NCBI RefSeq assembly: GCF_018069625.1
Contig: NZ_CP072941.1
Coordinates: forward strand, 2,480,001 to 2,544,000
Direction of reading: 5' to 3'
Origin: Streptomyces yatensis
GTDB taxonomy: Bacteria; Actinomycetota; Actinomycetes; Streptomycetales; Streptomycetaceae
DNA length: 64,000 bases
The notes beneath the pieces were generated by a model. That model ran no database searches, was not told where the DNA came from, and saw only the letters and a program-made list of their open reading frames with translations. How positions within the stretch are numbered: position 1 is the stretch's first letter; the number at the start of each line of letters is the position of its first letter. Positions 1 through 64,000 of the stretch are shown one piece after another. A program made the translations under genes and the position numbers.

Positions 1-138
1 CCCCATGCCCGTGCGCAGCACGGTCACGGGCCCGGCGGCGCCGGAGCCGGCGCCGCGCAGGGCGAACCGCTCGATGCCGAGCGCACAGGCGATCAGCAGC
101 GGGGCACCGCCGGCCTCCGGGGCCGGATCGGCGGACAT
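1..138 (-). CDS. hpnG: HpnG-like nucleoside phosphorylase, 5' fragment (gene runs off the left edge)
   Basis: The first 46 codons of a gene whose ATG (136-138) overlaps the TGA of shc by one base (TGATG), so the two are translationally coupled. The reading begins MSADPAPEAGGAP and continues into LLIACALGIE and TVLRTGMG, the start of the PNP/UDP phosphorylase family (beta strand, then a GMG phosphate-binding turn). In hopanoid operons this place is held by HpnG, which cleaves adenine from adenosylhopane to give ribosylhopane. The family assignment rests on a short N-terminus plus position, so another nucleosidase of the same fold cannot be excluded. The rest of the gene is outside the window. 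Confidence 0.72.
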   Translation of the reverse strand, partial: MSADPAPEAGGAPLLIACALGIERFALRGAGSGAAGPVTVLRTGMG

Positions 139-2084
139 CAGCCGCTCCGCGGTCGCGCCCCGGTGGGCTCGCCGTGGACATACCGGCCGAGTGCCGTGAC
201 CGGGAAGACCTGCCGGTACAGGTGGTAGTTGATGGAGAAGTCCCAGGGGAAGCCGGTGCCGGTGAAGTACGGCTCGTCCCAGGAGCCGTCCTCGCGCTGG
301 GTCTCGGCGAGCCAGGTGACCCCGCGCTCGACGGCCGCGCCGTCCCGCTCCCCCGCCGCCAGCAGCGCGAGCAGTGCCCACGCCGTCTGCGAGGCGGTGG
401 AGGCGCCCCGGCCCATCCACTCGGCGTCGAGGTAGGAGCGCTGGTCCTCGCCCCAGCCGCCGTCCTCGTTCTGGACACTCTCCAGCCAGCGGACGGCCCG
501 GCGGACCGCCGGATGGGAGGCGGGGACGCCCGCGGCGATCAGCGCGGGGACGACCGAGCCGGTGCCGTAGACGTAGTTGGTGCCCCAGCGGCCGAACCAG
601 GCGCCGCTCGGCTCCTGCTCCGACAGCAGCCAGGCGATACCGCGCCGGGTGCGGGCGTCGTACGTCCTCCCTTCGTGGGCGAGCATCTCGACGACATGCG
701 CGGTGACATCGGCCGACGGCGGGTCGACGACCTCACCGAAGTCGCAGAACGGCAGCTTGTTGGGGAGCGGGCTGGTGTTGTCGACGTCGAACGCGCCCCA
801 CGCCCCGTTCTTGGACTGCATGCCCAGGGTCCAGCGCATGGCGCGCCGCACGGCCGCCTCGATCCGCTCGGGCTCGGGGTGGTCGACCCGGCGCAGCGCC
901 AGGACGACCTCGGCGGTGTCGTCGATGTCGGGGTAGTTGTCGTTGTGGAATTCGAACGCCCAGCCGCCGGAGGGGAGGCCGGGCCGCCGCACCGACCAGT
1001 CGCCGGGCCGGTCGATCTGCTCGGCCAGCATCCAGTCGGCGGCCTTGACCAGCGCCGGGTGGTCCGGGGCGAGCCCGGCGTCGGCGAGCGCGATGGCGGC
1101 CAGGCAGGTGTCCCAGACCGGGGACTGACAGGCTTCGATCATCCGGCTGCCGTCCTCGCGCCACACCGCGAAGCGGTCCAGCGACTCCAGACCGGCGCGC
1201 ATCACCGGGTGGTCGAGGTCGTAGCCGAGCAGATGGAGGGCGATCACGGAGTAGACGGCGGGTGGCTGGATACCGCCCCAGCAGCCGTCGTTCTCCTGGC
1301 GCTCCACGATCCAGCGCGCGCAGGAGCGCAGCGCGGCCCGGCGCAGCGGGCGGAAGGCGACCTTGTGGTACGCGTGCAGGGCCCGGTCCAGCCGCTGGAA
1401 GGCGCCGTCCCACGAGGCGATGGGGGCCGGCGGCCGGGGCGGATTGGGTCTGCGGGGGTCGGTGTGGAGCTCGTCGAGGGGGAAGGGGGCCGGGCGCACC
1501 GGGCGTTTGGCCGAGACGATGGTCAGCGGCACGATGGTCTGCCGGGCCCAGCAGCCGAAGTCGTAGATGTTGAGCGGCAGCCACTTCGGGAAGTAGATGA
1601 TCTCCGGTGGCAGCTCGGGCAGGTCCTCCCAGCGCCACCAGCCGAAGAGGGCCAGCCAGATCCGGGTGAACACCCTGGCCGCCGCGATGCCGCCCCGGGA
1701 GCGCACCCAGGCGGAGGCGGCGGCCATATGGGGCGCGTCGGGCTCGTCCCCGGCCAGCCGCAGGGCGACATACGCCTCGATGGTGGTGGAGAGCTCGGGC
1801 GGACCGCCGTGGAAGGAGGCCCAGGTGCCGTCGGCGCCCTGCTGGGAGCGGAGGAAGCGGGCCGCGGCGTCGAGGGTATCGGGGTCCTGGATACCGAGGA
1901 ACTGCCGGAGCATCAGATCCTCGGCGTCCATGGTGACGTTGGTCTCCAGGTCGCCCTTCCACCAGCCCCGCTCGTCCTGGCGGGACAGCAGGTGCTCCAC
2001 CGCACGGGCCGTCGCCTCACGGGCGACGCTTAAGGTCTTGGACTCGGATGACTCGGAGGGTTGGACGGTCGGTGTCGCTGTCAT
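138..2084 (-). CDS. shc: Squalene-hopene cyclase
   Basis: 648 residues, normal length for the family. Cytoplasmic-face, membrane-associated monotopic enzyme that cyclises squalene to the pentacyclic hopene/hopanol. The protonating DxDD motif is present as D386-I-D388-D389 followed by TAE. QW-type repeats are seen at about residues 81-90 (QQGADGTW), 263-270 (QENDGCWG), in mid-protein QSKNGAWG, and towards the C-terminus QEPSGAWF, QNEDGGWG and QREDGSWD. The ATG at 2082-2084 is preceded by AGGGGAAG, a good ribosome site. It follows the polyprenyl synthase gene after 104 bp that contain a hairpin, and its stop overlaps hpnG. Function is secure from motifs and operon. Confidence 0.97.
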   Translation of the reverse strand: MTATPTVQPSESSESKTLSVAREATARAVEHLLSRQDERGWWKGDLETNVTMDAEDLMLRQFLGIQDPDTLDAAARFLRSQQGADGTWASFHGGPPELSTTIEAYVALRLAGDEPDAPHMAAASAWVRSRGGIAAARVFTRIWLALFGWWRWEDLPELPPEIIYFPKWLPLNIYDFGCWARQTIVPLTIVSAKRPVRPAPFPLDELHTDPRRPNPPRPPAPIASWDGAFQRLDRALHAYHKVAFRPLRRAALRSCARWIVERQENDGCWGGIQPPAVYSVIALHLLGYDLDHPVMRAGLESLDRFAVWREDGSRMIEACQSPVWDTCLAAIALADAGLAPDHPALVKAADWMLAEQIDRPGDWSVRRPGLPSGGWAFEFHNDNYPDIDDTAEVVLALRRVDHPEPERIEAAVRRAMRWTLGMQSKNGAWGAFDVDNTSPLPNKLPFCDFGEVVDPPSADVTAHVVEMLAHEGRTYDARTRRGIAWLLSEQEPSGAWFGRWGTNYVYGTGSVVPALIAAGVPASHPAVRRAVRWLESVQNEDGGWGEDQRSYLDAEWMGRGASTASQTAWALLALLAAGERDGAAVERGVTWLAETQREDGSWDEPYFTGTGFPWDFSINYHLYRQVFPVTALGRYVHGEPTGARPRSG

Positions 2085-2131
2085 GGCTTCCCCTCTGCAG
2101 TGTGCTCAGCTGCCGTCTTTGGGGCTTCCGT

Positions 2132-2160
2132 CGGCCGGCACCCCGGCTGGATGCCGGCCG
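2132..2160 (-). other. Intercistronic hairpin between polyprenyl synthase and shc
   Basis: Perfect 9-bp inverted repeat CGGCCGGCA / TGCCGGCCG with an 11-base loop, in the only sizeable gap (104 bp) of an otherwise overlapping hopanoid operon. It has no T-run after it on the minus strand. It could stabilise the upstream mRNA or partially attenuate shc; both are inference. Confidence 0.5.
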
Positions 2161-2188
2161 GCGACTGCGAACTAGCGGTCCATGGCGA

Positions 2189-3286
2189 TCATCTCTCTCG
2201 TACGACGACGAAGTCGGCGAGCGCCACGAACCGGGCCCGGATCTCGGCGGGCATGTCCACCGAGTTCAGCGCCTCCATGGCGGTCGCATGCTGTCTGCGG
2301 GCCTCCTGGGAGGTCCAGTCCCGGCCACCTGACTGTTCGATCAGCGCGGCGCGGACGGCGAACTCCTCCTCCGAGAAGTCGGCGAACTCCTCTTCGGGCT
2401 TGTGCGCGTCGGCCGCGAGGATCTGGGCGAGCCGCTCGGAGTCGGGGCCGCCGGCGGCGAGCGCGGCGACCACGGGGAGGGACTTCTTGCGCTGGCGCAG
2501 ATCGCTCCAGGTCCGCTTGCCGGTCGCCTCCGGGTCGCCCCAGATGCCGAGCAGGTCGTCGACGGCCTGGAAGGCGAGGCCCAGGTGGTAGCCGTAGCGC
2601 TCCAGGGTGTCGGCGGTGTGGTCGTCGGCGCCGCCGAGCACGGCACCGATGGAGGCGGCGCAGGCGAGCAGGGCGCCGGTCTTGTTGCCCTCCATCTCCA
2701 GGCACTCCTCGACGGTGACCCGCTCGCGGTGCTCGTAGGAGATGTCCTGGGCCTGGCCGTCGATGAGCTTGCGGGTGGCGGCGGTGAGCCGGCGGGTGGC
2801 CCGCCCGGCGTCCGCGGTGCCGAGCTCCAGCAGTATCTCGTTGGCCAGGGCGAACAGAGCGTCACCGACCAGGATGGCCTGGGCCGGGCCGTGCACCTTC
2901 CAGACGGTGTCGCGGTGGCGGCGCTGCTCGTCCCCGTCCATCAGGTCGTCGTGGAGCAGCGAGAAGTTGTGCACCAGCTCGACCGCGACCGCGCCGGGCA
3001 CCCCGGCCTCCGGCGCAGCGCCCGCCGCCTCGGCCGACAGCAGGGCGAGCGCGGGGCGCACGGCCTTGCCGCCGTCGCCCTCCGCCGGGTTGCCCTCGGC
3101 GTCGATCCAGCCGAAGTGGTACGCGGCGACGGTGTCCATGGGCGGGGCCAGCCGGTCCACGGCGGCGCGCAGCACCGGTGTGGCGAGCGTGCGGCCGCGC
3201 TCCAGCAACGCCATGACTCCTGCGGTGTCGACAGCTGGGGTCGCCGGGGTCACGGTCTCTCCTCTGTTCTTGGTGGTGGTGCTCAT
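2189..3286 (-). CDS. Polyprenyl (farnesyl/geranylgeranyl-type) diphosphate synthase
   Basis: 365 residues. Trans-isoprenyl diphosphate synthase that condenses IPP with allylic diphosphates; in this operon it most likely supplies farnesyl diphosphate for squalene. The first aspartate-rich motif is DDLMDGD after SLLH, the second is DDLLGIWGD after AFQAV, and FQ-x-x-DD plus the downstream KK (RQRKKSLP) are as expected. Product chain length cannot be fixed by eye. The ATG (3284-3286) overlaps the hpnE TGA as ATGA. Translation reads well from MSTTTKNRG; the longer open frame upstream is the shadow of hpnE. The same class of enzyme could make GGPP, so the gene symbol is left blank. Confidence 0.92.
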   Translation of the reverse strand: MSTTTKNRGETVTPATPAVDTAGVMALLERGRTLATPVLRAAVDRLAPPMDTVAAYHFGWIDAEGNPAEGDGGKAVRPALALLSAEAAGAAPEAGVPGAVAVELVHNFSLLHDDLMDGDEQRRHRDTVWKVHGPAQAILVGDALFALANEILLELGTADAGRATRRLTAATRKLIDGQAQDISYEHRERVTVEECLEMEGNKTGALLACAASIGAVLGGADDHTADTLERYGYHLGLAFQAVDDLLGIWGDPEATGKRTWSDLRQRKKSLPVVAALAAGGPDSERLAQILAADAHKPEEEFADFSEEEFAVRAALIEQSGGRDWTSQEARRQHATAMEALNSVDMPAEIRARFVALADFVVVRER

Positions 3287-4767
3287 GCCGCCTCCTTGGG
3301 CGTCTCCCCGCCCGGGGCGGGGAGCGAGTTCACATGCGGGCGGCCGAGGTGGCCGAGGGCCGCCCGGGCGGCGGAAAGACCGCTGCGCACGGCGCCCTCC
3401 ATGGTCGCGGGCCAGCCGGTGGCGGTCCACGCGCCGGCCAGGTAGAGACCGGGCGCGTGGGTCGGGGCGGACGGCCGGAGGCGGCCGACGCCGGGAACGG
3501 GGGCGAAGGTGGCGGTGCGCTCCCGGGTGACGAAGAAGTCGCGCACCGCTGCCCCGCGGGCGACCGGAAGCAGCCGCTCCAGCTCGGGCAGATAGCGGTC
3601 GCGCAGCTCGGCCACCGGGCGGTCGATGTCGTCGTGGGCGGCGGACTGCGACACCGCCAGATACTGGCTGTCCCCGGCCCCGGGCGCGGCGCTGAGCCCG
3701 GAGGCGTCCGTACGGTCGAAGACCCACTGGACGGGGGAGCCGATCGCGGCGAAGAAGGGGCGGCGCAGCACCGTGCGGTCGTAGATCACATGCAGATTCA
3801 GGATCGGCGCGGTGCCGATGCGCAGCAGCTTCCCGGGGTCCTTCAGGGCGCCGTCGGGCAGCAGGGCGTGCGCCTCGCGCTGCGGGACGGCCAGGACCAG
3901 CACGTCCGCCTCGGCGGGGGGCTCGTCCCCCGGCCGTCCGGCCAGGGCCACGCTCCAGCGGCCCTCGGGGGTGCGGGTCACGGCGGTGACCCGGGTGCGC
4001 AGCGCGGTCGTCACGCCCGCCGCGTCCAGGGCGCGGCGGGCGTGGGTGTGGTGCAGCTCGCCAAGCGGGGCGCGGGCCCAGCCGATGTCGGCGGCGTCGG
4101 GCCGGGAGAGCAGCCCGGTCTTGAAGACCATCGCGGCGAGGCCCAGCGAGGCGTTCGGCGCGGTGGCGTTGAGCGTGGCCACGCCGACCAGGTCCCACAG
4201 CGCCTCGACGGCGCGCGGCGACTGGCCGTGGCGGCGCAGCCAGCCGGCGAAGTCCACCCCGTCCAGCGCCGGGTCCTGGGGGTCGAGCCGCCCGAGGGCG
4301 AGCGCGGCGCGGCCCACCTGGGCGCGCTCGGCGAGGGAGAGGTGGGGGTAGGTGGCCAGGCTCCTGGACAGATGGAGCGGCACCGGCAGGGCGGTGCGGC
4401 GCAACCGGCCGAGCCGCCGCCCGCTCCGCCCCTGGGCGTCGAGGACGGGAATGTCCAACCGGCCCTGGAGCGGGGCGAGTCGGGCGGCGCCGACCCGGTC
4501 AAGGAACCACTGGTAGGCGGTGCAGCAGCGCAGGTGGACATGCTGGCCGTTGTCGACGGTCAGCTCGCCCGCCGGGGAGGAACGGTGGAAGGAGAAGGCA
4601 AGGCCGCCCAGCCGGGGGCGGCCCTCGACCAGGGTGACCCGCAGCCCGGCGTCGGCCAGCTCGAGCGCCGCCGCCGTACCGGCGAGCCCGCCGCCGATCA
4701 CCAGCGCGCTGCGCCCGGCGGGGCGTCGGCCGGTGGCCGGGGCGGGGCCCAGGGTCGAGTGGGTCAC
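3283..4767 (-). CDS. hpnE: HpnE, squalene-forming FAD-dependent dehydrogenase/desaturase-like
   Basis: 494 residues. Flavin amine-oxidase/phytoene-desaturase fold. The N-terminal dinucleotide-binding motif GGGLAGTAAALELADAG at about residues 25-42 is followed by VEGRPRLGGLAFSF, and the C-terminal flavin motif GLYLAGAWTATGWPATMEGAVRSG is intact. In the HpnCDE route HpnE reduces hydroxysqualene to squalene. The start is the GTG at 4765-4767, which overlaps the hpnD stop (GTGA); this gives a protein beginning VTHSTLGPAP directly before the nucleotide-binding fold. The stop overlaps the next ATG as ATGA. Assignment comes from fold plus position after hpnC and hpnD. Confidence 0.93.
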   Translation of the reverse strand: MTHSTLGPAPATGRRPAGRSALVIGGGLAGTAAALELADAGLRVTLVEGRPRLGGLAFSFHRSSPAGELTVDNGQHVHLRCCTAYQWFLDRVGAARLAPLQGRLDIPVLDAQGRSGRRLGRLRRTALPVPLHLSRSLATYPHLSLAERAQVGRAALALGRLDPQDPALDGVDFAGWLRRHGQSPRAVEALWDLVGVATLNATAPNASLGLAAMVFKTGLLSRPDAADIGWARAPLGELHHTHARRALDAAGVTTALRTRVTAVTRTPEGRWSVALAGRPGDEPPAEADVLVLAVPQREAHALLPDGALKDPGKLLRIGTAPILNLHVIYDRTVLRRPFFAAIGSPVQWVFDRTDASGLSAAPGAGDSQYLAVSQSAAHDDIDRPVAELRDRYLPELERLLPVARGAAVRDFFVTRERTATFAPVPGVGRLRPSAPTHAPGLYLAGAWTATGWPATMEGAVRSGLSAARAALGHLGRPHVNSLPAPGGETPKEAA

Positions 4768-5726
4768 ACCGGCCTCCCGGTGCCGCGGCGCTCGACCGCG
4801 CGGGCGTCCAACCCGGCCAGCCCGCGCACCGCCACATAGGCCTTCTCGTGCCCCGGCAGCGAGACGCGGCCGCGCAGGACGGCCGCGGGATCCTTGGCGA
4901 TCCGGTCCAGGAGTCTGCTGTAGATGCCCGCCATCGCGGACACACACGCCCCGCTGCGCCGGTCCAGCAGCGGCAGCAGCCGGAAGCCCTCGGCGAAGAG
5001 CGCCCTGGCCCGGCGCACCTCGAAGTGGACCAGGCCGGTGAAGTCGGCGTCCGGCGGTGCGGTGGAGCCGCGGAAGGCGTCGGCGCAGCCGAATTTGGCG
5101 AGGTCGTCGGCGGGCAGATAGGTGCGCCCGGTGGCGGCGTCCTCGCGGACGTCCCGGAGGATGTTGGTCAGCTGCAGGGCGAGCCCGAGGGTGTCGGCGT
5201 AGTACGGGGCGCGCTCGAGCTCGTCCTCGCTGTGGCCGGTGCCGGGGGCGGTCCCGAAGACGCCGAGCGACAGCCGTCCGATGGCGCCCGCCACACAGCG
5301 GCAGTAGACCTTGAGGTCGTCCCAGGTCTCGTAGGTCTGCCCGGCCACGTCCATCAGCACGCCGTCGATCAGCTCGTCCAGCGCGTCGAGCGGGATCGGG
5401 AAGCGGTGTGCGGCATGGGCGAGGGCGACGGCGACGGGGTCGGTGTCGTCCTCCTCGATCCCGCCGCCCCGCATCCGGTCCAGCAGGGCGCGGGTGTCCG
5501 CCAGCCGGGCCCGCTTGGCCTCCGGGTCGAGGGGGCCGTCGCCGATGTCGTCCACCCGGCGGGAGAACGCGTACAGCGCCGACATCGCATGGCGCTTCTC
5601 CGTCGGCAGCAGCCTGATGCCGTAGGCGAAGTTGCGGGCCTGGTGCCCGGTCACGGCCTCGCAATAGCGGTACGCCGCGAGCACTGGCGCGGACGCGTGC
5701 GGAGATCCCTTCACGGTCCGGCTCAC
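4764..5726 (-). CDS. hpnD: HpnD, presqualene diphosphate synthase
   Basis: 320 residues, squalene/phytoene synthase family. Joins two farnesyl diphosphates to presqualene diphosphate. The two aspartate-rich motifs are RRVDDIGDG near residue 58 and TNILRDVREDAATGRTYLP near residue 188; the flanking YLP(A/S)DDL motif is also present. Starts at GTG (5724-5726), which overlaps the hpnC stop in a GTGA arrangement. Its own stop overlaps hpnE the same way. Distinguished from HpnC by order in the operon and by the stronger conservation of the second DxxED motif. Confidence 0.94.
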   Translation of the reverse strand: MSRTVKGSPHASAPVLAAYRYCEAVTGHQARNFAYGIRLLPTEKRHAMSALYAFSRRVDDIGDGPLDPEAKRARLADTRALLDRMRGGGIEEDDTDPVAVALAHAAHRFPIPLDALDELIDGVLMDVAGQTYETWDDLKVYCRCVAGAIGRLSLGVFGTAPGTGHSEDELERAPYYADTLGLALQLTNILRDVREDAATGRTYLPADDLAKFGCADAFRGSTAPPDADFTGLVHFEVRRARALFAEGFRLLPLLDRRSGACVSAMAGIYSRLLDRIAKDPAAVLRGRVSLPGHEKAYVAVRGLAGLDARAVERRGTGRPV

Positions 5727-6664
5727 CCCTCTCTTCGCAGTGTCGCCCCCACCTCGCGCAGCAGGCTGAGCTTGGTGGGCCTGGGCGGTCCAGGGAGTAC
5801 GTCATGTCCCGCGGCCGCGACCGCCCGCAAGGCGGCCCGCCCCCCGGCCACGAATCCGGCGAGCAGCACCTTGAGCCTGCCGTGGACGCTACCCACCAGG
5901 GGGGTGCCTTCATTCAGCAGGGCAGCGGCGCGTTCCGCCTCCTTCGCGACCAGCGCGCGCAACCGTGCGCCGCCCCTGGGGGCGGCGAGGTCGGCCTCGG
6001 TCACACCGAAGCGTTTCATGTCCTCGGCGGGCAGATAGACGCGGTCCCTGCGGAGGTCCTCGGCCACGTCCTGCAGATGCTCGATGATCTGCAGGGCGGT
6101 GCAGATGGCGTCCGAGTGGCGGATCCGCTCGGGGCTCGCGGTGCCGGTGATGCCGAGGACGAGCCGTCCGACCGGGTTGGCGGACAGCTCGCAGTAGTCG
6201 AGAAGCTCCTGGTAGGTGGCGTACCGCCGGATCCGCTGGTCCTGGCGGTTGGCCTCGATCAGGCCGCGGAAGGGCTCGGGGGTGAGCCCGTGGCGGTGGA
6301 CGGTGGGGCGCAGGGCCGCCAGCAGCGGATGGCGCGGCTCCCCCAAGGGCTGGAAGACCCGGTGGAGGTCGGCCTCGAAGGCGTCCAGCATCGCGAGCGC
6401 GTCGCCCGCCTGGTCGCGGTCGAGGCCGAGCAACTCGGCGTCGGCGCCGCCGGGGGGCAGATCGCCGTCGCCGATGTCGTCGACCAGCCGGGCGTAGCCG
6501 TAGACGGCCATCAGATCGGTGCGCCAGGCGCGGGGCAGGAAGAAGGGGGCCACGGGGAAGTTCTCGTGGGCGGCCTTGTCGAGCACGGCACGAGCGGCTT
6601 CCTGCCCGCCGCTGTGGCTGCTCGACGTGGTATGGGACCCGCTGCGCTCGTCCTCGACGGTCAC
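5723..6664 (-). CDS. hpnC: HpnC, hydroxysqualene synthase
   Basis: 313 residues, second squalene/phytoene-synthase paralogue and first gene of the hopanoid operon. In the HpnCDE pathway it turns presqualene diphosphate into hydroxysqualene. Visible motifs: LVDDIGDG near residue 60 and IEHLQDVAEDLRRDRVYLP near residue 200, where the second motif has DVAED in place of the DxxED of HpnD's REDAATGR, as usual for this branch. The start is a GTG (6662-6664) giving MTVEDERSGS; no strong Shine-Dalgarno sequence precedes it, so a start a few codons downstream is possible. The first 25 residues are Ser/Gly-rich and probably disordered. Confidence 0.93.
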   Translation of the reverse strand: MTVEDERSGSHTTSSSHSGGQEAARAVLDKAAHENFPVAPFFLPRAWRTDLMAVYGYARLVDDIGDGDLPPGGADAELLGLDRDQAGDALAMLDAFEADLHRVFQPLGEPRHPLLAALRPTVHRHGLTPEPFRGLIEANRQDQRIRRYATYQELLDYCELSANPVGRLVLGITGTASPERIRHSDAICTALQIIEHLQDVAEDLRRDRVYLPAEDMKRFGVTEADLAAPRGGARLRALVAKEAERAAALLNEGTPLVGSVHGRLKVLLAGFVAGGRAALRAVAAAGHDVLPGPPRPTKLSLLREVGATLRREG

Positions 6665-6922
6665 CGTGGACAGCCAGGCGTACGGGCGAGACCCAGGACG
6701 CCACGTGGAACCCGGCGACCGGGCCCCGCGGGAGCGCTGGAGATGGGCCGTCTAGCCAATGCCGTCACATCCCCCGTTCTACACCGGTTACCAGGGTCGG
6801 CACGATCCGGACACGCCGCTCCGTCTTGTCAACGGGCTCCGGCCTCTGGCCCCCGAACAGGGGACAACGGCACGGCTCCGGCATGATCCGGACGGTGATT
6901 GCCACAGCTTACGCCTCTCGGT

Positions 6923-6934
6923 GTACACGTGTAC
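6923..6934. promoter_or_regulatory. 12-bp perfect palindrome GTACACGTGTAC, candidate operator
   Basis: Exactly self-complementary and located between tetR and the hopanoid operon, about 260 bp upstream of hpnC. A related half-site, GTACACG at 7808-7814, lies 41 bp upstream of the tetR GTG start. This pairing is what one expects for a TetR-family operator, but binding is inference. Confidence 0.45.
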
Positions 6935-6990
6935 GGGGCGATACCCCGATGTGACCTCCGATGTGGCGCCGGGCGGGTGACCGGCGAACG

Positions 6991-7012
6991 CCCCCGGGCC
7001 GGTCCCCGGGGG
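6991..7012 (-). terminator. Hairpin after tetR
   Basis: Perfect 8-bp stem CCCCCGGG / CCCGGGGG around a 6-base loop, 14 bases beyond the tetR stop codon. GC-only stems without a clear T-run are common Streptomyces terminators. Confidence 0.6.
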
Positions 7013-7026
7013 GCCGTCGCGTGGCC

Positions 7027-7767
7027 TCAGACGACCTCTTCGTAGAACTCGGCGATGTCCAGCACCCGGCACAGATCGCGGAGCTCGAACTCGAAGAAGT
7101 GCTGGCCCTCGGAGAGGGCGAAGGACATATGGCCGAGCGCCTCCATGGAGATCACTCCGTACAGCCGCACCCAGCAGCGGAGCATCACGGCGATGGCGCC
7201 GGGGGGCATGTCGACGTCCTGGTCCTCGCTGAGCGCGGTGAGGGTGCGCGCGAGGCCGGGGTCGAGCTCCTCGACCTCCGGGGCGGGGAAGCCGCGCACC
7301 CGCCACAGATCGGCGACCAGATCGGAGAAGACGGAGCCGAAGACCCAGCTCATATGGCGCTCGGGCTTGGTCTCCTCACGGCCGAGCCCCGGGGCCCACG
7401 GGCCGAGGATGAGCCCGAACTCATGGGGGTGCTTGATCGCCCAGACGCGCAGCGCCCGGGCACCGCTGATCCACCGGCGGCCCGGCTCCTCCTCGGGATG
7501 CTGACCGAGGACCCCACGCATGAAGCGGGCCATCTCCTCGAAAATGTCCACACGCAGCTGAAGGATCAGCGCATCCCGACTACTGAAGTAGCGGTAGACG
7601 GCCGGCGCGGTCATGCCCATCTCACGCGCGATGGCGCGGATGGTCACATTTTCCGGGCCCTCCTGAACCAGGAGCGTCCGGGCGACGTCCTTGATTTCAC
7701 GGATGGTCGCGATGCGCAGGCGCTCGCGCCGTGAGTACGGTGCGACGTGCGCTTCCCCTGGCGACAC
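7027..7767 (-). CDS. TetR-family transcriptional regulator
   Basis: 246 residues. N-terminal TetR helix-turn-helix at about residues 15-60 (RIATIREIKDVARTLL, then NVTIRAIAREMGMTAPAVYRYF). The rest is an all-helical ligand domain, including HPHEFGLILGPWAPG, of the actinobacterial TetR/C-terminal type with a WHG-like core. The GTG at 7765-7767 is chosen because GGGAGGGGG precedes it by 4 bases; the frame stays open for 35 more codons upstream but that part has low third-position GC. Candidate targets are its own promoter and the hopanoid operon (palindrome at 6923-6934). The ligand is unknown. Confidence 0.88.
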   Translation of the reverse strand: MSPGEAHVAPYSRRERLRIATIREIKDVARTLLVQEGPENVTIRAIAREMGMTAPAVYRYFSSRDALILQLRVDIFEEMARFMRGVLGQHPEEEPGRRWISGARALRVWAIKHPHEFGLILGPWAPGLGREETKPERHMSWVFGSVFSDLVADLWRVRGFPAPEVEELDPGLARTLTALSEDQDVDMPPGAIAVMLRCWVRLYGVISMEALGHMSFALSEGQHFFEFELRDLCRVLDIAEFYEEVV

Positions 7768-9045
7768 GCGTCCCCCTCCCTGATGCTGCGCCGCTCGACA
7801 ACCCGGCGTACACGCACACGATACAGCGCCTCCGTTTAGTGAACAGCGGCGGTGACAGTGGCTCTGGTTCAACTGCTAGTCCCCCGACCCTGCCACAGAT
7901 CCGCGGGGTTGCCCCGCCGGATGGCTCAGCGACCACCGTCCGGGTCAGCGGACGACGCGGGGGAGCGTGCGTACATACGTCGGACATTCATTCGGGGAGA
8001 AGGTGCGGGAGTGCTCTCGCAACGGCCGGGGAATCATCGATCGTCACACTCGGCGCCACCTCGCGGTAAACGCTCTTAGCGGAGGTGAGATTGAGTTCTC
8101 CGCCGCCTCGGCGGATGCCGGGAAACGGACCGTGCCACCCGTTCCACCAGGAGCGGAGAGAAAACCGACCGGTCGGCACCGTGGATTTCCACTTCGGTCC
8201 GCCGGGAGAGCGCCGAACGCCGGGGGAAAACGGGTCGCGGCATTCCGGCCGGCGGCGCCGGGGCGTTCGGCCGTCCCGGGGTTTCCGCGGCTCAGCCGGA
8301 GGATGTCGCCGTCACACGGGATCGCGGCCGCGCGGTTCACCCGGAGCCGATCCACTCCCGCCGTCCGGCCCGTACGAATAGGATGCGGCGGAAGCAAGGG
8401 TGGTTACCCCACGAGCGATACCGCCCTTGTCTCCCATATCCGGGCAGCCGGGCCGTGCGTTTTCGCGATGAGGCCAGGTCGGCTCGGAGAAGCCCGGACC
8501 GGGTGGTTCCCATGGACCTCGCCCCTCGGGACCTCCCGCGACTCGCCTCTTTTCTCGTCGACATCACGACGGGACGCGCTTTCCCCGAAAAGCGCCCGCG
8601 CCTCGTCGATAACGATCTCTCGCGATGGCTCCCCGCCTCCGGTGCGGGCGCCTTCTTTACCACGTCAGTTCGGTTCGCATTCGATCAGCAGTTCACTCCG
8701 CGCGCGTTCCTGACGCGGCATCCCGGGCGAGATCGTCCGCGCGAAATCGAGGAAGGCGGCGGGGTCCCTCGCGGCCCGGAACTCAGCTTCCGCTTACACC
8801 TTCGGACCGCGGTGGAAGGGGGGCTCACGACCATGATCATCGCCTTGTGCGCGCCCGCCTCCTTCTCCCCCACGGCCGCGGAGCACACGGCGGCGGGCGA
8901 CCACCCATAGCGGCGCGCGTCCCAACTCCCCCTCCCCCAAGGCGTTTACGGATTTTTTACCACCCGTACAGCCTTCCGGAAGACGGAAAAGGGCGGGTTC
9001 GCCACCAACGGGTGGGTCGGACCGGATCCGGGTGACGGACGGGGC
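7768..9045. other. 1.28-kb stretch with no convincing gene
   Basis: Between the tetR start and the end of the biosynthetic operon. Base composition drifts towards A/T (for example around 8080-8110, 8570-8700 and 8940-8970) and no frame shows the usual G/C third-position bias. The best candidate, a plus-strand frame from ATG 8512 to 8910 (about 132 codons), has only about 70% GC at third positions, no clear ribosome site and no recognisable family. The region may be decayed sequence. It also holds the tetR promoter on its left side. Confidence 0.5.
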
Positions 9046-10479
9046 CTACGGGTGGTGGGGGCAGGCGGCGGGTTCGGCGGGGGCGGTCCGCCGGGACGGA
9101 CGGGGCCCGGCGGTGCTCCGCTCGCGCGGGGTCACCGTGACCATCACGTTCTGCAGCGGCCGCAGCGAGATCACCGGCGAGCCGTACCTCAGCTCGGTCC
9201 CCGGGATCCGGCTGATCCGGAAGCGCTGGTTCACCATGGCCACGATGATGCGCAGCTCCAGCAGCGCCATGAAGTTGCCGACGCACTGCCGGGGTCCCGA
9301 GCCGAACGGGAGGTACGCCATCCGCGGCCGCTCCTTGATGGCCTGCGGGGTGAACCGGTACGGGTCGAAGGCCAGCGGGTTGTCCCAGTGGCGCGGGTTG
9401 TGGTGGGAGACCAGCGGGGACAGCAGCACCGAGGAGCCCGGTTCGACGTCATAGCCGCCGAGGGTGTCCGCGTCCACCGCCGCCCTCGGAAAGATCCAGA
9501 TGGGCGGGTGCATCCGCAGGCTCTCGTCGACGACCATCTTGGTGTACGTGAGCGACTCGGCGCTCGCCACGTCCGGCAGCCCGCCCCCGAGCACCGTGCC
9601 GATCTCGGCGTCCAGCTCCTCCTGGACGCCGGGGTGGCCGGCGATCGACAGCAGCGTCCAGCACAGGGAGACGGCCGTGGTCTCATGGCCGGCCAGATAG
9701 ACGGTGAGCAGCTCGTCCTTGATCTGCTGATCGGTCCAGGGCTCACCGGTGGCCGGGTCGGTGGCCTGCTCCATCAGCGCGATCAGCGGCCCCTCGCCCG
9801 TCTCCGCGTAGCTCCGGCGCACATCGGCCACGATGCGGTCGAAGACCCGGTGGATCCTGAGGATCTTGCGCTGACGGTCCGTCGGGACCCACGAGGGCAG
9901 CATCTCGGTGGCGGTGCCGCGCCGGAACATCACCTCCACCACATCGTCCACGATCGTCTTGAGCATGGCCGAGTCCGGCTTGATGTCGTAGGCGAACAGC
10001 GAGCGGCTGAGGGTGACCAGGGTCAGCCGCAGCATGTCGGTCATCAGGTCGACCGGCTCACCGGCCGCGGCCTTCGCCTCCCAGGTCTCCAGCATCTCCT
10101 CGGTGGCCCGGATGATGTTGGGGATGATGTCGGTGATGGCGTTCTTGAGGAAGACCGGCTGCACCGCCCGCCGGTGGGCGCGCCAGAACTCGCCGTCGGT
10201 GGTGAGCAGTCCCTTGCCCATCACCACGCCGAACTGCTCGTAGAGCGGGCCGCGGACGTAGTTGCCGTTGTTCTCCACCAGTACCCGGCGCACCGCCTCG
10301 GGTTCGGTCACCTGGTGTACCAGGAAGGGGCCGAGCCGCATCCGGACGATCTCGCCGTGGTCGCGCTGCAGACCGAGCAGGAATTCGGCGGTGTTCCGCT
10401 TCCAGGGGCCCAGACTGCCCATCAGCGGGACGCCCTTGGGGCCGGGTGCCAGGCGCGGTGCGGAGGTCGCTGTGGTCAT
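9046..10479 (-). CDS. Cytochrome P450, fatty-acid-hydroxylase-like
   Basis: 477 residues, last gene of the polyketide operon. Heme monooxygenase. Motifs in order: proline-rich hinge PGPKGVPLMGSL at about 13-24; I-helix oxygen-activation motif AGHETT near 250; ExxR as ESLR; heme-binding FGSGPRQCVG near 400. The hinge and AGHETT-type I helix resemble the CYP4/CYP102-like bacterial branch that hydroxylates fatty chains, rather than the shorter macrolide P450s. This fits oxidation of the acyl chain made by the neighbouring synthase (inference). The tail after residue 445 is basic and Pro-rich. No ferredoxin gene is nearby. The ATG overlaps the SDR stop as ATGA, so the two are translationally coupled. 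Confidence 0.95.
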   Translation of the reverse strand: MTTATSAPRLAPGPKGVPLMGSLGPWKRNTAEFLLGLQRDHGEIVRMRLGPFLVHQVTEPEAVRRVLVENNGNYVRGPLYEQFGVVMGKGLLTTDGEFWRAHRRAVQPVFLKNAITDIIPNIIRATEEMLETWEAKAAAGEPVDLMTDMLRLTLVTLSRSLFAYDIKPDSAMLKTIVDDVVEVMFRRGTATEMLPSWVPTDRQRKILRIHRVFDRIVADVRRSYAETGEGPLIALMEQATDPATGEPWTDQQIKDELLTVYLAGHETTAVSLCWTLLSIAGHPGVQEELDAEIGTVLGGGLPDVASAESLTYTKMVVDESLRMHPPIWIFPRAAVDADTLGGYDVEPGSSVLLSPLVSHHNPRHWDNPLAFDPYRFTPQAIKERPRMAYLPFGSGPRQCVGNFMALLELRIIVAMVNQRFRISRIPGTELRYGSPVISLRPLQNVMVTVTPRERSTAGPRPSRRTAPAEPAACPHHP

Positions 10480-11402
10480 CGGTGGTCTCCTTGCTTTCGC
10501 GGCCGCGGCCCGCGGGGCACCGGAAAGAGGCGGCGCACGAAGAGATGGTCGAAAAGGGCGTCGGGCGTAAGGCGCCGCAGGGCGATCGTGCTGTGGGCGA
10601 GGAGTCCGACGGGGTAGCGGGCGCGCGGCCGGGAGCCGCGGGCGCCCTTGGCCACCACCTTCGCCACCCGCCGGGCCACGTCGTCGGACTGGATCGCGAA
10701 GGTGCCCGCCAGGGTCCGGCGGCTGCCGGTGTAGATCGCCTCGAAGTACTCGGCGCTCTCCCGGCGGAAGGTCTCGTACGTCCGGCTCACCGGCCGCAGA
10801 TTGGCGACGTAGGTGGCGCCGAAGCGGGTGGTGCGCACCGGTCCCGGCTCGACGAGGACGACCCGCACCCCGAAGTCGGCCACCTCGTTGCGCAGGGAGT
10901 CGCTGAGCGCCTCCACGGCGTGCTTGGTGGCGTTGTAGAAGCCCGAGCCGGGGACGGCGTAACGGCCGAAGATGGAGGAGATGTTGACGATGGTGCCGCC
11001 GCCGTGGGCGCGCATCGCGGGCAGCACCAGCTGGCTGAGCCGGACCAGTCCGTACACATTGGTCTCGAACTGCTCGCGCACCTCGGCCATGGAGGCTTCC
11101 TCGATACAGCCCGACATGGCGTAGCCGGCGCTGTTGACCAGCGCCCCGACCGCGCCGTGCTCCGCCTCGACCTTGGCGACCGCGGTGGCCATCGACTCCT
11201 CGTCGGTGACGTCGAGCGCCAGGGTGCGGATGCCGAGCGCGGCGAGCTCATCGAGGGTCTCGGGCCGCCGCGCGGTGGCGTATACGGCATGCCCGGCCCG
11301 GTGCAGCCGCAGCGCGCACGCGCGGCCGATACCGGAGGAGCAGCCGGTGATGAGGACCGGGAGGCCGGCCCCGGCGCCCGGGGCCGGCGAGCGGCCGGTC
11401 AC
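10476..11402 (-). CDS. Short-chain dehydrogenase/reductase
   Basis: 308 residues. Classical SDR: TGCSSGIG cofactor motif near residue 18, NSAGYAMSG (NAG-like), catalytic Ser in ISSIFG and YNATK with Tyr and Lys spaced YxxxK. The ARRPE after the second strand suggests NADP(H). The start is the GTG at 11400-11402, overlapping the preceding stop as GTGA; the P450 ATG overlaps this gene's own stop. The C-terminus (LRRLTPDALFDHLFVRRLF) is typical of SDRs acting on hydrophobic alcohols or ketones such as retinol-like and fatty substrates. Likely a tailoring ketone/alcohol oxidoreductase in the polyketide pathway; the substrate is unknown. Confidence 0.92.
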   Translation of the reverse strand: MTGRSPAPGAGAGLPVLITGCSSGIGRACALRLHRAGHAVYATARRPETLDELAALGIRTLALDVTDEESMATAVAKVEAEHGAVGALVNSAGYAMSGCIEEASMAEVREQFETNVYGLVRLSQLVLPAMRAHGGGTIVNISSIFGRYAVPGSGFYNATKHAVEALSDSLRNEVADFGVRVVLVEPGPVRTTRFGATYVANLRPVSRTYETFRRESAEYFEAIYTGSRRTLAGTFAIQSDDVARRVAKVVAKGARGSRPRARYPVGLLAHSTIALRRLTPDALFDHLFVRRLFPVPRGPRPRKQGDHR

Positions 11403-11836
11403 GCGGGGGGCGCGTCGAACGCCCCGAGCTGGGTGGCGAGGTCGTAGCTGTCCATGGAGAACCAGCTCTCCACGATCTTGCCCTCGTCGTTGAACTCGTC
11501 GATGACGATGCCGGGGATCTCCAGCGCGCGGCCCTGCGCCGGGATGATGCCCGCGTAGGGGTCGCCGGTGTGGGTGCCGCGTGCGGTGAACCGGCTGACG
11601 ACCTTGTTCCCGTCCAGGATCCAGTCGTCCACGGTGACCTGGAGGTCGGGGAAGGAGGCGCGCTGCAGCCGCACCCACTCCTTCAGGTGCTCCACGCCTT
11701 CCTTGCCGTTCTCGGCGGTGCCGTGGCTGATGTGATCCTCGGTGGCGCCCTCGTAGATGACGTCCAGATTGCCCTTGTTGAGGCACTGCTCGTAGTAGCG
11801 CGCGAGGACGGCCTTGTTCTGTTCGGGAGTGGACAT
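11399..11836 (-). CDS. SnoaL-like / NTF2-fold protein
   Basis: 145 residues. Single NTF2-like cone fold of the SnoaL/ester-cyclase type: N-terminal helix NKAVLARYYEQCLNKGNLD, then DHISHGTAENG, a central FTARGTHTGD and the C-terminal strand KIVESWFSMD. Members are either small polyketide cyclases acting by acid-base catalysis or hydratases/unknowns. Here it lies between the KR-DH protein and the SDR. It could close or release the chain, since no thioesterase is present, but this is inference. The ATG at 11834-11836 has AAGGGAA upstream; the stop overlaps the SDR start (GTGA). Confidence 0.87.
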   Translation of the reverse strand: MSTPEQNKAVLARYYEQCLNKGNLDVIYEGATEDHISHGTAENGKEGVEHLKEWVRLQRASFPDLQVTVDDWILDGNKVVSRFTARGTHTGDPYAGIIPAQGRALEIPGIVIDEFNDEGKIVESWFSMDSYDLATQLGAFDAPPA

Positions 11837-11861
11837 GGGGTTCCCTTTCTCTTCCGTGGTG

Positions 11862-14243
11862 TTATTCCGTGGTGTTTCCCAGCGGGCCGGAGAGTCCCGA
11901 GACGGTCGCCACGGGGTCTCCGGAGTCTGCGTCGGTGATCCGCCAGACGCCGAGCGAGGGATCGCCCTCGATACGGGTGGGTCCGCGCTCGGCGGAGTGC
12001 GGTGTGATGCGGCCGAGGACCAGCGGGTCCGCGGTGACCGAGAGGCCGTCGCCCTGGGTGGTGCGGCGCCGCACCACGTTCTCCAGCGCGGCGACCGGCA
12101 GGGCCGTCCCGGGTACGAGGGGCGTCGCCCACAGGTCGGCCGGCAGGCAGCGCGGGACCTCGGCCACCAGCCGGCCCGCCGGCTCCACCCCCCATGCGCA
12201 CAGCGGCACCACGGCGCCGCGCCAGTGCAGGAACGGCGGGCCGGAGCGGAGGGTGGTGGTCTGCCGGACGGTGGGGCTCGGCGGGGCGGGCGGCCGTGGC
12301 GCGCCGGTCTCGTGGACGATGCGCAGGCTCGCCTCGGGGCCGTCCGCGGCCCCCTCCCGGCGGTAGCGGACCTCGACGGTCCAGTTGTGCCCCTCGTGGA
12401 AGCCGCGGGCCTCGCGGACCAGCCGGATCGCGGGGCCGTCCAGGCGCAGCAGCGACAGCGGCACCACGATCTCCTCCAGGAGACCGGCCGTGAGCGCCGG
12501 GAAGTCCTCCGGGACGATCCATTCGGCGGCCCGCACGGCGTTCTCCAGCAGGAGGGAGGGCGGCAGCGCGGGGACGCCGTCGATGCGGAAGTCGCCGAGC
12601 GCGGGGGTGTGTTCGGGGTCGAGGACGACGCGTGCCGTCATCCGGGCGTGCGGCTGGTAGGCGGTCACCTCACCGAGGTGAAAGATCTTCGGATAGGCGG
12701 TGGCGAAACCGGGCAGCGCGGGCACCACCGGATAGCCGATGGCCTGTCCGGGGTCGATGGCCTGGCCGAGTGGCCCGACGAAGGTGACCTCGCCCTCGGA
12801 GGCCCCCAGCAGTTCGGCCCGCCAGCGCTCCAGCCCGTCCGCCACGTCGATCGCGGCCATGTAGCGCAGGGTGGCGGCGAAGTTGGCGATCAGTCCGATG
12901 CGGTCCCAGGTGGGCCAGGCGAGGGTCATCACGGGGAACGCGGCCCGGCGGGCGGCCCACTGGCCGAGCCGGGCCAGCCCGTCGTTGGCCGCGGCGTATT
13001 CGAGCTGGCCGACCATGCCGCCGAGGCGTCCGGTGAGGGAGCCGACGCTGCAGAAGAACTTCAGGTCGCGGTCGCGCACCTCCTCGAAGACGTTGAGGAA
13101 GCCCTCGATCTTGACCTCGACGGTGCGCAGGATCTCCTCGTCGGTCTTCTTCGGCAGCCGGGCGGAGGTGTCCACTCCGGCGTTGTGCACCACTCCGGCG
13201 AGCCTGCCGCCCTCCAGCGCGTCCTCGCGCCGGACGAGCTCGCGCACCTGGGCGCGGTCGGTGAAGTCGCAGCGCGCGTACTCGATGCGCAGCCCCTCCC
13301 GCCGGGCGCGGGTCAGATGGGTGGCGAGCTCCCACAGCCGGCGGGTGCGGGCGAGCCGGGCCCGGGTCCGCGCGGGCGACTCGCCCTTCGTACGGCTCGC
13401 CCAGACCTCCTTCTCGTACCGCTTCCACCCGGCCTCGTCCACACCGAACCAGGGCTCGTCCCCGCTCGGGAACGGCTCCCGGCCGGTGACCACGACCCGT
13501 ACGCCGTGCCGGGCGGCCAGCGAGCGGGCCAGCTCCCAGCCGATGCCCCGGCCGCCGCCGGAGATCAGCACGGTGTCCTCGGGGCCGAGGGTGAGGGCGG
13601 GCGGGGCCACGGGCCGGTCCTCGGGGGTGAGGGTGAACCGGCGGCCGTCCCGGTGGCCGACCTCGATCTCGCCGGTACGGCCGAGCTCGGCGGCGACGAT
13701 GCCGGGCAGGTCGGCGGAGGCGGCCAGGTCGATGTCGACGACGCGGGCGTTCACATTGGGGAACTCCCGGTGCAGGGTCTTGGCGAGCCCCGCCCAGATG
13801 CCGCCCAGGGGCTGCTCCAGACCGTCCCGCGGATGCTGGCCCATCCCGCCGCCGAGATAGCTGACGGCGAGATAGAACAGCCGGTCCGCGGCGGTCTCCG
13901 CCGCCCAGTCGTCGTACACGCCGCGCAGCGCGGTCACGGTCTCGGTCAGCGCCTCCCGCCAGGCCCCGGCGAAGGCGGCGGGGTCCGGGTCGTGGGTCCG
14001 GCCCACGGTGAGGTCGACGATGGCGTCCACGGGGCCGGGGCCGTCCGGCTCCCGGCGCACCAGCGCGCCGTGTTCCTTCAGTTCGCGCTCCACCCCGGCG
14101 GCGATGTCCTCCTCGCCGCCTGTCAAGAGCACCCGTATCCCGGCGAGCCGGGGGTGCGGCCCGGCGAGGGGTGGCAGCTCGGTGAGCCGCCACACCATCC
14201 GGGTCACCGGCTGGACCGGCCCGCCGTCCTCGGCCACGGTCAT
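11862..14243 (-). CDS. Second synthase subunit: ketoreductase plus dehydratase-like domain
   Basis: 793 residues. N-terminal part (1-215) looks like the structural half of a PKS ketoreductase. The catalytic KR spans about 220-450, with SGGGRGIG at 228-235, VHNAGV near 353, Ser402 in VGSLTG and Tyr416 in QLEYAAAND. A hot-dog dehydratase-like domain follows from about 535 to 790. Its expected HxxxGxxxxP signature reads F552-RID-G-VPALPP, so the catalytic His is Phe and this DH is probably inactive or structural. No KS, AT or ACP is present. The ATG at 14241-14243 overlaps the TGA of the large synthase (ATGA), which argues for equimolar production and a complex. The longer upstream frame is the shadow of that gene. 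Confidence 0.9.
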   Translation of the reverse strand: MTVAEDGGPVQPVTRMVWRLTELPPLAGPHPRLAGIRVLLTGGEEDIAAGVERELKEHGALVRREPDGPGPVDAIVDLTVGRTHDPDPAAFAGAWREALTETVTALRGVYDDWAAETAADRLFYLAVSYLGGGMGQHPRDGLEQPLGGIWAGLAKTLHREFPNVNARVVDIDLAASADLPGIVAAELGRTGEIEVGHRDGRRFTLTPEDRPVAPPALTLGPEDTVLISGGGRGIGWELARSLAARHGVRVVVTGREPFPSGDEPWFGVDEAGWKRYEKEVWASRTKGESPARTRARLARTRRLWELATHLTRARREGLRIEYARCDFTDRAQVRELVRREDALEGGRLAGVVHNAGVDTSARLPKKTDEEILRTVEVKIEGFLNVFEEVRDRDLKFFCSVGSLTGRLGGMVGQLEYAAANDGLARLGQWAARRAAFPVMTLAWPTWDRIGLIANFAATLRYMAAIDVADGLERWRAELLGASEGEVTFVGPLGQAIDPGQAIGYPVVPALPGFATAYPKIFHLGEVTAYQPHARMTARVVLDPEHTPALGDFRIDGVPALPPSLLLENAVRAAEWIVPEDFPALTAGLLEEIVVPLSLLRLDGPAIRLVREARGFHEGHNWTVEVRYRREGAADGPEASLRIVHETGAPRPPAPPSPTVRQTTTLRSGPPFLHWRGAVVPLCAWGVEPAGRLVAEVPRCLPADLWATPLVPGTALPVAALENVVRRRTTQGDGLSVTADPLVLGRITPHSAERGPTRIEGDPSLGVWRITDADSGDPVATVSGLSGPLGNTTE

Positions 14244-17200
14244 GTCCGGTCCTCCCCCGCCGCTGCCTCTTCGAGCGGGACGGCCTCGCCGGTCTCGGCG
14301 TCGATGTAGCCGATGAGGGTGGCCCGCATGTCCTTCATCTGCAGGAGCATCCGGCCGTCGGGCCGCACCGCGACGAAGCGGTTGCTGATGGCGTCGGCCG
14401 TCAGATCGAAGCCGGGCGGGGTGACGAACAGGTCGACGGCCTCGCCGGAGGCGGCCAGATCGTGGTCGCTGATCTCCTCGTACAGATCGATCCGGCGGAT
14501 CGACAGCGGCGCCGCCACCGGCACCAGATGCCCGTCGACCAGATCCAGCACCCCCACCCGGGCCAGCCCGTCGAGCAGGATGGACGGCACGGTGAACCGG
14601 GACCACACCGGGTCGCCGGCCGGGATGTCGGGGGCGTAGCGGGCGCGCTTGCCGCGGGGGTGGATCCGGGTGTCGGTGGTGGAGACGAACGGGCCGGTCA
14701 GCCGCACCGGGGAGCCGGGCTGGTGGTACGGATCGGGGACCGGGGTCTCCTCCCCCGCCGGCCACTCCTCCCAGCGCGGCGCGGTGGGCGCCTCGGTGTC
14801 CAGCAGCACCCGGGCCAGGAAGTGCACCCGGTCCTTGACCAGGACCACACCGCTGGGCGCCACCACGTCCTCGGTGATCCGCACCTGGACGACGGTCACC
14901 TCGCCGGGGCTGTCGACCAGCTCGGCGCGGATGCGCCGCGGTCCGGCCGGGAGGTCGCGGTAGACCCGCAGGAAGTGCTCGAAGCGCAGATCCTCGAAGG
15001 CGATCACCCGCTTGCCGGGGACCAGGGCGCGGGCGGCCTCGGCGGCCAGTTCGGTGACGAACGTGCCGGGCAGCGTGGCCTCGCCGCGCACCGTGTGGTG
15101 TTCCAGATAGCCGTCGGTCTCCAGGTCGAAGGCGCACTCGTAGACCACCGACCGCTCATCGGACTCCAGCAGCCGGCGCAGGAAGAACCCCGGCCGCTCC
15201 GCCTCGCCCGTGGTCGCCAGATAGCCCGGGTAGAAGCGCTCCACGGTGGCGCGCTCGGCCTCGCCGAGGTGGACGACGGAGGGGCGCCGCACGGGGGCGT
15301 GCAGCTCCTGGACGAAGTGGTGGATGCCCTCGGCGATGGCCATGTTGCTGTACGACCCGGCGCGTTCGTAGTACGCCTTGGTCAGCTCGTTGGCGCCCAT
15401 GCCGACGCCTTCCCACAGCGTCCAGCCGATGGTGAACTCGTCCGTCCGCCCATCGGTGGCCCGGGTGTGGGTCGCGGCGGCGGCCAGGAAGTCGTTGGCC
15501 GCGGCGTAGTCGGCCTCCCCGAGCTGCCCGAAGTAGCCCAGCAGCGAGCCGAAGTTGCACCACAGCCGGGGCGGCGCGGTGCGCAGGGCGCGCTTGAGGT
15601 GGAGGTAGGAGTCCAGCTTCAGATCGCGGATGGCGGTGAACTCGGCGAAGCTCTTGTCCTTGATCAGCCCCGAGCGCTGCAGCCCGGCGGCGTTGACCAG
15701 CAGGTCGATCCGCCCCTGCTCGGCCAGGACGTGGCCGATCGCGCCGTCCACCGCGTCGCCGTCGCGCATGTCGCAGGCGAGGTAGGTGACCCGGCCGGGA
15801 CCGCTGTGGGCGGCCATCTCGTCCAGGTTCCGGCGCGCCGAACGGGCGTTGACCATGCGGTCGAAGGCGCGGTTGATGTCGGCGACGGTGCGGCCGTCGC
15901 GCCGGGCGATCTCCGTCTTGATGTAGCCGGCGCGGCGGGCGGCGAACTCCTCGTCGGTGCCCTCATAGGTCTCCGGCGGCCAGTCGTCCAGGGAGTTGCT
16001 GCCGAGGACGTAGATCCGGGGCCGGAAGTGCTCGGCGACCGCCTTGACCACCTCGGCGGTGATGCCCCGGGCGCCTCCGGCGACCACCACCACGGAGTCC
16101 CGGCCGAGGGCGGCCGGCGCCCCCTCGTCCGGGGCGGCCGGCTCGTCGGAGAGCAGATGGCCCTTCCGCACGCCGTCGATGTCGAACACCGCGGGGAAGA
16201 CCCGCTCGTTCGCGCTCTCCTCCTCGGCCCGGGCGATGGCCTCGGTGAGGTCGGTGGCGGAGGTGCAGAGCGTGAAGGCGAGGCAGGCGTCGCGCTCCAG
16301 GGCCGCGGTCTTCCACAGCCCGGTGAAGAGCCCGGTGTAGGGATGCGGGGTGCCGCCGGGCGTGGCGCCCAGCAGCAGCGCCACGGCCGATGAGCCGGGG
16401 TCGCCGAGGTCGTCGTAGAGGTGCTGGAGGGTCAGATAGGCGGCGTCGTGCAGGGCGGTGAGGGCGGGCGCGGGGCCGTCCGTGGCCGCCCGGCCGAGGT
16501 CACCCACCACCCTGAGGTGGGTGACCCCGGGGCCCGCACCGGACAGCGCCCGGCGGACCGACTCCTCGGTGACCTCGGGCAGATGCTGCCAGCCGGGGCG
16601 CGGGGCCCCGAGCGGCGCCGTGGACAGGACGGTGAGGTCCGCCTCCGGCGGCACGGCACCGGCGAGCAGTTCGGGCGCGTCGGTGAGCACCACCGCGCCC
16701 GCGGGGAGGAACGGGGTGCGCTCGCGCACGGTGCGCGCGGGCAGCTCGGTCAGGACGGGCACCTGGCGGCGGACCCGTACGGGCGTGCCGTCCGCGAGCC
16801 GCCCGTCGGTGGCGAACGCGGCGGGCAGCGCGGCCGGGACCGCCTCGGCGGGCCCGGCGTCCTCACCGGTCCCCGGGATGGTCAGCCGGAGCCGGGCCCC
16901 GGCGGCGCCCTCGCTCTCGTCGGTGGCGATCTCCACGCTCCCCGAGGGCCGGTGCAGCGCCTTGAGGACGGCGAGACCACCGGCCGCGCCCAGATAGCGG
17001 GCGTGCTCGGGGGCGGGCGCGCCGCACAGCAGGATCTCGTCCGGGGCGGCCTCGCCGCGCCCCGCCTCGACGGCACCGAGCGGCTCGTCCACGTACGCCA
17101 GCACCTCGAGCCCCGCGGCGCGGGCCCGCTCCTCGGTGGTCAGGGCGAACAGGAAGGCGCCCTCGGCGAGTTCCTGGGCCTCCGGCGGCAGCAGCTCGCC

Positions 17201-20200
17201 GATCAGCGTCCGGTACTCCGGGAGGCTGTTGCCGTTGATCCCGCCCGCGAGCGCGAAGTCGAGCTCCCCGGTGCGCAGATAGCGGCCCGCGGAGGTGATG
17301 GAGGAGACGGCGGAGGCGAAGCCGGAGTCCATCGTCATGTTGGGGCCGTTGAGGTCGAAGTAGTTCGCCACCCGGGCCGAGATGATGTTGGGCATCTGAC
17401 CGGGGAAGGAGTCCTCGTTGGATTCCGGGATCATGTCGCGTACGCGGTCGCCGAGCCGCTCCAGCACATCCGGCAGGGCATCGGAGCCCAGCTCGCCGAG
17501 GGCCTCGGCGATGTCGTCGAGATAGCAGCGGTTGGCGTAGAGCATCGCGGCGCGGGTCGGGCCCATATGGCCCACGAACACGCCGGTCTTCAGCGCCCGC
17601 TCCTGCCAGAAGTCCGGCATCTGGTCGCGGAGTTGATGGGCGCACTCCACGATCATCAGCTGGCAGCGGTCCAGGGCCCGGATGGTCTTGGGAGGCAGCC
17701 GGACCTTGTTGAACGGCGGCGCCGGGTACTCCTCGCCGAAGCTGTCCCGGGGGCGCGGACCGCCGCCCAGCCAGCGGGTGACGTCCTCGCGGCCCGCCAG
17801 CCCCGGCAGATGGGCCGACCAGCCGACGATCGCCACCCGGCTGCCGGGGTCGGGGACCTTGGTGACGGTCGCCGGGGCCCGGTCGGTGGCGGTGGCGTTC
17901 GCGGCGGCGGGGCGCGGCCGGTGCTCGGAGACGATCAGATGGGCGTTGGTGCCGCCGAAGCCGAACCCGGACACCGCGGCCAGCCGCGGGCCCTCCGGCT
18001 TCCCCGGCCACTCCTTGTGCTCGGGGGTGATCTCCAGACCGGTTTCGTCGAGCCGGAAGTCCTCGCGGGGCCGGGAGAAGCGGAACTGACCGGGGATGGT
18101 GTGCTCGGCCAGGCCCAGCAGGTTCTCGATGAGCGAGACCACGCCCGCCGCCCAGCCGGTGTGGCCGATCAGGGACTTGTTGGAGGTGACCTGGGCCGGT
18201 CCGGCGGTACCGTAGTACTCCCGCAGCGTGGTGAACTCGGCGAGGTCACCGGCCGGGGTGCCGGTGGCGTGGGCGTTGACCCAGCTCACCGCGGGGCCCT
18301 CGACCTCGCCCGCCTCCAGGGCGCGCCGGACCGCCAGGCTCTGGCCCGCGGCGTTGGGCGCGTAGATGGCCTTGCCCTTGCCGTCGGAGGACGAGCCGAA
18401 CGCCCGGAGCACCCCGAGCACCTCGTCCCCGTCGGCCCGCGCCCGGCTCAGCCGCTTGAGGACGACCAGCGCGGCGCCGTCGGCGAAGATCACCCCGTCG
18501 GCGTCCTCGTCGAGCGCGTGCACCTCACCGCGCTTGGAGAGCCCCTGCAGCTTGGAGAAGAGCACGGTGCCGCGCGGCGCGAGCGCGAAGGCGCCACCGC
18601 AGACCGCGATGTCCTGCTTGCCCATGAGCAGGCCCTTGGCGGCGATGTCGATCGCGTACAGGGAGGAGGAGCAGGCGGTGTCCACCATGTGCAGCTCGGT
18701 GGAGGGCGGCAGCAGTCCGCGCATCGCCAGCTCGCCGACGCGGTGCGGCAGAAAGCGCGAGCGGTCCTGGCCGGCCCGCCAGTAGCGGCGGGCCAGGGCC
18801 GCCTCGATGTCGCCGCCGAGGGTGGTGCGCTCGCCGTCCTCCAGCGGCAGGTCCCGGAGGATGTCCTGGGTCATCCGGGTGACGCTGTCCAGCACCCCGG
18901 CCTCTTCGAGGTGCTGGCTGCCGTCGGGGGTGTAGCCGACGACGAAGGAGCAGCGGTCGGTGTCCTGGTGGCGCACCCCGTCCAGGGCCTGGACCAGGCT
19001 GTGGCGCAGCCACATGGTGGTCAGCTCGTGGTCGTCCGCGCCGTCGGCCATGCTGTCGACCGAGCCGGGGGCGGCCTCGAAGTCGGTGATGAAGACGCAG
19101 CGGTCGGCGTACGCCTTGTCCTCGGCGGCGGTGTCGACGGCGTGGAAGTTCTCATGCCGCCAGCGGTCCCGGGGGATCTTGACGAACAGCTCGTCACCGG
19201 TCGTACGGAGCTTCCAGAACTCCTCGGGGCTGTTCGCCCCGGCGACCGCCAGGCCCATGCCGACGACGGCGATCGCGTCGTCGGGGACATCGGGGGGCAG
19301 ATCGGGGCCGGTCGCGTCCACGGGCTCGGTGACGGCGACCTCGGTGACGGCGGGCTCGGTGACGGCGGGCTCGGTGACGGCGGCCGGGGCGGCCTGGGGG
19401 CGTGCGGGCTCCGGCTCCGGTGCGGCCTCTTCCCGTACGGGAGCGGCGGCGGGCGGGGACAGGAGGGCGGCGCCCAGCGTCAGTCCCCCGTCCGCGAGCA
19501 CCACCTGTCCGGTGATCCACCGCGAGGCGTCGGAGGCCAGGAAGGCGACGACGTCGGCGAACTCCTCGGCGGTGCCCAGCCGTCCGAAGGGCGTCGCCCT
19601 GGCGATCACCTCCTGCATCTCCCGGGCCCGGGGGAACTTGTCCGCGACATCGCTTTCGAGCATGGCGGCCGAGGCGGTGTTCACCCGGATGCCGAGCGGG
19701 GCGAACTCCACGGCGAGATAGCGGGTCGCCGCCTCGGCGGCCGCCTTGGCGGGGGCGCAGGCCGAGTAGTTGGCCATCACCATCTGCGAGCCGCCGAGCG
19801 CCGAGACGGTGACGATCGACCCGCCGCCGGTGCGCGCCATCAGCGGGGCCGCGCCGCGGGCGCAGCGCAGTCCCCCCTTGTAGTTGGTGTCGATGGCCTT
19901 GGCGATGTCCTCGTCGGTCACCTCGGCCAGGGGCAGCAGGGCCCCGTTGGCGGCGCTGTTGACCAGGATGTCCAGCCGCCCGTGGCGCTCCTCGATCTCG
20001 GCGAACATCCGGTCGACCTGCTCCTGCCGGGCCACCGAGGCCCGTGCGAGCTGGACCCGGGCGCCGGTTGCCACCAGTTCGTCCCTGGTGCGCTTGGCCT
20101 GGTCGTGCGAGTGGAAATAGTTGAGGACGATGTCGGCGCCGCGGGCCGCGAGGGTCTGGGCGATCGCCTTTCCCACGCCCTTGGAACCTCCGGTGACCAG

Positions 20201-20227
20201 GGCCACCTTCCCCGTGAGGTCATTCAT
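14240..20227 (-). CDS. Iterative polyketide/PUFA-like synthase: ER(FabL)-KS-CLF-KR-DH
   Basis: 1995 residues. Domains: (a) 1-255, an enoyl-ACP-reductase-like SDR with GGSKGVGKA at 13-21 and Y154/K161 in Y(x)6K spacing, the FabL signature; (b) 256-315, Ala/Pro/Glu linker with VTEPA repeats; (c) 316-770, a complete ketosynthase with Cys519 in DTACSSS, His653 in HATGT and His689 in NKSLIGHT; (d) 797-about 1120, a ketosynthase-like chain-length factor whose Cys is Phe970 (MDSGFASA); (e) 1145-1650, ketoreductase with GGARGIT at 1384-1390, Lys1537, Ser1561 and Tyr1574; (f) 1695-1985, dehydratase with intact H1711-TVR-G-EATLP. AT and ACP are on the preceding gene. Architecture resembles PUFA synthases and heterocyst-glycolipid synthases. 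ATG 20225-20227 follows AAGGAG by 11 bases. Confidence 0.93.
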   Translation of the reverse strand: MNDLTGKVALVTGGSKGVGKAIAQTLAARGADIVLNYFHSHDQAKRTRDELVATGARVQLARASVARQEQVDRMFAEIEERHGRLDILVNSAANGALLPLAEVTDEDIAKAIDTNYKGGLRCARGAAPLMARTGGGSIVTVSALGGSQMVMANYSACAPAKAAAEAATRYLAVEFAPLGIRVNTASAAMLESDVADKFPRAREMQEVIARATPFGRLGTAEEFADVVAFLASDASRWITGQVVLADGGLTLGAALLSPPAAAPVREEAAPEPEPARPQAAPAAVTEPAVTEPAVTEVAVTEPVDATGPDLPPDVPDDAIAVVGMGLAVAGANSPEEFWKLRTTGDELFVKIPRDRWRHENFHAVDTAAEDKAYADRCVFITDFEAAPGSVDSMADGADDHELTTMWLRHSLVQALDGVRHQDTDRCSFVVGYTPDGSQHLEEAGVLDSVTRMTQDILRDLPLEDGERTTLGGDIEAALARRYWRAGQDRSRFLPHRVGELAMRGLLPPSTELHMVDTACSSSLYAIDIAAKGLLMGKQDIAVCGGAFALAPRGTVLFSKLQGLSKRGEVHALDEDADGVIFADGAALVVLKRLSRARADGDEVLGVLRAFGSSSDGKGKAIYAPNAAGQSLAVRRALEAGEVEGPAVSWVNAHATGTPAGDLAEFTTLREYYGTAGPAQVTSNKSLIGHTGWAAGVVSLIENLLGLAEHTIPGQFRFSRPREDFRLDETGLEITPEHKEWPGKPEGPRLAAVSGFGFGGTNAHLIVSEHRPRPAAANATATDRAPATVTKVPDPGSRVAIVGWSAHLPGLAGREDVTRWLGGGPRPRDSFGEEYPAPPFNKVRLPPKTIRALDRCQLMIVECAHQLRDQMPDFWQERALKTGVFVGHMGPTRAAMLYANRCYLDDIAEALGELGSDALPDVLERLGDRVRDMIPESNEDSFPGQMPNIISARVANYFDLNGPNMTMDSGFASAVSSITSAGRYLRTGELDFALAGGINGNSLPEYRTLIGELLPPEAQELAEGAFLFALTTEERARAAGLEVLAYVDEPLGAVEAGRGEAAPDEILLCGAPAPEHARYLGAAGGLAVLKALHRPSGSVEIATDESEGAAGARLRLTIPGTGEDAGPAEAVPAALPAAFATDGRLADGTPVRVRRQVPVLTELPARTVRERTPFLPAGAVVLTDAPELLAGAVPPEADLTVLSTAPLGAPRPGWQHLPEVTEESVRRALSGAGPGVTHLRVVGDLGRAATDGPAPALTALHDAAYLTLQHLYDDLGDPGSSAVALLLGATPGGTPHPYTGLFTGLWKTAALERDACLAFTLCTSATDLTEAIARAEEESANERVFPAVFDIDGVRKGHLLSDEPAAPDEGAPAALGRDSVVVVAGGARGITAEVVKAVAEHFRPRIYVLGSNSLDDWPPETYEGTDEEFAARRAGYIKTEIARRDGRTVADINRAFDRMVNARSARRNLDEMAAHSGPGRVTYLACDMRDGDAVDGAIGHVLAEQGRIDLLVNAAGLQRSGLIKDKSFAEFTAIRDLKLDSYLHLKRALRTAPPRLWCNFGSLLGYFGQLGEADYAAANDFLAAAATHTRATDGRTDEFTIGWTLWEGVGMGANELTKAYYERAGSYSNMAIAEGIHHFVQELHAPVRRPSVVHLGEAERATVERFYPGYLATTGEAERPGFFLRRLLESDERSVVYECAFDLETDGYLEHHTVRGEATLPGTFVTELAAEAARALVPGKRVIAFEDLRFEHFLRVYRDLPAGPRRIRAELVDSPGEVTVVQVRITEDVVAPSGVVLVKDRVHFLARVLLDTEAPTAPRWEEWPAGEETPVPDPYHQPGSPVRLTGPFVSTTDTRIHPRGKRARYAPDIPAGDPVWSRFTVPSILLDGLARVGVLDLVDGHLVPVAAPLSIRRIDLYEEISDHDLAASGEAVDLFVTPPGFDLTADAISNRFVAVRPDGRMLLQMKDMRATLIGYIDAETGEAVPLEEAAAGEDRT
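19328..19387. repeat. 15-bp tandem repeat encoding the VTEPA linker of the synthase
   Basis: Four in-frame copies of GGTGACGGCGGGCTC-like units (19328, 19343, 19358, 19373) encode repeated VTEPA between the ER and KS domains. It is a flexible interdomain linker and a likely length-variable site. Confidence 0.8.
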
Positions 20228-20266
20228 GGAACGACTGACTCCTTCTGCGACGAGGGGGTGGGCGCT

Positions 20267-21817
20267 TCAGCCCGTGGCGGAGGCGGGCGCATGGGCCCCC
20301 TGGTCGTTCATCTGCTGCAGCACAAAGTCGGTGATCTTGCCCATGGTGTTGTAGGTGGCCAGCCGGAAGCCGGACTCGCGCGGCGGCAGCCCGTAACGAC
20401 TGGAGACCCTGGACAGGAGTTCGACCTGCTTGACGGAGTCGACTCCCAGCTCGGCCTCCAGCTGCACCTCGTCCTCGAAGACGTCCTCGGGGTATTCGAG
20501 CGCCTCGGCGTAGAGGGTCCGCAGCTCGTCGAAGAGCCGCTCGCGGTCGTACTCCTCCGGCCGCGGCCCGGACGCGGACGAGGCGGACGACGCGGACGAG
20601 GCCGCCGGGGCGGGCTCGGGAGCGGCCTGGTCGGCGGGCTCGGGCTCTGCGGTGTGCTCGGGCTCGGGGCGCCCGGCCTCGGCGGACTTGCGGAAGGCGT
20701 CCAGTTCGGTGCGGACCAGCTCCAGCACCATGTGGCCGCGCTCGCTCCAGTACGCCGCGAAGACGTCGGAGGGCACCGAGGGGGCCAGCAGCTCGGCGAG
20801 CCCGCCGCGCTCGGGCGCGGCCAGACCGGCCTCGCGCAGCGCCTCGAGGGTTCCGTCGAGCGCGAGCCGTCCGCCGGTCAGGGCCAGCGTGGGCAGCGAC
20901 CGCACCTCGGAGCCGGCGGTCACCTTGGCGACCAGCTTGGAGAGCGCGGCGCGTCCGCCCGCCTCCACGAACACCTCGGCGCCGCTCTCCCGCAGATGCC
21001 GTACGGCCGCGGCGAACCGCACCGGCCGGGTGAAGTGCTCGGCCAGCAGATCGGCGAGCACATCGCCCGGCTCGTAGTAGCGCTGCAGGATCGGCGAGTA
21101 GACCGGGCGGTTCAGCGGGTGCTGGTCCAGCTTCCGTACGTAGGCGGCGAACTCGGGGGCGGCGGGGGCGAGCGCCGGGGTGTGGAAGGGGAAGGGGGTG
21201 TCGATCTCGATGGCGCCGACGTCCAGCTGTCCGGCGATCGCCACGACCCGGTCCAGGATTCCGGCGGGGCCGCTGACCACGGTCTGCTCGTCGTGGTTCT
21301 CGGTGGCGACGGCCAGCAGCGGCTCGTCCACCAGCTCCAGCAGCTTGCGGGTGCGCTCGGCGCTCGCGGCCAGGGCCACCATGCGGCCGTCGACACCGCC
21401 CTGCCGCTCGATCACGGCGACGCGCTGGGCGACGATCCGGACCCCGTCCTCGACCGAGAAGGCCCCGGCCGCCACCAGGGCGGTGATCTCGCCGAGGCTG
21501 TGCCCGGCCAGGACGTCGGGGGTGGCGCCCTGGGCGGCGAGGATCTCGTAGGCGGCAAGGCCGGCGCCGTAGATGGCGACCTGGGAGGCCCAGGGGTCGT
21601 TGTCGAGCAGGTCGCGCAGATCGGCCTTGCGCTCGCCGAAGAGCACCTCGGAGATGCGGCGGCCGTAGAGCTCCTCGGTCACGGCGTCGAGCCGCTCGAA
21701 GACCCGGCCGATCTGGGGATGGAGCTCCTCGGCCCGGCGGAGCGCGTCGCCGTCGAAGCCGCCTTGTCCGGGGAAGAGAAAGGCCGTCGTGACGCCTGTG
21801 GACGGATTGCTGGACAT
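20267..21817 (-). CDS. Malonyl-CoA acyltransferase fused to a single acyl carrier protein
   Basis: 516 residues. The acyltransferase covers about 10-320: FPGQGG at 15-20, catalytic Ser107 in GHSLGE, and FHTP with His212. An Ala/Glu/Pro and then Ser/Ala-rich linker (about 370-410) leads to one carrier domain with phosphopantetheine Ser461 in LGVDSVKQVE; the DSVKxVE form is typical of PUFA-synthase carriers. PUFA synthases usually carry several tandem ACPs, so a single one is notable. It supplies the extender unit and carrier to the synthase in trans. The ATG at 21815-21817 is chosen over an upstream ATG because GGAGG lies 7 bases before it. A 39-bp gap separates it from the synthase gene. Confidence 0.94.
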   Translation of the reverse strand: MSSNPSTGVTTAFLFPGQGGFDGDALRRAEELHPQIGRVFERLDAVTEELYGRRISEVLFGERKADLRDLLDNDPWASQVAIYGAGLAAYEILAAQGATPDVLAGHSLGEITALVAAGAFSVEDGVRIVAQRVAVIERQGGVDGRMVALAASAERTRKLLELVDEPLLAVATENHDEQTVVSGPAGILDRVVAIAGQLDVGAIEIDTPFPFHTPALAPAAPEFAAYVRKLDQHPLNRPVYSPILQRYYEPGDVLADLLAEHFTRPVRFAAAVRHLRESGAEVFVEAGGRAALSKLVAKVTAGSEVRSLPTLALTGGRLALDGTLEALREAGLAAPERGGLAELLAPSVPSDVFAAYWSERGHMVLELVRTELDAFRKSAEAGRPEPEHTAEPEPADQAAPEPAPAASSASSASSASGPRPEEYDRERLFDELRTLYAEALEYPEDVFEDEVQLEAELGVDSVKQVELLSRVSSRYGLPPRESGFRLATYNTMGKITDFVLQQMNDQGAHAPASATG

Positions 21818-21954
21818 GCCGATGCCTCCATGAGTGAGGTGGTGACGGTGCGTGAGGTGCGCCACCCGCGCGGGTGGCGCGGCGCTGTGGGCGGCCGATG
21901 GCCGTGTTGTGAGGTCGCGGCCGCGCCGTGTGGGCGTGCCGCGGGAGAGCCGGG

Positions 21955-23328
21955 CTAGGCGGCGCCGGCGGCCGGGGAGTCGAGCAGGAAGGTGCCCATG
22001 CTCCCCAGGTTGGCGGCGATCAGCCGGTCGGCGAGCCGGGTCGCCGGGGGCAGATGCCGGGGGGCGCCGCGGACGAGCCAGCGCACCATCCGGATCTTCC
22101 AGCCCGGCTCCGGTCCCGGCGGGATGTGGTCGAAGAGGGCGTGGATATTGGCCGGGGAGTAGAACTCGGAGGGCGGGACGATCGTGGCGAACATCCCGAC
22201 CATGCCGCTGCCGTGGTGCGGGCTGCGTGCCATCGCCCGGATGAACTCCAGCTCCTCGCGGTTGTAGTCGCCGATCGCGGCGTGGTCGCGGGTGTACCGG
22301 AAGTGGCCGCCCACCAGGGCGTCCCGGCGCCGGGCGTAGTCGGCGAGCGCGGCGGCGAGGTCACGGTCGCCGGACAGGGCGGGCTCCACGGCCTCCACGA
22401 GCAGTTCGGCACCGCGCAGCGAGTCGGTGATACCGGCGGCGGTGATGGGGTCGCGGGTGTAGCCCGCGTCGCCGACGAGGGCCCAGCCGGGGCCGTGGCA
22501 GTGGCGCAGGAAGTTGGGGACCGCGCCGGTCATCCACTTGTCGACGCGCCGGGTCTCCCGCAGCCGCGCCGCGAACTCGGGGTCGACGTCCTCGAAGGCG
22601 GAGACGACCGTGGTGTCCCGCTCCCCGTCGCCGGAGGCCTTGAAGTCCTTGACCGGCAGGGCCAGTCCGACGATGGTCAGCCCGTCGTGGGTGGGCCAGG
22701 TGAAGGCGTGCTGGTGGCGGTGGCGGTAGGTGCGCACCCTGCCGTCGTGCGGCAGATCGGCCCAGTACGACCAGTGGCTCTTGTTGAGCACCGGATGGGA
22801 GTCGTACTTCTCGGCCCCCACCAGCCTGGCGACGGTGGAGTTGGAGCCGTCGGCGCCCACCACCAGCCGGGCGTGCTCGACCAGGGGCGTGCGGTCCTCG
22901 GTCTCGGCCCGGACGCCGATGACGGTGCCCTGGCCGTCCGTCAGCAGTTCGCGCAGGGCGACCCGCTCCCGCAGCTCCGCCCCGGCCTTGACGGCGGCCT
23001 CGAGCAGGATCTCGTCCAGCTTGGCGCGCTCCGGGGAGTACGCCTCGGCCACGCCCTCGACGGCGGGCAGCTTGGCCATCAGCTGGACGGGTCCGCTCTG
23101 CAGACCGTAGGAGTGGATGGGCGGGCAGCCGGTGGCCGCCACCTCGTCCAGCAGTCCCCAGCGCTTCAGCCGGAGAATTCCCGGGGGGTGGACCAGATTT
23201 GTGGCGGCCCCCTTGCCGCCGGGGAATGTGGCCCGGTCCAGGAGAAGGACCCGGTATCCCGCTCTTGCCAGGAGCATCGCCGTCGATGCCCCGCTGATGC
23301 GCGCTCCTACCACAATGACGTCGTACAT
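21955..23328 (-). CDS. FAD-dependent monooxygenase/oxidoreductase
   Basis: 457 residues, para-hydroxybenzoate-hydroxylase/geranylgeranyl-reductase-like flavoprotein. Motifs: N-terminal GARISGASTAMLLARAG with the following LLLDR; GADGSNSTVARLVG (DG motif) near residue 160; and GDAGYTRDPITAAGI (GD motif) near 290. It lacks the WxWxIP signature of flavin halogenases, so hydroxylation, epoxidation or reduction of the polyketide product is more likely than halogenation. Two in-frame ATGs exist; the second (23326-23328, MYDVIVVG) is chosen because GGGGG lies 5 bases upstream. The alternative start is 23340. Lies between the MFS pump and the AT-ACP gene, same strand. Confidence 0.9.
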   Translation of the reverse strand: MYDVIVVGARISGASTAMLLARAGYRVLLLDRATFPGGKGAATNLVHPPGILRLKRWGLLDEVAATGCPPIHSYGLQSGPVQLMAKLPAVEGVAEAYSPERAKLDEILLEAAVKAGAELRERVALRELLTDGQGTVIGVRAETEDRTPLVEHARLVVGADGSNSTVARLVGAEKYDSHPVLNKSHWSYWADLPHDGRVRTYRHRHQHAFTWPTHDGLTIVGLALPVKDFKASGDGERDTTVVSAFEDVDPEFAARLRETRRVDKWMTGAVPNFLRHCHGPGWALVGDAGYTRDPITAAGITDSLRGAELLVEAVEPALSGDRDLAAALADYARRRDALVGGHFRYTRDHAAIGDYNREELEFIRAMARSPHHGSGMVGMFATIVPPSEFYSPANIHALFDHIPPGPEPGWKIRMVRWLVRGAPRHLPPATRLADRLIAANLGSMGTFLLDSPAAGAA

Positions 23329-23409
23329 AGCGACCCCCATACCCAGCGGTCACCCGGGGCCCGGGAACCGGTGGATCATCTTTTTCGCTCTGTCTTCGCT
23401 CTGCCGAAT

Positions 23410-24873
23410 TTAGTTGCGCGACCGACTCGGGAGGTTTCCCTGGTGTGAATCCTCGGCGGCTCCCGAAGAAATCACCTTCGTTTCGCCGGGTACGGTGCGG
23501 CCGCGCGGTGCCGTGAGAATGGCCAGACAGCCGAGGGCGGCGATTCCGGCGCCGATCCAGGCGGCGGGCCGCAGCCCGTCCACGAATTCCTGGGGCGAGC
23601 CGTATCCGCCCAGTGTGGTGAATACGGAGGTGAGCACCGCGACGCCGAGTGCGCCGCCGAGCTCCCGGAACGTGTTGTTGGCGCCCGAGGCGATTCCCTG
23701 GTCGCGGGGCGCGACGATGCTCATCGCCATTTCCGCGACGGGCGAGAAGAACAGCCCGAGGCCGATTCCGCCGAGCACCAGACCGGGCACCTGATCGGCA
23801 TAGGCGGTGTCCGCGCTCACCACGGACGCCAGCCAGCCCAGCCCCGCGGCCTCGAACAGCAGGCCCGCGGCGACCACCAGACGGTTGCCGAGCCGGGCGG
23901 TCAGCAGCGCCGCCAGCGGCGCGACGACGACCGGCATCGCCGTCCAGGGAAGCATCTTCACGCCCGCCTCCAGCGGCGAGAAGCCCTGGATGTTCTGCAT
24001 GAACTGGGTGAGCAGGAAGACCAGTCCGAACATGGCCGCGAACATCAGCAGACTGGCCGCGTTGACCGCGCTGAACGCGCGGTTGCGGAACAGCCGCATC
24101 GGCAGCATGGGTTCGGCGGTGCGCAGCTCCCAGCCGACGAACAGCGCGAGGACCACCAGGCCGCCGGCCAGGAAGCCGATCACCCGGCCGCTGGACCAGC
24201 CGTGCTCGGTGGTGGACACCAGCGCGTAGACCACGCCGAACACCCCGAGGCTGACCAGCACGGTGCCCACCGGGTCGAGCGAGGTGTCCGGGCGGGTGGA
24301 CTCGGCCAGCTTCCAGAGGCCGAGCACCAGCACCAGCACGCCGATCGGCACATTGACCCAGAAGATCCACTCCCAGGAGATCTTCTCCACCACGGCCCCG
24401 CCGATCAGCGGGCCGAGCGCGACCGCGAGCCCGCTGAGGGCGCCCCAGACGCCCAGCGCGAGACCGCGCCGGCGCTCGGGGACGGCGACGGTCAGCAGCG
24501 TCAGCGTCAGCGGCATCACCACGGCCGCCCCGAGACCCTGTACGGCACGGGCGGCGATCAGGGCGTCCGCGCTGCCGGACAGCGCCGCGGCGGCGGAGGC
24601 CCCGGTGAAGACGACGAGGCCGGCCAGGAACACCCGGCGGCGCCCGAACCGGTCCCCGGCGGCCGCACCGGCCATCAGGAAGACCGAGAAGGTGAGGGTG
24701 TAGCCGTTCACCGTCCACTCCAGGTCCTGGAGGCTGGTGCCCAGGTCCTTCTGGATGGCGGGCAGCGCGGTGATCACGACGAGGTTGTCCAAGGCGGCCA
24801 TGAAGACGGTGAGTCCGGACACCACCAGCGTCCACACGGGGTTCATTCCGCTCGGGCCGGAACGGTCAGCCAT
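23410..24873 (-). CDS. MFS drug/product exporter, DHA2 (EmrB/QacA) family
   Basis: 487 residues, about 14 hydrophobic segments. Proton-driven efflux pump. Visible signatures: ALDNLVVITALPAIQKDLG at the end of the first membrane helix (DHA2 motif D1-like), GDRFGRRRVFLAG (MFS motif A) near residue 75, and GLGAAVVMPLTLTLLTVAVP (motif C region) near 135. It is the first gene of the biosynthetic operon and probably exports the product, giving self-protection. The ATG is preceded by GGAAAGG at 7 bases. The C-terminus is polar and cytoplasmic. Confidence 0.93.
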   Translation of the reverse strand: MADRSGPSGMNPVWTLVVSGLTVFMAALDNLVVITALPAIQKDLGTSLQDLEWTVNGYTLTFSVFLMAGAAAGDRFGRRRVFLAGLVVFTGASAAAALSGSADALIAARAVQGLGAAVVMPLTLTLLTVAVPERRRGLALGVWGALSGLAVALGPLIGGAVVEKISWEWIFWVNVPIGVLVLVLGLWKLAESTRPDTSLDPVGTVLVSLGVFGVVYALVSTTEHGWSSGRVIGFLAGGLVVLALFVGWELRTAEPMLPMRLFRNRAFSAVNAASLLMFAAMFGLVFLLTQFMQNIQGFSPLEAGVKMLPWTAMPVVVAPLAALLTARLGNRLVVAAGLLFEAAGLGWLASVVSADTAYADQVPGLVLGGIGLGLFFSPVAEMAMSIVAPRDQGIASGANNTFRELGGALGVAVLTSVFTTLGGYGSPQEFVDGLRPAAWIGAGIAALGCLAILTAPRGRTVPGETKVISSGAAEDSHQGNLPSRSRN

Positions 24874-24965
24874 GAATACCTTTCCTAGGACGGCGCGTTT
24901 GCTGTGCGACAGATTGGTTCACGTCGATATCCGGCCGACGGATAAACGGACAGACAGCGGCAACG

Positions 24966-25268
24966 CTAACCGGCCACGATCCTCCCGGGAACTGTACTTT
25001 GGTACAGGTGCCGGTAGCTGAGGGCGACGAGGCCGGCCTGTAGTCGCGATTCCACCTGCAGTTTCGCGAGTATTGAGGCCACATGCGCCTTCACCGTGCG
25101 CCCGGTCACCTGCAGCCGCAGCGCGATACGGCGGTTGGACCAGCCGGCGCCGAGCAGCGCAAACGCCTGGGCCTCCCTGGCCGATAACAACGGCACACGC
25201 TCCAGCTCCCGCGACCAGTTGGGCACGGGAATATCGGGCACGACGGCAAGACCGCCCCTGTCGGACAC
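24966..25268 (-). CDS. Small LuxR-type regulator
   Basis: 100 residues from the GTG at 25266-25268, or 115 from an ATG at 25313. The GTG is preferred because GGGGG precedes it by about 10 bases, while nothing like a ribosome site precedes the ATG. It consists almost only of a GerE/LuxR helix-turn-helix: LSAREAQAFALLGAGWSNRRIA, then VTGRTVKAHVASILAKL. No receiver or ATP-binding domain exists. It stands directly upstream of and in line with the MFS gene (92 bp gap), so it is the likely pathway-specific regulator of the polyketide operon (inference). Confidence 0.85.
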   Translation of the reverse strand: MSDRGGLAVVPDIPVPNWSRELERVPLLSAREAQAFALLGAGWSNRRIALRLQVTGRTVKAHVASILAKLQVESRLQAGLVALSYRHLYQSTVPGRIVAG

Positions 25269-25341
25269 GGTGACATTTCCCCCTAGTGTGCGGCGCGTCG
25301 AGCCGCCGCTCATGCAAGAATCAGACTTGATTGCCCTCTTG

Positions 25342-25372
25342 ATTATTGCGGCCGCACGCCCGTACGAGTCAA
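25342..25372 (-). promoter_or_regulatory. Candidate promoter of the luxR gene
   Basis: On the minus strand TTGACT (25372-25367) and AATAAT (25347-25342) are separated by 19 bases in an A/T-richer gap. Hexamers are good, the spacing slightly long. It lies 29 to 74 bases upstream of the two possible luxR starts. Confidence 0.4.
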
Positions 25373-25384
25373 GGATTTCCGACC

Positions 25385-25405
25385 CTTTCTCGCCTCGCGA
25401 GAAAG
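25385..25405. promoter_or_regulatory. 9-bp perfect inverted repeat CTTTCTCGC-CTC-GCGAGAAAG
   Basis: Sits between iclR (ending 25458) and luxR. Either a terminator hairpin for iclR or an operator upstream of luxR. The arms are A/T-rich compared with normal terminators of this genome, which favours a protein-binding site, but this is inference. Confidence 0.45.
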
Positions 25406-25410
25406 AGCTG

Positions 25411-25435
25411 GTGAAGCGTGGGGAATGCGCTTCAC
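25411..25435. promoter_or_regulatory. Inverted repeat GTGAAGCG-N9-CGCTTCAC
   Basis: Perfect 8-bp arms 9 bases apart, immediately next to the 25385-25405 inverted repeat and just after the iclR stop. The arm length and spacing match a dimeric helix-turn-helix operator; IclR or LuxR from this locus are the candidates. Confidence 0.42.
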
Positions 25436-25457
25436 GTTTACTCCTGTTACCTTAAAT

Positions 25458-26285
25458 TTACTTCATTCTCGGATCATTTCCATCCGGGACGGCGGGTTGC
25501 CCGCGCCCCAGATCGGCCAGCGCCGCCGCCGTCTGCTCCACCGCCCCGATGACGGTCACCGGACACCGCGTCATGACCTGTTTGGGCTTCATCACCAGCA
25601 CCGAGCCCATCACCAGCCCGTCCCAAGTGACCGGCGCCGCACACTCGTTCCACCCCGCCGCGCACTCCTCGCGGCCCAGCGCGTAGCCCCGCGCCCTGAT
25701 CCGGTCCAGCGAGGCGAGCAGCCGCACATCGTCCCGGAAGGCCCCGGGGCCGGCCTCGTCGGGCACCGGCCGGTCCAGCACCTCCGACTGGATGGTCTCG
25801 GGCAGATACGCCAGGATCGCCCGCCCCGCCGCGCCCACCCGCAGCGAATGCTCGACGGTCTGCACCGCGCGCGGCGTCATCCCCAGCTCCGTCAGGTCGG
25901 AGTCGCCCACGGCCATATCGGCGCACTGCCGGTGGGCGCCCCCGAAGGGCGCCAGCAGATAGAGGAAGGCCAGCCCCCCGGTGGCCCGGCGCAGCGCCTC
26001 CAGCAGGGCGTGGGCGGCGTCCGGCGCGGGCGAGTGGGCCAGCGCCTTGAGACCGAGCTGCGGGGCCGCCGAGCCCAGCCGGTACAGCCCCCGGCCCTCG
26101 CGGACGAAGATGCCCTGGTGCACCCCGGACTGCAGGATGCGGTAGACGGTCGAATCGTCCAGCTCCGCCGCCCTGGCCAGCGCGCCGGGCCCATGGGCCC
26201 GTCCGCCGAGCTGGGTGAAGGCCCGCTGCACGCGGAACACCCTCTCGGCATGGCTGCTTCCGCCCACGGCCCCGTTCTTGGCCAC
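25458..26285 (-). CDS. IclR-family transcriptional regulator
   Basis: 275 residues. Winged helix-turn-helix at about 12-75 (SHAERVFRVQRAFTQLGG, then DDSTVYRILQSGVHQGIF and YRLG) followed by an IclR effector domain with GAAGRAILAYLPE and the typical later segment RARGYALGREECAAGWNECAAPV. The GTG at 26283-26285 is preferred since GGGGGG lies 7 bases upstream and it places the HTH at the usual distance; the frame remains open to 26387. It may control luxR or the polyketide operon. IclR proteins commonly sense small acids or aromatic metabolites; the ligand here is not predictable. Confidence 0.87.
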   Translation of the reverse strand: MAKNGAVGGSSHAERVFRVQRAFTQLGGRAHGPGALARAAELDDSTVYRILQSGVHQGIFVREGRGLYRLGSAAPQLGLKALAHSPAPDAAHALLEALRRATGGLAFLYLLAPFGGAHRQCADMAVGDSDLTELGMTPRAVQTVEHSLRVGAAGRAILAYLPETIQSEVLDRPVPDEAGPGAFRDDVRLLASLDRIRARGYALGREECAAGWNECAAPVTWDGLVMGSVLVMKPKQVMTRCPVTVIGAVEQTAAALADLGRGQPAVPDGNDPRMK

Positions 26286-26386
26286 CCCGTCAGCCCCCCG
26301 TACAGATTCCCCCGTTGCCCTGCCCAACGTGCCATGCGTCCACACCCATTCCCGAACCGGGGCAGGTGGTCCGCTTGTGGACAACA

Positions 26387-26415
26387 AGGCCCCGCCGGGT
26401 TGCCCGGCGGGGCCT
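26387..26415 (-). terminator. Strong hairpin terminator after the ABC exporter operon
   Basis: Perfect 13-bp stem AGGCCCCGCCGGG / CCCGGCGGGGCCT with a TTG loop, 32 bases beyond the stop of the ABC ATPase; the minus strand continues TTGTTGT. It may also serve as a roadblock in the other direction. Confidence 0.85.
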
Positions 26416-26447
26416 GATGCTTTATGGAGTGACTGTTCCCGGAGCGG

Positions 26448-27254
26448 CTACTTGCCGGTCTCCTTCTCGTACGCCTTGATGACCTCGTCGGTCGGGCCGT
26501 CCATCAGCAGCTCGCCCTTCTCCAGCCACAGCACCCGGTCGCAGGTGTCCCGGATCGACTTGTTGTTGTGGCTGACGAGGAAGACCGTGCCGGCCTCCTG
26601 GCGGAGCTCGCGGATACGGGCCTCGGAGCGCCTCTGGAACTTCCGGTCGCCGGTGGCCAGCGCCTCGTCGATCATGAGCACATCGTGGTCCTTGGCCGCG
26701 GCGATGGAGAAGCGCAGCCGGGCCGCCATACCGGAGGAGTACGTGCGCATCGGCAGGGTGATGAAGTCACCCTTCTCGTTGATGCCCGAGAAGTCCACGA
26801 TGTCCTGGTAGCGCTCCCGGACCTGCTCACGCGACATACCCATGGCCAGACCGCCGAGTATGACGTTCCGCTCACCGGTGAGGTCGTTCATCAGCGCCGC
26901 GTTCACACCGAGCAGCGACGGCTGGCCATCGGTGTAGACGCTGCCGCGCTCGGTGGGCAGCAGCCCCGCGACGGCCTTGAGCAGGGTCGACTTACCGGAG
27001 CCGTTGGATCCGATCAGCCCGATCGACTCGCCCTTGTACGCCACGAAGGTGACCCCGCGCACGGCGTGCACCTCGCGCATACCGGGAGAGCCCTTGCGGC
27101 GCAGGATGCGGCTCAGGGCGGCGGTGGCGCTGCCCTTCCCCTTGGGGCCGCCATTGACGCGGTAGACGATATGCACGTCGTCGGCGACGACGGTGGGCAC
27201 ACGGGCCTCAGCGGGCGCCGCGCGCTCGACGGTTTCGAGTGTCTGTTCAGCCAC
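26448..27254 (-). CDS. ABC transporter ATPase, TagH/polysaccharide-export type
   Basis: 268 residues. Energises export of a cell-surface polymer with the adjacent permease. Walker A GSNGSGKS near residue 83, the short signature YSSGMAARLRFSIA near 170 (typical of O-antigen and teichoic-acid exporters), Walker B VLMIDEALATGD, and switch histidine in LVSHNN. The first 45 residues are extra and charged. Unlike Bacillus TagH there is no C-terminal extracellular extension. It overlaps the permease gene by 8 bp and is the last gene of the operon; the terminator at 26387-26415 follows. Confidence 0.94.
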   Translation of the reverse strand: MAEQTLETVERAAPAEARVPTVVADDVHIVYRVNGGPKGKGSATAALSRILRRKGSPGMREVHAVRGVTFVAYKGESIGLIGSNGSGKSTLLKAVAGLLPTERGSVYTDGQPSLLGVNAALMNDLTGERNVILGGLAMGMSREQVRERYQDIVDFSGINEKGDFITLPMRTYSSGMAARLRFSIAAAKDHDVLMIDEALATGDRKFQRRSEARIRELRQEAGTVFLVSHNNKSIRDTCDRVLWLEKGELLMDGPTDEVIKAYEKETGK

Positions 27255-28191
27255 GGCCGTACTGCTCCTCCGCCTTCCAGAAATATACGAAGCCCGCCGA
27301 GCCGGCCAGGACCGCCCAGCCGAGCGCGAAGGCCCAGACGTGATCCGGCAGGTTCGACGCGGAGTACCCGTCGATCAGTGCGTACCGGATGAGGTCCATA
27401 TAGACGGCCGCCGGGTTCCACTGAAGGACGTCGGTGACCCACCCGGGCACGTCCTTCTCCGCCAGCATGTGCGGAATGCTGAACATCACCCCGGACGCGT
27501 ACATCCACGTCCGCAGCACGAACGGCATCAGCTGCGCGAGGTCGGGCGTCTTGGCGCCCATCCGGGCGACGATGAGCGAGAGGCCGGTGTTGAACACGAA
27601 CTGGAGCGCCAGCGCCGGGATCACCAGCAGCCACGACAGACCGGGGTAGCTGCCGAAGCCGACCATGATGACGACCAGCACGATCATCGAGAACAGCAGC
27701 TGCTGGAGCTGCTGGAGCGAGAACGAGATCGGCAGCGAGGCGCGCGGGAAGTGCAGGGCCCTGACCAGGCCGAGGTTGCCCGAGATGGACCTCACACCGG
27801 CGAGGACCGAGTTCTGCGTGAAGGTGAAGACGAAGACACCCGTCACGAGGAACGGAATGAACACCTCATGCGGCATGCCGCGGCTGGTGCTCAGCAGCAA
27901 CCCGAAGATGAGGTAGTACACCAGCGCGTTGAGGAGCGGCGTCGCCACCTGCCACAGCTGGCCCAGCTTGGCCTGGCTGTACTGCGCGGTGAGCTTGGCC
28001 TGCGAAAAGGCCAGGATGAAGTGACGCCGGCCCCACATCTGGCGGATGTATTCGCCGAGGCCCACCCGGGCGCCGCTGACCGACAGCCCGTACTTCGTCG
28101 CCAGCTCGGACGGGGACAGGCCGTCATCGGCCGATGGCGGGGCACTCACGGCTACCGCACCGTCGTGCGTAGTCTCGCTCACAGTTGACAC
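27247..28191 (-). CDS. ABC-2 type permease, TagG-like polymer exporter
   Basis: 314 residues with about six membrane segments after a 65-residue cytoplasmic N-terminus. ABC-2 membrane family: RHFILAFSQAKLTAQYSQAKLGQLW is the amphipathic coupling region, and GMPHEVFIPFLVTGVFVFTFTQNSV the first outer loop. It forms the exporter with the ATPase encoded downstream. Starts at the GTG 28189-28191; a second GTG three codons later (28182) is also possible. Located 70 bp after the glycosyltransferase gene on the same strand, consistent with one envelope-polymer operon. Confidence 0.92.
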   Translation of the reverse strand: MSTVSETTHDGAVAVSAPPSADDGLSPSELATKYGLSVSGARVGLGEYIRQMWGRRHFILAFSQAKLTAQYSQAKLGQLWQVATPLLNALVYYLIFGLLLSTSRGMPHEVFIPFLVTGVFVFTFTQNSVLAGVRSISGNLGLVRALHFPRASLPISFSLQQLQQLLFSMIVLVVIMVGFGSYPGLSWLLVIPALALQFVFNTGLSLIVARMGAKTPDLAQLMPFVLRTWMYASGVMFSIPHMLAEKDVPGWVTDVLQWNPAAVYMDLIRYALIDGYSASNLPDHVWAFALGWAVLAGSAGFVYFWKAEEQYGRG

Positions 28192-28259
28192 TTTCGTCTT
28201 CAGGGTGCGCTGAGCGGGGCCGCGCCCCGGGTCGCGCCCGATGCTCTTCGATACGAGCT

Positions 28260-28271
28260 TGTCAGATGACA
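28260..28271. other. Inverted repeat TGTCA-GA-TGACA at the end of the glycosyltransferase gene
   Basis: The repeat includes the TGA stop (28262-28264). It may be a chance feature or a weak operator upstream of the ABC genes. Confidence 0.2.
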
Positions 28272-29143
28272 GGAGGTCGGCCCAGTCGGGTCAGGCGCCA
28301 TACCGTACGCCACTTCATGGGTCGGCGGGGACCACACGGTGTCTTCCAGCCCTCCCTGAAGCCCCCGAACCAGGCCCGAAGTGCGGTTTTCGACGGACGC
28401 CTGGCCAGTGTGAGCAGCAGCCAGACGCCCAGATAGACGGGCACGAGCAGCGCAGGAAGGTTACGCCGGGCCAGCCAGACCCGGTTGCGGGCCACCATCC
28501 GGTGGTAGACCGCGTGCCTGCTCGGTGCGGTGGTCGGATGGTGCAGCACCATGTCCGACCGGTAATCGATCATCCAGCCGGCGTCCAGCGCCCGCCAGGC
28601 CAGATCGGTCTCCTCATGCGCGTAGAAGAAGTCGTCCGGCAACCCTCCGACCTGCTGGAACACCGTGGTACGGACCGCGTTGGCACCGCCCAGGAAGGTA
28701 GTCACCCGGGAGGAGCGCAGCGGGTCGGAGGCACGCAGACGGGGCACATGGCGACGCTGGGTGACGCCGGTCTCGGGGTCGGCGATGCGGAACGAGATGA
28801 TGCCCAGCTCCGGATCGTCGGCGAACGCCCGGCGGCACAGCTCGGCCGTGTCGGTGCCGGGCAGCAACCCGTCGTCATCGAGGAAGAGCAGTACGTCGAC
28901 GTCCGAGCCGCCGGGCCCGAACGCCTCGATGCCGACGTTGCGGCCCGCCGGGATGCCCACGTTCTCGGGCAGCTCGATGGTCCGGACGCCCTCGGGGAGC
29001 GCGGGCAGCGGCGAGCCGTTGCCCACGACGACCACCTCGACCGGGTCGCCGTCCTGCTTGGCGACCGAGTCGAGGAGTTCGCGCAGCTCCTCGGGGCGAT
29101 TGCCCATCGTGAGGACGACCGCTCCGACCTTCATGGCGCTCAT
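28262..29143 (-). CDS. GT2-family glycosyltransferase
   Basis: 293 residues. Inverting GT-A fold: VLTMGNRPEELRELLDSV at the N-terminus, nucleotide-sugar/metal-binding LFLDDDG near residue 90, and acceptor-side FYAHEETDLAWR near 190 with the catalytic acid/base in the ED pair. A hydrophobic stretch near 245-262 could anchor it at the membrane. It probably adds a sugar to the lipid or polyol-phosphate made by the neighbouring genes before export through the ABC transporter. The ATG (29141-29143) lies 2 bases after the stop of the preceding CDP-alcohol phosphatidyltransferase gene. Confidence 0.9.
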   Translation of the reverse strand: MSAMKVGAVVLTMGNRPEELRELLDSVAKQDGDPVEVVVVGNGSPLPALPEGVRTIELPENVGIPAGRNVGIEAFGPGGSDVDVLLFLDDDGLLPGTDTAELCRRAFADDPELGIISFRIADPETGVTQRRHVPRLRASDPLRSSRVTTFLGGANAVRTTVFQQVGGLPDDFFYAHEETDLAWRALDAGWMIDYRSDMVLHHPTTAPSRHAVYHRMVARNRVWLARRNLPALLVPVYLGVWLLLTLARRPSKTALRAWFGGFREGWKTPCGPRRPMKWRTVWRLTRLGRPPVI

Positions 29144-29145
29144 GC

Positions 29146-29937
29146 TCACTTGAGCCTGCTCGACGCGAGGATGGACACGAGGTGAAGCAGGGTTTGCAGC
29201 AGGGCGATACCGGCCAGTACGGCAACGCCCAGCCGGGAGAAGAACAGGTCCCCGCGCACCTGGTCCACGATCGCCAGCACCAGGATGAGCAGCGACGCCT
29301 CGACCCCGAGGACCAGCCGGTGGAACTTCAGCGCCGCGGCCGCCCTGCGGGCCAGCGCCACCCCGGACGAGCGCGGCTCGGCGGCCGCCTCCTTGACCGG
29401 CGGCAGACCGCCCTGGTGCCGGGCGACCCCGACGAGGTCGGTCTCGGCCTTGATCAGGATGGCGCCGAGCGCGGCGAGGGTGCCGAGGAACGCCCACAGC
29501 CAGTCGATCCGCCCGGAGCCCCACAGGTCGGCGGCGCGCAGGCCGAAGCCGACGAGCACCGCGGCGTCGCACAGGTAGGCGCCGACCCGGTCCAGATAGA
29601 CACCGCCCAGCGAGAACTGCTTCTTCCAGCGGGCTATCTCGCCGTCGACGCAGTCCAGCAGCAGGTAGAGCTGGACCATCAGCACGCCGAGCACGGCACC
29701 CGCGATCCCCGGCACCAGCAGGGCCGGGGCGGCGAGGGCGCCGAAGACGGTCATCACATACGTGAGCTGGTTGGGCGTGACCCGGGTGTTCACCAGGTGC
29801 CGGTCGCAGCGCAGCGAGATTTCCCGCATGTACAGGCGCCCGGCCCAGTGCTCACCGCTCCGCCGGTCCTTGACCCCCGCGGGGTGGACGACCGGGCGGA
29901 GTTCAGCCACTGATGGCTTGACTGACTGCTTTGGCAT
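29146..29937 (-). CDS. CDP-alcohol phosphatidyltransferase family protein with altered active site
   Basis: 263 residues, integral membrane with about six helices. The signature D-x2-DG-x2-AR-x8-G-x3-D-x3-D is present as D95-D98-G99-A102-R103-G112-D116, but the last Asp is Ala120 (read directly from the DNA at 29581-29550). In this family the eighth residue is the proposed catalytic base, so activity may be changed or lost. Family members transfer a phosphoalcohol from a CDP carrier to an acceptor alcohol. The ATG 29935-29937 overlaps the dehydrogenase gene by 35 bp; a GTG at 29910 is an alternative with 8 bp overlap. An intact paralogous domain is encoded four genes upstream. Confidence 0.88.
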   Translation of the reverse strand: MPKQSVKPSVAELRPVVHPAGVKDRRSGEHWAGRLYMREISLRCDRHLVNTRVTPNQLTYVMTVFGALAAPALLVPGIAGAVLGVLMVQLYLLLDCVDGEIARWKKQFSLGGVYLDRVGAYLCDAAVLVGFGLRAADLWGSGRIDWLWAFLGTLAALGAILIKAETDLVGVARHQGGLPPVKEAAAEPRSSGVALARRAAAALKFHRLVLGVEASLLILVLAIVDQVRGDLFFSRLGVAVLAGIALLQTLLHLVSILASSRLK

Positions 29938-30976
29938 AGTCGGCGTATGCGTCCCTGATCGCGTCGGTTGAGAGGTCGAGGTGCTCGAGGATCGTGTAGC
30001 GGCCGGGGCGCGTCTTCGGAGCGAACTCCACGATCTGGACGAACTCGTCCACGGTGAAGCCGATCTCCTCGGGCAGCACGGGCAGGCCGTGCCGGTGCAG
30101 CACCTCGGCCATGTGCTCCGACTCCTCATGCGCCCCGCGCAGCCGCATCGCGAAGGCGGCGGCCAGGCCGCACTGCTCGCCGTGGCTGGCGGCGCGCTTG
30201 GGGAAGAGGAGGTCGAAGGCGTGGTTGATCTCGTGGCAGGCACCGGAGGCCGGGCGGGAGTCCCCCGCGACCGACATGGAGATGCCGGTGAGCACCAGTC
30301 CCTCGGCCAGCACCTGGAGGAAGCCGTCGTCCCCGACCCCGCCGGGGTGGCGCAGCACGGCCTCGCCGGCCTGGCGCGCCATCGCGGCCGCGAGGCCGTC
30401 GATCTGCTCGCCGGTCTCGCGGTGGGACAGCTCCCAGTCGGCGACCGCGGAGATATTGGACAGGGCGTCGCCGATACCGGAGCGGACGAAGCGGACCGGT
30501 GCCTCACGGATCACATCGAGGTCGATGACCACCGCGATCGGGTTGGGCACCCCGTACGAGCCGCGTCCGGCGTCGTTGTCCAGGGTCGCGACCGGCGAGC
30601 ACAGACCGTCGTGCGAGAGGTTGGTGGCGACGGCGACCAGCGGAAGGCCGATGCGCGCCGCGGCGAACTTCGCACAGTCGATGATCTTTCCGCCGCCCAG
30701 CCCCACGACCGCGTCGTAGTGCCCCGACTTCATGGCGTCGGCGAGCTTGATCGCGTCATCGAGCGTGCCGCCGCCGACCTCGTACCAGCTCGCGCCCGGC
30801 AGCGCCGGTGACAGCCGCTCGCGCAGCAGGGCACCGGAGCCGCCGCTGATGGCGATGGCCAGCTTGCCGGAGGAGGAGATCCGCTGGTCGGCGAGGACCC
30901 CCGCGAGATCGTCCAGGGCGCCCGCGCGGATGTCGACGACGAGCGGCGAGGGGATGAGCCTCGTCAGTACTGGCAC
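29903..30976 (-). CDS. Iron-containing-ADH family, sn-glycerol-1-phosphate dehydrogenase-like
   Basis: 357 residues. Group III metal alcohol dehydrogenase/dehydroquinate-synthase fold. Nucleotide motif GLGGGKIIDCAKF at about 93-105, then NLSHDGLCSPVA, the feature typical of archaeal EgsA and Bacillus AraM glycerol-1-phosphate dehydrogenases. Likely metal ligands: Asp in GIGDALSN, His in ACHEINH and His in SHGEQCG. The expected reaction is reduction of dihydroxyacetone phosphate to sn-glycerol-1-phosphate. Next to a nucleotidyltransferase and two CDP-alcohol transferases, it would supply the alcohol phosphate for activation. A different polyol phosphate as product is possible. Overlaps the nucleotidyltransferase gene by 13 bp. 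Confidence 0.85.
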   Translation of the reverse strand: MPVLTRLIPSPLVVDIRAGALDDLAGVLADQRISSSGKLAIAISGGSGALLRERLSPALPGASWYEVGGGTLDDAIKLADAMKSGHYDAVVGLGGGKIIDCAKFAAARIGLPLVAVATNLSHDGLCSPVATLDNDAGRGSYGVPNPIAVVIDLDVIREAPVRFVRSGIGDALSNISAVADWELSHRETGEQIDGLAAAMARQAGEAVLRHPGGVGDDGFLQVLAEGLVLTGISMSVAGDSRPASGACHEINHAFDLLFPKRAASHGEQCGLAAAFAMRLRGAHEESEHMAEVLHRHGLPVLPEEIGFTVDEFVQIVEFAPKTRPGRYTILEHLDLSTDAIRDAYADYAKAVSQAISG

Positions 30977-31716
30977 GCGATGTCACGGCCCTTCGCCAGA
31001 TCGTCGTGGTTGTCGATCTCGACCCACTTGACGTCGCCGATCGGGGCCACGTCGATCTTGAAGCCGCGGTTGACCAGCTCCTGGTAGCCGTCCTCGTAGT
31101 AGAGGTCGGGGTCGCGCTCGAAGGTGGCCTTCAGCGCGTCCGCGAGATCGGCGGCGGCCTCGCCCTCGATGAGGGTGACGCCGATGTACTCACCGGTCGC
31201 CTCGGCCGGGTCCATCAGCTTGGTGATCTTCTGGACGCCCTTGTCGGGGTCGGCGACGACCTTCATCTCCTCGTCGGCGAGCTGCTTGACCGTGTCCAGG
31301 GCCAGGATGATCTTCTGACCGTTGCCGCGCGCGGCCAGCAGGGTCCGCTCGACGGAGACCGGGTGCACGGTGTCGCCGTTGGCGAGGATCACGGTGTGCT
31401 GGATCGCGTCACGGGCGCACCAGAGGGAGTAGGCGTTGTTCCACTCCTCGGCCTTGTCGTTGTCGATCAGCGTGAGCTTGAGGCCGTACTTCCGCTCCAG
31501 GGCCTCCTTGCGCTCGTACACGGCCTCCTTGCGGTAGCCGACGACGATGGCGACCTCGGTCAGACCGATCTCCGCGAAGTTGCCGAGGGTCAGGTCCAGG
31601 ACGGTGGGCTCGCCTTCCTTCCCCTCGGGTCCCACGGGCACCAGGGCCTTGGGAAGGGTGTCGGTGTAGGGGCGCAGACGCCGTCCGGCGCCGGCCGCGA
31701 GCACGAGGCCGATCAT
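30964..31716 (-). CDS. Sugar-phosphate/alcohol-phosphate nucleotidyltransferase
   Basis: 250 residues. NTP-transferase fold: LAAGAGRRLRPYTDTLPKAL at 5-24 (nucleotide loop with the catalytic Arg and Lys), WNNAYSLWCAR near 90, which resembles the N-x-x-SL segment of CTP-using LicC-type and inositol-phosphate cytidylyltransferases, GDTV (metal Asp) near 112, and VEID near the end. A CTP:alcohol-phosphate cytidylyltransferase role fits the adjacent CDP-alcohol transferases better than a sugar-UDP role (inference). The ATG at 31714-31716 overlaps the stop of the preceding gene as ATGA. Confidence 0.87.
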   Translation of the reverse strand: MIGLVLAAGAGRRLRPYTDTLPKALVPVGPEGKEGEPTVLDLTLGNFAEIGLTEVAIVVGYRKEAVYERKEALERKYGLKLTLIDNDKAEEWNNAYSLWCARDAIQHTVILANGDTVHPVSVERTLLAARGNGQKIILALDTVKQLADEEMKVVADPDKGVQKITKLMDPAEATGEYIGVTLIEGEAAADLADALKATFERDPDLYYEDGYQELVNRGFKIDVAPIGDVKWVEIDNHDDLAKGRDIACQY

Positions 31717-33749
31717 GCGGGTTCTCCTGTTTCGTCGTGTACAGCGGGTGCTCCTGAGGACACCCAGAAGCGGATGCTCTCGATGAGCACCGCCAGCGCG
31801 ATGACCGCCGCCAAAGCGGTCAACGCGATGGTGAAACCTTGGTTCTGGTGGTGCAGCAGGGCGGCGGCGGCCGTGACCACCACCGTCCGCCCCTCGTGCC
31901 CGCCGATCGCCCGCACCAGCCGGCGCGGGGGCGCCCCCGTGCCGCCGCGGATGCGGTACACCGTGTCGTAGTGATGGTAGGCGACCGTCGCAACCAGCCC
32001 GAAAGCAGCGGGCAAGGCGCCGTTCACCTCCGCGTAAGCCGCCAGGATCAGGATGGTCCCGTATTCGGCGGCGCGGAAGAGTGGCGGCACCAACCAGTCG
32101 AGGGGGCCCTTGAGGGGCGCGGCGACGGCGACGCCCGCGAGGACCGCGTAGAGCACGGCGCATCCCAGGGGCACCCAGGAGCCGAACCCGGCGGCCGCGG
32201 TGCCGGCCAGGACGGCCGCGGCACCGAGGGCGGCCGTCAGCGGGGCCAGGTACGAACTCGCCCCGCGCGGGACGGCCTTGGCGACCAGTTCCGCCAGGAG
32301 ACCGGAGTCCGCGAGTTCGGCGAGGGCGCGGGCGGCCCGGTCCGTGCGCTCCGCGCGGCGGGTGAGCGAGCGCAGCACCCGGCCGGCGGTGGTGTAGCAG
32401 GCGGCCAGCGCACAGCCGATGAGCAGCACGTAGAAGGTGATCCGGGGCGTGGTGAACGCCGTCAGCACGGCGATCATCGCCCAGCGCTCACCGATCGGCA
32501 GCACGATCATGCGGCGCACCCAGACCGTCCAGCCGACGCTGTCGAGGCGGCCGGAGAGGGCGGCGGTGGGGCTGGTGTTGCCGGTGGCGTCGTGGTTGGC
32601 CTCGTTGAAGGCGAAGTCCACGACATGGCGGCAGGTCTGGAGCACCATCGCGCCGAGCGCGAGCGCCCATACGTCGTCACCGCCACGGGCGGCGCCGAGG
32701 GCGAGGCCCGCGTAGTAGGCGTACTCCTTGGCCCGGTCGAAGGTGGCGTCCAGCCAGGCGCCGAGCGTGGAGTACTGCAGCGAGTAGCGGGCCAGCTGTC
32801 CGTCGGTGCAGTCGAGGACGAACGAGGCGATCAGCAGCACTCCGGCCGAGACGAACCCGGGCCGGGTGCCGGTGGCGGCGCAGGCCGCCGCGATGAGGGC
32901 GGTGAGGAGGGAGGCGGTGGTGACCTGATTGGGGGTCAGCCCGCGCCGGGCGCACCAGCGGGCGATATAGCGGGAGTACGGGCTGATGCAGAACGTCGTG
33001 AAGAAGCCGTCCCGCGCCTTCACGGCGGACCGCAGCCGCACCCGCTCGTCGTCCACCGCGGCCACGGCGTCGTGCGCCGCGGCCCGCGCCTCGGCGTCCG
33101 CGGGCACGTCGGCCACGAGCACACCGAGCTCGGGGCGGTGGACGGCGACGCCTTCGGCGTCGAGGGCGGCGGCGAGGTCGTCCACGCGGGAGTGGGCGCC
33201 GATCGCGCTGTCGGGCGAGGCCACGCGCGTCGCCTCGCCGGTCGCGACGGCGGCGTCGGCGACGTGGTCCGGCGCGGCCGTGCCGACCGCACCGGCGGTG
33301 GCGGCGCCGCGAGCGCTCGCGTCCGTCTCGGCCGCCTCCGTGACGCCGGCGCGGACCGCCTGGCCCGGGTTGCCGACGGCGCGTACGGCGCCCGTGCCCG
33401 GCGCGGGGGCGGCGGGTGCCCCACTGCCATGCCCCGGGGTCCGCGCCGTGGCGGCCGTAGCCGTCACCGCGCGGGCCAGCGCCGTACGGGCCTCCGGCTG
33501 GACGCTGAGCACGCCGCGCACCGCGGCCGCGGGGAAGCGGGGGTCGGTGAGGGCCAGCCGCAGGGCATGGACATGGCCGACGAAGCGGGGGTCCACGAGG
33601 GCCACCCGCTCATGCGCCGGGACGGTGGCGAGTTCCGCCGTGACCGCGGCGGCATCGGTCGCCGTACGCACGTCGAAGCCCAGCGATCGCAGGCCGTCCT
33701 TGAGGGACGAGCCGGCGACCGGCGCACCGGTGAGAATCGCGGTCGACAG
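31713..33749 (-). CDS. CDP-alcohol phosphatidyltransferase with DUF5941-like C-terminus, CTG start
   Basis: 678 residues if started at CTG 33747-33749. Evidence for that start: AAGGAG lies 9 bases upstream, and the 26 extra codons (reading STAILTGAPVAGSS...GFDVRTAT) have high third-position GC and complete a strand-loop-helix start; the only other in-frame start nearby is GTG 33671 without a good ribosome site. Order: small alpha/beta N-domain (1-80), Ala-rich low-complexity linker (about 85-180), regulatory-like segment, then a membrane CDP-alcohol phosphatidyltransferase with all signature residues (D313, D316, G317, D334 and catalytic D338), then further membrane helices of the DUF5941 type. 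First gene of the envelope operon. Confidence 0.85.
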   Translation of the reverse strand: MSTAILTGAPVAGSSLKDGLRSLGFDVRTATDAAAVTAELATVPAHERVALVDPRFVGHVHALRLALTDPRFPAAAVRGVLSVQPEARTALARAVTATAATARTPGHGSGAPAAPAPGTGAVRAVGNPGQAVRAGVTEAAETDASARGAATAGAVGTAAPDHVADAAVATGEATRVASPDSAIGAHSRVDDLAAALDAEGVAVHRPELGVLVADVPADAEARAAAHDAVAAVDDERVRLRSAVKARDGFFTTFCISPYSRYIARWCARRGLTPNQVTTASLLTALIAAACAATGTRPGFVSAGVLLIASFVLDCTDGQLARYSLQYSTLGAWLDATFDRAKEYAYYAGLALGAARGGDDVWALALGAMVLQTCRHVVDFAFNEANHDATGNTSPTAALSGRLDSVGWTVWVRRMIVLPIGERWAMIAVLTAFTTPRITFYVLLIGCALAACYTTAGRVLRSLTRRAERTDRAARALAELADSGLLAELVAKAVPRGASSYLAPLTAALGAAAVLAGTAAAGFGSWVPLGCAVLYAVLAGVAVAAPLKGPLDWLVPPLFRAAEYGTILILAAYAEVNGALPAAFGLVATVAYHHYDTVYRIRGGTGAPPRRLVRAIGGHEGRTVVVTAAAALLHHQNQGFTIALTALAAVIALAVLIESIRFWVSSGAPAVHDETGEPA

Positions 33750-34018
33750 ACGAACTCACTCCTTGGCAGCTGACATGGTGGCCGCGCCGCTGATGGCACT
33801 GGCCTGGGGCCCTTGGAACCATGGGCATCGCACGCCCTTGGCCCGCGGGGCCGGCGGCACGTCCGGCAGAGGCTATCGGATTGATGGAAGCCGCCGTTCA
33901 CCGCACATTCACCACACGATCGGGGGAACGACCACTTCCGCGTGCCGCGGATCATCATGGTGGATGGCTGCTGTCCTCCACAAACGGCGACCGCCCCGCC
34001 ACGGATAGGGTGCGGGGC
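33750..34018. promoter_or_regulatory. Divergent promoter region between the envelope operon and galE
   Basis: 269 bp without a gene. On the plus strand TAGGGT (34006-34011) ends 7 bases before the galE ATG and could be a -10 box for a near-leaderless transcript. The AAGGAG site of the divergent CTG-started gene lies at its left edge. Confidence 0.4.
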
Positions 34019-35005
34019 ATGACATGGCTGATCACAGGTGGTGCCGGATATATCGGGTCGCATGTCGTGCGGGCCATGGCCGAGGCGGGTGAGTCCGTCG
34101 CCGTGCTCGACGACCTGTCCAGCGGGGTACGGGCGCGGCTGCCCGAGGACGTACCGCTGGTGAGCGGCTCCGTCCTGGACCGTGAGCTGCTGGACCGCAC
34201 CCTCGCTGACCTGCGGATCACCGGTGTGGTGCACCTCGCGGCGAAGAAGCAGGTCGGGGAGTCCGTGGAGCAGCCGCTGCTCTACTACCGCGAGAATGTG
34301 CACGGCCTCACGGTGCTGCTGGAGGCGGCCGTCGCGGCCGGTGTCAGCCGCTTCCTCCTCTCCTCCTCCGCGGCCGTCTACGGCATGCCCGATGTGGAAC
34401 TCGTCACCGAGGACACCCCGTGCCTGCCGATCAATCCGTATGGGGAGACCAAGCTGGCCGGAGAATGGCTGGTCAGGGCGGCGGGCGCGGCCCACTCCCT
34501 CTCCACGGCCTGTCTGCGCTACTTCAATGTGGCGGGTGCCACGCGCCCCGAGCTGGCCGACACCGGAGTGTTCAACATCATCCCGATGATGTTCGAGCGG
34601 ATCACCGACGGAGAGCCGCCCCGGATCTTCGGTGAGGACTACGACACCCCCGACGGCACCTGTGTCCGCGACTACATCCATGTCGAGGACCTCGCCTCGG
34701 CCCATCTGGCCGTGGCCCGCCGGCTGGCCGCACAGCCGCGGCCGGGCGACCTCACGGTGAACATCGGCACCGGTCAGGGCGTCTCGGTGCGCGAGATGTC
34801 CGATCTGATCGGGGAGGTCACCGGCCGCCCGGAGCTCACCCCGGTGGTCGGCCCGCGCCGGGCGGGCGACCCGGCCCGCGTCGTCGGATCCACCGAACTG
34901 ATCGCCAAGGAGCTGGGCTGGAGCGCCCGGCACGATGTGCGCGCGATGGTGGAGTCGGCCTGGGAGGGCTGGTGCCTGCAGCACCCCGAGGCCCGGCGCG
35001 GCTGA
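34019..35005 (+). CDS. galE: UDP-glucose 4-epimerase
   Basis: 328 residues. Extended SDR that interconverts UDP-glucose and UDP-galactose. GGAGYIGSH at 7-15 binds NAD; the catalytic Ser lies in SSSAAVYG and Tyr/Lys in NPYGETK; further on are YFNVAGA and DYIHVEDLA, both typical of GalE. The ATG is 34019-34021; the frame stays open for 66 codons upstream but those lack family similarity. It may provide UDP-galactose for the envelope polymer made by the divergent operon. No other gal genes are adjacent. Confidence 0.93.
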   Translation: MTWLITGGAGYIGSHVVRAMAEAGESVAVLDDLSSGVRARLPEDVPLVSGSVLDRELLDRTLADLRITGVVHLAAKKQVGESVEQPLLYYRENVHGLTVLLEAAVAAGVSRFLLSSSAAVYGMPDVELVTEDTPCLPINPYGETKLAGEWLVRAAGAAHSLSTACLRYFNVAGATRPELADTGVFNIIPMMFERITDGEPPRIFGEDYDTPDGTCVRDYIHVEDLASAHLAVARRLAAQPRPGDLTVNIGTGQGVSVREMSDLIGEVTGRPELTPVVGPRRAGDPARVVGSTELIAKELGWSARHDVRAMVESAWEGWCLQHPEARRG

Positions 35006-35159
35006 GGGGGCACGGGCGGCGCCGAGCCGGGCGCCGGTGCCGCCGCCGTGGCCTGCGCCCGGCTGACCGGGCACCGGCGCGGCTGATCCGGCCGCGCCCC
35101 GGCGCCGTAGTTCACTGGTGAGGAGGGGGCCGCGCCGCCGGGAGGAGGGCCCTACGCAC

Positions 35160-36083
35160 ATGGGCGCAGGTCATGACCACGCGCGCGGCCACACCACCGC
35201 CGCCGCCGCCCACCGGTGGCGGCTGCGGATCGCCCTGGCCATCACGCTCACGGTGATGGCCGTGGAGATCATCGGCGGCCTGCTCGCGGGCTCCCTCGCC
35301 CTGCTCGCGGACGCCGGCCATATGGCGACGGACGCGCTCGGGCTCGCGATGGCACTGCTCGCGATCCACTTCGCCGGCCGTCCCCCGAGCCCGCACCGCA
35401 CCTACGGCTATGCCCGCGCCGAGATCCTGGCGGCCCTCGCCAACTGTCTGCTGCTGTTCGGCGTCGGCGGCTACATCCTCTCCGAGGCGGTGCTGCGGTT
35501 CCTCACCCCGGCTGCCACCGAGGGCGGGCTGACCATCGTCTTCGGCGCCGTCGGCCTGGCGGCGAACCTGGTGTCGCTGGCCCTGCTCAGGGGCGGCCAG
35601 CGCACGAGCCTGAACGTCCGGGGCGCCTTCCTGGAGGTCGCGGCGGACGCGCTGGGCTCGGTCGCGGTGCTGGTGTCCGCCGGGATCATCCTCGCGACCG
35701 GCTGGCAGGCGGCGGACCCCGTCGCCTCCCTGGTGATCGGCCTGATGATCGTGCCGCGGACGTACAAGCTGCTGCGCGAGACGCTGAACGTCCTCCTGGA
35801 GGCGGCGCCGCGAAATGTCGACATGGCGGCCGTACGCGACCACATCCTCGGCCTGCCCGGGGTCGAGGGGCTGCACGATCTCCATGTGTGGACCATCACC
35901 TCGGGAATGCCGGTGCTCTCGGCGCATGTGGTGGTCGCCCCCGAGGTTCTGGACGCGATGGGCCACGAGCGGATGCTGCACGCCCTCCAGGGATGTCTCG
36001 GGGAGCACTTCGACGTCGCGCACTGCACGTTCCAGCTGGAACCGGGTGGGCATGCTGATCACGAAGCCAAGCTGTGCCACTGA
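35160..36083 (+). CDS. Cation diffusion facilitator, Zn/Co/Cd exporter (CzcD/ZitB-like)
   Basis: 307 residues, six membrane helices. His-rich N-terminus (GAGHDHARGH). Metal site: HxxxD in ADAGHMATDALG of helix 2, and ExxxD in LEVAADALGSV of helix 5, where zinc-specific members more often have HxxxD; this may shift metal preference. The C-terminal cytoplasmic domain carries LHDLHVWTITSGMPVLSAHVV, typical of the family, and ends in a His-containing tail. The ATG 35160-35162 follows GGAGGAGGG; the in-frame ATG 14 codons upstream has no such site. Exports divalent metal in exchange for protons. Confidence 0.92.
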   Translation: MGAGHDHARGHTTAAAAHRWRLRIALAITLTVMAVEIIGGLLAGSLALLADAGHMATDALGLAMALLAIHFAGRPPSPHRTYGYARAEILAALANCLLLFGVGGYILSEAVLRFLTPAATEGGLTIVFGAVGLAANLVSLALLRGGQRTSLNVRGAFLEVAADALGSVAVLVSAGIILATGWQAADPVASLVIGLMIVPRTYKLLRETLNVLLEAAPRNVDMAAVRDHILGLPGVEGLHDLHVWTITSGMPVLSAHVVVAPEVLDAMGHERMLHALQGCLGEHFDVAHCTFQLEPGGHADHEAKLCH

Positions 36084-36147
36084 CACAGACAGGGGGCACA
36101 TGTGCGGCAGACTTGGATGTTCACGAGTCGGAACTATGAGGATGGTC

Positions 36148-36759
36148 ATGCCGATCACACCTGCCAACGGCGCCTCCGCCGAGACCGCCGCGCCCTCCGC
36201 GCCGAGCGGTTCCGCAGACCCGATCATGCTTGAGCTGGTCGACGAGGACGGTACGACGATCGGCACCGCGGAGAAGCTCTCCGCACATCTCGCGCCCGGC
36301 AAGCTGCACCGCGCGTTCTCCGTCTTCCTCTTCGACGACCGGGGGCGGCTGCTGCTGCAGCGCCGTGCGCTGGGCAAGTACCACTCCCCCGGGGTCTGGT
36401 CGAACACCTGCTGCGGCCACCCCTACCCCGGTGAGCCGCCCTTCGTGGCCGCCGCCCGGCGCACCGGTGAGGAGCTGGGCGTGGCGCCCGCGCTGCTGCG
36501 GGAGGCGGGCACCGTCCGCTACAACCACCCCGACCCCGCCTCGGGCCTGGTGGAGCAGGAGTACAACCACCTCTTCGCCGGGCTGGTGCGGGCGACCCCG
36601 CGCCCCGATCCCGAGGAGATCGGCGAGGTCGCCTTCGTCACCCCCGACGAGCTGGAGAAGCTGCGTGACGAGGGACCGTTCTCGGCGTGGTTCATGACCG
36701 TGCTGGACGCGGCCCGCCCGGCGGTCCGGGAGCTCACCGGGACGGCGGCGGGCTGGTAG
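36148..36759 (+). CDS. idi: Isopentenyl-diphosphate delta-isomerase, type 1
   Basis: 203 residues, Nudix fold. Interconverts IPP and DMAPP, feeding isoprenoid genes such as the hopanoid operon 29 kb away. Catalytic Cys in NTCCGHP near residue 91 and catalytic Glu in EQEYNH near 134; the Nudix-like AARRTGEELGV follows. Three in-frame ATGs lie within 12 bases (36136, 36142, 36148); 36148 is preferred because GAGGA sits 6 bases before it. Its last 26 bases overlap the end of the convergent ATPase gene. Confidence 0.94.
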   Translation: MPITPANGASAETAAPSAPSGSADPIMLELVDEDGTTIGTAEKLSAHLAPGKLHRAFSVFLFDDRGRLLLQRRALGKYHSPGVWSNTCCGHPYPGEPPFVAAARRTGEELGVAPALLREAGTVRYNHPDPASGLVEQEYNHLFAGLVRATPRPDPEEIGEVAFVTPDELEKLRDEGPFSAWFMTVLDAARPAVRELTGTAAGW

Positions 36760-37240
36760 CCGCCCCGGGCAGCGGCAGGGCGGCCCAGACGACCTTGCCG
36801 CCGCTCGCCGTGTGGTCGACGTCGTAGACCCCGCCCGCCGCCTCCGTGATCGCCGTCACCAGCAGCAGCCCACGCCCGCCCGTCCCGCCCTGGTCCGCCA
36901 TCAGCGCGACGGGCCGGTAGGGGTGGTTGTCCTCGACGGCGATCCGGACCCAGTCCCGGCTCAGGGAGACCTCGACGGCGATCTCCGGGGAGAGCAGCGC
37001 GGCATGCCGTACCGCGTTGGTGACCAGCTCGGAGACGATCAGGAGCAGACTCTCCACCAGTTCGTCGTCGACCGGCACGCGCTGATGGTCCAGCAGATCG
37101 CGCACCGCGTGCCGGGACTGGGGTACGGAGGAGTCCAGGGCGGGTGCGGTGAACCGCCACGTCCCCTCGTAGGCGACCGGCGGCGGGGCCGGGGGCGCGG
37201 CGTGTCCCGCTTCTGAGGGGACTCTCCCGAGGATCTCCAT
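36734..37240 (-). CDS. HATPase_c-type regulatory ATP-binding protein (anti-sigma-factor-like kinase)
   Basis: 168 residues. GHKL ATP-binding domain of the SpoIIAB/RsbW class: N-box LLIVSELVTNAVRHA, G1 box VEDNHP, G2 box GGTGGRGLLLVTAITE. Such proteins in Streptomyces act alone as putative anti-sigma factors or phosphorylate anti-anti-sigma partners. The ATG at 37238-37240 gives MEILGRVPSE, with GAGGGG 12 bases upstream. It runs tail-to-tail into idi with a 26-bp overlap and head-to-head with the crotonase gene across 180 bp. Confidence 0.88.
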   Translation of the reverse strand: MEILGRVPSEAGHAAPPAPPPVAYEGTWRFTAPALDSSVPQSRHAVRDLLDHQRVPVDDELVESLLLIVSELVTNAVRHAALLSPEIAVEVSLSRDWVRIAVEDNHPYRPVALMADQGGTGGRGLLLVTAITEAAGGVYDVDHTASGGKVVWAALPLPGAATSPPPSR

Positions 37241-37271
37241 GTCCGATACCCACCCCTCGCCGCGCCCGACT

Positions 37272-37284
37272 ACTCGTACCGAGT
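37272..37284. promoter_or_regulatory. Inverted repeat ACTCG-TAC-CGAGT in a divergent promoter region
   Basis: Perfect 5-bp arms with a 3-bp centre, 32 bases upstream of the ATPase gene start and 137 upstream of the crotonase gene. A possible operator; too short to be sure. Confidence 0.28.
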
Positions 37285-37420
37285 GTTGAGAAGGTCTGGT
37301 ACGGACCGATGGAGTACGCACAACTTGACGCTTATCGAGCGTTTTTGATCGTTGGCGTATGCCACGGTCACGCGCTCGACTGTTCCTGCCCGCCAGGGTT
37401 CCGACCATGGTGAATCTGCC

Positions 37421-38206
37421 ATGACCAGCCCGGATACGATCCGCGACATGGAGCCCTGTCTGGAGCACGAGGTCGCCGACGGCATAGCGACCGTCGTCAT
37501 CCGCCACCCCGCCAAGCGCAACGCGATGACCCCCGGGATGTGGCGCGCGCTGCCCCCGCTGCTGACCCGGCTCGCCGCCGACCCCGCCGTACGGGCGCTG
37601 GTGCTCACCGGCGAGGGCGACACCTTCTGCGCGGGGGCCGACATCGGCTCGCTGAGCGCCACGTACGAGGAGTCCACCGGGCTCGCGCTGCCCGCCGAGG
37701 AGGCGCTGGCCGCCTTCCCCAAGCCGACCCTGGCCCTGGTGCGCGGCTACTGCGTGGGCGGCGGCTGCCAGCTCGCGGCCGCCTGCGATCTGCGGTTCGC
37801 CGAGGAGGGCGCCCGCTTCGGCATCACCCCGGCCAAGCTGGGCATCGTCTACGCCACCAGCTCGACCCGCCGGCTGGTCGAGCTGGTGGGACCGGCCACC
37901 GCCAAGTTCCTGCTGTTCTCGGGCGAACTGATCGACGCCGAACGGGCGCTGCGCACCGGGCTGGTGGACGAGGTGCTGCCGGCGGGCGGACTCGACAAGC
38001 GGGTGGCGGAGTTCACGCGGTCGCTGGTCTCCCGGTCACAGCTCACCCAGGCGGCGGCCAAGGAGTTCGCGGCCGGGCCCGTCGAGCCGGACCGGGCGGC
38101 GTACTGGCAGGATCAGGCGCGGCGGAGCGAGGAGGCCGGCGAGGGCATCGCCGCCTTCCTGGAACGCCGCACCCCGCGCTTCCGCTGGACCCCACCGGTC
38201 GGATGA
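37421..38206 (+). CDS. Crotonase-superfamily protein lacking both hydratase glutamates
   Basis: 261 residues. Fold markers are clear: KRNAMTP (CoA loop), FCAGADIGSLS (first oxyanion-hole segment) and YCVGGGCQLAAACDLRFA (second segment). Enoyl-CoA hydratases have Glu in GGGCE and in QPE; here these are Gln117 and Ala138 (TPAKLG). So standard hydration is unlikely and another reaction (isomerase, thioesterase, decarboxylase) or loss of catalysis should be considered. The start ATG 37421 has GGTGAA upstream; ATG 37448 is an alternative. Annotated by homology it would be called enoyl-CoA hydratase. Confidence 0.88.
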   Translation: MTSPDTIRDMEPCLEHEVADGIATVVIRHPAKRNAMTPGMWRALPPLLTRLAADPAVRALVLTGEGDTFCAGADIGSLSATYEESTGLALPAEEALAAFPKPTLALVRGYCVGGGCQLAAACDLRFAEEGARFGITPAKLGIVYATSSTRRLVELVGPATAKFLLFSGELIDAERALRTGLVDEVLPAGGLDKRVAEFTRSLVSRSQLTQAAAKEFAAGPVEPDRAAYWQDQARRSEEAGEGIAAFLERRTPRFRWTPPVG

Positions 38207-38355
38207 CCCCCGGCGGAAAGATGGCCGGATCGAGCGGGCTGATTGGGGTTTGGAGGGGATCGCGACGGCGTAAGGGTGGCCGGATCCCGCGGGCCCGATG
38301 GATCTTGGGGATACCCGGGCTACCGGGGGTCACTACCTGTCGGTAGCGTGCGGCC

Positions 38356-39219
38356 ATGACCACACTTCCCGAGCTTGCCGCGCGGCGCTGTTACAGCGTC
38401 GTCAACCCGCTCCACTCCGCCATCTACTTCGCCCCCGACTTCGGCCAGGAGCTCGCCGAGCTGGGCCTGGAGGACGGCGCGGCCGCGTACTTCGTCGGCC
38501 GCGCGGCGCCCCTGGGACGGGTGGGCGCGGGCACCGTCACCGCGACCTTCTTCAACTTCAGCCACGACCTGGTCGCCCGCCACATTCCGGCCGCGTGGGA
38601 CGTGGTCTCCCCCGAGGCCGCCCTGGAGGCCCGGCTGCGGGCCGCCGACTCGGTGCTGCGGCGGGTGCTGGGCGAGGACATCATCGCCTCCAAGGAGCTG
38701 GCCGAGGCCGCGGAACTGGCCCTGCGCGCCACGGAGGCGTGCTCGCGCCTGGCGCGCCCGCTGTACGCGGCCCACGCCGATCTGCCCGTCCCGGACGCCC
38801 CGCACCTGGCGCTGTGGCACGCCGCCACGCTGCTGCGCGAACACCGCGGCGACGCCCACCTGATGACCCTGGTCGGCGCCGGGCTGGACGCGGTCGAGGC
38901 GCTGGCCTCCCACACCGCGACCGGTCAGGGCATGTCCACCAAGTGGATCCTGCGGACGCGCGGCTACAGCGCCGAGGAGTGGGAGGCGGGCCGCCAGCGG
39001 CTGCGCGACCGCGGTCTGCTCACCGCCGACAACGAGCTGACGGAGGCCGGTGAGCAGCTGCGGCAGCACCTCGAGAAGGAGACCGACCGGCTGGACGCGG
39101 CGCCGTACGAGCACCTGGGCGCCGAGGGCGTGGCCCGGCTGACCGAGCTGGCCACCGCCTTCTCCACCACCGCCCGCGAGAACGGCGCCTTCCCGGCGGA
39201 CCTCCGCGGCAAGAGCTGA
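38356..39219 (+). CDS. SCO6745-like family protein (uncharacterised, HTH-like)
   Basis: 287 residues, soluble, mostly helical. It begins MTTLPELAARRCYSVVNPLHSAIYF and contains the block LWHAATLLREHRGDAHLMTL near 155, followed by a winged-helix-like C-terminal half with RTRGYSAEEWEAGRQRLRDRGLL and a long acidic helix. I recognise this as the family named after S. coelicolor SCO6745 (from memory). No enzymatic motif is visible. The wHTH region could bind DNA, but no biochemical role is established to my knowledge. Its position near idi matches the S. coelicolor order, as far as I recall. Confidence 0.82.
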   Translation: MTTLPELAARRCYSVVNPLHSAIYFAPDFGQELAELGLEDGAAAYFVGRAAPLGRVGAGTVTATFFNFSHDLVARHIPAAWDVVSPEAALEARLRAADSVLRRVLGEDIIASKELAEAAELALRATEACSRLARPLYAAHADLPVPDAPHLALWHAATLLREHRGDAHLMTLVGAGLDAVEALASHTATGQGMSTKWILRTRGYSAEEWEAGRQRLRDRGLLTADNELTEAGEQLRQHLEKETDRLDAAPYEHLGAEGVARLTELATAFSTTARENGAFPADLRGKS

Positions 39220-39878
39220 CGCAAGGCCCCCTGGCCCGCCCGTCCGCAGTACGGCGGCCGGGCGGCCACCGATGCCCGCCGCGAGGCCGACCGCGAGTCC
39301 CTCCGCCGCCCATCGGACCGCCTCCGCGCGCCGGTCACGGCGGAGGACGAAGCGTGACCGGAGCGCGGGCGCGACGCACCTCCGCCTCCGGGGGCCTCGC
39401 CGGTACGGCGCGCCGGCAGGCGCCCCGTCCCGGCGGCCGGCCGCCCGGCCCCGGTCGCGCCCGCAGTACGGCGGCCAGGGCGCCCCGGCTCCAGCGCCGC
39501 GGGACGGCACGGGCTTGCCGAGCAGGCCGGGCCGGCGGGTGACGCCCTTTCACCTCCCCTGGCTTCACCGGTATGGCGGGCCGAGCGGGCCGCGTCCGGA
39601 CGCTGTTCCGCTCGGTTCCGGCGCACCCGACGGGGTCCGGCGCCGGGGCCCGACGAGGGCCCGCGGCAGGGTCCGACGGGCCCCGGTCAGCGGCCCCGCC
39701 GGGGCCCGCGTTTGGCAGGAGCACATCGGGATACCCGCTTGTCGTGCGCGATCGGCCGTCTGACAACCGGGCGCCCACACCGCGCGCCGCGTACGCCGGC
39801 ACCAGCCCGTGCGCCGCGTAGCGAACGGTGCCCGGCGGCCGCCGCCGAGCCGCCACCGATCGACAGGAGGTATCCACC
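39220..39878. other. 659-bp intergenic region without a recognisable gene
   Basis: Very GC-rich; several frames are open on both strands but none looks like protein (Arg/Pro/Ala only). The phrase CCGCAGTACGGCGGCC recurs near 39245 and 39461. No strong terminator was seen after the SCO6745-like gene. The promoter of the small LPFR gene is presumably at its right end. Confidence 0.5.
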
Positions 39879-40019
39879 GTGTTCCGTGCCATCGCCGACG
39901 TGCTCCGTGCCATCGGTGCCGCCATCGCGACCGTGGTGACGCTCCCCTTCCGCGCCGTTGCCCGCCTCTTCGGCGGTGCCTCCGACGCGGCGAGCGGACC
40001 GCGTCGCAGGCGGGTGTGA
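39879..40019 (+). CDS. LPFR-motif small protein
   Basis: 46 residues from the GTG at 39879-39881, which is preceded by AGGAGG at 8 bases, one of the best ribosome sites in the window. The product is an amphipathic/hydrophobic helix (RAIADVLRAIGAAIATVV) followed by the motif LPFRAVARLFGG and a basic tail RRRRV. I recall small proteins with this LPFR motif as conserved and unexplained in Streptomyces. It probably associates with the membrane surface. A longer frame from 39828 is open but lies in poor coding sequence. Confidence 0.82.
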   Translation: MFRAIADVLRAIGAAIATVVTLPFRAVARLFGGASDAASGPRRRRV

Positions 40020-40160
40020 TGACCGTTTCCGGCTGATACCGGTGCCCGCCCGACCCGTACCCCGACCCTCCCGGCCCGCCGAAAGCGTCGGCCGCGACCG
40101 CTTCGTCAGTGCCACCTGCCACAATGCAGGAGCAGTGCAGACCGAAAGCGGAGCGTGATC

Positions 40161-42569
40161 GTGACGACGTCCATCGAAGGCAGGATCGCCGAGGAACTCG
40201 GCGTACGGGAACGGCAGGTCAAAGCCGCCGTCGAGCTGCTCGACGGCGGCTCCACCGTGCCGTTCATCGCGCGCTACCGCAAGGAAGCGACGGAGATGCT
40301 CGACGACGCGCAGCTGCGCTCCCTGGAGGAGCGGCTGCGCTATCTGCGGGAGCTGGAGGAGCGGCGCGCCGCGATCCTCGAGTCGATCCGCTCCCAGGGC
40401 AAGCTGGACGAGGCGCTGGAGGCGCAGATCCTCGCCGCGGACTCCAAGGCCCGGCTGGAGGACATCTACCTCCCCTACAAGCCCAAGCGGCGCACCAAGG
40501 CCCAGATCGCCCGCGAGGCCGGGCTGGAGCCGCTCGCGGACGGGCTGCTGGGCGACCCGACCGTGGAGCCCACGGCCGCCGCGGCGGCCTTCGTGGACGC
40601 CGAGAAGGGCGTCGCGGACGCCGCCGCCGCGCTGGACGGGGCGCGCGCCATCCTCACCGAGCGGTTCAGCGAGGACGCGGACCTCATCGGCGAGCTGCGC
40701 GAGCGGATGTGGGAGCGCGGCCGGGCGGCCACCAAGGTGCGCGAGGGCAAGGAGGAGGCGGGCGCCAAGTTCGCCGACTACTTCGACTTCGCCGAGCCGT
40801 TCACCGAGCTGCCCTCGCACCGGGTGCTGGCGATGTTCCGCGGGGAGAAGGAGGAGGTCCTCGACCTCACCCTGGAGCCGGAGGAGCCCTCCGAGGAGAC
40901 CGGCCCCACCTCCTACGAGCGCTCCATCGCCCACCGCTTCGGCATCGCGGACCGCGGCCGCCCCGCCGACAAGTGGCTGGCCGACACGGTCCGCTGGGCC
41001 TGGCGCACCCGCGTCCTGGTCCACCTCGGCATCGATCTGCGGCTGCGGCTGCGGCAGGCCGCCGAGGACGAGGCCGTCCGGGTCTTCGCCGCCAACCTCC
41101 GCGATCTGCTGCTCGCCGCCCCGGCGGGCACGCGCGCCACGATGGGCCTCGACCCCGGTTTCCGTACCGGGGTGAAAGTGGCCGTGGTCGACGCGACCGG
41201 CAAGGTGGCCGCCACGGACACGATCTATCCGCACGTCCCCCGCAACCAGTGGGACCAGGCCCTCGACAAGCTGGCCGCGCTGGCGCGTGAGCACAAGGTG
41301 GAGCTCATCGCGATCGGGAACGGCACGGCGTCCCGCGAGACCGACAAGCTGGCGGGCGAGCTGTGCGGCAGGCACCCCGAGCTGAAGCTCACCAAGGTGA
41401 TGGTCTCGGAGGCGGGCGCCTCGGTGTACTCGGCCTCCGCCTTCGCCTCGCAGGAGCTGCCGGAGCTCGACGTCTCGCTGCGCGGCGCCGTCTCCATCGC
41501 GCGCCGGCTCCAGGATCCGCTGGCCGAGCTGGTCAAGATCGATCCGAAGTCGATCGGCGTCGGCCAGTACCAGCACGACCTGTCCGAGGTGAAGCTCTCC
41601 CGTTCGCTCGACGCGGTCGTCGAGGACTGTGTGAACGGTGTCGGGGTGGACGTCAACACGGCCTCCGCCCCGCTGCTCAGCCGGGTCTCGGGCATCGGCA
41701 CCGGCCTCGCGGAGAACATCGTCTCCCACCGCGACGCCAACGGCCCGTTCGTCAACCGCAAGGCGCTCAAGGGCGTGGCCCGGCTCGGCCCCAAGGCGTA
41801 CGAGCAGTGCGCGGGCTTCCTGCGCATCCGGGGCGGCGACGACCCGCTGGACGGGTCGAGCGTGCACCCCGAGGCGTATCCGGTGGTGCGCCGGATGGCC
41901 ACCAAGGCGGGCGGCGACGTGTCCACCCTCATCGGGAACACGGCGGTGCTGCGGGACCTGCGGCCGGACGAGTTCGTGGACGACGCCTTCGGTCTGCCGA
42001 CGGTCACCGACATCCTCAAGGAGCTGGAGAAGCCGGGCCGCGACCCGCGTCCCGCCTTCAAGACCGCGACCTTCAAGGAGGGCGTCGAGAAGATCGGCGA
42101 CCTGTCGGCCGGGATGATCCTGGAGGGCGTCGTCACCAATGTGGCGGCGTTCGGGGCGTTCGTCGACGTCGGTGTGCACCAGGACGGCCTGGTGCACGTC
42201 TCCGCGATGTCCAAGACGTTCGTCAAGGACCCGCGGGACGTGGTCAAGCCCGGTGACATCGTCCGGGTGAAGGTCCTCGACGTCGACATCCCGCGCAAGC
42301 GGATCTCGCTGACGCTCCGGCTCGACGACGAGGCGGGCGCGGCATCCGGCGGCGGCCGGGACCGCGGTCGCTCCGAGGACGCCCGCGGCCAGCGCGGCGG
42401 GGGCGGCCGTCGTGGCGCGCCCCAGCAGCGCCAGGGCGGTGCGCCTCAGCAGCGCCAGGGGGGCGGCGGCCGTGGCCAGCGTGGCGGCGGCCGCGACGCG
42501 GCCCCGGTGAACGGGGCGATGGCCGATGCCCTGCGGCGGGCGGGCCTGCTCGACCCGAAGAACCGCTAG
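40161..42569 (+). CDS. tex: Tex-family RNA-binding transcriptional accessory protein
   Basis: 802 residues. Order: N-terminal helical Tex domain ([21 protein letters not shown], then [15 protein letters not shown]), YqgF/RNase-H-like domain ([19 protein letters not shown] near 325), helix-hairpin-helix region ([13 protein letters not shown] and [19 protein letters not shown]), and an S1 domain ([21 protein letters not shown] to [10 protein letters not shown]). A C-terminal Gly/Arg/Gln-rich tail (about 735-785, repeated QQRQGG) adds an RGG-like RNA-binding extension. Tex proteins affect transcription elongation and RNA handling. GTG 40161 is preferred over GTG 40155 because GGAG lies 7 bases before it. 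Confidence 0.95.
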
Positions 42570-42597
42570 CCCTCCGGGCGACACCGGGTGCGTCCCG

Positions 42598-42632
42598 CCG
42601 CCCGGCCCCGCCGTCATGGCGGGGCCGGGCGG
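42598..42632 (+). terminator. Strong hairpin terminator after tex
   Basis: Perfect 15-bp stem CCGCCCGGCCCCGCC / GGCGGGGCCGGGCGG with loop GTCAT, 28 bases after the tex stop, followed by GCTTTCC. Confidence 0.88.
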
Positions 42633-42667
42633 CGGCTGCTTTCCCCAACCCGCCCCTTCCCGGCTTC

Positions 42668-42690
42668 TGTCGATATGCGGCTCCGCCGCG
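42668..42690. repeat. Dispersed 23-bp hairpin repeat, copy 1
   Basis: TGTCGATATGCGGCTCCGCCGCG; related copies at 44308-44330, 44335-44357 and 59982-60004. The GCGGC-TCC-GCCGC core forms a small hairpin. All copies are intergenic. Confidence 0.75.
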
Positions 42691-42692
42691 CG

Positions 42693-42738
42693 TGGGGCTC
42701 CGCCCCGGACCCCGGTCCTCAATTCGCCGGACGGGCTG
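42693..42738. repeat. Dispersed GGGGCTCCGCCCC element (reverse orientation)
   Basis: Reads GGGGCTCCGCCCC, then GGACCCCGGTCCTCAATT and CGCCGGACGGGCTG. Its reverse complement matches the unit seen at 59885-59930, so it is a single copy of the element that is tandemly repeated there. Confidence 0.7.
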
Positions 42739-43007
42739 AATATCGGCCCGCCCGGCCAGGCCAGGCGGCGGTGGGCTGGGGCACCATCACGTGCGCCGCC
42801 CCAGCCGCCGCTGGACGTCGGCCCCGCGCTCTCCCCTCCCCTCCTCCCGCCTGGCGCCTGCGCGCAGCGGAGCTGCCCCTTCTGACCCGGCCTGATCCAC
42901 GCGCGTTCCCAGGCCGACCGGGCTCCCGGTCGCCAGGGGCCGTGGGGCCCGTGGAGGTGCCCAAGGTGATCGCGCGAGTGCGGGCGTGGGCTGCGTGGGG
43001 CCGGGCG

Positions 43008-44051
43008 CTAGTAGTCCACGGGGGTGACCCGGACCGTCTCGCTGGTGCGGGCCGTCAGGAAGGACCGGCCGCGGATGGCGCGGGGGTCCAGGGGGATGCG
43101 GTGGGTGCCCGGGGTCAGGACGGTGTCGAAGAGCTCGCGCGCATGGGGCCGGGACAGCCGGTCGAGGCGGTGGGCCGTCAGTCTCACCCGGCAGGCGGAC
43201 GCGACCTCGACCACCGCCTCGGCGCCGCCCGCCACCGCCGTCAGGCCGAGGAGGCGGCGGCGGTCGTGCGGGGTGCGGTCCAGGGCCTGTTCGACCTGGG
43301 CGACGAGCAGGGGGACGATCGGGGCGAGCGCGGTGACGCACACCGCGTCGGAGCGCGCCGCCGTGAAGGCGTCCCGGACCGCGTCACGCTCGCCCGGGCC
43401 CACCGTCCGGCCGAAGACCACCGCACCGTATTTGCGCAGCTCATCCGCGTGGGCGCCCACCGCGTCCAGGGTGATCTCGGCACCGATGCCGATGGTGCGC
43501 AGCGCGGCGGCCAGCTTGGCGAGGACGGCGGCGCGCTGTCCGATCAGCAGCGCCCTCGGGCCCGTCGGGACCTCGAGTGCGGGCGCGCCGTCGGCGGTCA
43601 GCAGCCGCTTCAGCACGGCCCGGTACTGCTCGCCGGGGAAGCGGTAGGGGCCGATGTCGTGGTAGCCGTCGCGCTCGGCGTCCGGGGTGTCGCCGGTCTG
43701 CCAGACGAAGTCACGCCAGATGACGTCCGGCCCGTCCCGCTCGACGACGGCGGTGACGGCCCCGCACTCCAGCCCCTCGCACTCCGGGCAGCCGTAGATG
43801 ACGCACCGGCCTCCCTCCAGCGGCGCCTCCGCCTCCAGCAGCAGCGTCCGCACCTGCTCGGCGAGGCCGGAGGGCCCGATGTCGGCGGCGAGCGGTGAGA
43901 CCGCGTCGAGGTCGGCGAGGCGCGCCAGCAGCGGCCTGCCGTCCACCACGAAGTCCAGGAAGTCGCGGTGGGTTTGGTACGCGCCATCGGCCAGCACACC
44001 GCCCGCGCGCATCGCCGGCGCCAGCCCGAACGTCACGTACTCGGAGGTCAT
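43008..44051 (-). CDS. Uncharacterised 347-residue protein with a Cys cluster
   Basis: I do not recognise a named family. It begins MTSEYVTFGLAPAMRAGGV. Near residue 95 is YGCPECEGLECG, a CxxC-x4-C group that could bind metal or be redox-active. DVIWRDFVWQTGD follows; these parts resemble proteins that pair an oxidoreductase-like or immunity-like N-half with a Rossmann-like C-half (PRALLIGQRAAVLAKLAAALRTIGIGAEITLDAVG). The final third (FDTVLTPGTHRIPLDPRAIRGRSFLTARTSE) is beta-rich. The ATG 44049-44051 has only a weak ribosome site; the open frame extends further upstream with low similarity to coding sequence. Stands alone, converging on tex. Confidence 0.82.
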   Translation of the reverse strand: MTSEYVTFGLAPAMRAGGVLADGAYQTHRDFLDFVVDGRPLLARLADLDAVSPLAADIGPSGLAEQVRTLLLEAEAPLEGGRCVIYGCPECEGLECGAVTAVVERDGPDVIWRDFVWQTGDTPDAERDGYHDIGPYRFPGEQYRAVLKRLLTADGAPALEVPTGPRALLIGQRAAVLAKLAAALRTIGIGAEITLDAVGAHADELRKYGAVVFGRTVGPGERDAVRDAFTAARSDAVCVTALAPIVPLLVAQVEQALDRTPHDRRRLLGLTAVAGGAEAVVEVASACRVRLTAHRLDRLSRPHARELFDTVLTPGTHRIPLDPRAIRGRSFLTARTSETVRVTPVDY

Positions 44052-44175
44052 GCGCCAAGTATTCCCGTTACGGGACGTATCGGGGGGAAACCGGCGGTGC
44101 GCCGGGCGGCCCGGGTCGCCGCTTCGACCCGTACGGGACACCGCGTCAGCCCGTACGGGACGCCGCCGACACAAA

Positions 44176-44207
44176 CTGCCGCCCGGACCGATCGGTCCGG
44201 GCGGCAG
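44176..44207. terminator. 32-bp perfect palindrome, probable terminator
   Basis: CTGCCGCCCGGACCGATC and its exact complement. About 210 bases beyond the BCCT stop and 125 upstream of the unknown gene's start. Most simply a terminator that isolates these two genes from each other; its perfect symmetry would also suit a protein site. Confidence 0.6.
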
Positions 44208-44307
44208 GTGTCACGGCCGCGCCCCGCGGGGCGGCCACCGGAGGGCTAGGCCGCCTCGATGAAGTCCGGTGCGCGGTTCGGGTGCGCCCCGAAGGGGCGC
44301 GGGGCCG

Positions 44308-44357
44308 TGTCAATACGCGGCTCCGCCGCGGCTGTGTCGATACGCGGCTCCGCCGCG
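44308..44357. repeat. Two tandem copies of the 23-bp hairpin repeat
   Basis: TGTCAATACGCGGCTCCGCCGCG at 44308-44330 and TGTCGATACGCGGCTCCGCCGCG at 44335-44357, 27 bp apart. Differ at one base. Confidence 0.8.
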
Positions 44358-44419
44358 TGGCCGGCCACGACACAGCCGCGGATGAACGACCGCACCTCGC
44401 GGCCCTTCCCGCGGAGCGC

Positions 44420-46216
44420 TCAGCGGCTCCTGGCCGCGGCGGCGCGATCGCCCGATCCGTCCGCGCCGTCCCCGTCCCCGTCCTCGCCACCGGGCGAGGC
44501 GTCGGAGTCGGCGTCGGGCGGGGTGGCCGGGCCGATGCGGATCTCGAACTCGCCGTCGTACTTCTCATGACCGGCGATGACCGCCATCTCGACGGCCTCC
44601 TCTCCCCGCTCGCCCCGCACGATCAGCGGGTCGCGGCGCAGATCCTTCAGCAGCGCCCAGCACAGCCCCACCATCACCAGCGTGAACGGCGCGGCCACCA
44701 GGATCGTCAGGTTCTGCAGCCCGGTGAGGGCATCGCCCCCGCCACCGCCGATCAGCAGCATCACGGCCGCCACCGCGCCCGTGATCACGCCCCAGAAGAT
44801 GACGACGAAGCGGGTCGGCTCGAAGGCGCCCTTCTGCGAGAGCGTGCCCATCACGATGGACGCCGCGTCGGCGCCGGAGACGAAGAAGATGCCGACCAGG
44901 ATCATCACCAGGACGCTCATCACGCCGGCGATCGGGTACTGGTCCAGCACTCCGAACAGCTGCCCCTCGGGGGTGGATTCCTTCCCCAGCCGGCCCGCGG
45001 CCTGGAGCTTCATCGACGAACCGCCGAAGATGGCGAACCACAGCAGGCTGACGCTGCTCGGCACCAGGATCACGCCGCCCACGAACTGCCGGATGGTGCG
45101 GCCGCGGCTGATCCGGGCGATGAACATGCCCACGAACGGCGTCCAGGAGATCCACCAGGCCCAGTAGAAGACCGTCCAGCTGCTCAGCCAGTCCGCGACC
45201 GACTTGCCGCCGGTGGCCTCGGTGCGGCCCACCAGCTGCGGCAGATCGCCGATGTACGAGCCGATCGAGGTCGGCAGCAGATCGAGGATGATGATGGTCG
45301 GGCCGGCCACGAAGACGAAGACCGCGAGGAAGAGCGCCAGCACCATATTGATGTTGGACAGCCACTGGATGCCCTTGGCGACACCGGAGACGGCGGACGC
45401 GATGAAGGCGACGGTCAGGATCGCGATGATGGCGACCAGCAGCCCGGTGCCCACGTCGCTCTTCCAGCCCAGCACCTCGATACCGCTGCCGATCTGCAGC
45501 GCGCCGAGGCCGAGCGATGCGGCGGAGCCGAAGAGCGTGGCGAAGATGGCCAGGATGTCGATGACCCGGCCGGCCCAGCCGTTGGCGTTCCTCGAGCCGA
45601 TGAGCGGTGTGAAGACCGCGCTGATCGTCTGCCGGCGGCCGCGGCGAAAGGTGCTGTACGCGATGGCCAGGCCGACGACCGCGTAGATGGCCCAGGGGTG
45701 CAGCGTCCAGTGGAAGAGCGTGGTGGACATCGCGGTCTGCATCTTCTCGGCCGCGCTGCTGGGGTCGGTCCCGGGCGGCGGGGTGATGAAGTGCGACAGC
45801 GGCTCACTCACGCCGTAGAACATCAGACCGATGCCCATGCCCGCGCTGAACATCATCGCGACCCATGAGACGGTGCGGAATTCGGGTTCCTCGCCCTCCT
45901 TTCCGAGGGTGATCTTGCCGTAGCGGCTCATGGCCAGCCAGAGGGCGAAGATGACAAACCCCGACGCGGCCAGGACGAAGGCCCATCCGCCGTTGTGTAT
46001 GAGCCCGGAGAGCATGCTGTCCGAGACTCTTTCCAGGGTGTCGCTGGCAACGGACCCCCAGATGACGAAGGCCAGCGTGAGCGCGGCGGAGACGCCGAAC
46101 ACCACGCGGTCCGTCCGGGGGGCCGCATGGGGCCCGGCGGAGTCGGCGCCGGGAGTATCCACGGGGGCCGGGGGGTCGCCGCCGACGTCCCCCGCGCTTG
46201 TACCTGTCTGCGGCAC
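44420..46216 (-). CDS. BCCT-family glycine betaine/choline-type transporter
   Basis: 598 residues, 12 predicted membrane helices, long charged tails at both ends. Secondary transporter of quaternary ammonium solutes in osmotic stress. Motifs: SAGMGIGLMFYGVSEPLSH, the glycine-rich helix of sodium-coupled BCCT members, near residue 125; and the aromatic substrate box FYWAWWISWTPFVGMFIARISRGRTIR near 350, with the Trp cage of BetP/BetT. The GMGIG form suggests Na+/betaine rather than proton/choline coupling (inference from BetP). The acidic C-terminal tail (SDASPGGEDGDGDGAD) may sense osmolarity. Start GTG 46214-46216 with AAAGG upstream. Confidence 0.95.
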   Translation of the reverse strand: MPQTGTSAGDVGGDPPAPVDTPGADSAGPHAAPRTDRVVFGVSAALTLAFVIWGSVASDTLERVSDSMLSGLIHNGGWAFVLAASGFVIFALWLAMSRYGKITLGKEGEEPEFRTVSWVAMMFSAGMGIGLMFYGVSEPLSHFITPPPGTDPSSAAEKMQTAMSTTLFHWTLHPWAIYAVVGLAIAYSTFRRGRRQTISAVFTPLIGSRNANGWAGRVIDILAIFATLFGSAASLGLGALQIGSGIEVLGWKSDVGTGLLVAIIAILTVAFIASAVSGVAKGIQWLSNINMVLALFLAVFVFVAGPTIIILDLLPTSIGSYIGDLPQLVGRTEATGGKSVADWLSSWTVFYWAWWISWTPFVGMFIARISRGRTIRQFVGGVILVPSSVSLLWFAIFGGSSMKLQAAGRLGKESTPEGQLFGVLDQYPIAGVMSVLVMILVGIFFVSGADAASIVMGTLSQKGAFEPTRFVVIFWGVITGAVAAVMLLIGGGGGDALTGLQNLTILVAAPFTLVMVGLCWALLKDLRRDPLIVRGERGEEAVEMAVIAGHEKYDGEFEIRIGPATPPDADSDASPGGEDGDGDGADGSGDRAAAARSR

Positions 46217-46330
46217 GCAAAAAACCTTTCACTGGGGGTTTGGCTGACGGATTTCCGGCTACCCAGCACTTTGAGATGCATGCCAACCGGCCATGTGGCC
46301 GGTGTTTTAGTATGCCATCAATGCGTCATG

Positions 46331-47653
46331 TCAGCATTTGTCCACCGGCTGCCCGGCGGTGAGGTGGTACGCGGCGCGGCCGTCCAGCAGCAGCGGTACG
46401 AGCGCGCGGGCCGACTGGCGCAGCGGTACGAAGGCACCTCCGTCGCCCTTGGCGGGCCGGGCCGTCACCCCGTGCAGGGCCAGTTCGTCCCGCACCTCGC
46501 CGTATTGGGCGGCGTCCAGCCGGTAGCCGCACGGCGGATCCTGCAGGACCGTGCCCTCCTGCGGCGGTTCGTTGTCCGCGCCGCCGAGGTAGACCGGGCC
46601 CCGGTCCGCGTAGCCGGCCAGCCGCGCCGCCGTCGTGGCCGCCTCGATCCGGCCGCGGCGCTCGGTGATGAAGTCGAAGGCGCCGTTCAGGGCGGCCAGA
46701 TGGGAGCCCACCCGGCGGCGGTTGTTGACGGCGGGGTCGGCCTTCTCGGCGTCGGTCAGCGGGTCGACCCGGGTCTCGACCAGCAGCCCTACGGAGTGCT
46801 TGACGCCCGCGGTGTTCCGCAGGATCCGCTCCTGTCCGTCGCCCGCCACCTGCTTGACCGGCTCCCCGGTCTCGGGGTCGGTCCAGATGCCGTAGACGCC
46901 GGTGGTGTGGCCCGCGGCCTCGACGCCGGGGCGCACATAGGTGTCCGACAGGGTCCGCGCCTCGTGGTGCACCGGGTCCTGGGTGTTGAGGTTGCGCGGC
47001 CACAGGGCCAGCAGGTCCTTCATGTAGTACGGGACGGCCGCCCCGTACTCATGCAGGTCGTAGACGGTGTCCGGGCGCCAGTCGCGGATGACGCCCGCCA
47101 TCGCGCGGGACTCGGCGGTGCTGAGGGCGACATGGTCGCGGTTGATGTCCACGCCGTCGGAGTTGCCGCGGGTGTCGGCGGCGCGACCGTCGGGGTTGGC
47201 GGTCGGGACGACGAGCACCTGGGTGCGCTCCAGGAAGCGTCGGGTCCGGCGGTCCTTGGCGTAGGCGAGGTCGCGGACGGTGGACAGACACGCCTCCCGG
47301 CCGGAGGGCTCGTCGCCGTGCTGGGAGCAGATCAGCAGCAGGACGTTGCCGCGCGCCGCTCTGTCCGGGTCGGCGGGCGCGGCCGGGGCGCCGATCCGCA
47401 CCAGCCGCAGCGGCCGCCCCTGCGCGGTGGCGCCGATCCGGTCGACGGCCACGCGCGGGGCGGACTTGTCGACGGCCGCGAGGAAGTCCGCCTCCTCGGC
47501 CTGCGTGGTCCACCGTGCGCCATGGCTGATCTCGAACCCCGTACGCGGCGGACGCTGCTCGGCCCGCGCGGGCGCGCTGAGGAACGACCCGGTCAGCAGC
47601 GCACCGATCGCGCCGCAGGCGGCGCTGCGGAAGAGGGGTGACCGCGAGAACAC
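46331..47653 (-). CDS. Secreted M14-family zinc carboxypeptidase
   Basis: 440 residues. Signal peptide: [24 protein letters not shown] followed by an AxA-type site (APARAEQ) near residue 31. Zinc site: His and Glu in SQHGDEPSG (HxxE) near 110 and His in YDLHEYG near 205; catalytic Glu in LLVETRVD near 298. [12 protein letters not shown] gives the substrate carboxylate-binding NR. Probably trims C-terminal residues from extracellular peptides. The GTG start (47651-47653) is preceded by AGGAGG at 6 bases. The next gene upstream, an X-Pro peptidase, is in line, 109 bp away. Confidence 0.93.
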
Positions 47654-47762
47654 GAAGGACCTCCTGGGGTGAGAGGGATACGGGGTGATATCGGTGCCGG
47701 CGTCCTGCCACGGCCCGCCGCCGGTGGGCCCCCGCGCGGCGGCGGGGGCCCACCGGCGCGGG

Positions 47763-49769
47763 TCAGTCGTGGACGGACATGAACGGGAGCGGGGTGCGGT
47801 GCTGCGGCGCCCGTACGCCCTTCAGGGGCGGTGTGGCCGCCGTGCGCGAGGGGGCGGCCGCGGCCTTGGGGGCGCCGCCGACCAGCGGCAGCCGGGCCGA
47901 GGTGCGGGGCAGATCCAGGGTCAGCCGCGGGGTGGTGGACGGCGGTTCGAGAAGGCCCGCGTCGGTGCCGGCGATGATCAGCCCGAGGCGGTGGCCGGCC
48001 GGGACGACATGGTCGGTGGCCGCGAGGTCCAGGGTGATGGTGTACGCCTTGCCCGGGGTCAGCGGGCGGCCCTTGCCGTCGTCCGCGAAGTTGCCGAGGT
48101 CGGCCCAGCCCCGGCTGAAGACCGTGTAGTCGACGTCGGCCCGGTCCGCGGCGGTCTCCTTGAAGCAGGCGCTGTCGCCCGCCGTGCTGCTGCCCCAGCA
48201 GCTGCGCCGGTCGAGGGTGGTGATGCCCTCGCCGCTCCCCGTGTAGTTCCGGATGGTGGCCGGGCCGAGGTCGACCAGGACCGCGGAGAGATGGGCGCTC
48301 GTGGTGGAGGGCGTGGCGGTGACGGTGACCGTGCCGGAGCCGGACAGCCGCAGGTCCTTCTTCAGCGGACCGGTGGTGAAGCCCGCCTTGCCGGGTGTCG
48401 AGGTGTCGATGGCCGCGGACCAGTCGGCCTCGCTCAGCGCGGGGTCGTCGGTGAAGGTCTCCGTGGCGCCGGGCTCGGCCCGCTCGGTGCCGAGTACGCC
48501 CACTCCGGCCGTGGCCCCGCCGCGCGCACGCAGCGTGGTTGGCCGGGTGCCGGACGGGGGCCAGACCCGGTCGGTGGACCACTGGTCGGGGGCGCGCTCG
48601 ACATCGGCCATCGGCTCGCGCTCGATGCCGTTGTCGATACCGAGCAGGTAGTGGTCGAACCAGCGGTGCAGGGTGCGCACCCACTCACCGCGCCGGAAGT
48701 CGAACGGGTCGACATGCCCGGTCTGCGAGAGCCAGATCTTGCGCTCGACACCCGCGTCGGCGAGCGCGTTCCACCACTGTCCGAGGTGCTTGGTGCGGAC
48801 GTTGAGGTCCTGCGCGCCGTGCACGGCGAAGACGCTGGCCCGCACCTTGTCCACGGCCGGCACATAGTCGCGCTCGCTCCACAGGCCGGTCCAGTCGCCG
48901 CTGCGCGGGGCGCCCTCGACGAGACGTTTCTGTACGGCGGCGCAGTGGGCGTGGGCGTCATCGCTCTCGATGGCGTCCGAGAGTCCGTCGGGGCCGGAGT
49001 CGTAGAGCGCGGCGCCCTTGGCGAAGTAGTAGTCGTACCAGGAGGAGATGGCGCCGATGGGCACGATGGTCTTGAGCCCCTTGACGCCGGTGGCGGCGAC
49101 CCCGTTGGCGACGGTGCCGTCATAGCTCTTGCCGATCATGCCGGTGGCGCCGTTGGACCAGCTCGCCTTGACCGGCTGCCCGCCGGTGCGGGTGGAGTAC
49201 GCGGTGGCGCGGCCGTTCAGCCAGTCGACCACGGCCTTGGCGGACAGGATGTCGGAGCGGCCGCCGACGTCCACACAGCCGTCGGAGCGGTTGGTTCCGG
49301 CGAGGTCGACCAGGACGGTGGCGTAGCCGCGCGGGACGAAGTAGTTGTCGTAGAAGAGCGGGAAGAGGACCGGATTCCCGGCGGCGTCATAGGTCTTGGT
49401 CTGGCTCTCGTTGCCGCGGCCGCAGCAGGAGTAGTACGGGCTGGCGTCCATGATGACGGGGACGCGGCGGCCCTGCGCGGCGGGTTCGCGCGGCCGGACG
49501 ATGTCGACGGCGACCCGGTCGGTCTCTCCGTCCGCGTCGCCGTCGATCGTGGTGTCCACCCATACCGATTCCCGGATGGCGTTCTCGTAGGAGTAGGCGG
49601 GTCTGCTCTCGGATCTGCCATCCGGTGCGCTCGGCGCCGCGGAGGCGGCGTGGGCGGCCGGGGCGCCGAGCGGTGGCAGCAGGGATATGGCGGCCGCGAC
49701 CAGCGCGGTGACCGCCGACAGCACGAGTGTGGTCCAGGGGATGCGGGGTGTCCGCGTCGGTAGCAGCAC
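47763..49769 (-). CDS. Secreted Xaa-Pro dipeptidyl-peptidase (S15 family)
   Basis: 668 residues. N-terminal signal or anchor at 13-42 ([16 protein letters not shown] then APAAHAASA). CocE/NonD-type alpha/beta hydrolase: catalytic Ser in GKSYDGT (GxSYxG) near 230, Asp in HGAQDLNV near 335, His in SQTGHVDP near 362; the C-terminal jelly-roll (from about 420) has [14 protein letters not shown]. Releases X-Pro dipeptides from extracellular peptides. SCWGSS and CCGRG provide possible disulfides. GTG start at 49767-49769, weak ribosome site. Divergent from the M1 peptidase gene. Confidence 0.93.
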
Positions 49770-49954
49770 GGCCGGACGGTAGCGCGAGTCAACTCCCGTA
49801 CAGAAGAGGGCGATACGTGTCGCGATCGGGTCCGAGTCGATTCGCGTTGCGGCCGGATGTCGATTGGATGTCGGACGGCGTGATGGACGTGAGGTGCGTG
49901 TGAGGAGTACATAAGGTCACGAGTGATCGTTCTCCCCTACGAGTTGGAGGACTC

Positions 49955-51445
49955 GTGCGTCACCACAGACTTCTCGTCCCGGGCGCGGCCGCGGCCTGCC
50001 TGCTGCTGGCGATCCCGGCGTCGGCGGCCGATGCCACACCGGGCGCCCCCGGCATCGGGGACTCCTACTACCCCTCGTACGGGAACGGCGGGTACGACGT
50101 CTCCCACTACGACCTCCGGCTGAAGTACCAGCCGAAGACCGACCGGCTGGAGGGCACGGCGACGATCGTGGCCGACGCCCGGCAGGATCTGTCCCGGTTC
50201 AACCTGGACTTCGCGCTCGATGTGAGCGAGGTGCTGGTGGGCGGGAAGAAGGCCGCCTTCACCAAGACCGGCGACCATGAGCTGGAGATCACCCCGGCCG
50301 CGCCGCTGACCGTCGACCGCCCCTTCACCGTGGTCGTGCGCTACAGCGGTACCCCCTCGAAGGTGGTGGCGAGCGGGTTCACCTCATGGCTGCGCACCCC
50401 GGACGGCGGGATCGCGGCCAACGAGCCGGAGTCGGCGTGGTGGTGGTTCCCGAGCAATGACCATCCGCTGGACAAGGCCACCTACGACGTGTCGGTGGCG
50501 GTGCCGGACGGAACGCAGGCGATCAGCAACGGCGCCCTGCGGTCGACCAGCTCCCAGCTGGGCTGGACCCGCTACAACTGGCGCTCCGCCAAGCCGCAGG
50601 CCACGTATCTGACCACGCTGGCGGTCGGCAAGTTCGACATCACGACGGACACGACAGCCAATGGTCTGCCGGTGATCAACGCCTACAGCAAGGACCTCGG
50701 GGACAACGCGGGGGCGGCGCGGGCGAGCGTGGAGCGGTCGGCGGAGATCGTGGACTGGGAGTCCACCGTCTTCGGCCCGTACCCCTTCGACGCGCTGGGC
50801 GGCTATGTGCCCAATGTGCCCACGGGCTACGCGCTGGAGACCCAGACCCGGCCGTTCTACAGCCCGAAGGGGTTCGCCAAGGGCGCGAACACCTCACTGA
50901 TCGTGCATGAGCTGGCCCATCAGTGGTTCGGCGACAGCGTCTCGCTGAAGGACTGGCGCGACATCTGGATCAACGAGGGCTTCGCCAGCTACGCCCAGTG
51001 GCTGTGGTCGGAGAAGGAGGGCGAGGGCACCGCGCAGGAGCTGGCGGACTACACCTACGCCTCCTACCCGGCCGACGACCCCTTCTGGAAGGTCGAGCCG
51101 GGCAACCCGGGGCCGGAGAACCAGTTCCATGACGCGGTGTACGACCGGGGCGCGCTGGCCCTCCAGGCGCTGCGGAACCACATCGGCGACAAGGACTTCT
51201 TCGCGATCCTCAAGGGCTGGACGACGGAGAACCGGTACGGAAACGCCTCGGTCAAGGACTTCGTGACCTATGCGGAGAAGGTGTCGGGCAAGCCGCTGGC
51301 CGCGCTCTTCGACACCTGGCTGTTCACCCCGTCGAAGCCTGCCGCCGCGCAGGCGCGGGCGGCGGAGCTGAGCCCGGCCAAGGCGCCGGTGCGGCCGAAG
51401 TCGTGGCAGCGGATCCAGGACACGCACCGCACCCACGGCCGCTGA
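49955..51445 (+). CDS. Secreted M1-family aminopeptidase-like metallopeptidase
   Basis: 496 residues. Signal peptide MRHHRLLVPGAAAACLLLAIPASA. N-terminal beta domain (YDLRLKYQPKTDRLEGTATI) then the gluzincin domain with HELAHQWFGD near residue 310 and the third zinc ligand in NEGFASYAQ. GYALETQTRPFY replaces the usual GAMEN substrate loop, as in other bacterial secreted M1 members. It lacks the large C-terminal ERAP-like domain of full-length PepN and so is a short form. GTG start with GGAGG at 7 bases. Together with the divergent S15 and M14 genes it forms a secreted peptide-degrading group. Confidence 0.93.
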   Translation: MRHHRLLVPGAAAACLLLAIPASAADATPGAPGIGDSYYPSYGNGGYDVSHYDLRLKYQPKTDRLEGTATIVADARQDLSRFNLDFALDVSEVLVGGKKAAFTKTGDHELEITPAAPLTVDRPFTVVVRYSGTPSKVVASGFTSWLRTPDGGIAANEPESAWWWFPSNDHPLDKATYDVSVAVPDGTQAISNGALRSTSSQLGWTRYNWRSAKPQATYLTTLAVGKFDITTDTTANGLPVINAYSKDLGDNAGAARASVERSAEIVDWESTVFGPYPFDALGGYVPNVPTGYALETQTRPFYSPKGFAKGANTSLIVHELAHQWFGDSVSLKDWRDIWINEGFASYAQWLWSEKEGEGTAQELADYTYASYPADDPFWKVEPGNPGPENQFHDAVYDRGALALQALRNHIGDKDFFAILKGWTTENRYGNASVKDFVTYAEKVSGKPLAALFDTWLFTPSKPAAAQARAAELSPAKAPVRPKSWQRIQDTHRTHGR

Positions 51446-51455
51446 GCCGCCCGGG

Positions 51456-51485
51456 CCCGGCCGGGGTCACCCACCCCCGGCCGGG
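51456..51485 (+). terminator. Hairpin terminator after the M1 peptidase gene
   Basis: Perfect 11-bp stem CCCGGCCGGGG / CCCCGGCCGGG, 8-base loop, 10 bases beyond the stop. Confidence 0.8.
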
Positions 51486-51664
51486 TCCCCCACCCCGGCC
51501 GGGGCCCGGCGCCTCTGCGGTGCGGTGGCGCCCACCACGCCATGGGCGCGCTCGTCCGGCCCGCCGACTGGTGCGGCGCCGACAGGCCGCCCGCGCCCGC
51601 AGTGCGCGCCAGGCCTCAGGTCACGGCCTTGGACCGAGTCCGCTCACGGCCACGCGGCCCCGCC

Positions 51665-51727
51665 CACGGCCCCTGGCCACGGCCCCTGGTCACGGCCCCT
51701 GCCCACGCCCCCTGGTCACGGCCGCTG
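51665..51727. repeat. 13-bp tandem repeat running into the DUF2236 stop codon
   Basis: Five copies of CACGGCCCCTGGY at 51665, 51678, 51691, 51704 and 51717. The last copy overlaps the stop and last codons of the DUF2236 gene (stop 51716-51718). More degenerate units precede it. Confidence 0.82.
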
Positions 51728-52588
51728 CTCGCGGCCGTCCGCGCGGGCGCGGCGCCGGGCCTCACGCGCGATGGGCAGATAGCGCAGCCGCTCGGGCAGC
51801 AGCGGGACCACGATCCGGACGACCCTCCCGAACCACCGCAGCCGCCGCTCCTGCCCCCGCGTCCATCCCAGCCCGATCGCCTCCCGGGCGTCCGGCGGCA
51901 TCAGCCCGACGGTGAGGAACGCGCGGAAGCGGGTGAACAGCGGGCGCAGCAGCGGCCACAGCAGCCGGGGCGGCAGCGGGCCGGGCGCAGGGACGGGCGC
52001 GTCGGGCGCGGTCAGTTCACGCGCGACGACGGTCGGTTCCAGCCGTTCGCGCACCATCGAGCGGTAGTAGGGCCAGAACTCCTCGACGGATCGCGGCATC
52101 TCGTGGTCGTCGATGCCCAGCACCCGTCCGATCCGCAGCCATTCCCCGTACAGCTGCCGCTCCTCGGCGGCGGTGAAGGGACGGGTGCCCAGATAGCGCT
52201 GGGCGCGCAGATAGACCGGATAGCCGGTGGCGTGCACCCAGGCGTAGACGGGCGGGTCCAGTGCGCGGTACGGGCGGCCGTGTGCGTCGACGCCCTGGAT
52301 GGACGCGTGGAGCCTGCGCAGCCGGCGGCCCTCCGCCTCGGCCCGCGCCCCGCCGTACACCCACAGCTGCACCGACCGCAGGGAGCGCTCGCCGCGCCCC
52401 CAGGGGTCGGTGCGGAAGACGGAGTACTGGTCCACGCCCGCCCCGACGGCCGGATGCGCCACCTGCATGGTCATCGCGGCCGGCAGGGCGAGCAGGCTGC
52501 GCAGCTCCCCCGCCACGGCCCACAGGATGCCGCCGGCGGGCGGCGGGTCGTGGCCTTCGGTGGGGCGGCGGGGGCGCTGCGTGCTCAT
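51716..52588 (-). CDS. DUF2236 / oxygenase MpaB-like protein
   Basis: 290 residues. Family signatures: ALPAAMTMQVAHPAVGAGV near 36-52, RTDPWGRGERSLRSVQLWVYG and the His-containing WVHATGYPVYLRAQRYLG. Related members include latex-clearing protein and MpaB, which use a b-type heme bound through conserved His; whether this one binds heme is unknown. No signal peptide. It follows the beta-galactosidase gene by 19 bp on the same strand, so the two may be cotranscribed. The last residues (DGREQRP) are specified by the edge of a 13-bp repeat array. Confidence 0.88.
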   Translation of the reverse strand: MSTQRPRRPTEGHDPPPAGGILWAVAGELRSLLALPAAMTMQVAHPAVGAGVDQYSVFRTDPWGRGERSLRSVQLWVYGGARAEAEGRRLRRLHASIQGVDAHGRPYRALDPPVYAWVHATGYPVYLRAQRYLGTRPFTAAEERQLYGEWLRIGRVLGIDDHEMPRSVEEFWPYYRSMVRERLEPTVVARELTAPDAPVPAPGPLPPRLLWPLLRPLFTRFRAFLTVGLMPPDAREAIGLGWTRGQERRLRWFGRVVRIVVPLLPERLRYLPIAREARRRARADGREQRP

Positions 52589-52607
52589 GGGACCATCGGT
52601 GGTGCGG

Positions 52608-55600
52608 TTACTTCCCTCCCGTTCCAGTGTGCGCCCCCGCGCCGCCGCCGAGCGGGCGCAGGGTGAGCGTGTAGTCGTAGGCGCTGTCGGCCTTCACCCG
52701 GTACTGGTCGCGCACCGGGTTGGGGGTGTCGCCGGCGCCGGTGACCGCGTGGTCGGCGTGCAGGGTGTTCCAGCCGTCGTTGCGCTTGAGGAAGTGCGGA
52801 TAGGCGGCCCGGTCGAGTTCGTCGTACGCGCTGGCGCCCGCCTCCAGATCTCCGGAGACCAGCAGTCCGGCGCCGCCGCGGTCGGTGAGGGACGCCCAGC
52901 ACACATCGTCGTGGTTGCCGTGGTCCTGGGGCTTCAGATACTCGACGTACTGGTCCTCGACCGAGGAGGCCCAGACGCCCATGGGGGTGCCGTCCTTACG
53001 GTCGTTGAAGTTCTCCACCGGTCCGCGCCCGTACCACCGGAAGGTGCCGTACCGCTCGGGCACCTTGAGCCGGAGACCGATCCTGGGCAGATAGGACAGA
53101 GTGCGGAAGTCGCCGCGCGCCTCGACCTGGTGCCGGATCCGCACCTGGCCCGCGCCGTCGATCCGGTAGGCCACGGTCTGGCCGAAGGACGCGCCGGTCA
53201 CATCGGGCGCGGCGGCCGTGGAGCGGACGGTGACGGTGACCGTGCCGTCGTCGCCGGGGGTCGTCTCGACCCCGTCGACGGTGGTGCGCAGCCGGTCCAG
53301 GCCCAGGGTCCGCCAGCGCTTGCCCTCGGCGGTGCCCCAGTCGGAGCGCTCATTGCTGATCGGGGCGCGCCAGGCGTCCAGTTCGGGGCCGGAGCGGAGC
53401 AGTTCGCGGCCCGCCACGCGCATCGAGGTGAGCGTGCCCTCCTTCTTTCCGAAGGTGTACTGGAAGTCCTCGCCGCCGACCCGCACGGTGTCGCCGCGCT
53501 CGACGGCCTTGGCGGGCTGGTCGGCCGCCGGGGCGGGGGCGGGCTCGGGCACCTTGTCGCCGCCGACCGCGAACTGGCCGAAAGACACCACATGCCCGGC
53601 CTTGGCCCAGTCGGTGGAGTGCGCGGTGACGGCCCGCACGGTCAGATGGCGCTCATAGCCCCCGGGATTGGCGGGCGGGGCCGGGAGCTGGACCGTGGCG
53701 CTCTCGCCGGGCCCCACGTCCAGGGCGCGGGTGCCGCTCGCGACGGTCCGCGCGCCCTCGGTCACCGTCCAGCGCAGGGCGAGATCATCGGTGCCGGTGA
53801 AGGCGCGCTCATTGGTGACCTTCACCTTGCCGGTGCGGGCGCCGTCCTCGCCGCCCGGGTCGGTGATCCGGATCGGCGCCTGCACCCAGGCGAGCTGGGC
53901 GGTCTCCGGCTCCGGGTCGCGGTCGGCGGTGACCAGGCCGTCCACGCCGGACTCATAGAGCCCGTAGGAGAGGTAGCTGCCCTTACGGGTGAAGTCGTCG
54001 AAGTCGAGCGCGATCAGGGCGTCGCCGCGGGGGTCCCGGTCCTGGGCGAGCGGCTCCGCGCCGAGCGCCGTGTCATAGACCCGGACCTGGTCGATGGTGC
54101 CCTTGGCGGTCCGGCCGGTCCAGCCGTCCTCCATGGTGTCGTTGTTCCGGCCGACGCCGAGGTCGAAGCCGGTGTAGTCGATACGGCCGCTCCACGCGGT
54201 CTCGGTGAGCTCCTTACCGTCGGCATAGAGGCGCAGCGCGGTGCCGTCGTAGGTGCCGGTGACCCGGTGCCAGGCGCCGGTCCAGCCGTCGGGCACGGGG
54301 GCGGTGACGGTGCGGGGCTTACCGCCGCCGGTGATCGTGAATTCGAGGGTCTTCTCGTCCTTCATCCGCAGGACGTACTGGTCACCCTTGCTGACGATGG
54401 TGAAGTCCCCGGTCCAGGGCTCGGCCGGTCTGACGCGGGCGTCGAGGGTGACGGCGGTGCCGGTGAGGTCGAGCTTCGGATCGCGGTAGATCTCGACGAA
54501 GTCGTCGAGACCGGACAGATACAGCGCCTTGCCCTTTCCGCCGTACCCGTCGACCACGTTGGGCTTGCCGGAGAGGGAGGCGGCGATGTCGTTGCCGGAG
54601 GAGTCGGGGGTGGTGATCAGCGGACGGCGGATGTTCTGCTCGGCCCAGTCCCAGATGAAGCCGCCCTGGGCGCTGGGGTAGGCGCGCATCACCTCCCAGA
54701 ACTCGCGGAAGTTGCCAAGGCTGTTGCCCATGGCGTGGGCGTATTCGCCCATCACGATGGGCTTGGTGAAGGTCTTGGCCTTGGCTTCGAGGGACGCCGG
54801 GGTCGGGTAGCGGGGTCCGGCGATGTCCGCGTAGGGCGCGTCGCCGTCGGGGCTGTTGGACTGGTGGTAGAGCGGGCGGGTGGGCTCGTTCGCCCGGGTC
54901 CACTTCGCCATCGCGTAGTGCGCCTTGCCCAGCCCGGCCTCGTTTCCGGTGTCCCACATGATGACGCTGGGGTGGTTCTTGTCGCGCTCCACCATGCCCT
55001 GGTGGCGCTCCAGGAACGCCTTCTGCCATTCGGGGCGCTCGGCCAGGCAGTCGTTCGGGCAGTTCTCGTGGCTGTGGGTCTCGACCTCCATCTCGTCGTC
55101 GATCAGGATGCCCTCGCGGTCGGCGAGTTCGTAGAGGTACGGGTCCGAGGGGTAGTGGGAGGTGCGGATCGCGTTGACGTTCAGCCGCTTCATCAGCCGG
55201 ACGTCCTGTTCCATCCGGGCGCGGGTGGCATGGCGCCCGGTGGTGGGATCGGTCTCGGCGCGGTTGACGCCACGGATCAGGACGCGCTTGCCGTTGAGCG
55301 TGAGCTGCTTGTCCTTGACCTCGATCTCACGGAATCCGACGCTCTGGCGCACGGTCTGGATCGCCTTGCCGTCCGGATCGCGCAGGGTGAGCACCAGCGC
55401 ATAGAGGTTCGGCGTCTCGTCGGACCATTTGGCGGGGTTGGCGATCCGCCCGGTCAGCTCGGCCTTCCCGGCCTTCTCCTCGGCCGTCAGACGCCGTATC
55501 TCACGCCCCTTGGGGTCATAGAGCACCCCGGTGACCTGATGGGGTCGGCTCCTGTCGCCTCCGGTGCGCGCGATGTCCACTTCGGTGCGCAGCGTGGCGT

Positions 55601-56408
55601 CCCGGTAGGAAGCGTCGAGATCGGTGGTGACGTACGCGTCCTCCATGCGGGTCGTGGGCGTGGAGTACAGCGATACGGAGCGGAAGATGCCCGCGTAGCG
55701 CCACTGGTCGTAGTCCTCCAGATACGATCCCGCGCTCCAGCGGTGCACCTGGACGGCGATCCGGTTGGTGGCGCCGGGACGCAGATAGTCGGTCACGTCG
55801 AACTCGGCGGACACATAGCCGCCCTGGTCGTAGCCGACGTAGTGGCCGTTGATCCACAGGAACCAGCCGGAGGTGACCCCGTCGAAGCGGATCACCTGCC
55901 GGCGCCCGTCCCAATTCCGCGGCACCGTGATGTCGCGGACGTACGCCCCGGTCGGATTGGTGTCACGGGGCACCTTGGGCGGATCGTCCGGGGCCACCTC
56001 GCTCTGGACGTTGCGGAACACCGGATGGTCGAGGTCGTCGGTCTGCCAGGTGTGCGGGACCTGGACGCGCTGCCAGGCCGAGGCGTCGTAGCCGTCCTTC
56101 CAGAAGCCGCTCGGGGCGTCCTCCGGCCGGTCGGCCATCGCGAACCGCCAGGATCCGTCCAGGCTGCGCTCCCAGGCCTTGCGGTCGGGTCCGTCCGGCC
56201 GCAGCCGGGTGTGCGGGGGTTCCTGGCCCTCGCCGGTCCGCTCCGGGTCCTCGAGGTACGTATGCACATCGGCGGGGAACTTGCCCGCGTCCGACGATCT
56301 CCCGACGGCCGTGTCCGCGGCCGTGAGACCGAGGCCGACAGCGGTGGTCATGGCGAGCACCGCGCCGATCAGTCGCCGTATCCCATATCTGCCGCGTTCC
56401 GAGCTCAA
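52608..56408 (-). CDS. Large secreted GH2 beta-galactosidase with inserted LamG domain
   Basis: 1266 residues. Signal peptide with twin Arg (GIRRLIGAVLAMTTAVGLGL). LacZ-type order: sugar-binding domain (78-250), immunoglobulin-like domain, TIM barrel with acid/base Glu490 (WDTGNEAG) and nucleophile Glu555 (VMGEYAHAMGNS), then an inserted concanavalin/LamG domain at about 630-790, then the LacZ 4th domain and the C-terminal beta-galactosidase small-chain domain (about 975-1255). The LacZ motif VNRHEHxP reads VNRAETDP here, so an active-site His is Ala382-like, while TSHYP is intact. Start is TTG 56406-56408 after GGTGGGG. Probably degrades galactosides of plant or host polymers. Confidence 0.93.
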   Translation of the reverse strand: MSSERGRYGIRRLIGAVLAMTTAVGLGLTAADTAVGRSSDAGKFPADVHTYLEDPERTGEGQEPPHTRLRPDGPDRKAWERSLDGSWRFAMADRPEDAPSGFWKDGYDASAWQRVQVPHTWQTDDLDHPVFRNVQSEVAPDDPPKVPRDTNPTGAYVRDITVPRNWDGRRQVIRFDGVTSGWFLWINGHYVGYDQGGYVSAEFDVTDYLRPGATNRIAVQVHRWSAGSYLEDYDQWRYAGIFRSVSLYSTPTTRMEDAYVTTDLDASYRDATLRTEVDIARTGGDRSRPHQVTGVLYDPKGREIRRLTAEEKAGKAELTGRIANPAKWSDETPNLYALVLTLRDPDGKAIQTVRQSVGFREIEVKDKQLTLNGKRVLIRGVNRAETDPTTGRHATRARMEQDVRLMKRLNVNAIRTSHYPSDPYLYELADREGILIDDEMEVETHSHENCPNDCLAERPEWQKAFLERHQGMVERDKNHPSVIMWDTGNEAGLGKAHYAMAKWTRANEPTRPLYHQSNSPDGDAPYADIAGPRYPTPASLEAKAKTFTKPIVMGEYAHAMGNSLGNFREFWEVMRAYPSAQGGFIWDWAEQNIRRPLITTPDSSGNDIAASLSGKPNVVDGYGGKGKALYLSGLDDFVEIYRDPKLDLTGTAVTLDARVRPAEPWTGDFTIVSKGDQYVLRMKDEKTLEFTITGGGKPRTVTAPVPDGWTGAWHRVTGTYDGTALRLYADGKELTETAWSGRIDYTGFDLGVGRNNDTMEDGWTGRTAKGTIDQVRVYDTALGAEPLAQDRDPRGDALIALDFDDFTRKGSYLSYGLYESGVDGLVTADRDPEPETAQLAWVQAPIRITDPGGEDGARTGKVKVTNERAFTGTDDLALRWTVTEGARTVASGTRALDVGPGESATVQLPAPPANPGGYERHLTVRAVTAHSTDWAKAGHVVSFGQFAVGGDKVPEPAPAPAADQPAKAVERGDTVRVGGEDFQYTFGKKEGTLTSMRVAGRELLRSGPELDAWRAPISNERSDWGTAEGKRWRTLGLDRLRTTVDGVETTPGDDGTVTVTVRSTAAAPDVTGASFGQTVAYRIDGAGQVRIRHQVEARGDFRTLSYLPRIGLRLKVPERYGTFRWYGRGPVENFNDRKDGTPMGVWASSVEDQYVEYLKPQDHGNHDDVCWASLTDRGGAGLLVSGDLEAGASAYDELDRAAYPHFLKRNDGWNTLHADHAVTGAGDTPNPVRDQYRVKADSAYDYTLTLRPLGGGAGAHTGTGGK

Positions 56409-56638
56409 TCCGACCCCACCTCACAGATTCGGAAGAAAACCAACACAGCTGAACAGCGACGCACGGTATTCATCGGTAAAGAGATCGTCAACAGGTCGTG
56501 CGGATCCCGGTGTTGAGCCAGTGGCGGCGGAAGGTTTCACAGCGGTGCTGCGACAGCAATACTGATGAACCCGATCGGGCAGCGGCCCGGCGGCGCAGGA
56601 CGACGGAGCAGGACGACGCGGAGAGCGAGGCACGGCCG

Positions 56639-57382
56639 ATGACCACCCCCGGCACCGAGGAACCCACCCTCACCGTCGATGAACTGGCGGCCCGCGCCGG
56701 GGTGACCGTGCGCACCGTGCGCTTCTACGGCACCCGTGGACTGCTGCCGCCGCCGGCGATCGGCCCGCGCCGGGTCGGCCACTACGGCCCCGAGCACCTC
56801 TCCCGGCTCGCGCTGATCGAACAGTTGCAGCGCCACGGCATGACCCTGTCCGCCATCGAGCGCTATCTGAGCCAATTGCCACCGGATCTGAGCGAGGACG
56901 ATCTGGCGCTCCACCGGGCCCTGGTCGCCTCCTGGGGCCCGGACGCCCCCGAGGAGACGACCCGCGAACAGCTGGACCGGCGGGCCGGGCGGGAGCTCAC
57001 GGAGGAGGACATCGACCGGCTGGCCGCACTGGACGCCCTGGAGCGCACCGACGACCCGGATCGCTTCCGCATCGACCCCAAGGTGCTCCATCTGGGGCTG
57101 CGGCTGCTGGACGTGCCGATCGAGATGGAGACGATACGCACGGCCCATACGGTCGTCCTGGAACACACCCGCTCCGCGGCGCGCGAGCTCAGCCGGCTGT
57201 TCCGGGACGAGGTGTGGGGACCCGAGCGCGATCACGAGTCCGGGAGCGGACCGGAGCGGATGCAGGCGAAGAAGTCACTGTCGGCCCATATGCAGCCGCT
57301 GGTGGTGGAGGCGCTGGTGATCGCCTTCCAGCGGTCGATGAAGCATGAGCTGCGGGCCTGGTACGGGCAGGACGCGGACTGA
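56639..57382 (+). CDS. MerR-family transcriptional regulator
   Basis: 247 residues. N-terminal winged helix: TVDELAARAGVTVRTVRFYGTRGLLPPP, then YGPEHLSRLALIEQLQRHGMTLSAIERYL. A helical C-terminal half (about 95-247) with IDRLAALDALERTD and HMQPLVVEALVIAFQ is longer than in metal-sensing MerRs and has no Cys ligands, so an organic or protein signal is likelier. ATG 56639-56641 has GAGG 9 bases upstream; the frame is open further upstream but the composition there is poor. Divergent from the beta-galactosidase gene, a possible target. Confidence 0.9.
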   Translation: MTTPGTEEPTLTVDELAARAGVTVRTVRFYGTRGLLPPPAIGPRRVGHYGPEHLSRLALIEQLQRHGMTLSAIERYLSQLPPDLSEDDLALHRALVASWGPDAPEETTREQLDRRAGRELTEEDIDRLAALDALERTDDPDRFRIDPKVLHLGLRLLDVPIEMETIRTAHTVVLEHTRSAARELSRLFRDEVWGPERDHESGSGPERMQAKKSLSAHMQPLVVEALVIAFQRSMKHELRAWYGQDAD

Positions 57383-57460
57383 GCGGCGGGGTGTGAGGCG
57401 GGGCGCGGGCGCGGGCCGTGAACCGGGCTGGGGCGGAGGTGAAGCGGGGCGCGGACGCGG

Positions 57461-57660
57461 GGTGAGCCGCGGGCTGCGGGCGCGGACTGGGATGCGGGGA
57501 GCGGGCGCGGGGTGAACGGCGGGCTGCGGGAGCGGGGTGAACCGCGGGGAGCAGGCGCGAGGTGAACCGCGGGCTGCGGGCGCGGACTGCGACGCGGGGA
57601 GCGCGCGCGGGGTGAACCGCGGGCTGCGGGCGCGGACTGCGACGCGGGCTGCGCGGGTCC
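57461..57660. repeat. 50-bp tandem repeat array, four copies
   Basis: Units start exactly at 57461, 57511, 57561 and 57611, each opening GGTGARCCGC GGGCTGCGGG. Copies 3 and 4 are identical for 39 bases; copy 2 is the most divergent. The array fills most of the 356-bp gap (57383-57738) between the convergent merR and hydrolase genes; no gene is in the gap. Confidence 0.88.
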
Positions 57661-57738
57661 GAGGCGGTGCGCCCCGGGCCGCGCGGCCCGGGGCGGTGCT
57701 GCGGCCGACCGACCGCCCCGGGGCGCCGGCGGCGGTGG

Positions 57739-58641
57739 TCATTCGCCGCCGGTGAGCGCGGCGGCGAGCTCGTCGGGGCGGGCGGCGAACGGCGAATGGC
57801 TGCCCGGCAGCGACCGTACGGTGAAGGGCTGGTCCGGCATGGCCGCGTCGGCCTCCGCGATCATCAGATCCTGCATCGCGGGGGTGCACGCCCAGTCCTC
57901 GGCGCACCGGATGAAGGTGCGCGGGATCCGCCCCCACCGCTCCCGGGTCAGGGCGATCGGGGTGGTCGGCACCGCGAAGGGCAGATCGGGGCTCAGGGCG
58001 TGGTACCAGCGGGCGAAGGACTCGGCCGGGACGTCGTGGTAATAGGTCAGCCGCAGCTCCTCCACGTACGCCGGATCGGCGGAGTACGGATTGATCCGGA
58101 ACGCGCCGATGGCCTCCGGGTCGCCCAGCATCAGCCCCTGCCCCCGTACGGTCGCGGTCTGCTCGGGGGCCGCCAGATAGTCGGCGAAGCGGGGGCGCCC
58201 GGCGGGAACGAAGGACGACAGATGGATCAGCTCGTCGACGAGCTCGGGGGCCCGCTCCGCGGCCAGCGACGCCGAGGCGCCACCGGCGCTGTGCGAGACC
58301 AGGGCGACCTTCCGGTAGCGGCGCACCGATCGCAGCGCGGCGACGACGGCCCCGGCACACTCCTCGAGGGTCAGCCCGGCCAGCGCCGACTTCTCGGTGG
58401 CGAAGCGCGGCTGGCCGGGGAGGTGGAGGCCCGAGGGCAGCGGTGCCTCGAAGCCGTGTCCCGGCAGGTCGACGGCGAGGCTCGCCGCGCCGCGCCGGGC
58501 CAGGGCGCGCTGGGTGGGCGCCCACTGCCAGGAGGCGTGCCAGGCGCCGTGGACCAGCACGAACACGGTGCCGGAGGCGGGGTGGGCCTCGCTCACGGGG
58601 TGGGAATCGTTCGACGGCATTCTGGGGCTCATGGCGCTCAT
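57739..58641 (-). CDS. Alpha/beta hydrolase
   Basis: 300 residues. Alpha/beta-hydrolase fold: oxyanion segment LVHGAWHASWQW near 30, nucleophile in SHSAGGAS near 117, acid probably in RCAEDWACTP and His in PGSHSPF near 282. The HGAWHASWQW form is shared with plant-type esterases/methylesterases and bacterial salicylate or pheromone-like esterases; the substrate is unknown. Three ATGs are near (58641, 58632, 58620) and none has a convincing ribosome site. It is divergent from the lysR gene, whose operator region lies between them, so it is the likely LysR target. Confidence 0.9.
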   Translation of the reverse strand: MSAMSPRMPSNDSHPVSEAHPASGTVFVLVHGAWHASWQWAPTQRALARRGAASLAVDLPGHGFEAPLPSGLHLPGQPRFATEKSALAGLTLEECAGAVVAALRSVRRYRKVALVSHSAGGASASLAAERAPELVDELIHLSSFVPAGRPRFADYLAAPEQTATVRGQGLMLGDPEAIGAFRINPYSADPAYVEELRLTYYHDVPAESFARWYHALSPDLPFAVPTTPIALTRERWGRIPRTFIRCAEDWACTPAMQDLMIAEADAAMPDQPFTVRSLPGSHSPFAARPDELAAALTGGE

Positions 58642-58679
58642 GGAGAACAGTCCACCGCCACGGAGCGGCGTTATCCACC

Positions 58680-58733
58680 ACGATATCTGACAACCCCGCC
58701 GCCGATATCTCCTGGATATCGGCTCGGATATCC
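58680..58733. promoter_or_regulatory. LysR operator cluster: four GATATC sites
   Basis: CCGATATC-TCCTG-GATATCGG (58702-58722) has perfect 8-bp arms around 5 bases. Further GATATC half-sites lie on either side at about 58682-58687 and 58728-58733. This is the LysR T-N11-A style arrangement, in the 100-bp divergent region next to a lysR gene. Confidence 0.72.
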
Positions 58734-58741
58734 TCGGTCCG

Positions 58742-59680
58742 ATGGAGTCACGACATCTGCGGTACGCCCTGGCGGTGGCCGAGCATCAGCACTTCGGACG
58801 GGCGGCCGCCGCCCTCGGGATCGCCCAGCCCCCGCTGTCCCAGCAGATCGCGGCGCTGGAGCGGGAGCTGGGCGCCCGCCTCTTCGACCGTACGGCGCGT
58901 GGGGTGTTCCCGACCGCCGCGGGCGAGGCGTTCCTGGCCAGGGCGCGCCGGGCGCTGGCCGAGATGTCCGCCGCCGTATCGGACGCGGGCCGGGCCGCCA
59001 GGGGCGAGACGGGGCGGCTGCGGCTCGGCTTCATCGGCTCGGCGCTGCTGGAGCTGCTGCCGTCCGTACTGGGCCAGTTCATCCGGGAGCGCCCCGACGT
59101 GCGGCTGGGGCTGCAGGAGATGACGACGTGCCGGTCCACGGCGGCGCTGCTCGCGGGCGAGCTGGACATCGCCATCGGGCGCGGCGCGCCCCGGGGCGCG
59201 GGTGCCGAGGATCTGGTGTCGGTCACGGTCGGCCGGGACCATCTCGTGGCGGTCGTCGGCGCCGCCCATCCGTTCGCCGGGCAGTCCAAGGTGAGCCTCG
59301 AGCAGCTCAGGGGCCAGCATCTGATCGTGGCGCCCGCGGATGAGGAGCCGGTGGTCGCCGCCTGGCTGACCGCACTGCTGGACGAGGGCACCGAGGCGCC
59401 CGCGCGGGCCGGTGGGGTCACCGAGGCGTGGGATGCGCACACCATCATCGGGCTGGCCTCGTGCGGGGTCGGGGTGGGGCTCGGCCCGGCCTGTCTGCGG
59501 GTGGCGGCGCGACCGGACGTCCGGGTGTGCGAGGTGAGCCCGCGGGTGGAGCTGCCGGAGCTGGTGATGTCCTTCCGCGCCCAGGACCGCTCCCCCGTGC
59601 TGGCGGCCTTCCTGGACATCACCCGTGAGCGGTGCCCAGGGGTGGGCGAGCGCCTCGAACGCCGTCTGGGCGCGCGCTGA
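58742..59680 (+). CDS. LysR-family transcriptional regulator
   Basis: 312 residues. Winged helix at the N-terminus: HLRYALAVAEHQHFGRAAAALGIAQPPLSQQIAALERELG, the classic LysR sequence, then the linker helix and the two-lobed substrate-binding domain (GRLRLGFIGSALLELLPSVL, later GIALASCGVGVGLGP-like). ATG 58742-58744. Probably represses itself and activates the divergent alpha/beta hydrolase through the GATATC cluster. The inducer is unknown. Confidence 0.94.
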   Translation: MESRHLRYALAVAEHQHFGRAAAALGIAQPPLSQQIAALERELGARLFDRTARGVFPTAAGEAFLARARRALAEMSAAVSDAGRAARGETGRLRLGFIGSALLELLPSVLGQFIRERPDVRLGLQEMTTCRSTAALLAGELDIAIGRGAPRGAGAEDLVSVTVGRDHLVAVVGAAHPFAGQSKVSLEQLRGQHLIVAPADEEPVVAAWLTALLDEGTEAPARAGGVTEAWDAHTIIGLASCGVGVGLGPACLRVAARPDVRVCEVSPRVELPELVMSFRAQDRSPVLAAFLDITRERCPGVGERLERRLGAR

Positions 59681-59734
59681 CGGGCCGACCCCGACCGACC
59701 GGCCCATCAATCCAACCGCTCCCGCGCTAGCAAG

Positions 59735-59934
59735 CAGCCCCTCCAACGCTTGAGGAACAGGACCCAGAGGCGGAGCCCACAACCCAGCCCCTCCAACGCT
59801 CGAGGAACAGGACCCACGGGCGGAGCCCACAACCCAGCCCCTCCAACGCTCGAGGAACAGGGCCCACGGGCGGAGCCCACAACCCAGCCCCTCCGGCGTT
59901 TGAGGAGCGGGGTCCGGGGGCGGAGCCCCGGCGG
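59735..59934. repeat. 50-bp tandem repeat array, four copies
   Basis: Units start at 59735, 59785, 59835 and 59885, each CAGCCCCTCC(AACGCT/GGCGTT)YGAGG followed by AACAGGACCCACGGGCGGAGCCCAC. The first three are almost identical; the last (59885) is the standard dispersed form, with GGGGCGGAGCCCC able to form a hairpin. A single reversed relative lies at 42693-42738. The array occupies the 341-bp gap between lysR and fadB, where no gene is seen. Confidence 0.9.
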
Positions 59935-59981
59935 GGGCCGGGGCTGGGCCCCGGTTGCGGGAAGGGGCGGGGAGGGGAAAG

Positions 59982-60004
59982 CGTCGACACGCGGCTCAGC
60001 CGCG
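59982..60004. repeat. 23-bp hairpin repeat, copy 4
   Basis: CGTCGACACGCGGCTCAGCCGCG just after the fadB stop. The CGCGGCT-C-AGCCGCG core is a hairpin and may act as the fadB terminator. Confidence 0.65.
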
Positions 60005-60021
60005 CGGCCCGCCGCACGCCC

Positions 60022-62256
60022 CTAGTCCGCGAAGCGCTCCCCCCGCTCCGCCTTCTCCACCAGCAGCGCGGTCGGCGCGAACCGCTCCCCGTACGCCGCC
60101 TCCAGCTCCCGCGCACGGGCCACGAATCCGGCCACGCCGCCCTCGTAGCCGTTGATGTACTGCAGCACCCCGCCCGTCCAGCCGGGGAAGCCGATGCCGA
60201 GAATGGAGCCGATGTTGGCGTCGGCGACGGAGGTCAGCACGCCCTCCTCCAGCAGCCGCACTGTGTCGATGGCCTCGCAGAAGAGCATCCGCTCCATCAT
60301 GTCCTCGAGGGAAATGCGATCGCCGTCACCACCGGACCCACCGGAACCCCCGGACCCACCGGAACCCCCAGACCCACCTCGCCCGAAGTGCTCCCGCAGC
60401 CCCGGCCACAGCCGGATCCGCTTGCCGGTCGCCTCGTCGTACTCGTAGAAGCCCGCCCCGCCGCTGCGGCCGGGCCGCCCGAACTCCTCCACCATCCGGT
60501 CGATCACCGCGTCGGCCGGATGCGGCCGCCACGTGCCGCCCGCCTCCTCGGTCGCCCGGCGCGTCTCCTCGCGGATCTTGCGCGGCAGGGTCAGGGTCAG
60601 CTCGTCCATCAGGGAGAGCACCTTGGCCGGATAGCCGGCCTGCGCCGCGGCCTGTTCCACGGAGGCCGGGTCGACGCCCTCCCCCACCATCGCCACGCCC
60701 TCGTTGAGGAAGTGGCCGATGACGCGGGAGGTGAAGAAGCCGCGGGAATCATTGACGACGATCGGGGTCTTGTTGATCTGCCGCACCAGATCGAAGGCGC
60801 GGGCCAGCGCCTTGTCGCCGGTGCGCTCGCCCTTGATGATCTCGACCAGCGGCATCTTGTCGACGGGCGAGAAGAAGTGCAGTCCGATGAAGTCGTCGGC
60901 GCGCTGCACCCCCTCCGCGAGCAGGGTGATGGGCAGGGTGGAGGTGTTGGAGCACAGCAGCGCGTCCGGGGCGACGACGCCCTCGATCTCCTGGAACACC
61001 TTGTGCTTGAGCGCCGGGTCCTCGAAGACGGCCTCGATGACCGCGTCACACCCCTCGAGGTCGCTCAGATCGCCGGTCGGGGTGATCCGGGCCAGCAGCT
61101 CGTCCCGCTTGGCCTCGGTGGTCCGGCCCTTGGCGAGCGCCTTGGCCAGCAGCCCCTCGGCATACGCCTTGCCCTTGGCGGCGGCCTCCACGGACACGTC
61201 CTTGAGGACGACCTCGATGCCCGCCTTGGCGCATGCGTACGCGATGCCCGCGCCCATCATCCCGGCGCCCAGCACCGCGACCTTGCGGACCTGACCGGGC
61301 TCGATCCCCTGGGGCCGGTTGGCCCCGGAGTTGACCGCCTGCAGATCGAAGAAGAACGCCTGGATCATGTTCTTGGCGGTCTGGCCGACGACCAGCTCGG
61401 TGAAGTACCGGGCCTCGATGGTCTGCGCGGTCTCGAAGTCCACCTGGGACCCCTCGACGGCGGCGGCCAGGATATTGCGCTGCGCCGGGTAGGGCGCGCC
61501 GCCCAGCTGCTTGCGCAGATTGGCGGGGAAGGCGGGCAGGTTGACGGCGAACTTCGGCTGCGCCGGGGTGCCGCCCGGGATCCGGTAGTCCTTGGCCTCC
61601 CAGGGCTGTGCCGACTCGGGGTGGGCGTCGATGAACGCCCGCGCCTGGGCCTGCATCTCCTCCGGGGTGGCCACGACCTCGTGCACCAGCCCCGCCTCCT
61701 GGGCGCGCCGGGGGCTGTACCGCGCCCCCTGGAGCAGCCACTTGAGCAGCGCGTCGGTGACGCCGAGCAGCCGTACCGTACGGGCGACGCCACCGCTGCC
61801 CGGGAGCAGGCCCAGGGTGACCTCGGGGAAGCCGATGCGCGACCCGGGGGCGTCGAGGGCGATGCGGTGGTGGCAGGAGAGGGCGATCTCCAGTCCGCCG
61901 CCGAGCGCCGCGCCGTTGATCGCGGCGACCACGGGCTTGCCGAGGGTCTCGATCCGGCGCAGCCCGCGCTTGATGCGGAGGTTCTTCTCGTAGATCTCCT
62001 GGGCCTGGTCGGGCCCGACGCGAAGGAGGTCGTTGAGGTCGCCGCCAGCGAAGAAGGTCTTCTTGGCGGAGGTGACGATGATGCCGCGGATGGTGTCGCG
62101 CTCGGCCTCGACGCGGTCGGCGATGGCGTCGAGGGAGTCGATGAACGCGGCGTTCATGGTGTTGGCGGACTGGCCGGGGTCGTCGAGCACCAGGGTGACG
62201 ACGCCCGCGTCGTCCTGCTCCCAGCGGATGGTCGAGGCGGTGGTGGGGTGGCTCAT
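60022..62256 (-). CDS. fadB: Fatty-acid oxidation complex: enoyl-CoA hydratase / 3-hydroxyacyl-CoA dehydrogenase
   Basis: 744 residues. Bifunctional beta-oxidation enzyme. N-terminal crotonase domain (1-about 290) with FFAGGDLNDL and both catalytic Glu present (GGGLEIAL and FPEVTLG). C-terminal dehydrogenase: GAGMMGAGIAYACAKAG near 337 binds NAD+, and the catalytic His is in IGLHFFSPVDKM, with ETRR and the second dehydrogenase subdomain following. About residues 626-641 is a Gly-Gly-Ser repeat linker that lies inside the second C-terminal dehydrogenase subdomain and is encoded by an 18-bp tandem repeat. Starts at ATG 62254-62256; the fadA stop lies 69 bp upstream, so the two are cotranscribed. 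Confidence 0.95.
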   Translation of the reverse strand: MSHPTTASTIRWEQDDAGVVTLVLDDPGQSANTMNAAFIDSLDAIADRVEAERDTIRGIIVTSAKKTFFAGGDLNDLLRVGPDQAQEIYEKNLRIKRGLRRIETLGKPVVAAINGAALGGGLEIALSCHHRIALDAPGSRIGFPEVTLGLLPGSGGVARTVRLLGVTDALLKWLLQGARYSPRRAQEAGLVHEVVATPEEMQAQARAFIDAHPESAQPWEAKDYRIPGGTPAQPKFAVNLPAFPANLRKQLGGAPYPAQRNILAAAVEGSQVDFETAQTIEARYFTELVVGQTAKNMIQAFFFDLQAVNSGANRPQGIEPGQVRKVAVLGAGMMGAGIAYACAKAGIEVVLKDVSVEAAAKGKAYAEGLLAKALAKGRTTEAKRDELLARITPTGDLSDLEGCDAVIEAVFEDPALKHKVFQEIEGVVAPDALLCSNTSTLPITLLAEGVQRADDFIGLHFFSPVDKMPLVEIIKGERTGDKALARAFDLVRQINKTPIVVNDSRGFFTSRVIGHFLNEGVAMVGEGVDPASVEQAAAQAGYPAKVLSLMDELTLTLPRKIREETRRATEEAGGTWRPHPADAVIDRMVEEFGRPGRSGGAGFYEYDEATGKRIRLWPGLREHFGRGGSGGSGGSGGSGGSGGDGDRISLEDMMERMLFCEAIDTVRLLEEGVLTSVADANIGSILGIGFPGWTGGVLQYINGYEGGVAGFVARARELEAAYGERFAPTALLVEKAERGERFAD
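60334..60378. repeat. 18-bp tandem repeat inside fadB
   Basis: GGACCCACCGGAACCCCC at 60334 and 60352, plus half a unit. In the fadB frame it encodes GGSGGS. It is in frame, so copy-number changes would only alter linker length. Confidence 0.85.
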
Positions 62257-62325
62257 CTGAGGTCTCCAGGGCGAAGGGGAAGGGCGCGGAGGGCGGGGCG
62301 GGGGGAAGCGGGAAACGGCGCGTCT

Positions 62326-63540
62326 CTAGAGCCGCTCGACCACCGTCGCGATGCCCATCCCGCCTCCCACGCACAGCGTCACCAGCCCGAACCGCCCGTC
62401 GCGCCGCTCCAGCTCGTCGATCACCGTGCCGAGGATCATCGCGCCGGTCGCGCCCAGCGGATGGCCCATCGCGATCGCGCCGCCGTTGACATTGACCTTG
62501 TCCAGGCTCAGCCCCATGTCGTCCACGAAGCGCAGCACCACCGCCGCGAACGCCTCGTTGATCTCGACCAGATCGATGTCGTCGATGGTCAGCCCGGCCT
62601 TGGTGAGCGCCTTACGGGTGGCGGGAGCCGGGCCGGTGAGCATGATGGTGGGGTCGGCGCCGGAGACGGCGGCGGAGACGATCCGGGCGCGCGGGGTCAT
62701 CCCGAAGCGCTCGCCGACCTCGCGGTTGCCGATGGCGACCAGGGCGGCGCCGTCCACCATGCCCGAGGAGTTCCCGGCGTGGTGGACATGGTCGATCGCC
62801 TCGATCCAGTGGTACTTCTGCAGCGCGACCGCGTCGAAGCCGCCCGCCTCGCCGATGGTGGCGAACGACGGCTTCAGGCCCGCCAGGGTCTCGGCGGTGG
62901 TGCCGGGGCGGATGTGCTCGTCCCGGTCGAGGACGGTCAGCCCGCTGCGGTCGCGGACCGGGACCACGGAGCGGTCGAAGTACCCCTCCTTCCAGGCCCG
63001 CGCGGCCCGCTCCTGGGAGAGCGCGGCGAAGGTGTCCACGTCATGGCGGCTGTAGCCGCCGGTGGTGGCGATGAGGTCGGCCCCGATGCCCTGCGGTACG
63101 AAACCGGTCTCGTAGTTGGTCATCGGGTCGGCGAACCAGGCGCCGCCGTCGGAGCCCATCTTCACCCGGGACATCGACTCGACGCCGCCCGCGAGCACCA
63201 GATCCTCCCAGCCGGAACGGATCTTGGCGGCCGCCAGGTTGACGGCCTCCAGGCCCGAGGCACAGAAGCGGTTCTCCTGGACGCCCGCGACCGTGTCCGG
63301 GAGCCCGGCCGCGATGGCCGCGATCTTGGCGATGTCCGAGCCCTGGTCGCCGAGAGGGCTGACGACGCCGAGGACCACGTCGTCGATGGCCGCCGGGTCC
63401 AGCTCGGGGAACCGCCGCCGCATCTCGTGGATCAGGCCGACCACCAGGTCGACGGGCTTGGTGCCGTGCAGGGCACCGTCGGCCTTACCGCGCCCGCGCG
63501 GGGTGCGGATGGCGTCGTACACATACGCTTCGGTGCTCAC
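62326..63540 (-). CDS. fadA: Acetyl-CoA acyltransferase (thiolase)
   Basis: 404 residues. Thiolytic cleavage of 3-ketoacyl-CoA, the last step of beta-oxidation. Nucleophilic Cys in [13 protein letters not shown] near residue 92, His in [16 protein letters not shown] near 355 and the second Cys in LCVGGGMG near 390. Starts at GTG 63538-63540, with AAAGG 8 bases upstream. Partner of fadB just downstream. Confidence 0.95.
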
Positions 63541-63603
63541 TTCAGCGGCCTTTCAGGAGAGGGTTCGGGCCGGGACGGCTCAGGGGGGCGGCGGGATGCG
63601 GAC

Positions 63604-63666
63604 GGGGGTTCATGACGTCCATACGGGGGTTCACGCCGTCCATCCAGGGGTTCATGACGTTCCTGA
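63604..63666. repeat. 21-bp tandem repeat overlapping the end of the CaiB gene
   Basis: Copies GGGGGTTCATGACGTCCATAC (63604), a variant (63625) and a third (63646). The third contains the TGA stop of the CaiB-like gene (63652-63654). The gap to fadA (63541-63651) holds no gene. Confidence 0.78.
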
Positions 63667-64000
63667 CGGGTTTCCCTCGACGAGCGAGGTGACTCCCCAG
63701 TCGCGCGCCACCTCGGCGGTGTCCGCCCCAGGGCGGACGGGCGCGCGGCGCACCGCGCCCGGCGTGGCGGAGAAGCGCGGGGCGGGCGCGGGCTGGGTGA
63801 TCCCGCCGTGGTCGACGAAGGTGGAGCGGGCGGCGAGGTGCGGATGGGCCGGGGCCTCGCGCAGGGACAGCACGGGGGCGACGCAGGCGTCCGTGGCGCT
63901 GAAGACGGCGGTCCACTCCTCGCGGTCGCGCTGCTTGAAGCGGTCGGCGATGGCGGTGCGCAGCGCGGCCCAGCTGTCGAAGTCATCGCGGGCCGGGGCC
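63652..64000 (-). CDS. CaiB/BaiF CoA-transferase-like protein, C-terminal part (5' end outside the window)
   Basis: The last 115 residues of a gene entering from the right edge. The reading ...DDFDSWAALRTAIADRFKQR then EEWTAVFSATDACVAPVLSL, REAPAHPHLAARSTF and FSATPG is the conserved C-terminus of class III CoA-transferases and alpha-methylacyl-CoA racemases. The family's catalytic Asp lies upstream, outside the window. With fadA and fadB in line on the same strand it points to activation or racemisation of branched acyl-CoA before beta-oxidation. Its final bases lie in a 21-bp repeat array. Confidence 0.85.
   Translation of the reverse strand, partial: APARDDFDSWAALRTAIADRFKQRDREEWTAVFSATDACVAPVLSLREAPAHPHLAARSTFVDHGGITQPAPAPRFSATPGAVRRAPVRPGADTAEVARDWGVTSLVEGNPSGTS

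Follow-up and report, generated by a model that had tools for sequence, protein, structure and literature searches.

Sequence analysis of a compact, probably iterative reducing synthase operon with a fused KS-CLF pair in Streptomyces yatensis

Genes and domains of the operon

The window, that is, the whole stretch of S. yatensis DNA analysed here, comprises 64,000 nucleotides. Eight genes lie on its minus strand between positions 9046 and 24873, and all eight were found. Three synthase proteins (AT-ACP, ER-KS-CLF-KR-DH and KR-DH*) share an operon with a pump, an FAD enzyme, a SnoaL-like enzyme, a short-chain dehydrogenase (SDR) and a cytochrome P450; the original prediction had described this set, and Pfam, NCBIfam and the coordinates agreed with it. 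Domains in the window proteins were assigned by Pfam and NCBIfam, and DH* and CLF, which Pfam did not label as such in these proteins, were assigned by motif reading. Three gene junctions overlap by 4 bases (14240-14243, 11399-11402 and 10476-10479), an arrangement that probably couples the translation of these genes. The predicted eight-gene unit was complete but too short, as the operon reaches past 24873: a small LuxR-type (GerE) regulator of 100 aa (24966-25268, minus strand; PF00196) belongs to it, and an IclR-type regulator (25458-26387, minus strand; PF01614, start uncertain), with homologues at 17 of the 79 related loci, is probably an upstream cluster member. Among ten genes examined, only the LuxR-type gene contained a TTA codon (codon 28).

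The central protein is a 1995-aa ER-KS-CLF-KR-DH megasynthase (14240-20227, minus strand; Pfam, NCBIfam and 79 related loci). Its N-terminal domain (19463-20227) is a short-chain dehydrogenase-type enoyl reductase. Among 37 solved-structure matches, the FabL enoyl-ACP reductase 3oic (3.2e-52) outranked the FabG entries; the domain aligned to the Y-x6-K spacing of FabL, whereas FabG 4jro required a 3-residue gap. These results bore out the proposed fusion of an ER ahead of the KS. The FabL model NF005975 scored 224 bits, below its 328-bit cut-off. The ER is probably used, because Y154 and K161 were kept in 69 of 71 aligned rows and its dN/dS was low (0.12-0.23). In the KS domain (17858-19282), C519, H653 and H689 were present in all 71 rows, while in the following CLF domain (16958-17836) the active-site Cys was replaced by Gly969 in every row. 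The catalytic part of KR1 (15410-16093; Pfam KR, residues 1379-1606) retained S1561, Y1574 and N1578, and the PKS-type DH1 domain (14318-15166; PKS_DH_N) retained H1711 and D1886, both in 71 of 71 rows. Domains and residues together upheld the view of a compact synthase with a KS-CLF pair and an unusual domain set, for which iteration would be the simplest reading, since the whole operon has just a single condensing KS, a single CLF and a single ACP.

The AT-ACP protein (20267-21817, minus strand; 516 aa from the ATG, 532 aa from an upstream GTG) contained Pfam Acyl_transf_1 and one PP-binding domain, as expected of an AT fused to a single ACP. S107 and H212 of the AT were conserved in 75 of 75 aligned rows and S461 of the ACP in 74 of 75, and the closest solved AT relatives were mostly malonyl transacylases. 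The KR-DH* protein (11862-14243, minus strand; 793 aa; Pfam KR 1.1e-25) combines a predicted active KR, with its catalytic part at 12900-13574 and S402, Y416 and N420 in 69 of 69 aligned rows, with a DH-like domain (DH*, 11865-12626) that lacks the catalytic pair. Both the His and the Asp positions were replaced, the latter by E721 in 67 of 69 rows, which agrees with the DH* label. Pfam gave no DH* match in the window protein, and PKS_DH_N was weakly detected in the relative P0130. DH* had a dN/dS of 0.42-0.52, which ranked first among the 12 parts in two of the four comparisons and second in the remaining two; DH* may therefore be only structural.

The tailoring and export genes are also on the minus strand. 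The P450 (9046-10479; 477 aa; PF00067, 5.7e-78) retained its heme-ligating C399 in 69 of 69 aligned rows. The stand-alone SDR (10476-11402; 308 aa; GTG start; Pfam adh_short) overlaps both the P450 gene and that of the SnoaL-like cyclase/hydrolase (11399-11836; 145 aa; PF07366, 6.3e-26), whose nearest solved relatives were IdmH and TsrD. An FAD-dependent monooxygenase of the halogenase/geranylgeranyl-reductase superfamily (21955-23340; Pfam FAD_binding_3; nearest solved relative halogenase 3e1t) and an MFS exporter of the EmrB/QacA type (23410-24873; TIGR00711, 5.4e-87, over the cut-off) complete the eight genes. Neither a thioesterase nor a PPTase domain was detected in the operon's proteins by Pfam, in line with the original prediction, and no release enzyme was visible in the operon. 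Four PPTase matches were found elsewhere in the same genome.

Related loci and KS phylogeny

The core (AT-ACP, ER-KS-CLF-KR-DH, P450 and KR-DH*) recurred in Actinomycetota, Pseudomonadota, Bacillota and Chloroflexota, with a patchy distribution that included Burkholderia-related bacteria. Uniqueness was thus not borne out: the architecture is that of a family spread over several phyla. The neighbourhood search for the same genes returned the core in four phyla rather than a singleton, and the full tailoring set of the window at 18 of the 79 loci, every one Streptomyces. An AT-ACP protein was found at 74 of the 79 loci, KR-DH* at 68 and the P450 at 68; at the thresholds used, the P450 went undetected at 11 loci and KR-DH* at 11, some of them at contig ends. 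Four loci (L047, L060, L063 and L080) showed AT-ACP and the synthase only, and a minimal synthase may therefore need neither P450 nor KR-DH*. Core functions were also united by fusion, of AT to ER-KS-CLF-KR-DH in P0061 and of P450 to ER-KS-CLF-KR-DH in P0120. The window has the features of the family, with FabL-type ER, KS, Gly-CLF, KR and DH in order on one chain and an AT-ACP gene beside it.

A near-full-length ER-KS-CLF-KR-DH protein could be aligned from 70 of the 79 loci. The dN/dS comparison against four loci covered seven genes, with the pump and regulators left out, and all 12 parts tested were under purifying selection (0.10-0.52). Together these two results argue that the architecture is not due to chance. 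In the aligned relatives, DH* was altered and the other catalytic residues were nearly invariant. Exporters of lipid type adjoin relatives, as judged by clustering with Pfam on one or two representatives per cluster: MMPL at 10 loci, an FtsX-type permease at 10 and a LolA-like protein at 5. A multidomain acyl-CoA carboxylase adjoins the core in three Saccharopolyspora loci (one checked by Pfam).

The KS tree compared the family with PfaA, PfaC, own-genome PUFA-like, modular/other type I and type II KSs. The window KS family formed a separate clade (100/99 support) that fell outside those of PfaA, PfaC and the own-genome PUFA-like KSs and not within the type II clade. It also lay outside the modular/other type I clade in the best tree; a single clade of the family with those KSs was not rejected (AU p 0.138). 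Likewise, uniting the family in one clade with all PUFA KSs (p 0.40) or with PfaC alone (p 0.397) was not rejected, while grouping with PfaA and the own-genome PUFA rows was rejected (p 0.026).

Proposed pathway and alternative explanations

The sequence itself shows the domains, their intact catalytic residues and conservation, the order of the genes and the fusions. These features suggest that the operon probably specifies a type I synthase that is iterative and reducing, belongs to a separate KS-CLF lineage and has oxidative tailoring and export functions of its own. The AT would load malonyl units onto the one ACP, with which it shares a protein, and the KS, paired with the non-condensing CLF on the same chain, would elongate the acyl chain in repeated rounds. 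The beta-keto group would then be handled by KR1 and DH1, with saturation by the FabL-type ER in at least some cycles. KR-DH* would contribute another active ketoreductase; its DH partner is predicted to be unable to use the usual His-Asp chemistry, and the protein may in this way leave a hydroxyl at a selected place in the chain. The P450, a core part in most relatives, would oxidise the chain as its putative substrate. In the Streptomyces subgroup, the FAD monooxygenase, the SDR and the SnoaL-like enzyme may oxidise it further and probably cyclise it or open an epoxide. The MFS pump would export the released product, and the LuxR regulator with its TTA codon may tie expression to development.

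Beyond this reading, we tentatively propose, at somewhat short of an even chance, that AT-ACP, FabL-ER-KS-CLF-KR-DH, a core P450 and a trans-acting KR-DH* make up an undescribed, cross-phylum megasynthase class with no known member, in which a ketoreductase with a disarmed DH writes a retained hydroxyl and the integral P450 oxidises the chain to give oxygenated specialised lipids.

The strongest alternative, itself unlikely, is a type II-like highly reducing polyene system, in which the ER is rarely used or idle and the oxidases and SnoaL enzyme functionalise a polyene. In its favour, one KS-CLF pair combined with a single ACP and separate KR and DH follows the logic of type II polyene systems, and DH1 is intact in all rows. 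IdmH, the nearest solved SnoaL relative, cyclises a reduced polyketide. Against this, the ER has kept its Tyr and Lys under low dN/dS, and the KS falls outside the type II clade.

Less probable still is a rearranged true Pfa or heterocyst-glycolipid-type synthase that would use the Pfa mechanism to produce a long fatty acid, polyunsaturated or hydroxylated. Consistent with it are the placement of KS and CLF on a single protein, which PfaC shares, the order of KR and then PKS-type DH, with which PfaA also ends, the PUFA groupings left standing by the AU test and the lipid-type exporters beside relatives. The lack of a FabA-like DH, the one ACP, the SDR-type rather than NMO-type ER, the position of the KS and the rejected PfaA grouping argue against it, as do the two PfaA/PfaBC-like loci already in the genome. 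About equally improbable is an ordinary type I polyketide pathway with a product already reported outside the open-access literature. The family is common among sequenced streptomycetes, including S. rapamycinicus and S. venezuelae strains, and someone may thus have characterised it. The homologue names were generic, however: among the matches listed (120 in each of two listings) they included SDR family oxidoreductase (most of those named in one listing), KR domain-containing protein and type I polyketide synthase, and many were nameless. The sole lead, amycomicin, has a synthase of different architecture (PMC9967187). A halogenase function for the FAD enzyme, with a chlorinated product, is very improbable: its nearest solved relatives are halogenases 3e1t (1.1e-22) and 8zop (1.7e-21), but the segment in which halogenases carry WxWxIP is FTWPTHDG in 20 of the 25 rows aligned, with close variants in the other five, and among the 25 NCBIfam matches shown the only halogenase model, ClmS, scored 36.6 of 900 bits.

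If the proposed iterative type I reading is true, a whole lineage of such synthases exists in streptomycetes, Burkholderia-related bacteria, Bacillota and Chloroflexota, for whose product class no assignment was found. The conserved inactive DH* beside a predicted active KR offers a testable idea for hydroxyl placement by an iterative enzyme, and the core is compact enough for rebuilding and testing.

Comparison with known systems

The accessible portions of the open-access literature yielded no recognised characterised homologue, so that, as originally stated, the domain set matched no characterised product. The enediyne PKS combines KS-AT-ACP-KR-DH-PPTase in one chain; this architecture was rejected, as the window AT and ACP are separate and no PPTase domain is present. 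The arrangement of modular type I enzymes, KS-AT-ACP in cis, was likewise not found, the AT and ACP being on another protein than the KS. Amycomicin synthase shares a single-ACP iterative system beside P450s in actinomycetes; it was rejected as a match, since its KS-AT-DH-ER-KR-ACP order in one chain, without a CLF, differs (PMC9967187).

PUFA synthases (PfaA-PfaD; types A and B of Shulse and Allen) share with the window a KS-CLF on one chain, a KR followed by a PKS-type DH, and AT, ACP, KR, DH and ER spread over few proteins. Pfam found no FabA-like DH in the window proteins, versus two stretches in the PfaC reference L116 (one checked), and one PP-binding domain versus five stretches in the PfaA reference L103 (one checked). 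The window AT is fused to the ACP, and its ER is a FabL-type SDR fused ahead of the KS rather than the NMO-type TIM-barrel enzyme PfaD. Without a FabA-like DH, a PfaD-type ER or tandem ACPs, the operon appears not to be a PUFA/heterocyst-glycolipid synthase in the strict sense, and the original assignment to that type was not sustained, the KS lying outside the PUFA clades tested, although a deeper grouping with all PUFA KSs was not rejected (AU p 0.40). Compared with Bacillus FabL itself (3oic), the Y-x6-K spacing is the same and the window ER is a megasynthase domain.

Actinobacterial secondary lipid synthases include types L and M (PMC3098273), to which the two PfaA/PfaBC-like loci of this genome may belong. 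They share the genus and iterative KS, AT, ACP and KR functions with the window. They differ in carrying an NMO-type ER in one chain (the PUFA-like protein of L087), a different fold family from the window ER, and in their KS clade; one has its own PPTase match. Type II highly reducing KS-CLF systems of the ishigamide type share one KS-CLF pair, one ACP and repeated use of reductive domains. A type II PKS was rejected, as the window KS and CLF are fused on one chain and the KS falls outside the type II clade; compared with these systems, the parts in the window are fused into type I proteins.

Operon organization and distribution of the synthase family

By its sequence, the enzyme set of the operon belongs to a KS-CLF family of patchy occurrence; no known product of this family was found in the open-access literature. 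Within a single-contig genome of 10.36 Mb, the window spans 2.48-2.54 Mb, and its nearest relatives come from the Streptomyces violaceusniger group. The minus-strand operon starts with a pump gene (24873-23410) and ends with a P450 gene (10479-9046); the interval holds genes for an FAD enzyme, an AT-ACP protein, a 1995-aa ER-KS-CLF-KR-DH synthase (14240-20227), a KR-DH* protein (DH* being a DH without the catalytic His-Asp), a SnoaL protein and an SDR, with a 4-base overlap at three gene junctions. The domains listed in the original prediction were correct according to Pfam/NCBIfam domain calls and motif reading, and the compact synthase operon with an unusual domain set was confirmed by the Pfam/NCBIfam domains.

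The protein search with the synthase yielded 5669 proteins at E ≤1e-30 among 7981 candidates scored, other PKSs included, and with KR-DH* as the query, 179 proteins out of 7992 candidates reached 1e-40. The 120 listed synthase homologues contained KS and KR domains, nearly all with an SDR set in front (precomputed Pfam lists). The genome scan confirmed 119 stretches, the best 80 of which were retained and gave 79 loci (numbered with L). Streptomyces accounted for 31 of these; the others included further Actinomycetota (Nocardia, Saccharopolyspora, Nonomuraea, Kribbella, Micromonospora and further genera), Burkholderia, Paraburkholderia and Methylocapsa, Paenibacillus, Tumebacillus and a Symbiobacteriaceae MAG, as well as Dictyobacter and a Chloroflexi MAG. 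The latter genome (G250, locus L028) carries, besides its family member, a true PfaA that scores above the TIGR02813 cut-off.

Among the 79 loci, the synthase was accompanied by AT-ACP at 74, KR-DH* at 68, P450 at 68, the FAD enzyme at 24, the SDR at 22, SnoaL at 19, the pump at 14 and LuxR at 12, counts that depend on the thresholds set and on contig ends that cut some loci. Exactly AT-ACP, synthase, P450 and KR-DH* were present at 38 loci. The full order FAD enzyme, AT-ACP, synthase, KR-DH*, SnoaL, SDR and P450 was observed at 18 loci, all Streptomyces, and LuxR and the pump also stood in front in 8 of the 18. These loci indicate that the predicted gene set of the window is a conserved Streptomyces subtype within a wider core. 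The neighbourhood search for the eight genes recovered a conserved grouping; the set, originally named the best candidate for an undescribed pathway, was not unique and has the wider core around it. Gene-cluster counts are approximate, since wrong-strand genes were placed by the gene caller elsewhere too (L007); gene clusters 20 and 24, with representatives on the strand opposite the P450/KR-DH* region, were judged to be probable gene-calling artefacts. At four loci (L045, L062, L066 and L075), the FAD enzyme and SDR (49-61% identical) adjoin synthases that have diverged further (43-48%), in part on the opposite strand, as if the two genes move together like a cassette.

A CLF-linker query matched 23 of 246 sampled Streptomyces genomes at 1e-30, own genome counted; the weaker ones among these matches (33-47% identity) may represent KS-CLF proteins at a greater distance. 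Even-over-phyla samples were taken from Actinomycetota, Pseudomonadota and Chloroflexota. Matches were obtained in 2 of 396 Actinomycetota genomes (own genome counted), in 1 of 299 Pseudomonadota genomes at 1e-20, which was the sample's own centre genome, and in 2 of 151 Chloroflexota genomes at 1e-20, both among the loci found by the genome scan. The distribution of the family is patchy. A second, distant family synthase (34% identity) is present in the S. yatensis genome (G000) at 9.966-9.972 Mb (positions 9037-17831 of L088, G000:C1:9955000-9974999). This locus has its own AT-ACP, a KAS III-like protein in which Ser is seen by eye at the usual Cys position and, by eye, an MFS-like gene.

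Directly upstream of the pump lies a LuxR-type gene of 100 aa (25268-24966, minus strand), the only one of ten genes examined with a TTA codon (codon 28). TTA codons in Streptomyces follow bldA logic. In the LuxR homologues of 12 loci, the codon 28 position was TTA in the seven closest and CTN in the other five, a pattern that suggests bldA control of this gene in the species group. The upstream IclR gene has a homologue at 17 of the 79 loci and is probably a cluster member, since some of these loci lack the flanking synteny. The outer neighbours (squalene/phytoene synthase-type genes, TetR, ABC transporter and glycosyltransferase) remain linked in the close relatives L007-L014 alone, to the extent that the contigs cover them; elsewhere they gave weak or isolated matches only. 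The two squalene/phytoene synthase-like genes lie downstream at 4764-6664 (Pfam on the L014 homologue only) and are presumably of the hopanoid type. A thiolase and 3-hydroxyacyl-CoA dehydrogenase pair occupies the far end of the window (60022-63540).

Catalytic residues and tailoring enzymes

The N-terminal ER is predicted to be of the FabL type. Its best solved relative was FabL (3oic, 3.2e-52), ahead of FabG entries. The Tyr and Lys of the domain match the Y-x6-K spacing of FabL, while alignment to FabG 4jro requires a 3-residue gap. Of the SDR models in the 25 NCBIfam matches listed, FabL ranked first, scoring 224 bits, below its cut-off of 328.

Residues were counted with the window row included and after removal of rows with a match to ≤75% of the window protein (synthase, 9 of 79 loci; AT-ACP, 1 of 75; KR-DH*, 4 of 72; P450, 0 of 68). 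All 71 aligned synthase rows had the KS residues Cys-His-His, Gly in place of Cys in the CLF, intact catalytic residues in the synthase KR, and H1711 and D1886 in its DH; ER Y154 and K161 were found in 69 of 71. The AT residues were conserved in 75 of 75 rows, the ACP Ser in 74 of 75, the P450 Cys in 69 of 69, and the KR of the KR-DH* protein was intact in 69 of 69. Malonyl transacylases made up most of the nearest solved relatives of the AT. The KR-DH* protein is related to the KR-DH end of the synthase (27% over 452 positions). When DH* positions were paired with the synthase DH by eye, via the conserved Pro of each motif, Asp was replaced by Glu721 in 67 of 69 rows, and the His was lost, its position being Phe in 52, Val in 14 and Tyr in 1 (67 of 69 rows read). 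Against four loci, dN/dS of seven genes in 12 parts was 0.10-0.52 by a simple counting method that is biased at high GC. The seven tested genes, those from the FAD enzyme to the P450, are under purifying selection; DH* had the highest or second highest value among the 12 parts in every comparison.

The nearest solved relatives of the FAD enzyme by sequence were halogenases. The motif WxWxIP characterizes halogenases; it was absent in 25 of 25 aligned rows, and the enzyme was therefore not accepted as a halogenase and is taken as a putative monooxygenase. The nearest relatives of the SnoaL protein were IdmH and TsrD; a second SnoaL-like protein, distinct from this one (L031, 19073-19534; Pfam on the L031 copy), lies in the neighbourhood of 8 of the 79 loci.

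Fusions and neighbouring genes in relatives

Fusions of core genes were seen in two relatives (proteins numbered with P): AT ahead of ER-KS-CLF-KR-DH (P0061) and P450 after it (P0120). In five listed proteins (P0219, P0222-P0224 and P0227; three from Umezawaea), KR-DH* was fused to a UDP-glycosyltransferase, so the product of these relatives may be a glycoside. L027 and L039 (near 19350-20835) are loci with this KR-DH*/UDP-glycosyltransferase arrangement. By eye, P0223 shows an ACP-like stretch, which neither Pfam nor BLAST supported. P0130, a KR-DH*-SnoaL fusion in which the KR-DH* match ends at residue 684, may be a frameshift.

Neighbours were counted from our own gene clustering, in which one or two members of each cluster were run through Pfam. 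Flavin monooxygenases were found near relatives at 12 loci, MMPL exporters at 10, FtsX-type permeases at 10, LolA-like proteins at 5, and HlyD/ABC/outer-membrane export sets at 5-6 Burkholderia loci. A multidomain biotin-dependent acyl-CoA carboxylase (~1770 aa) adjoins the core in three Saccharopolyspora loci (L026, 20620-25929, with Pfam; L035, 20595-25880; L051, 20669-25996). The exporters, permeases, LolA-like proteins and carboxylase fit a lipid-like product. The FMO motif ends in Tyr; this was the final residue in 12 of 12 of the flavin monooxygenases, and a Baeyer-Villiger reading was rejected. FtsX-type permease, LolA-like and/or HlyD-ABC-outer membrane genes were seen at L036-L038, L050, L054, L057, L065, L072, L078 and L083 (Burkholderia and Paraburkholderia), where one representative of a conserved protein of ~300-770 aa (cluster 17) matched nothing in Pfam.

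KS lineage and comparison with known synthases

The KS tree comprised 69 rows: the window, 28 family loci chosen for spread from the 79, the own-genome paralogue, 11 PfaA rows (TIGR02813 matches, 9 of which exceeded the curated cut-off), six PfaC-like KSs adjoining PfaA genes (L116 alone Pfam-checked), four PUFA-like KSs from the own genome, nine further type I KSs (labelled "modular"), eight KSs labelled "type II" and one outside these groups. The last two labels are our own putative assignments. The family formed a single KS clade (100/99), and PfaA, PfaC, modular and type II KSs each formed one clade too. With a type II root, the family stood beside a joint modular and PUFA clade (99/92), in a tree that carried flags for a number of long branches and for odd compositions. 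In AU tests, p was 0.40 for the family with all PUFA rows as a clade, 0.397 with PfaC, 0.138 with modular, and 0.026 with PfaA and own PUFA rows. The clade support and AU values indicate that the family is a separate lineage among the KSs compared, with more than one possible deep sister; a deeper common clade with PUFA KSs is compatible with these values. In L081 (Streptomyces ruber), kept out of the 69-row tree, a FastTree run placed a second KS among PfaA, which points to a possible PUFA-like gene adjoining the family synthase there.

Two PfaA/PfaBC-like secondary lipid loci are present in the S. yatensis genome, L086 (G000:C1:996000-1014000) and L087 (G000:C1:9634000-9653000). L087 has an NMO-type ER fused before KS-AT-ACP-KR (Pfam), and L086 is similar by eye. 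The genome has four scattered PPTase matches, one of them in L086; with four matches across the genome, the want of a PPTase in the operon is ordinary.

In the open-access literature, no domain strings fitted the synthase architecture, and no characterised homologue of the operon was recognised, mostly by title listing. The text of PMC3098273, as far as consulted, describes 20 types of Pfa-like clusters, L and M of which include Streptomyces, and ER-KS-CLF-KR-DH was not seen in it; PUFA-PKS-NRPS hybrids are described in the part of PMC13291983 consulted. The "KS-KS-KR" of PMC2613160, from the portion consulted, belongs to a large assembly line with multiple ACPs in S. atroolivaceus, which has another architecture. 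Amycomicin was considered since Streptomyces papers attribute "type I PKS" clusters to it; its synthase is KS-AT-DH-ER-KR-ACP in the part of PMC9967187 consulted, unlike the operon.

The PUFA/heterocyst-glycolipid label of the original prediction was given up after four tests: FabA-like DH domains, tandem ACPs and a PfaD-type ER are all absent, and the KS is placed elsewhere. Two FabA-like stretches occur in the PfaC reference but none in the window, and the five ACP stretches of the PfaA reference compare with a single ACP in the window.
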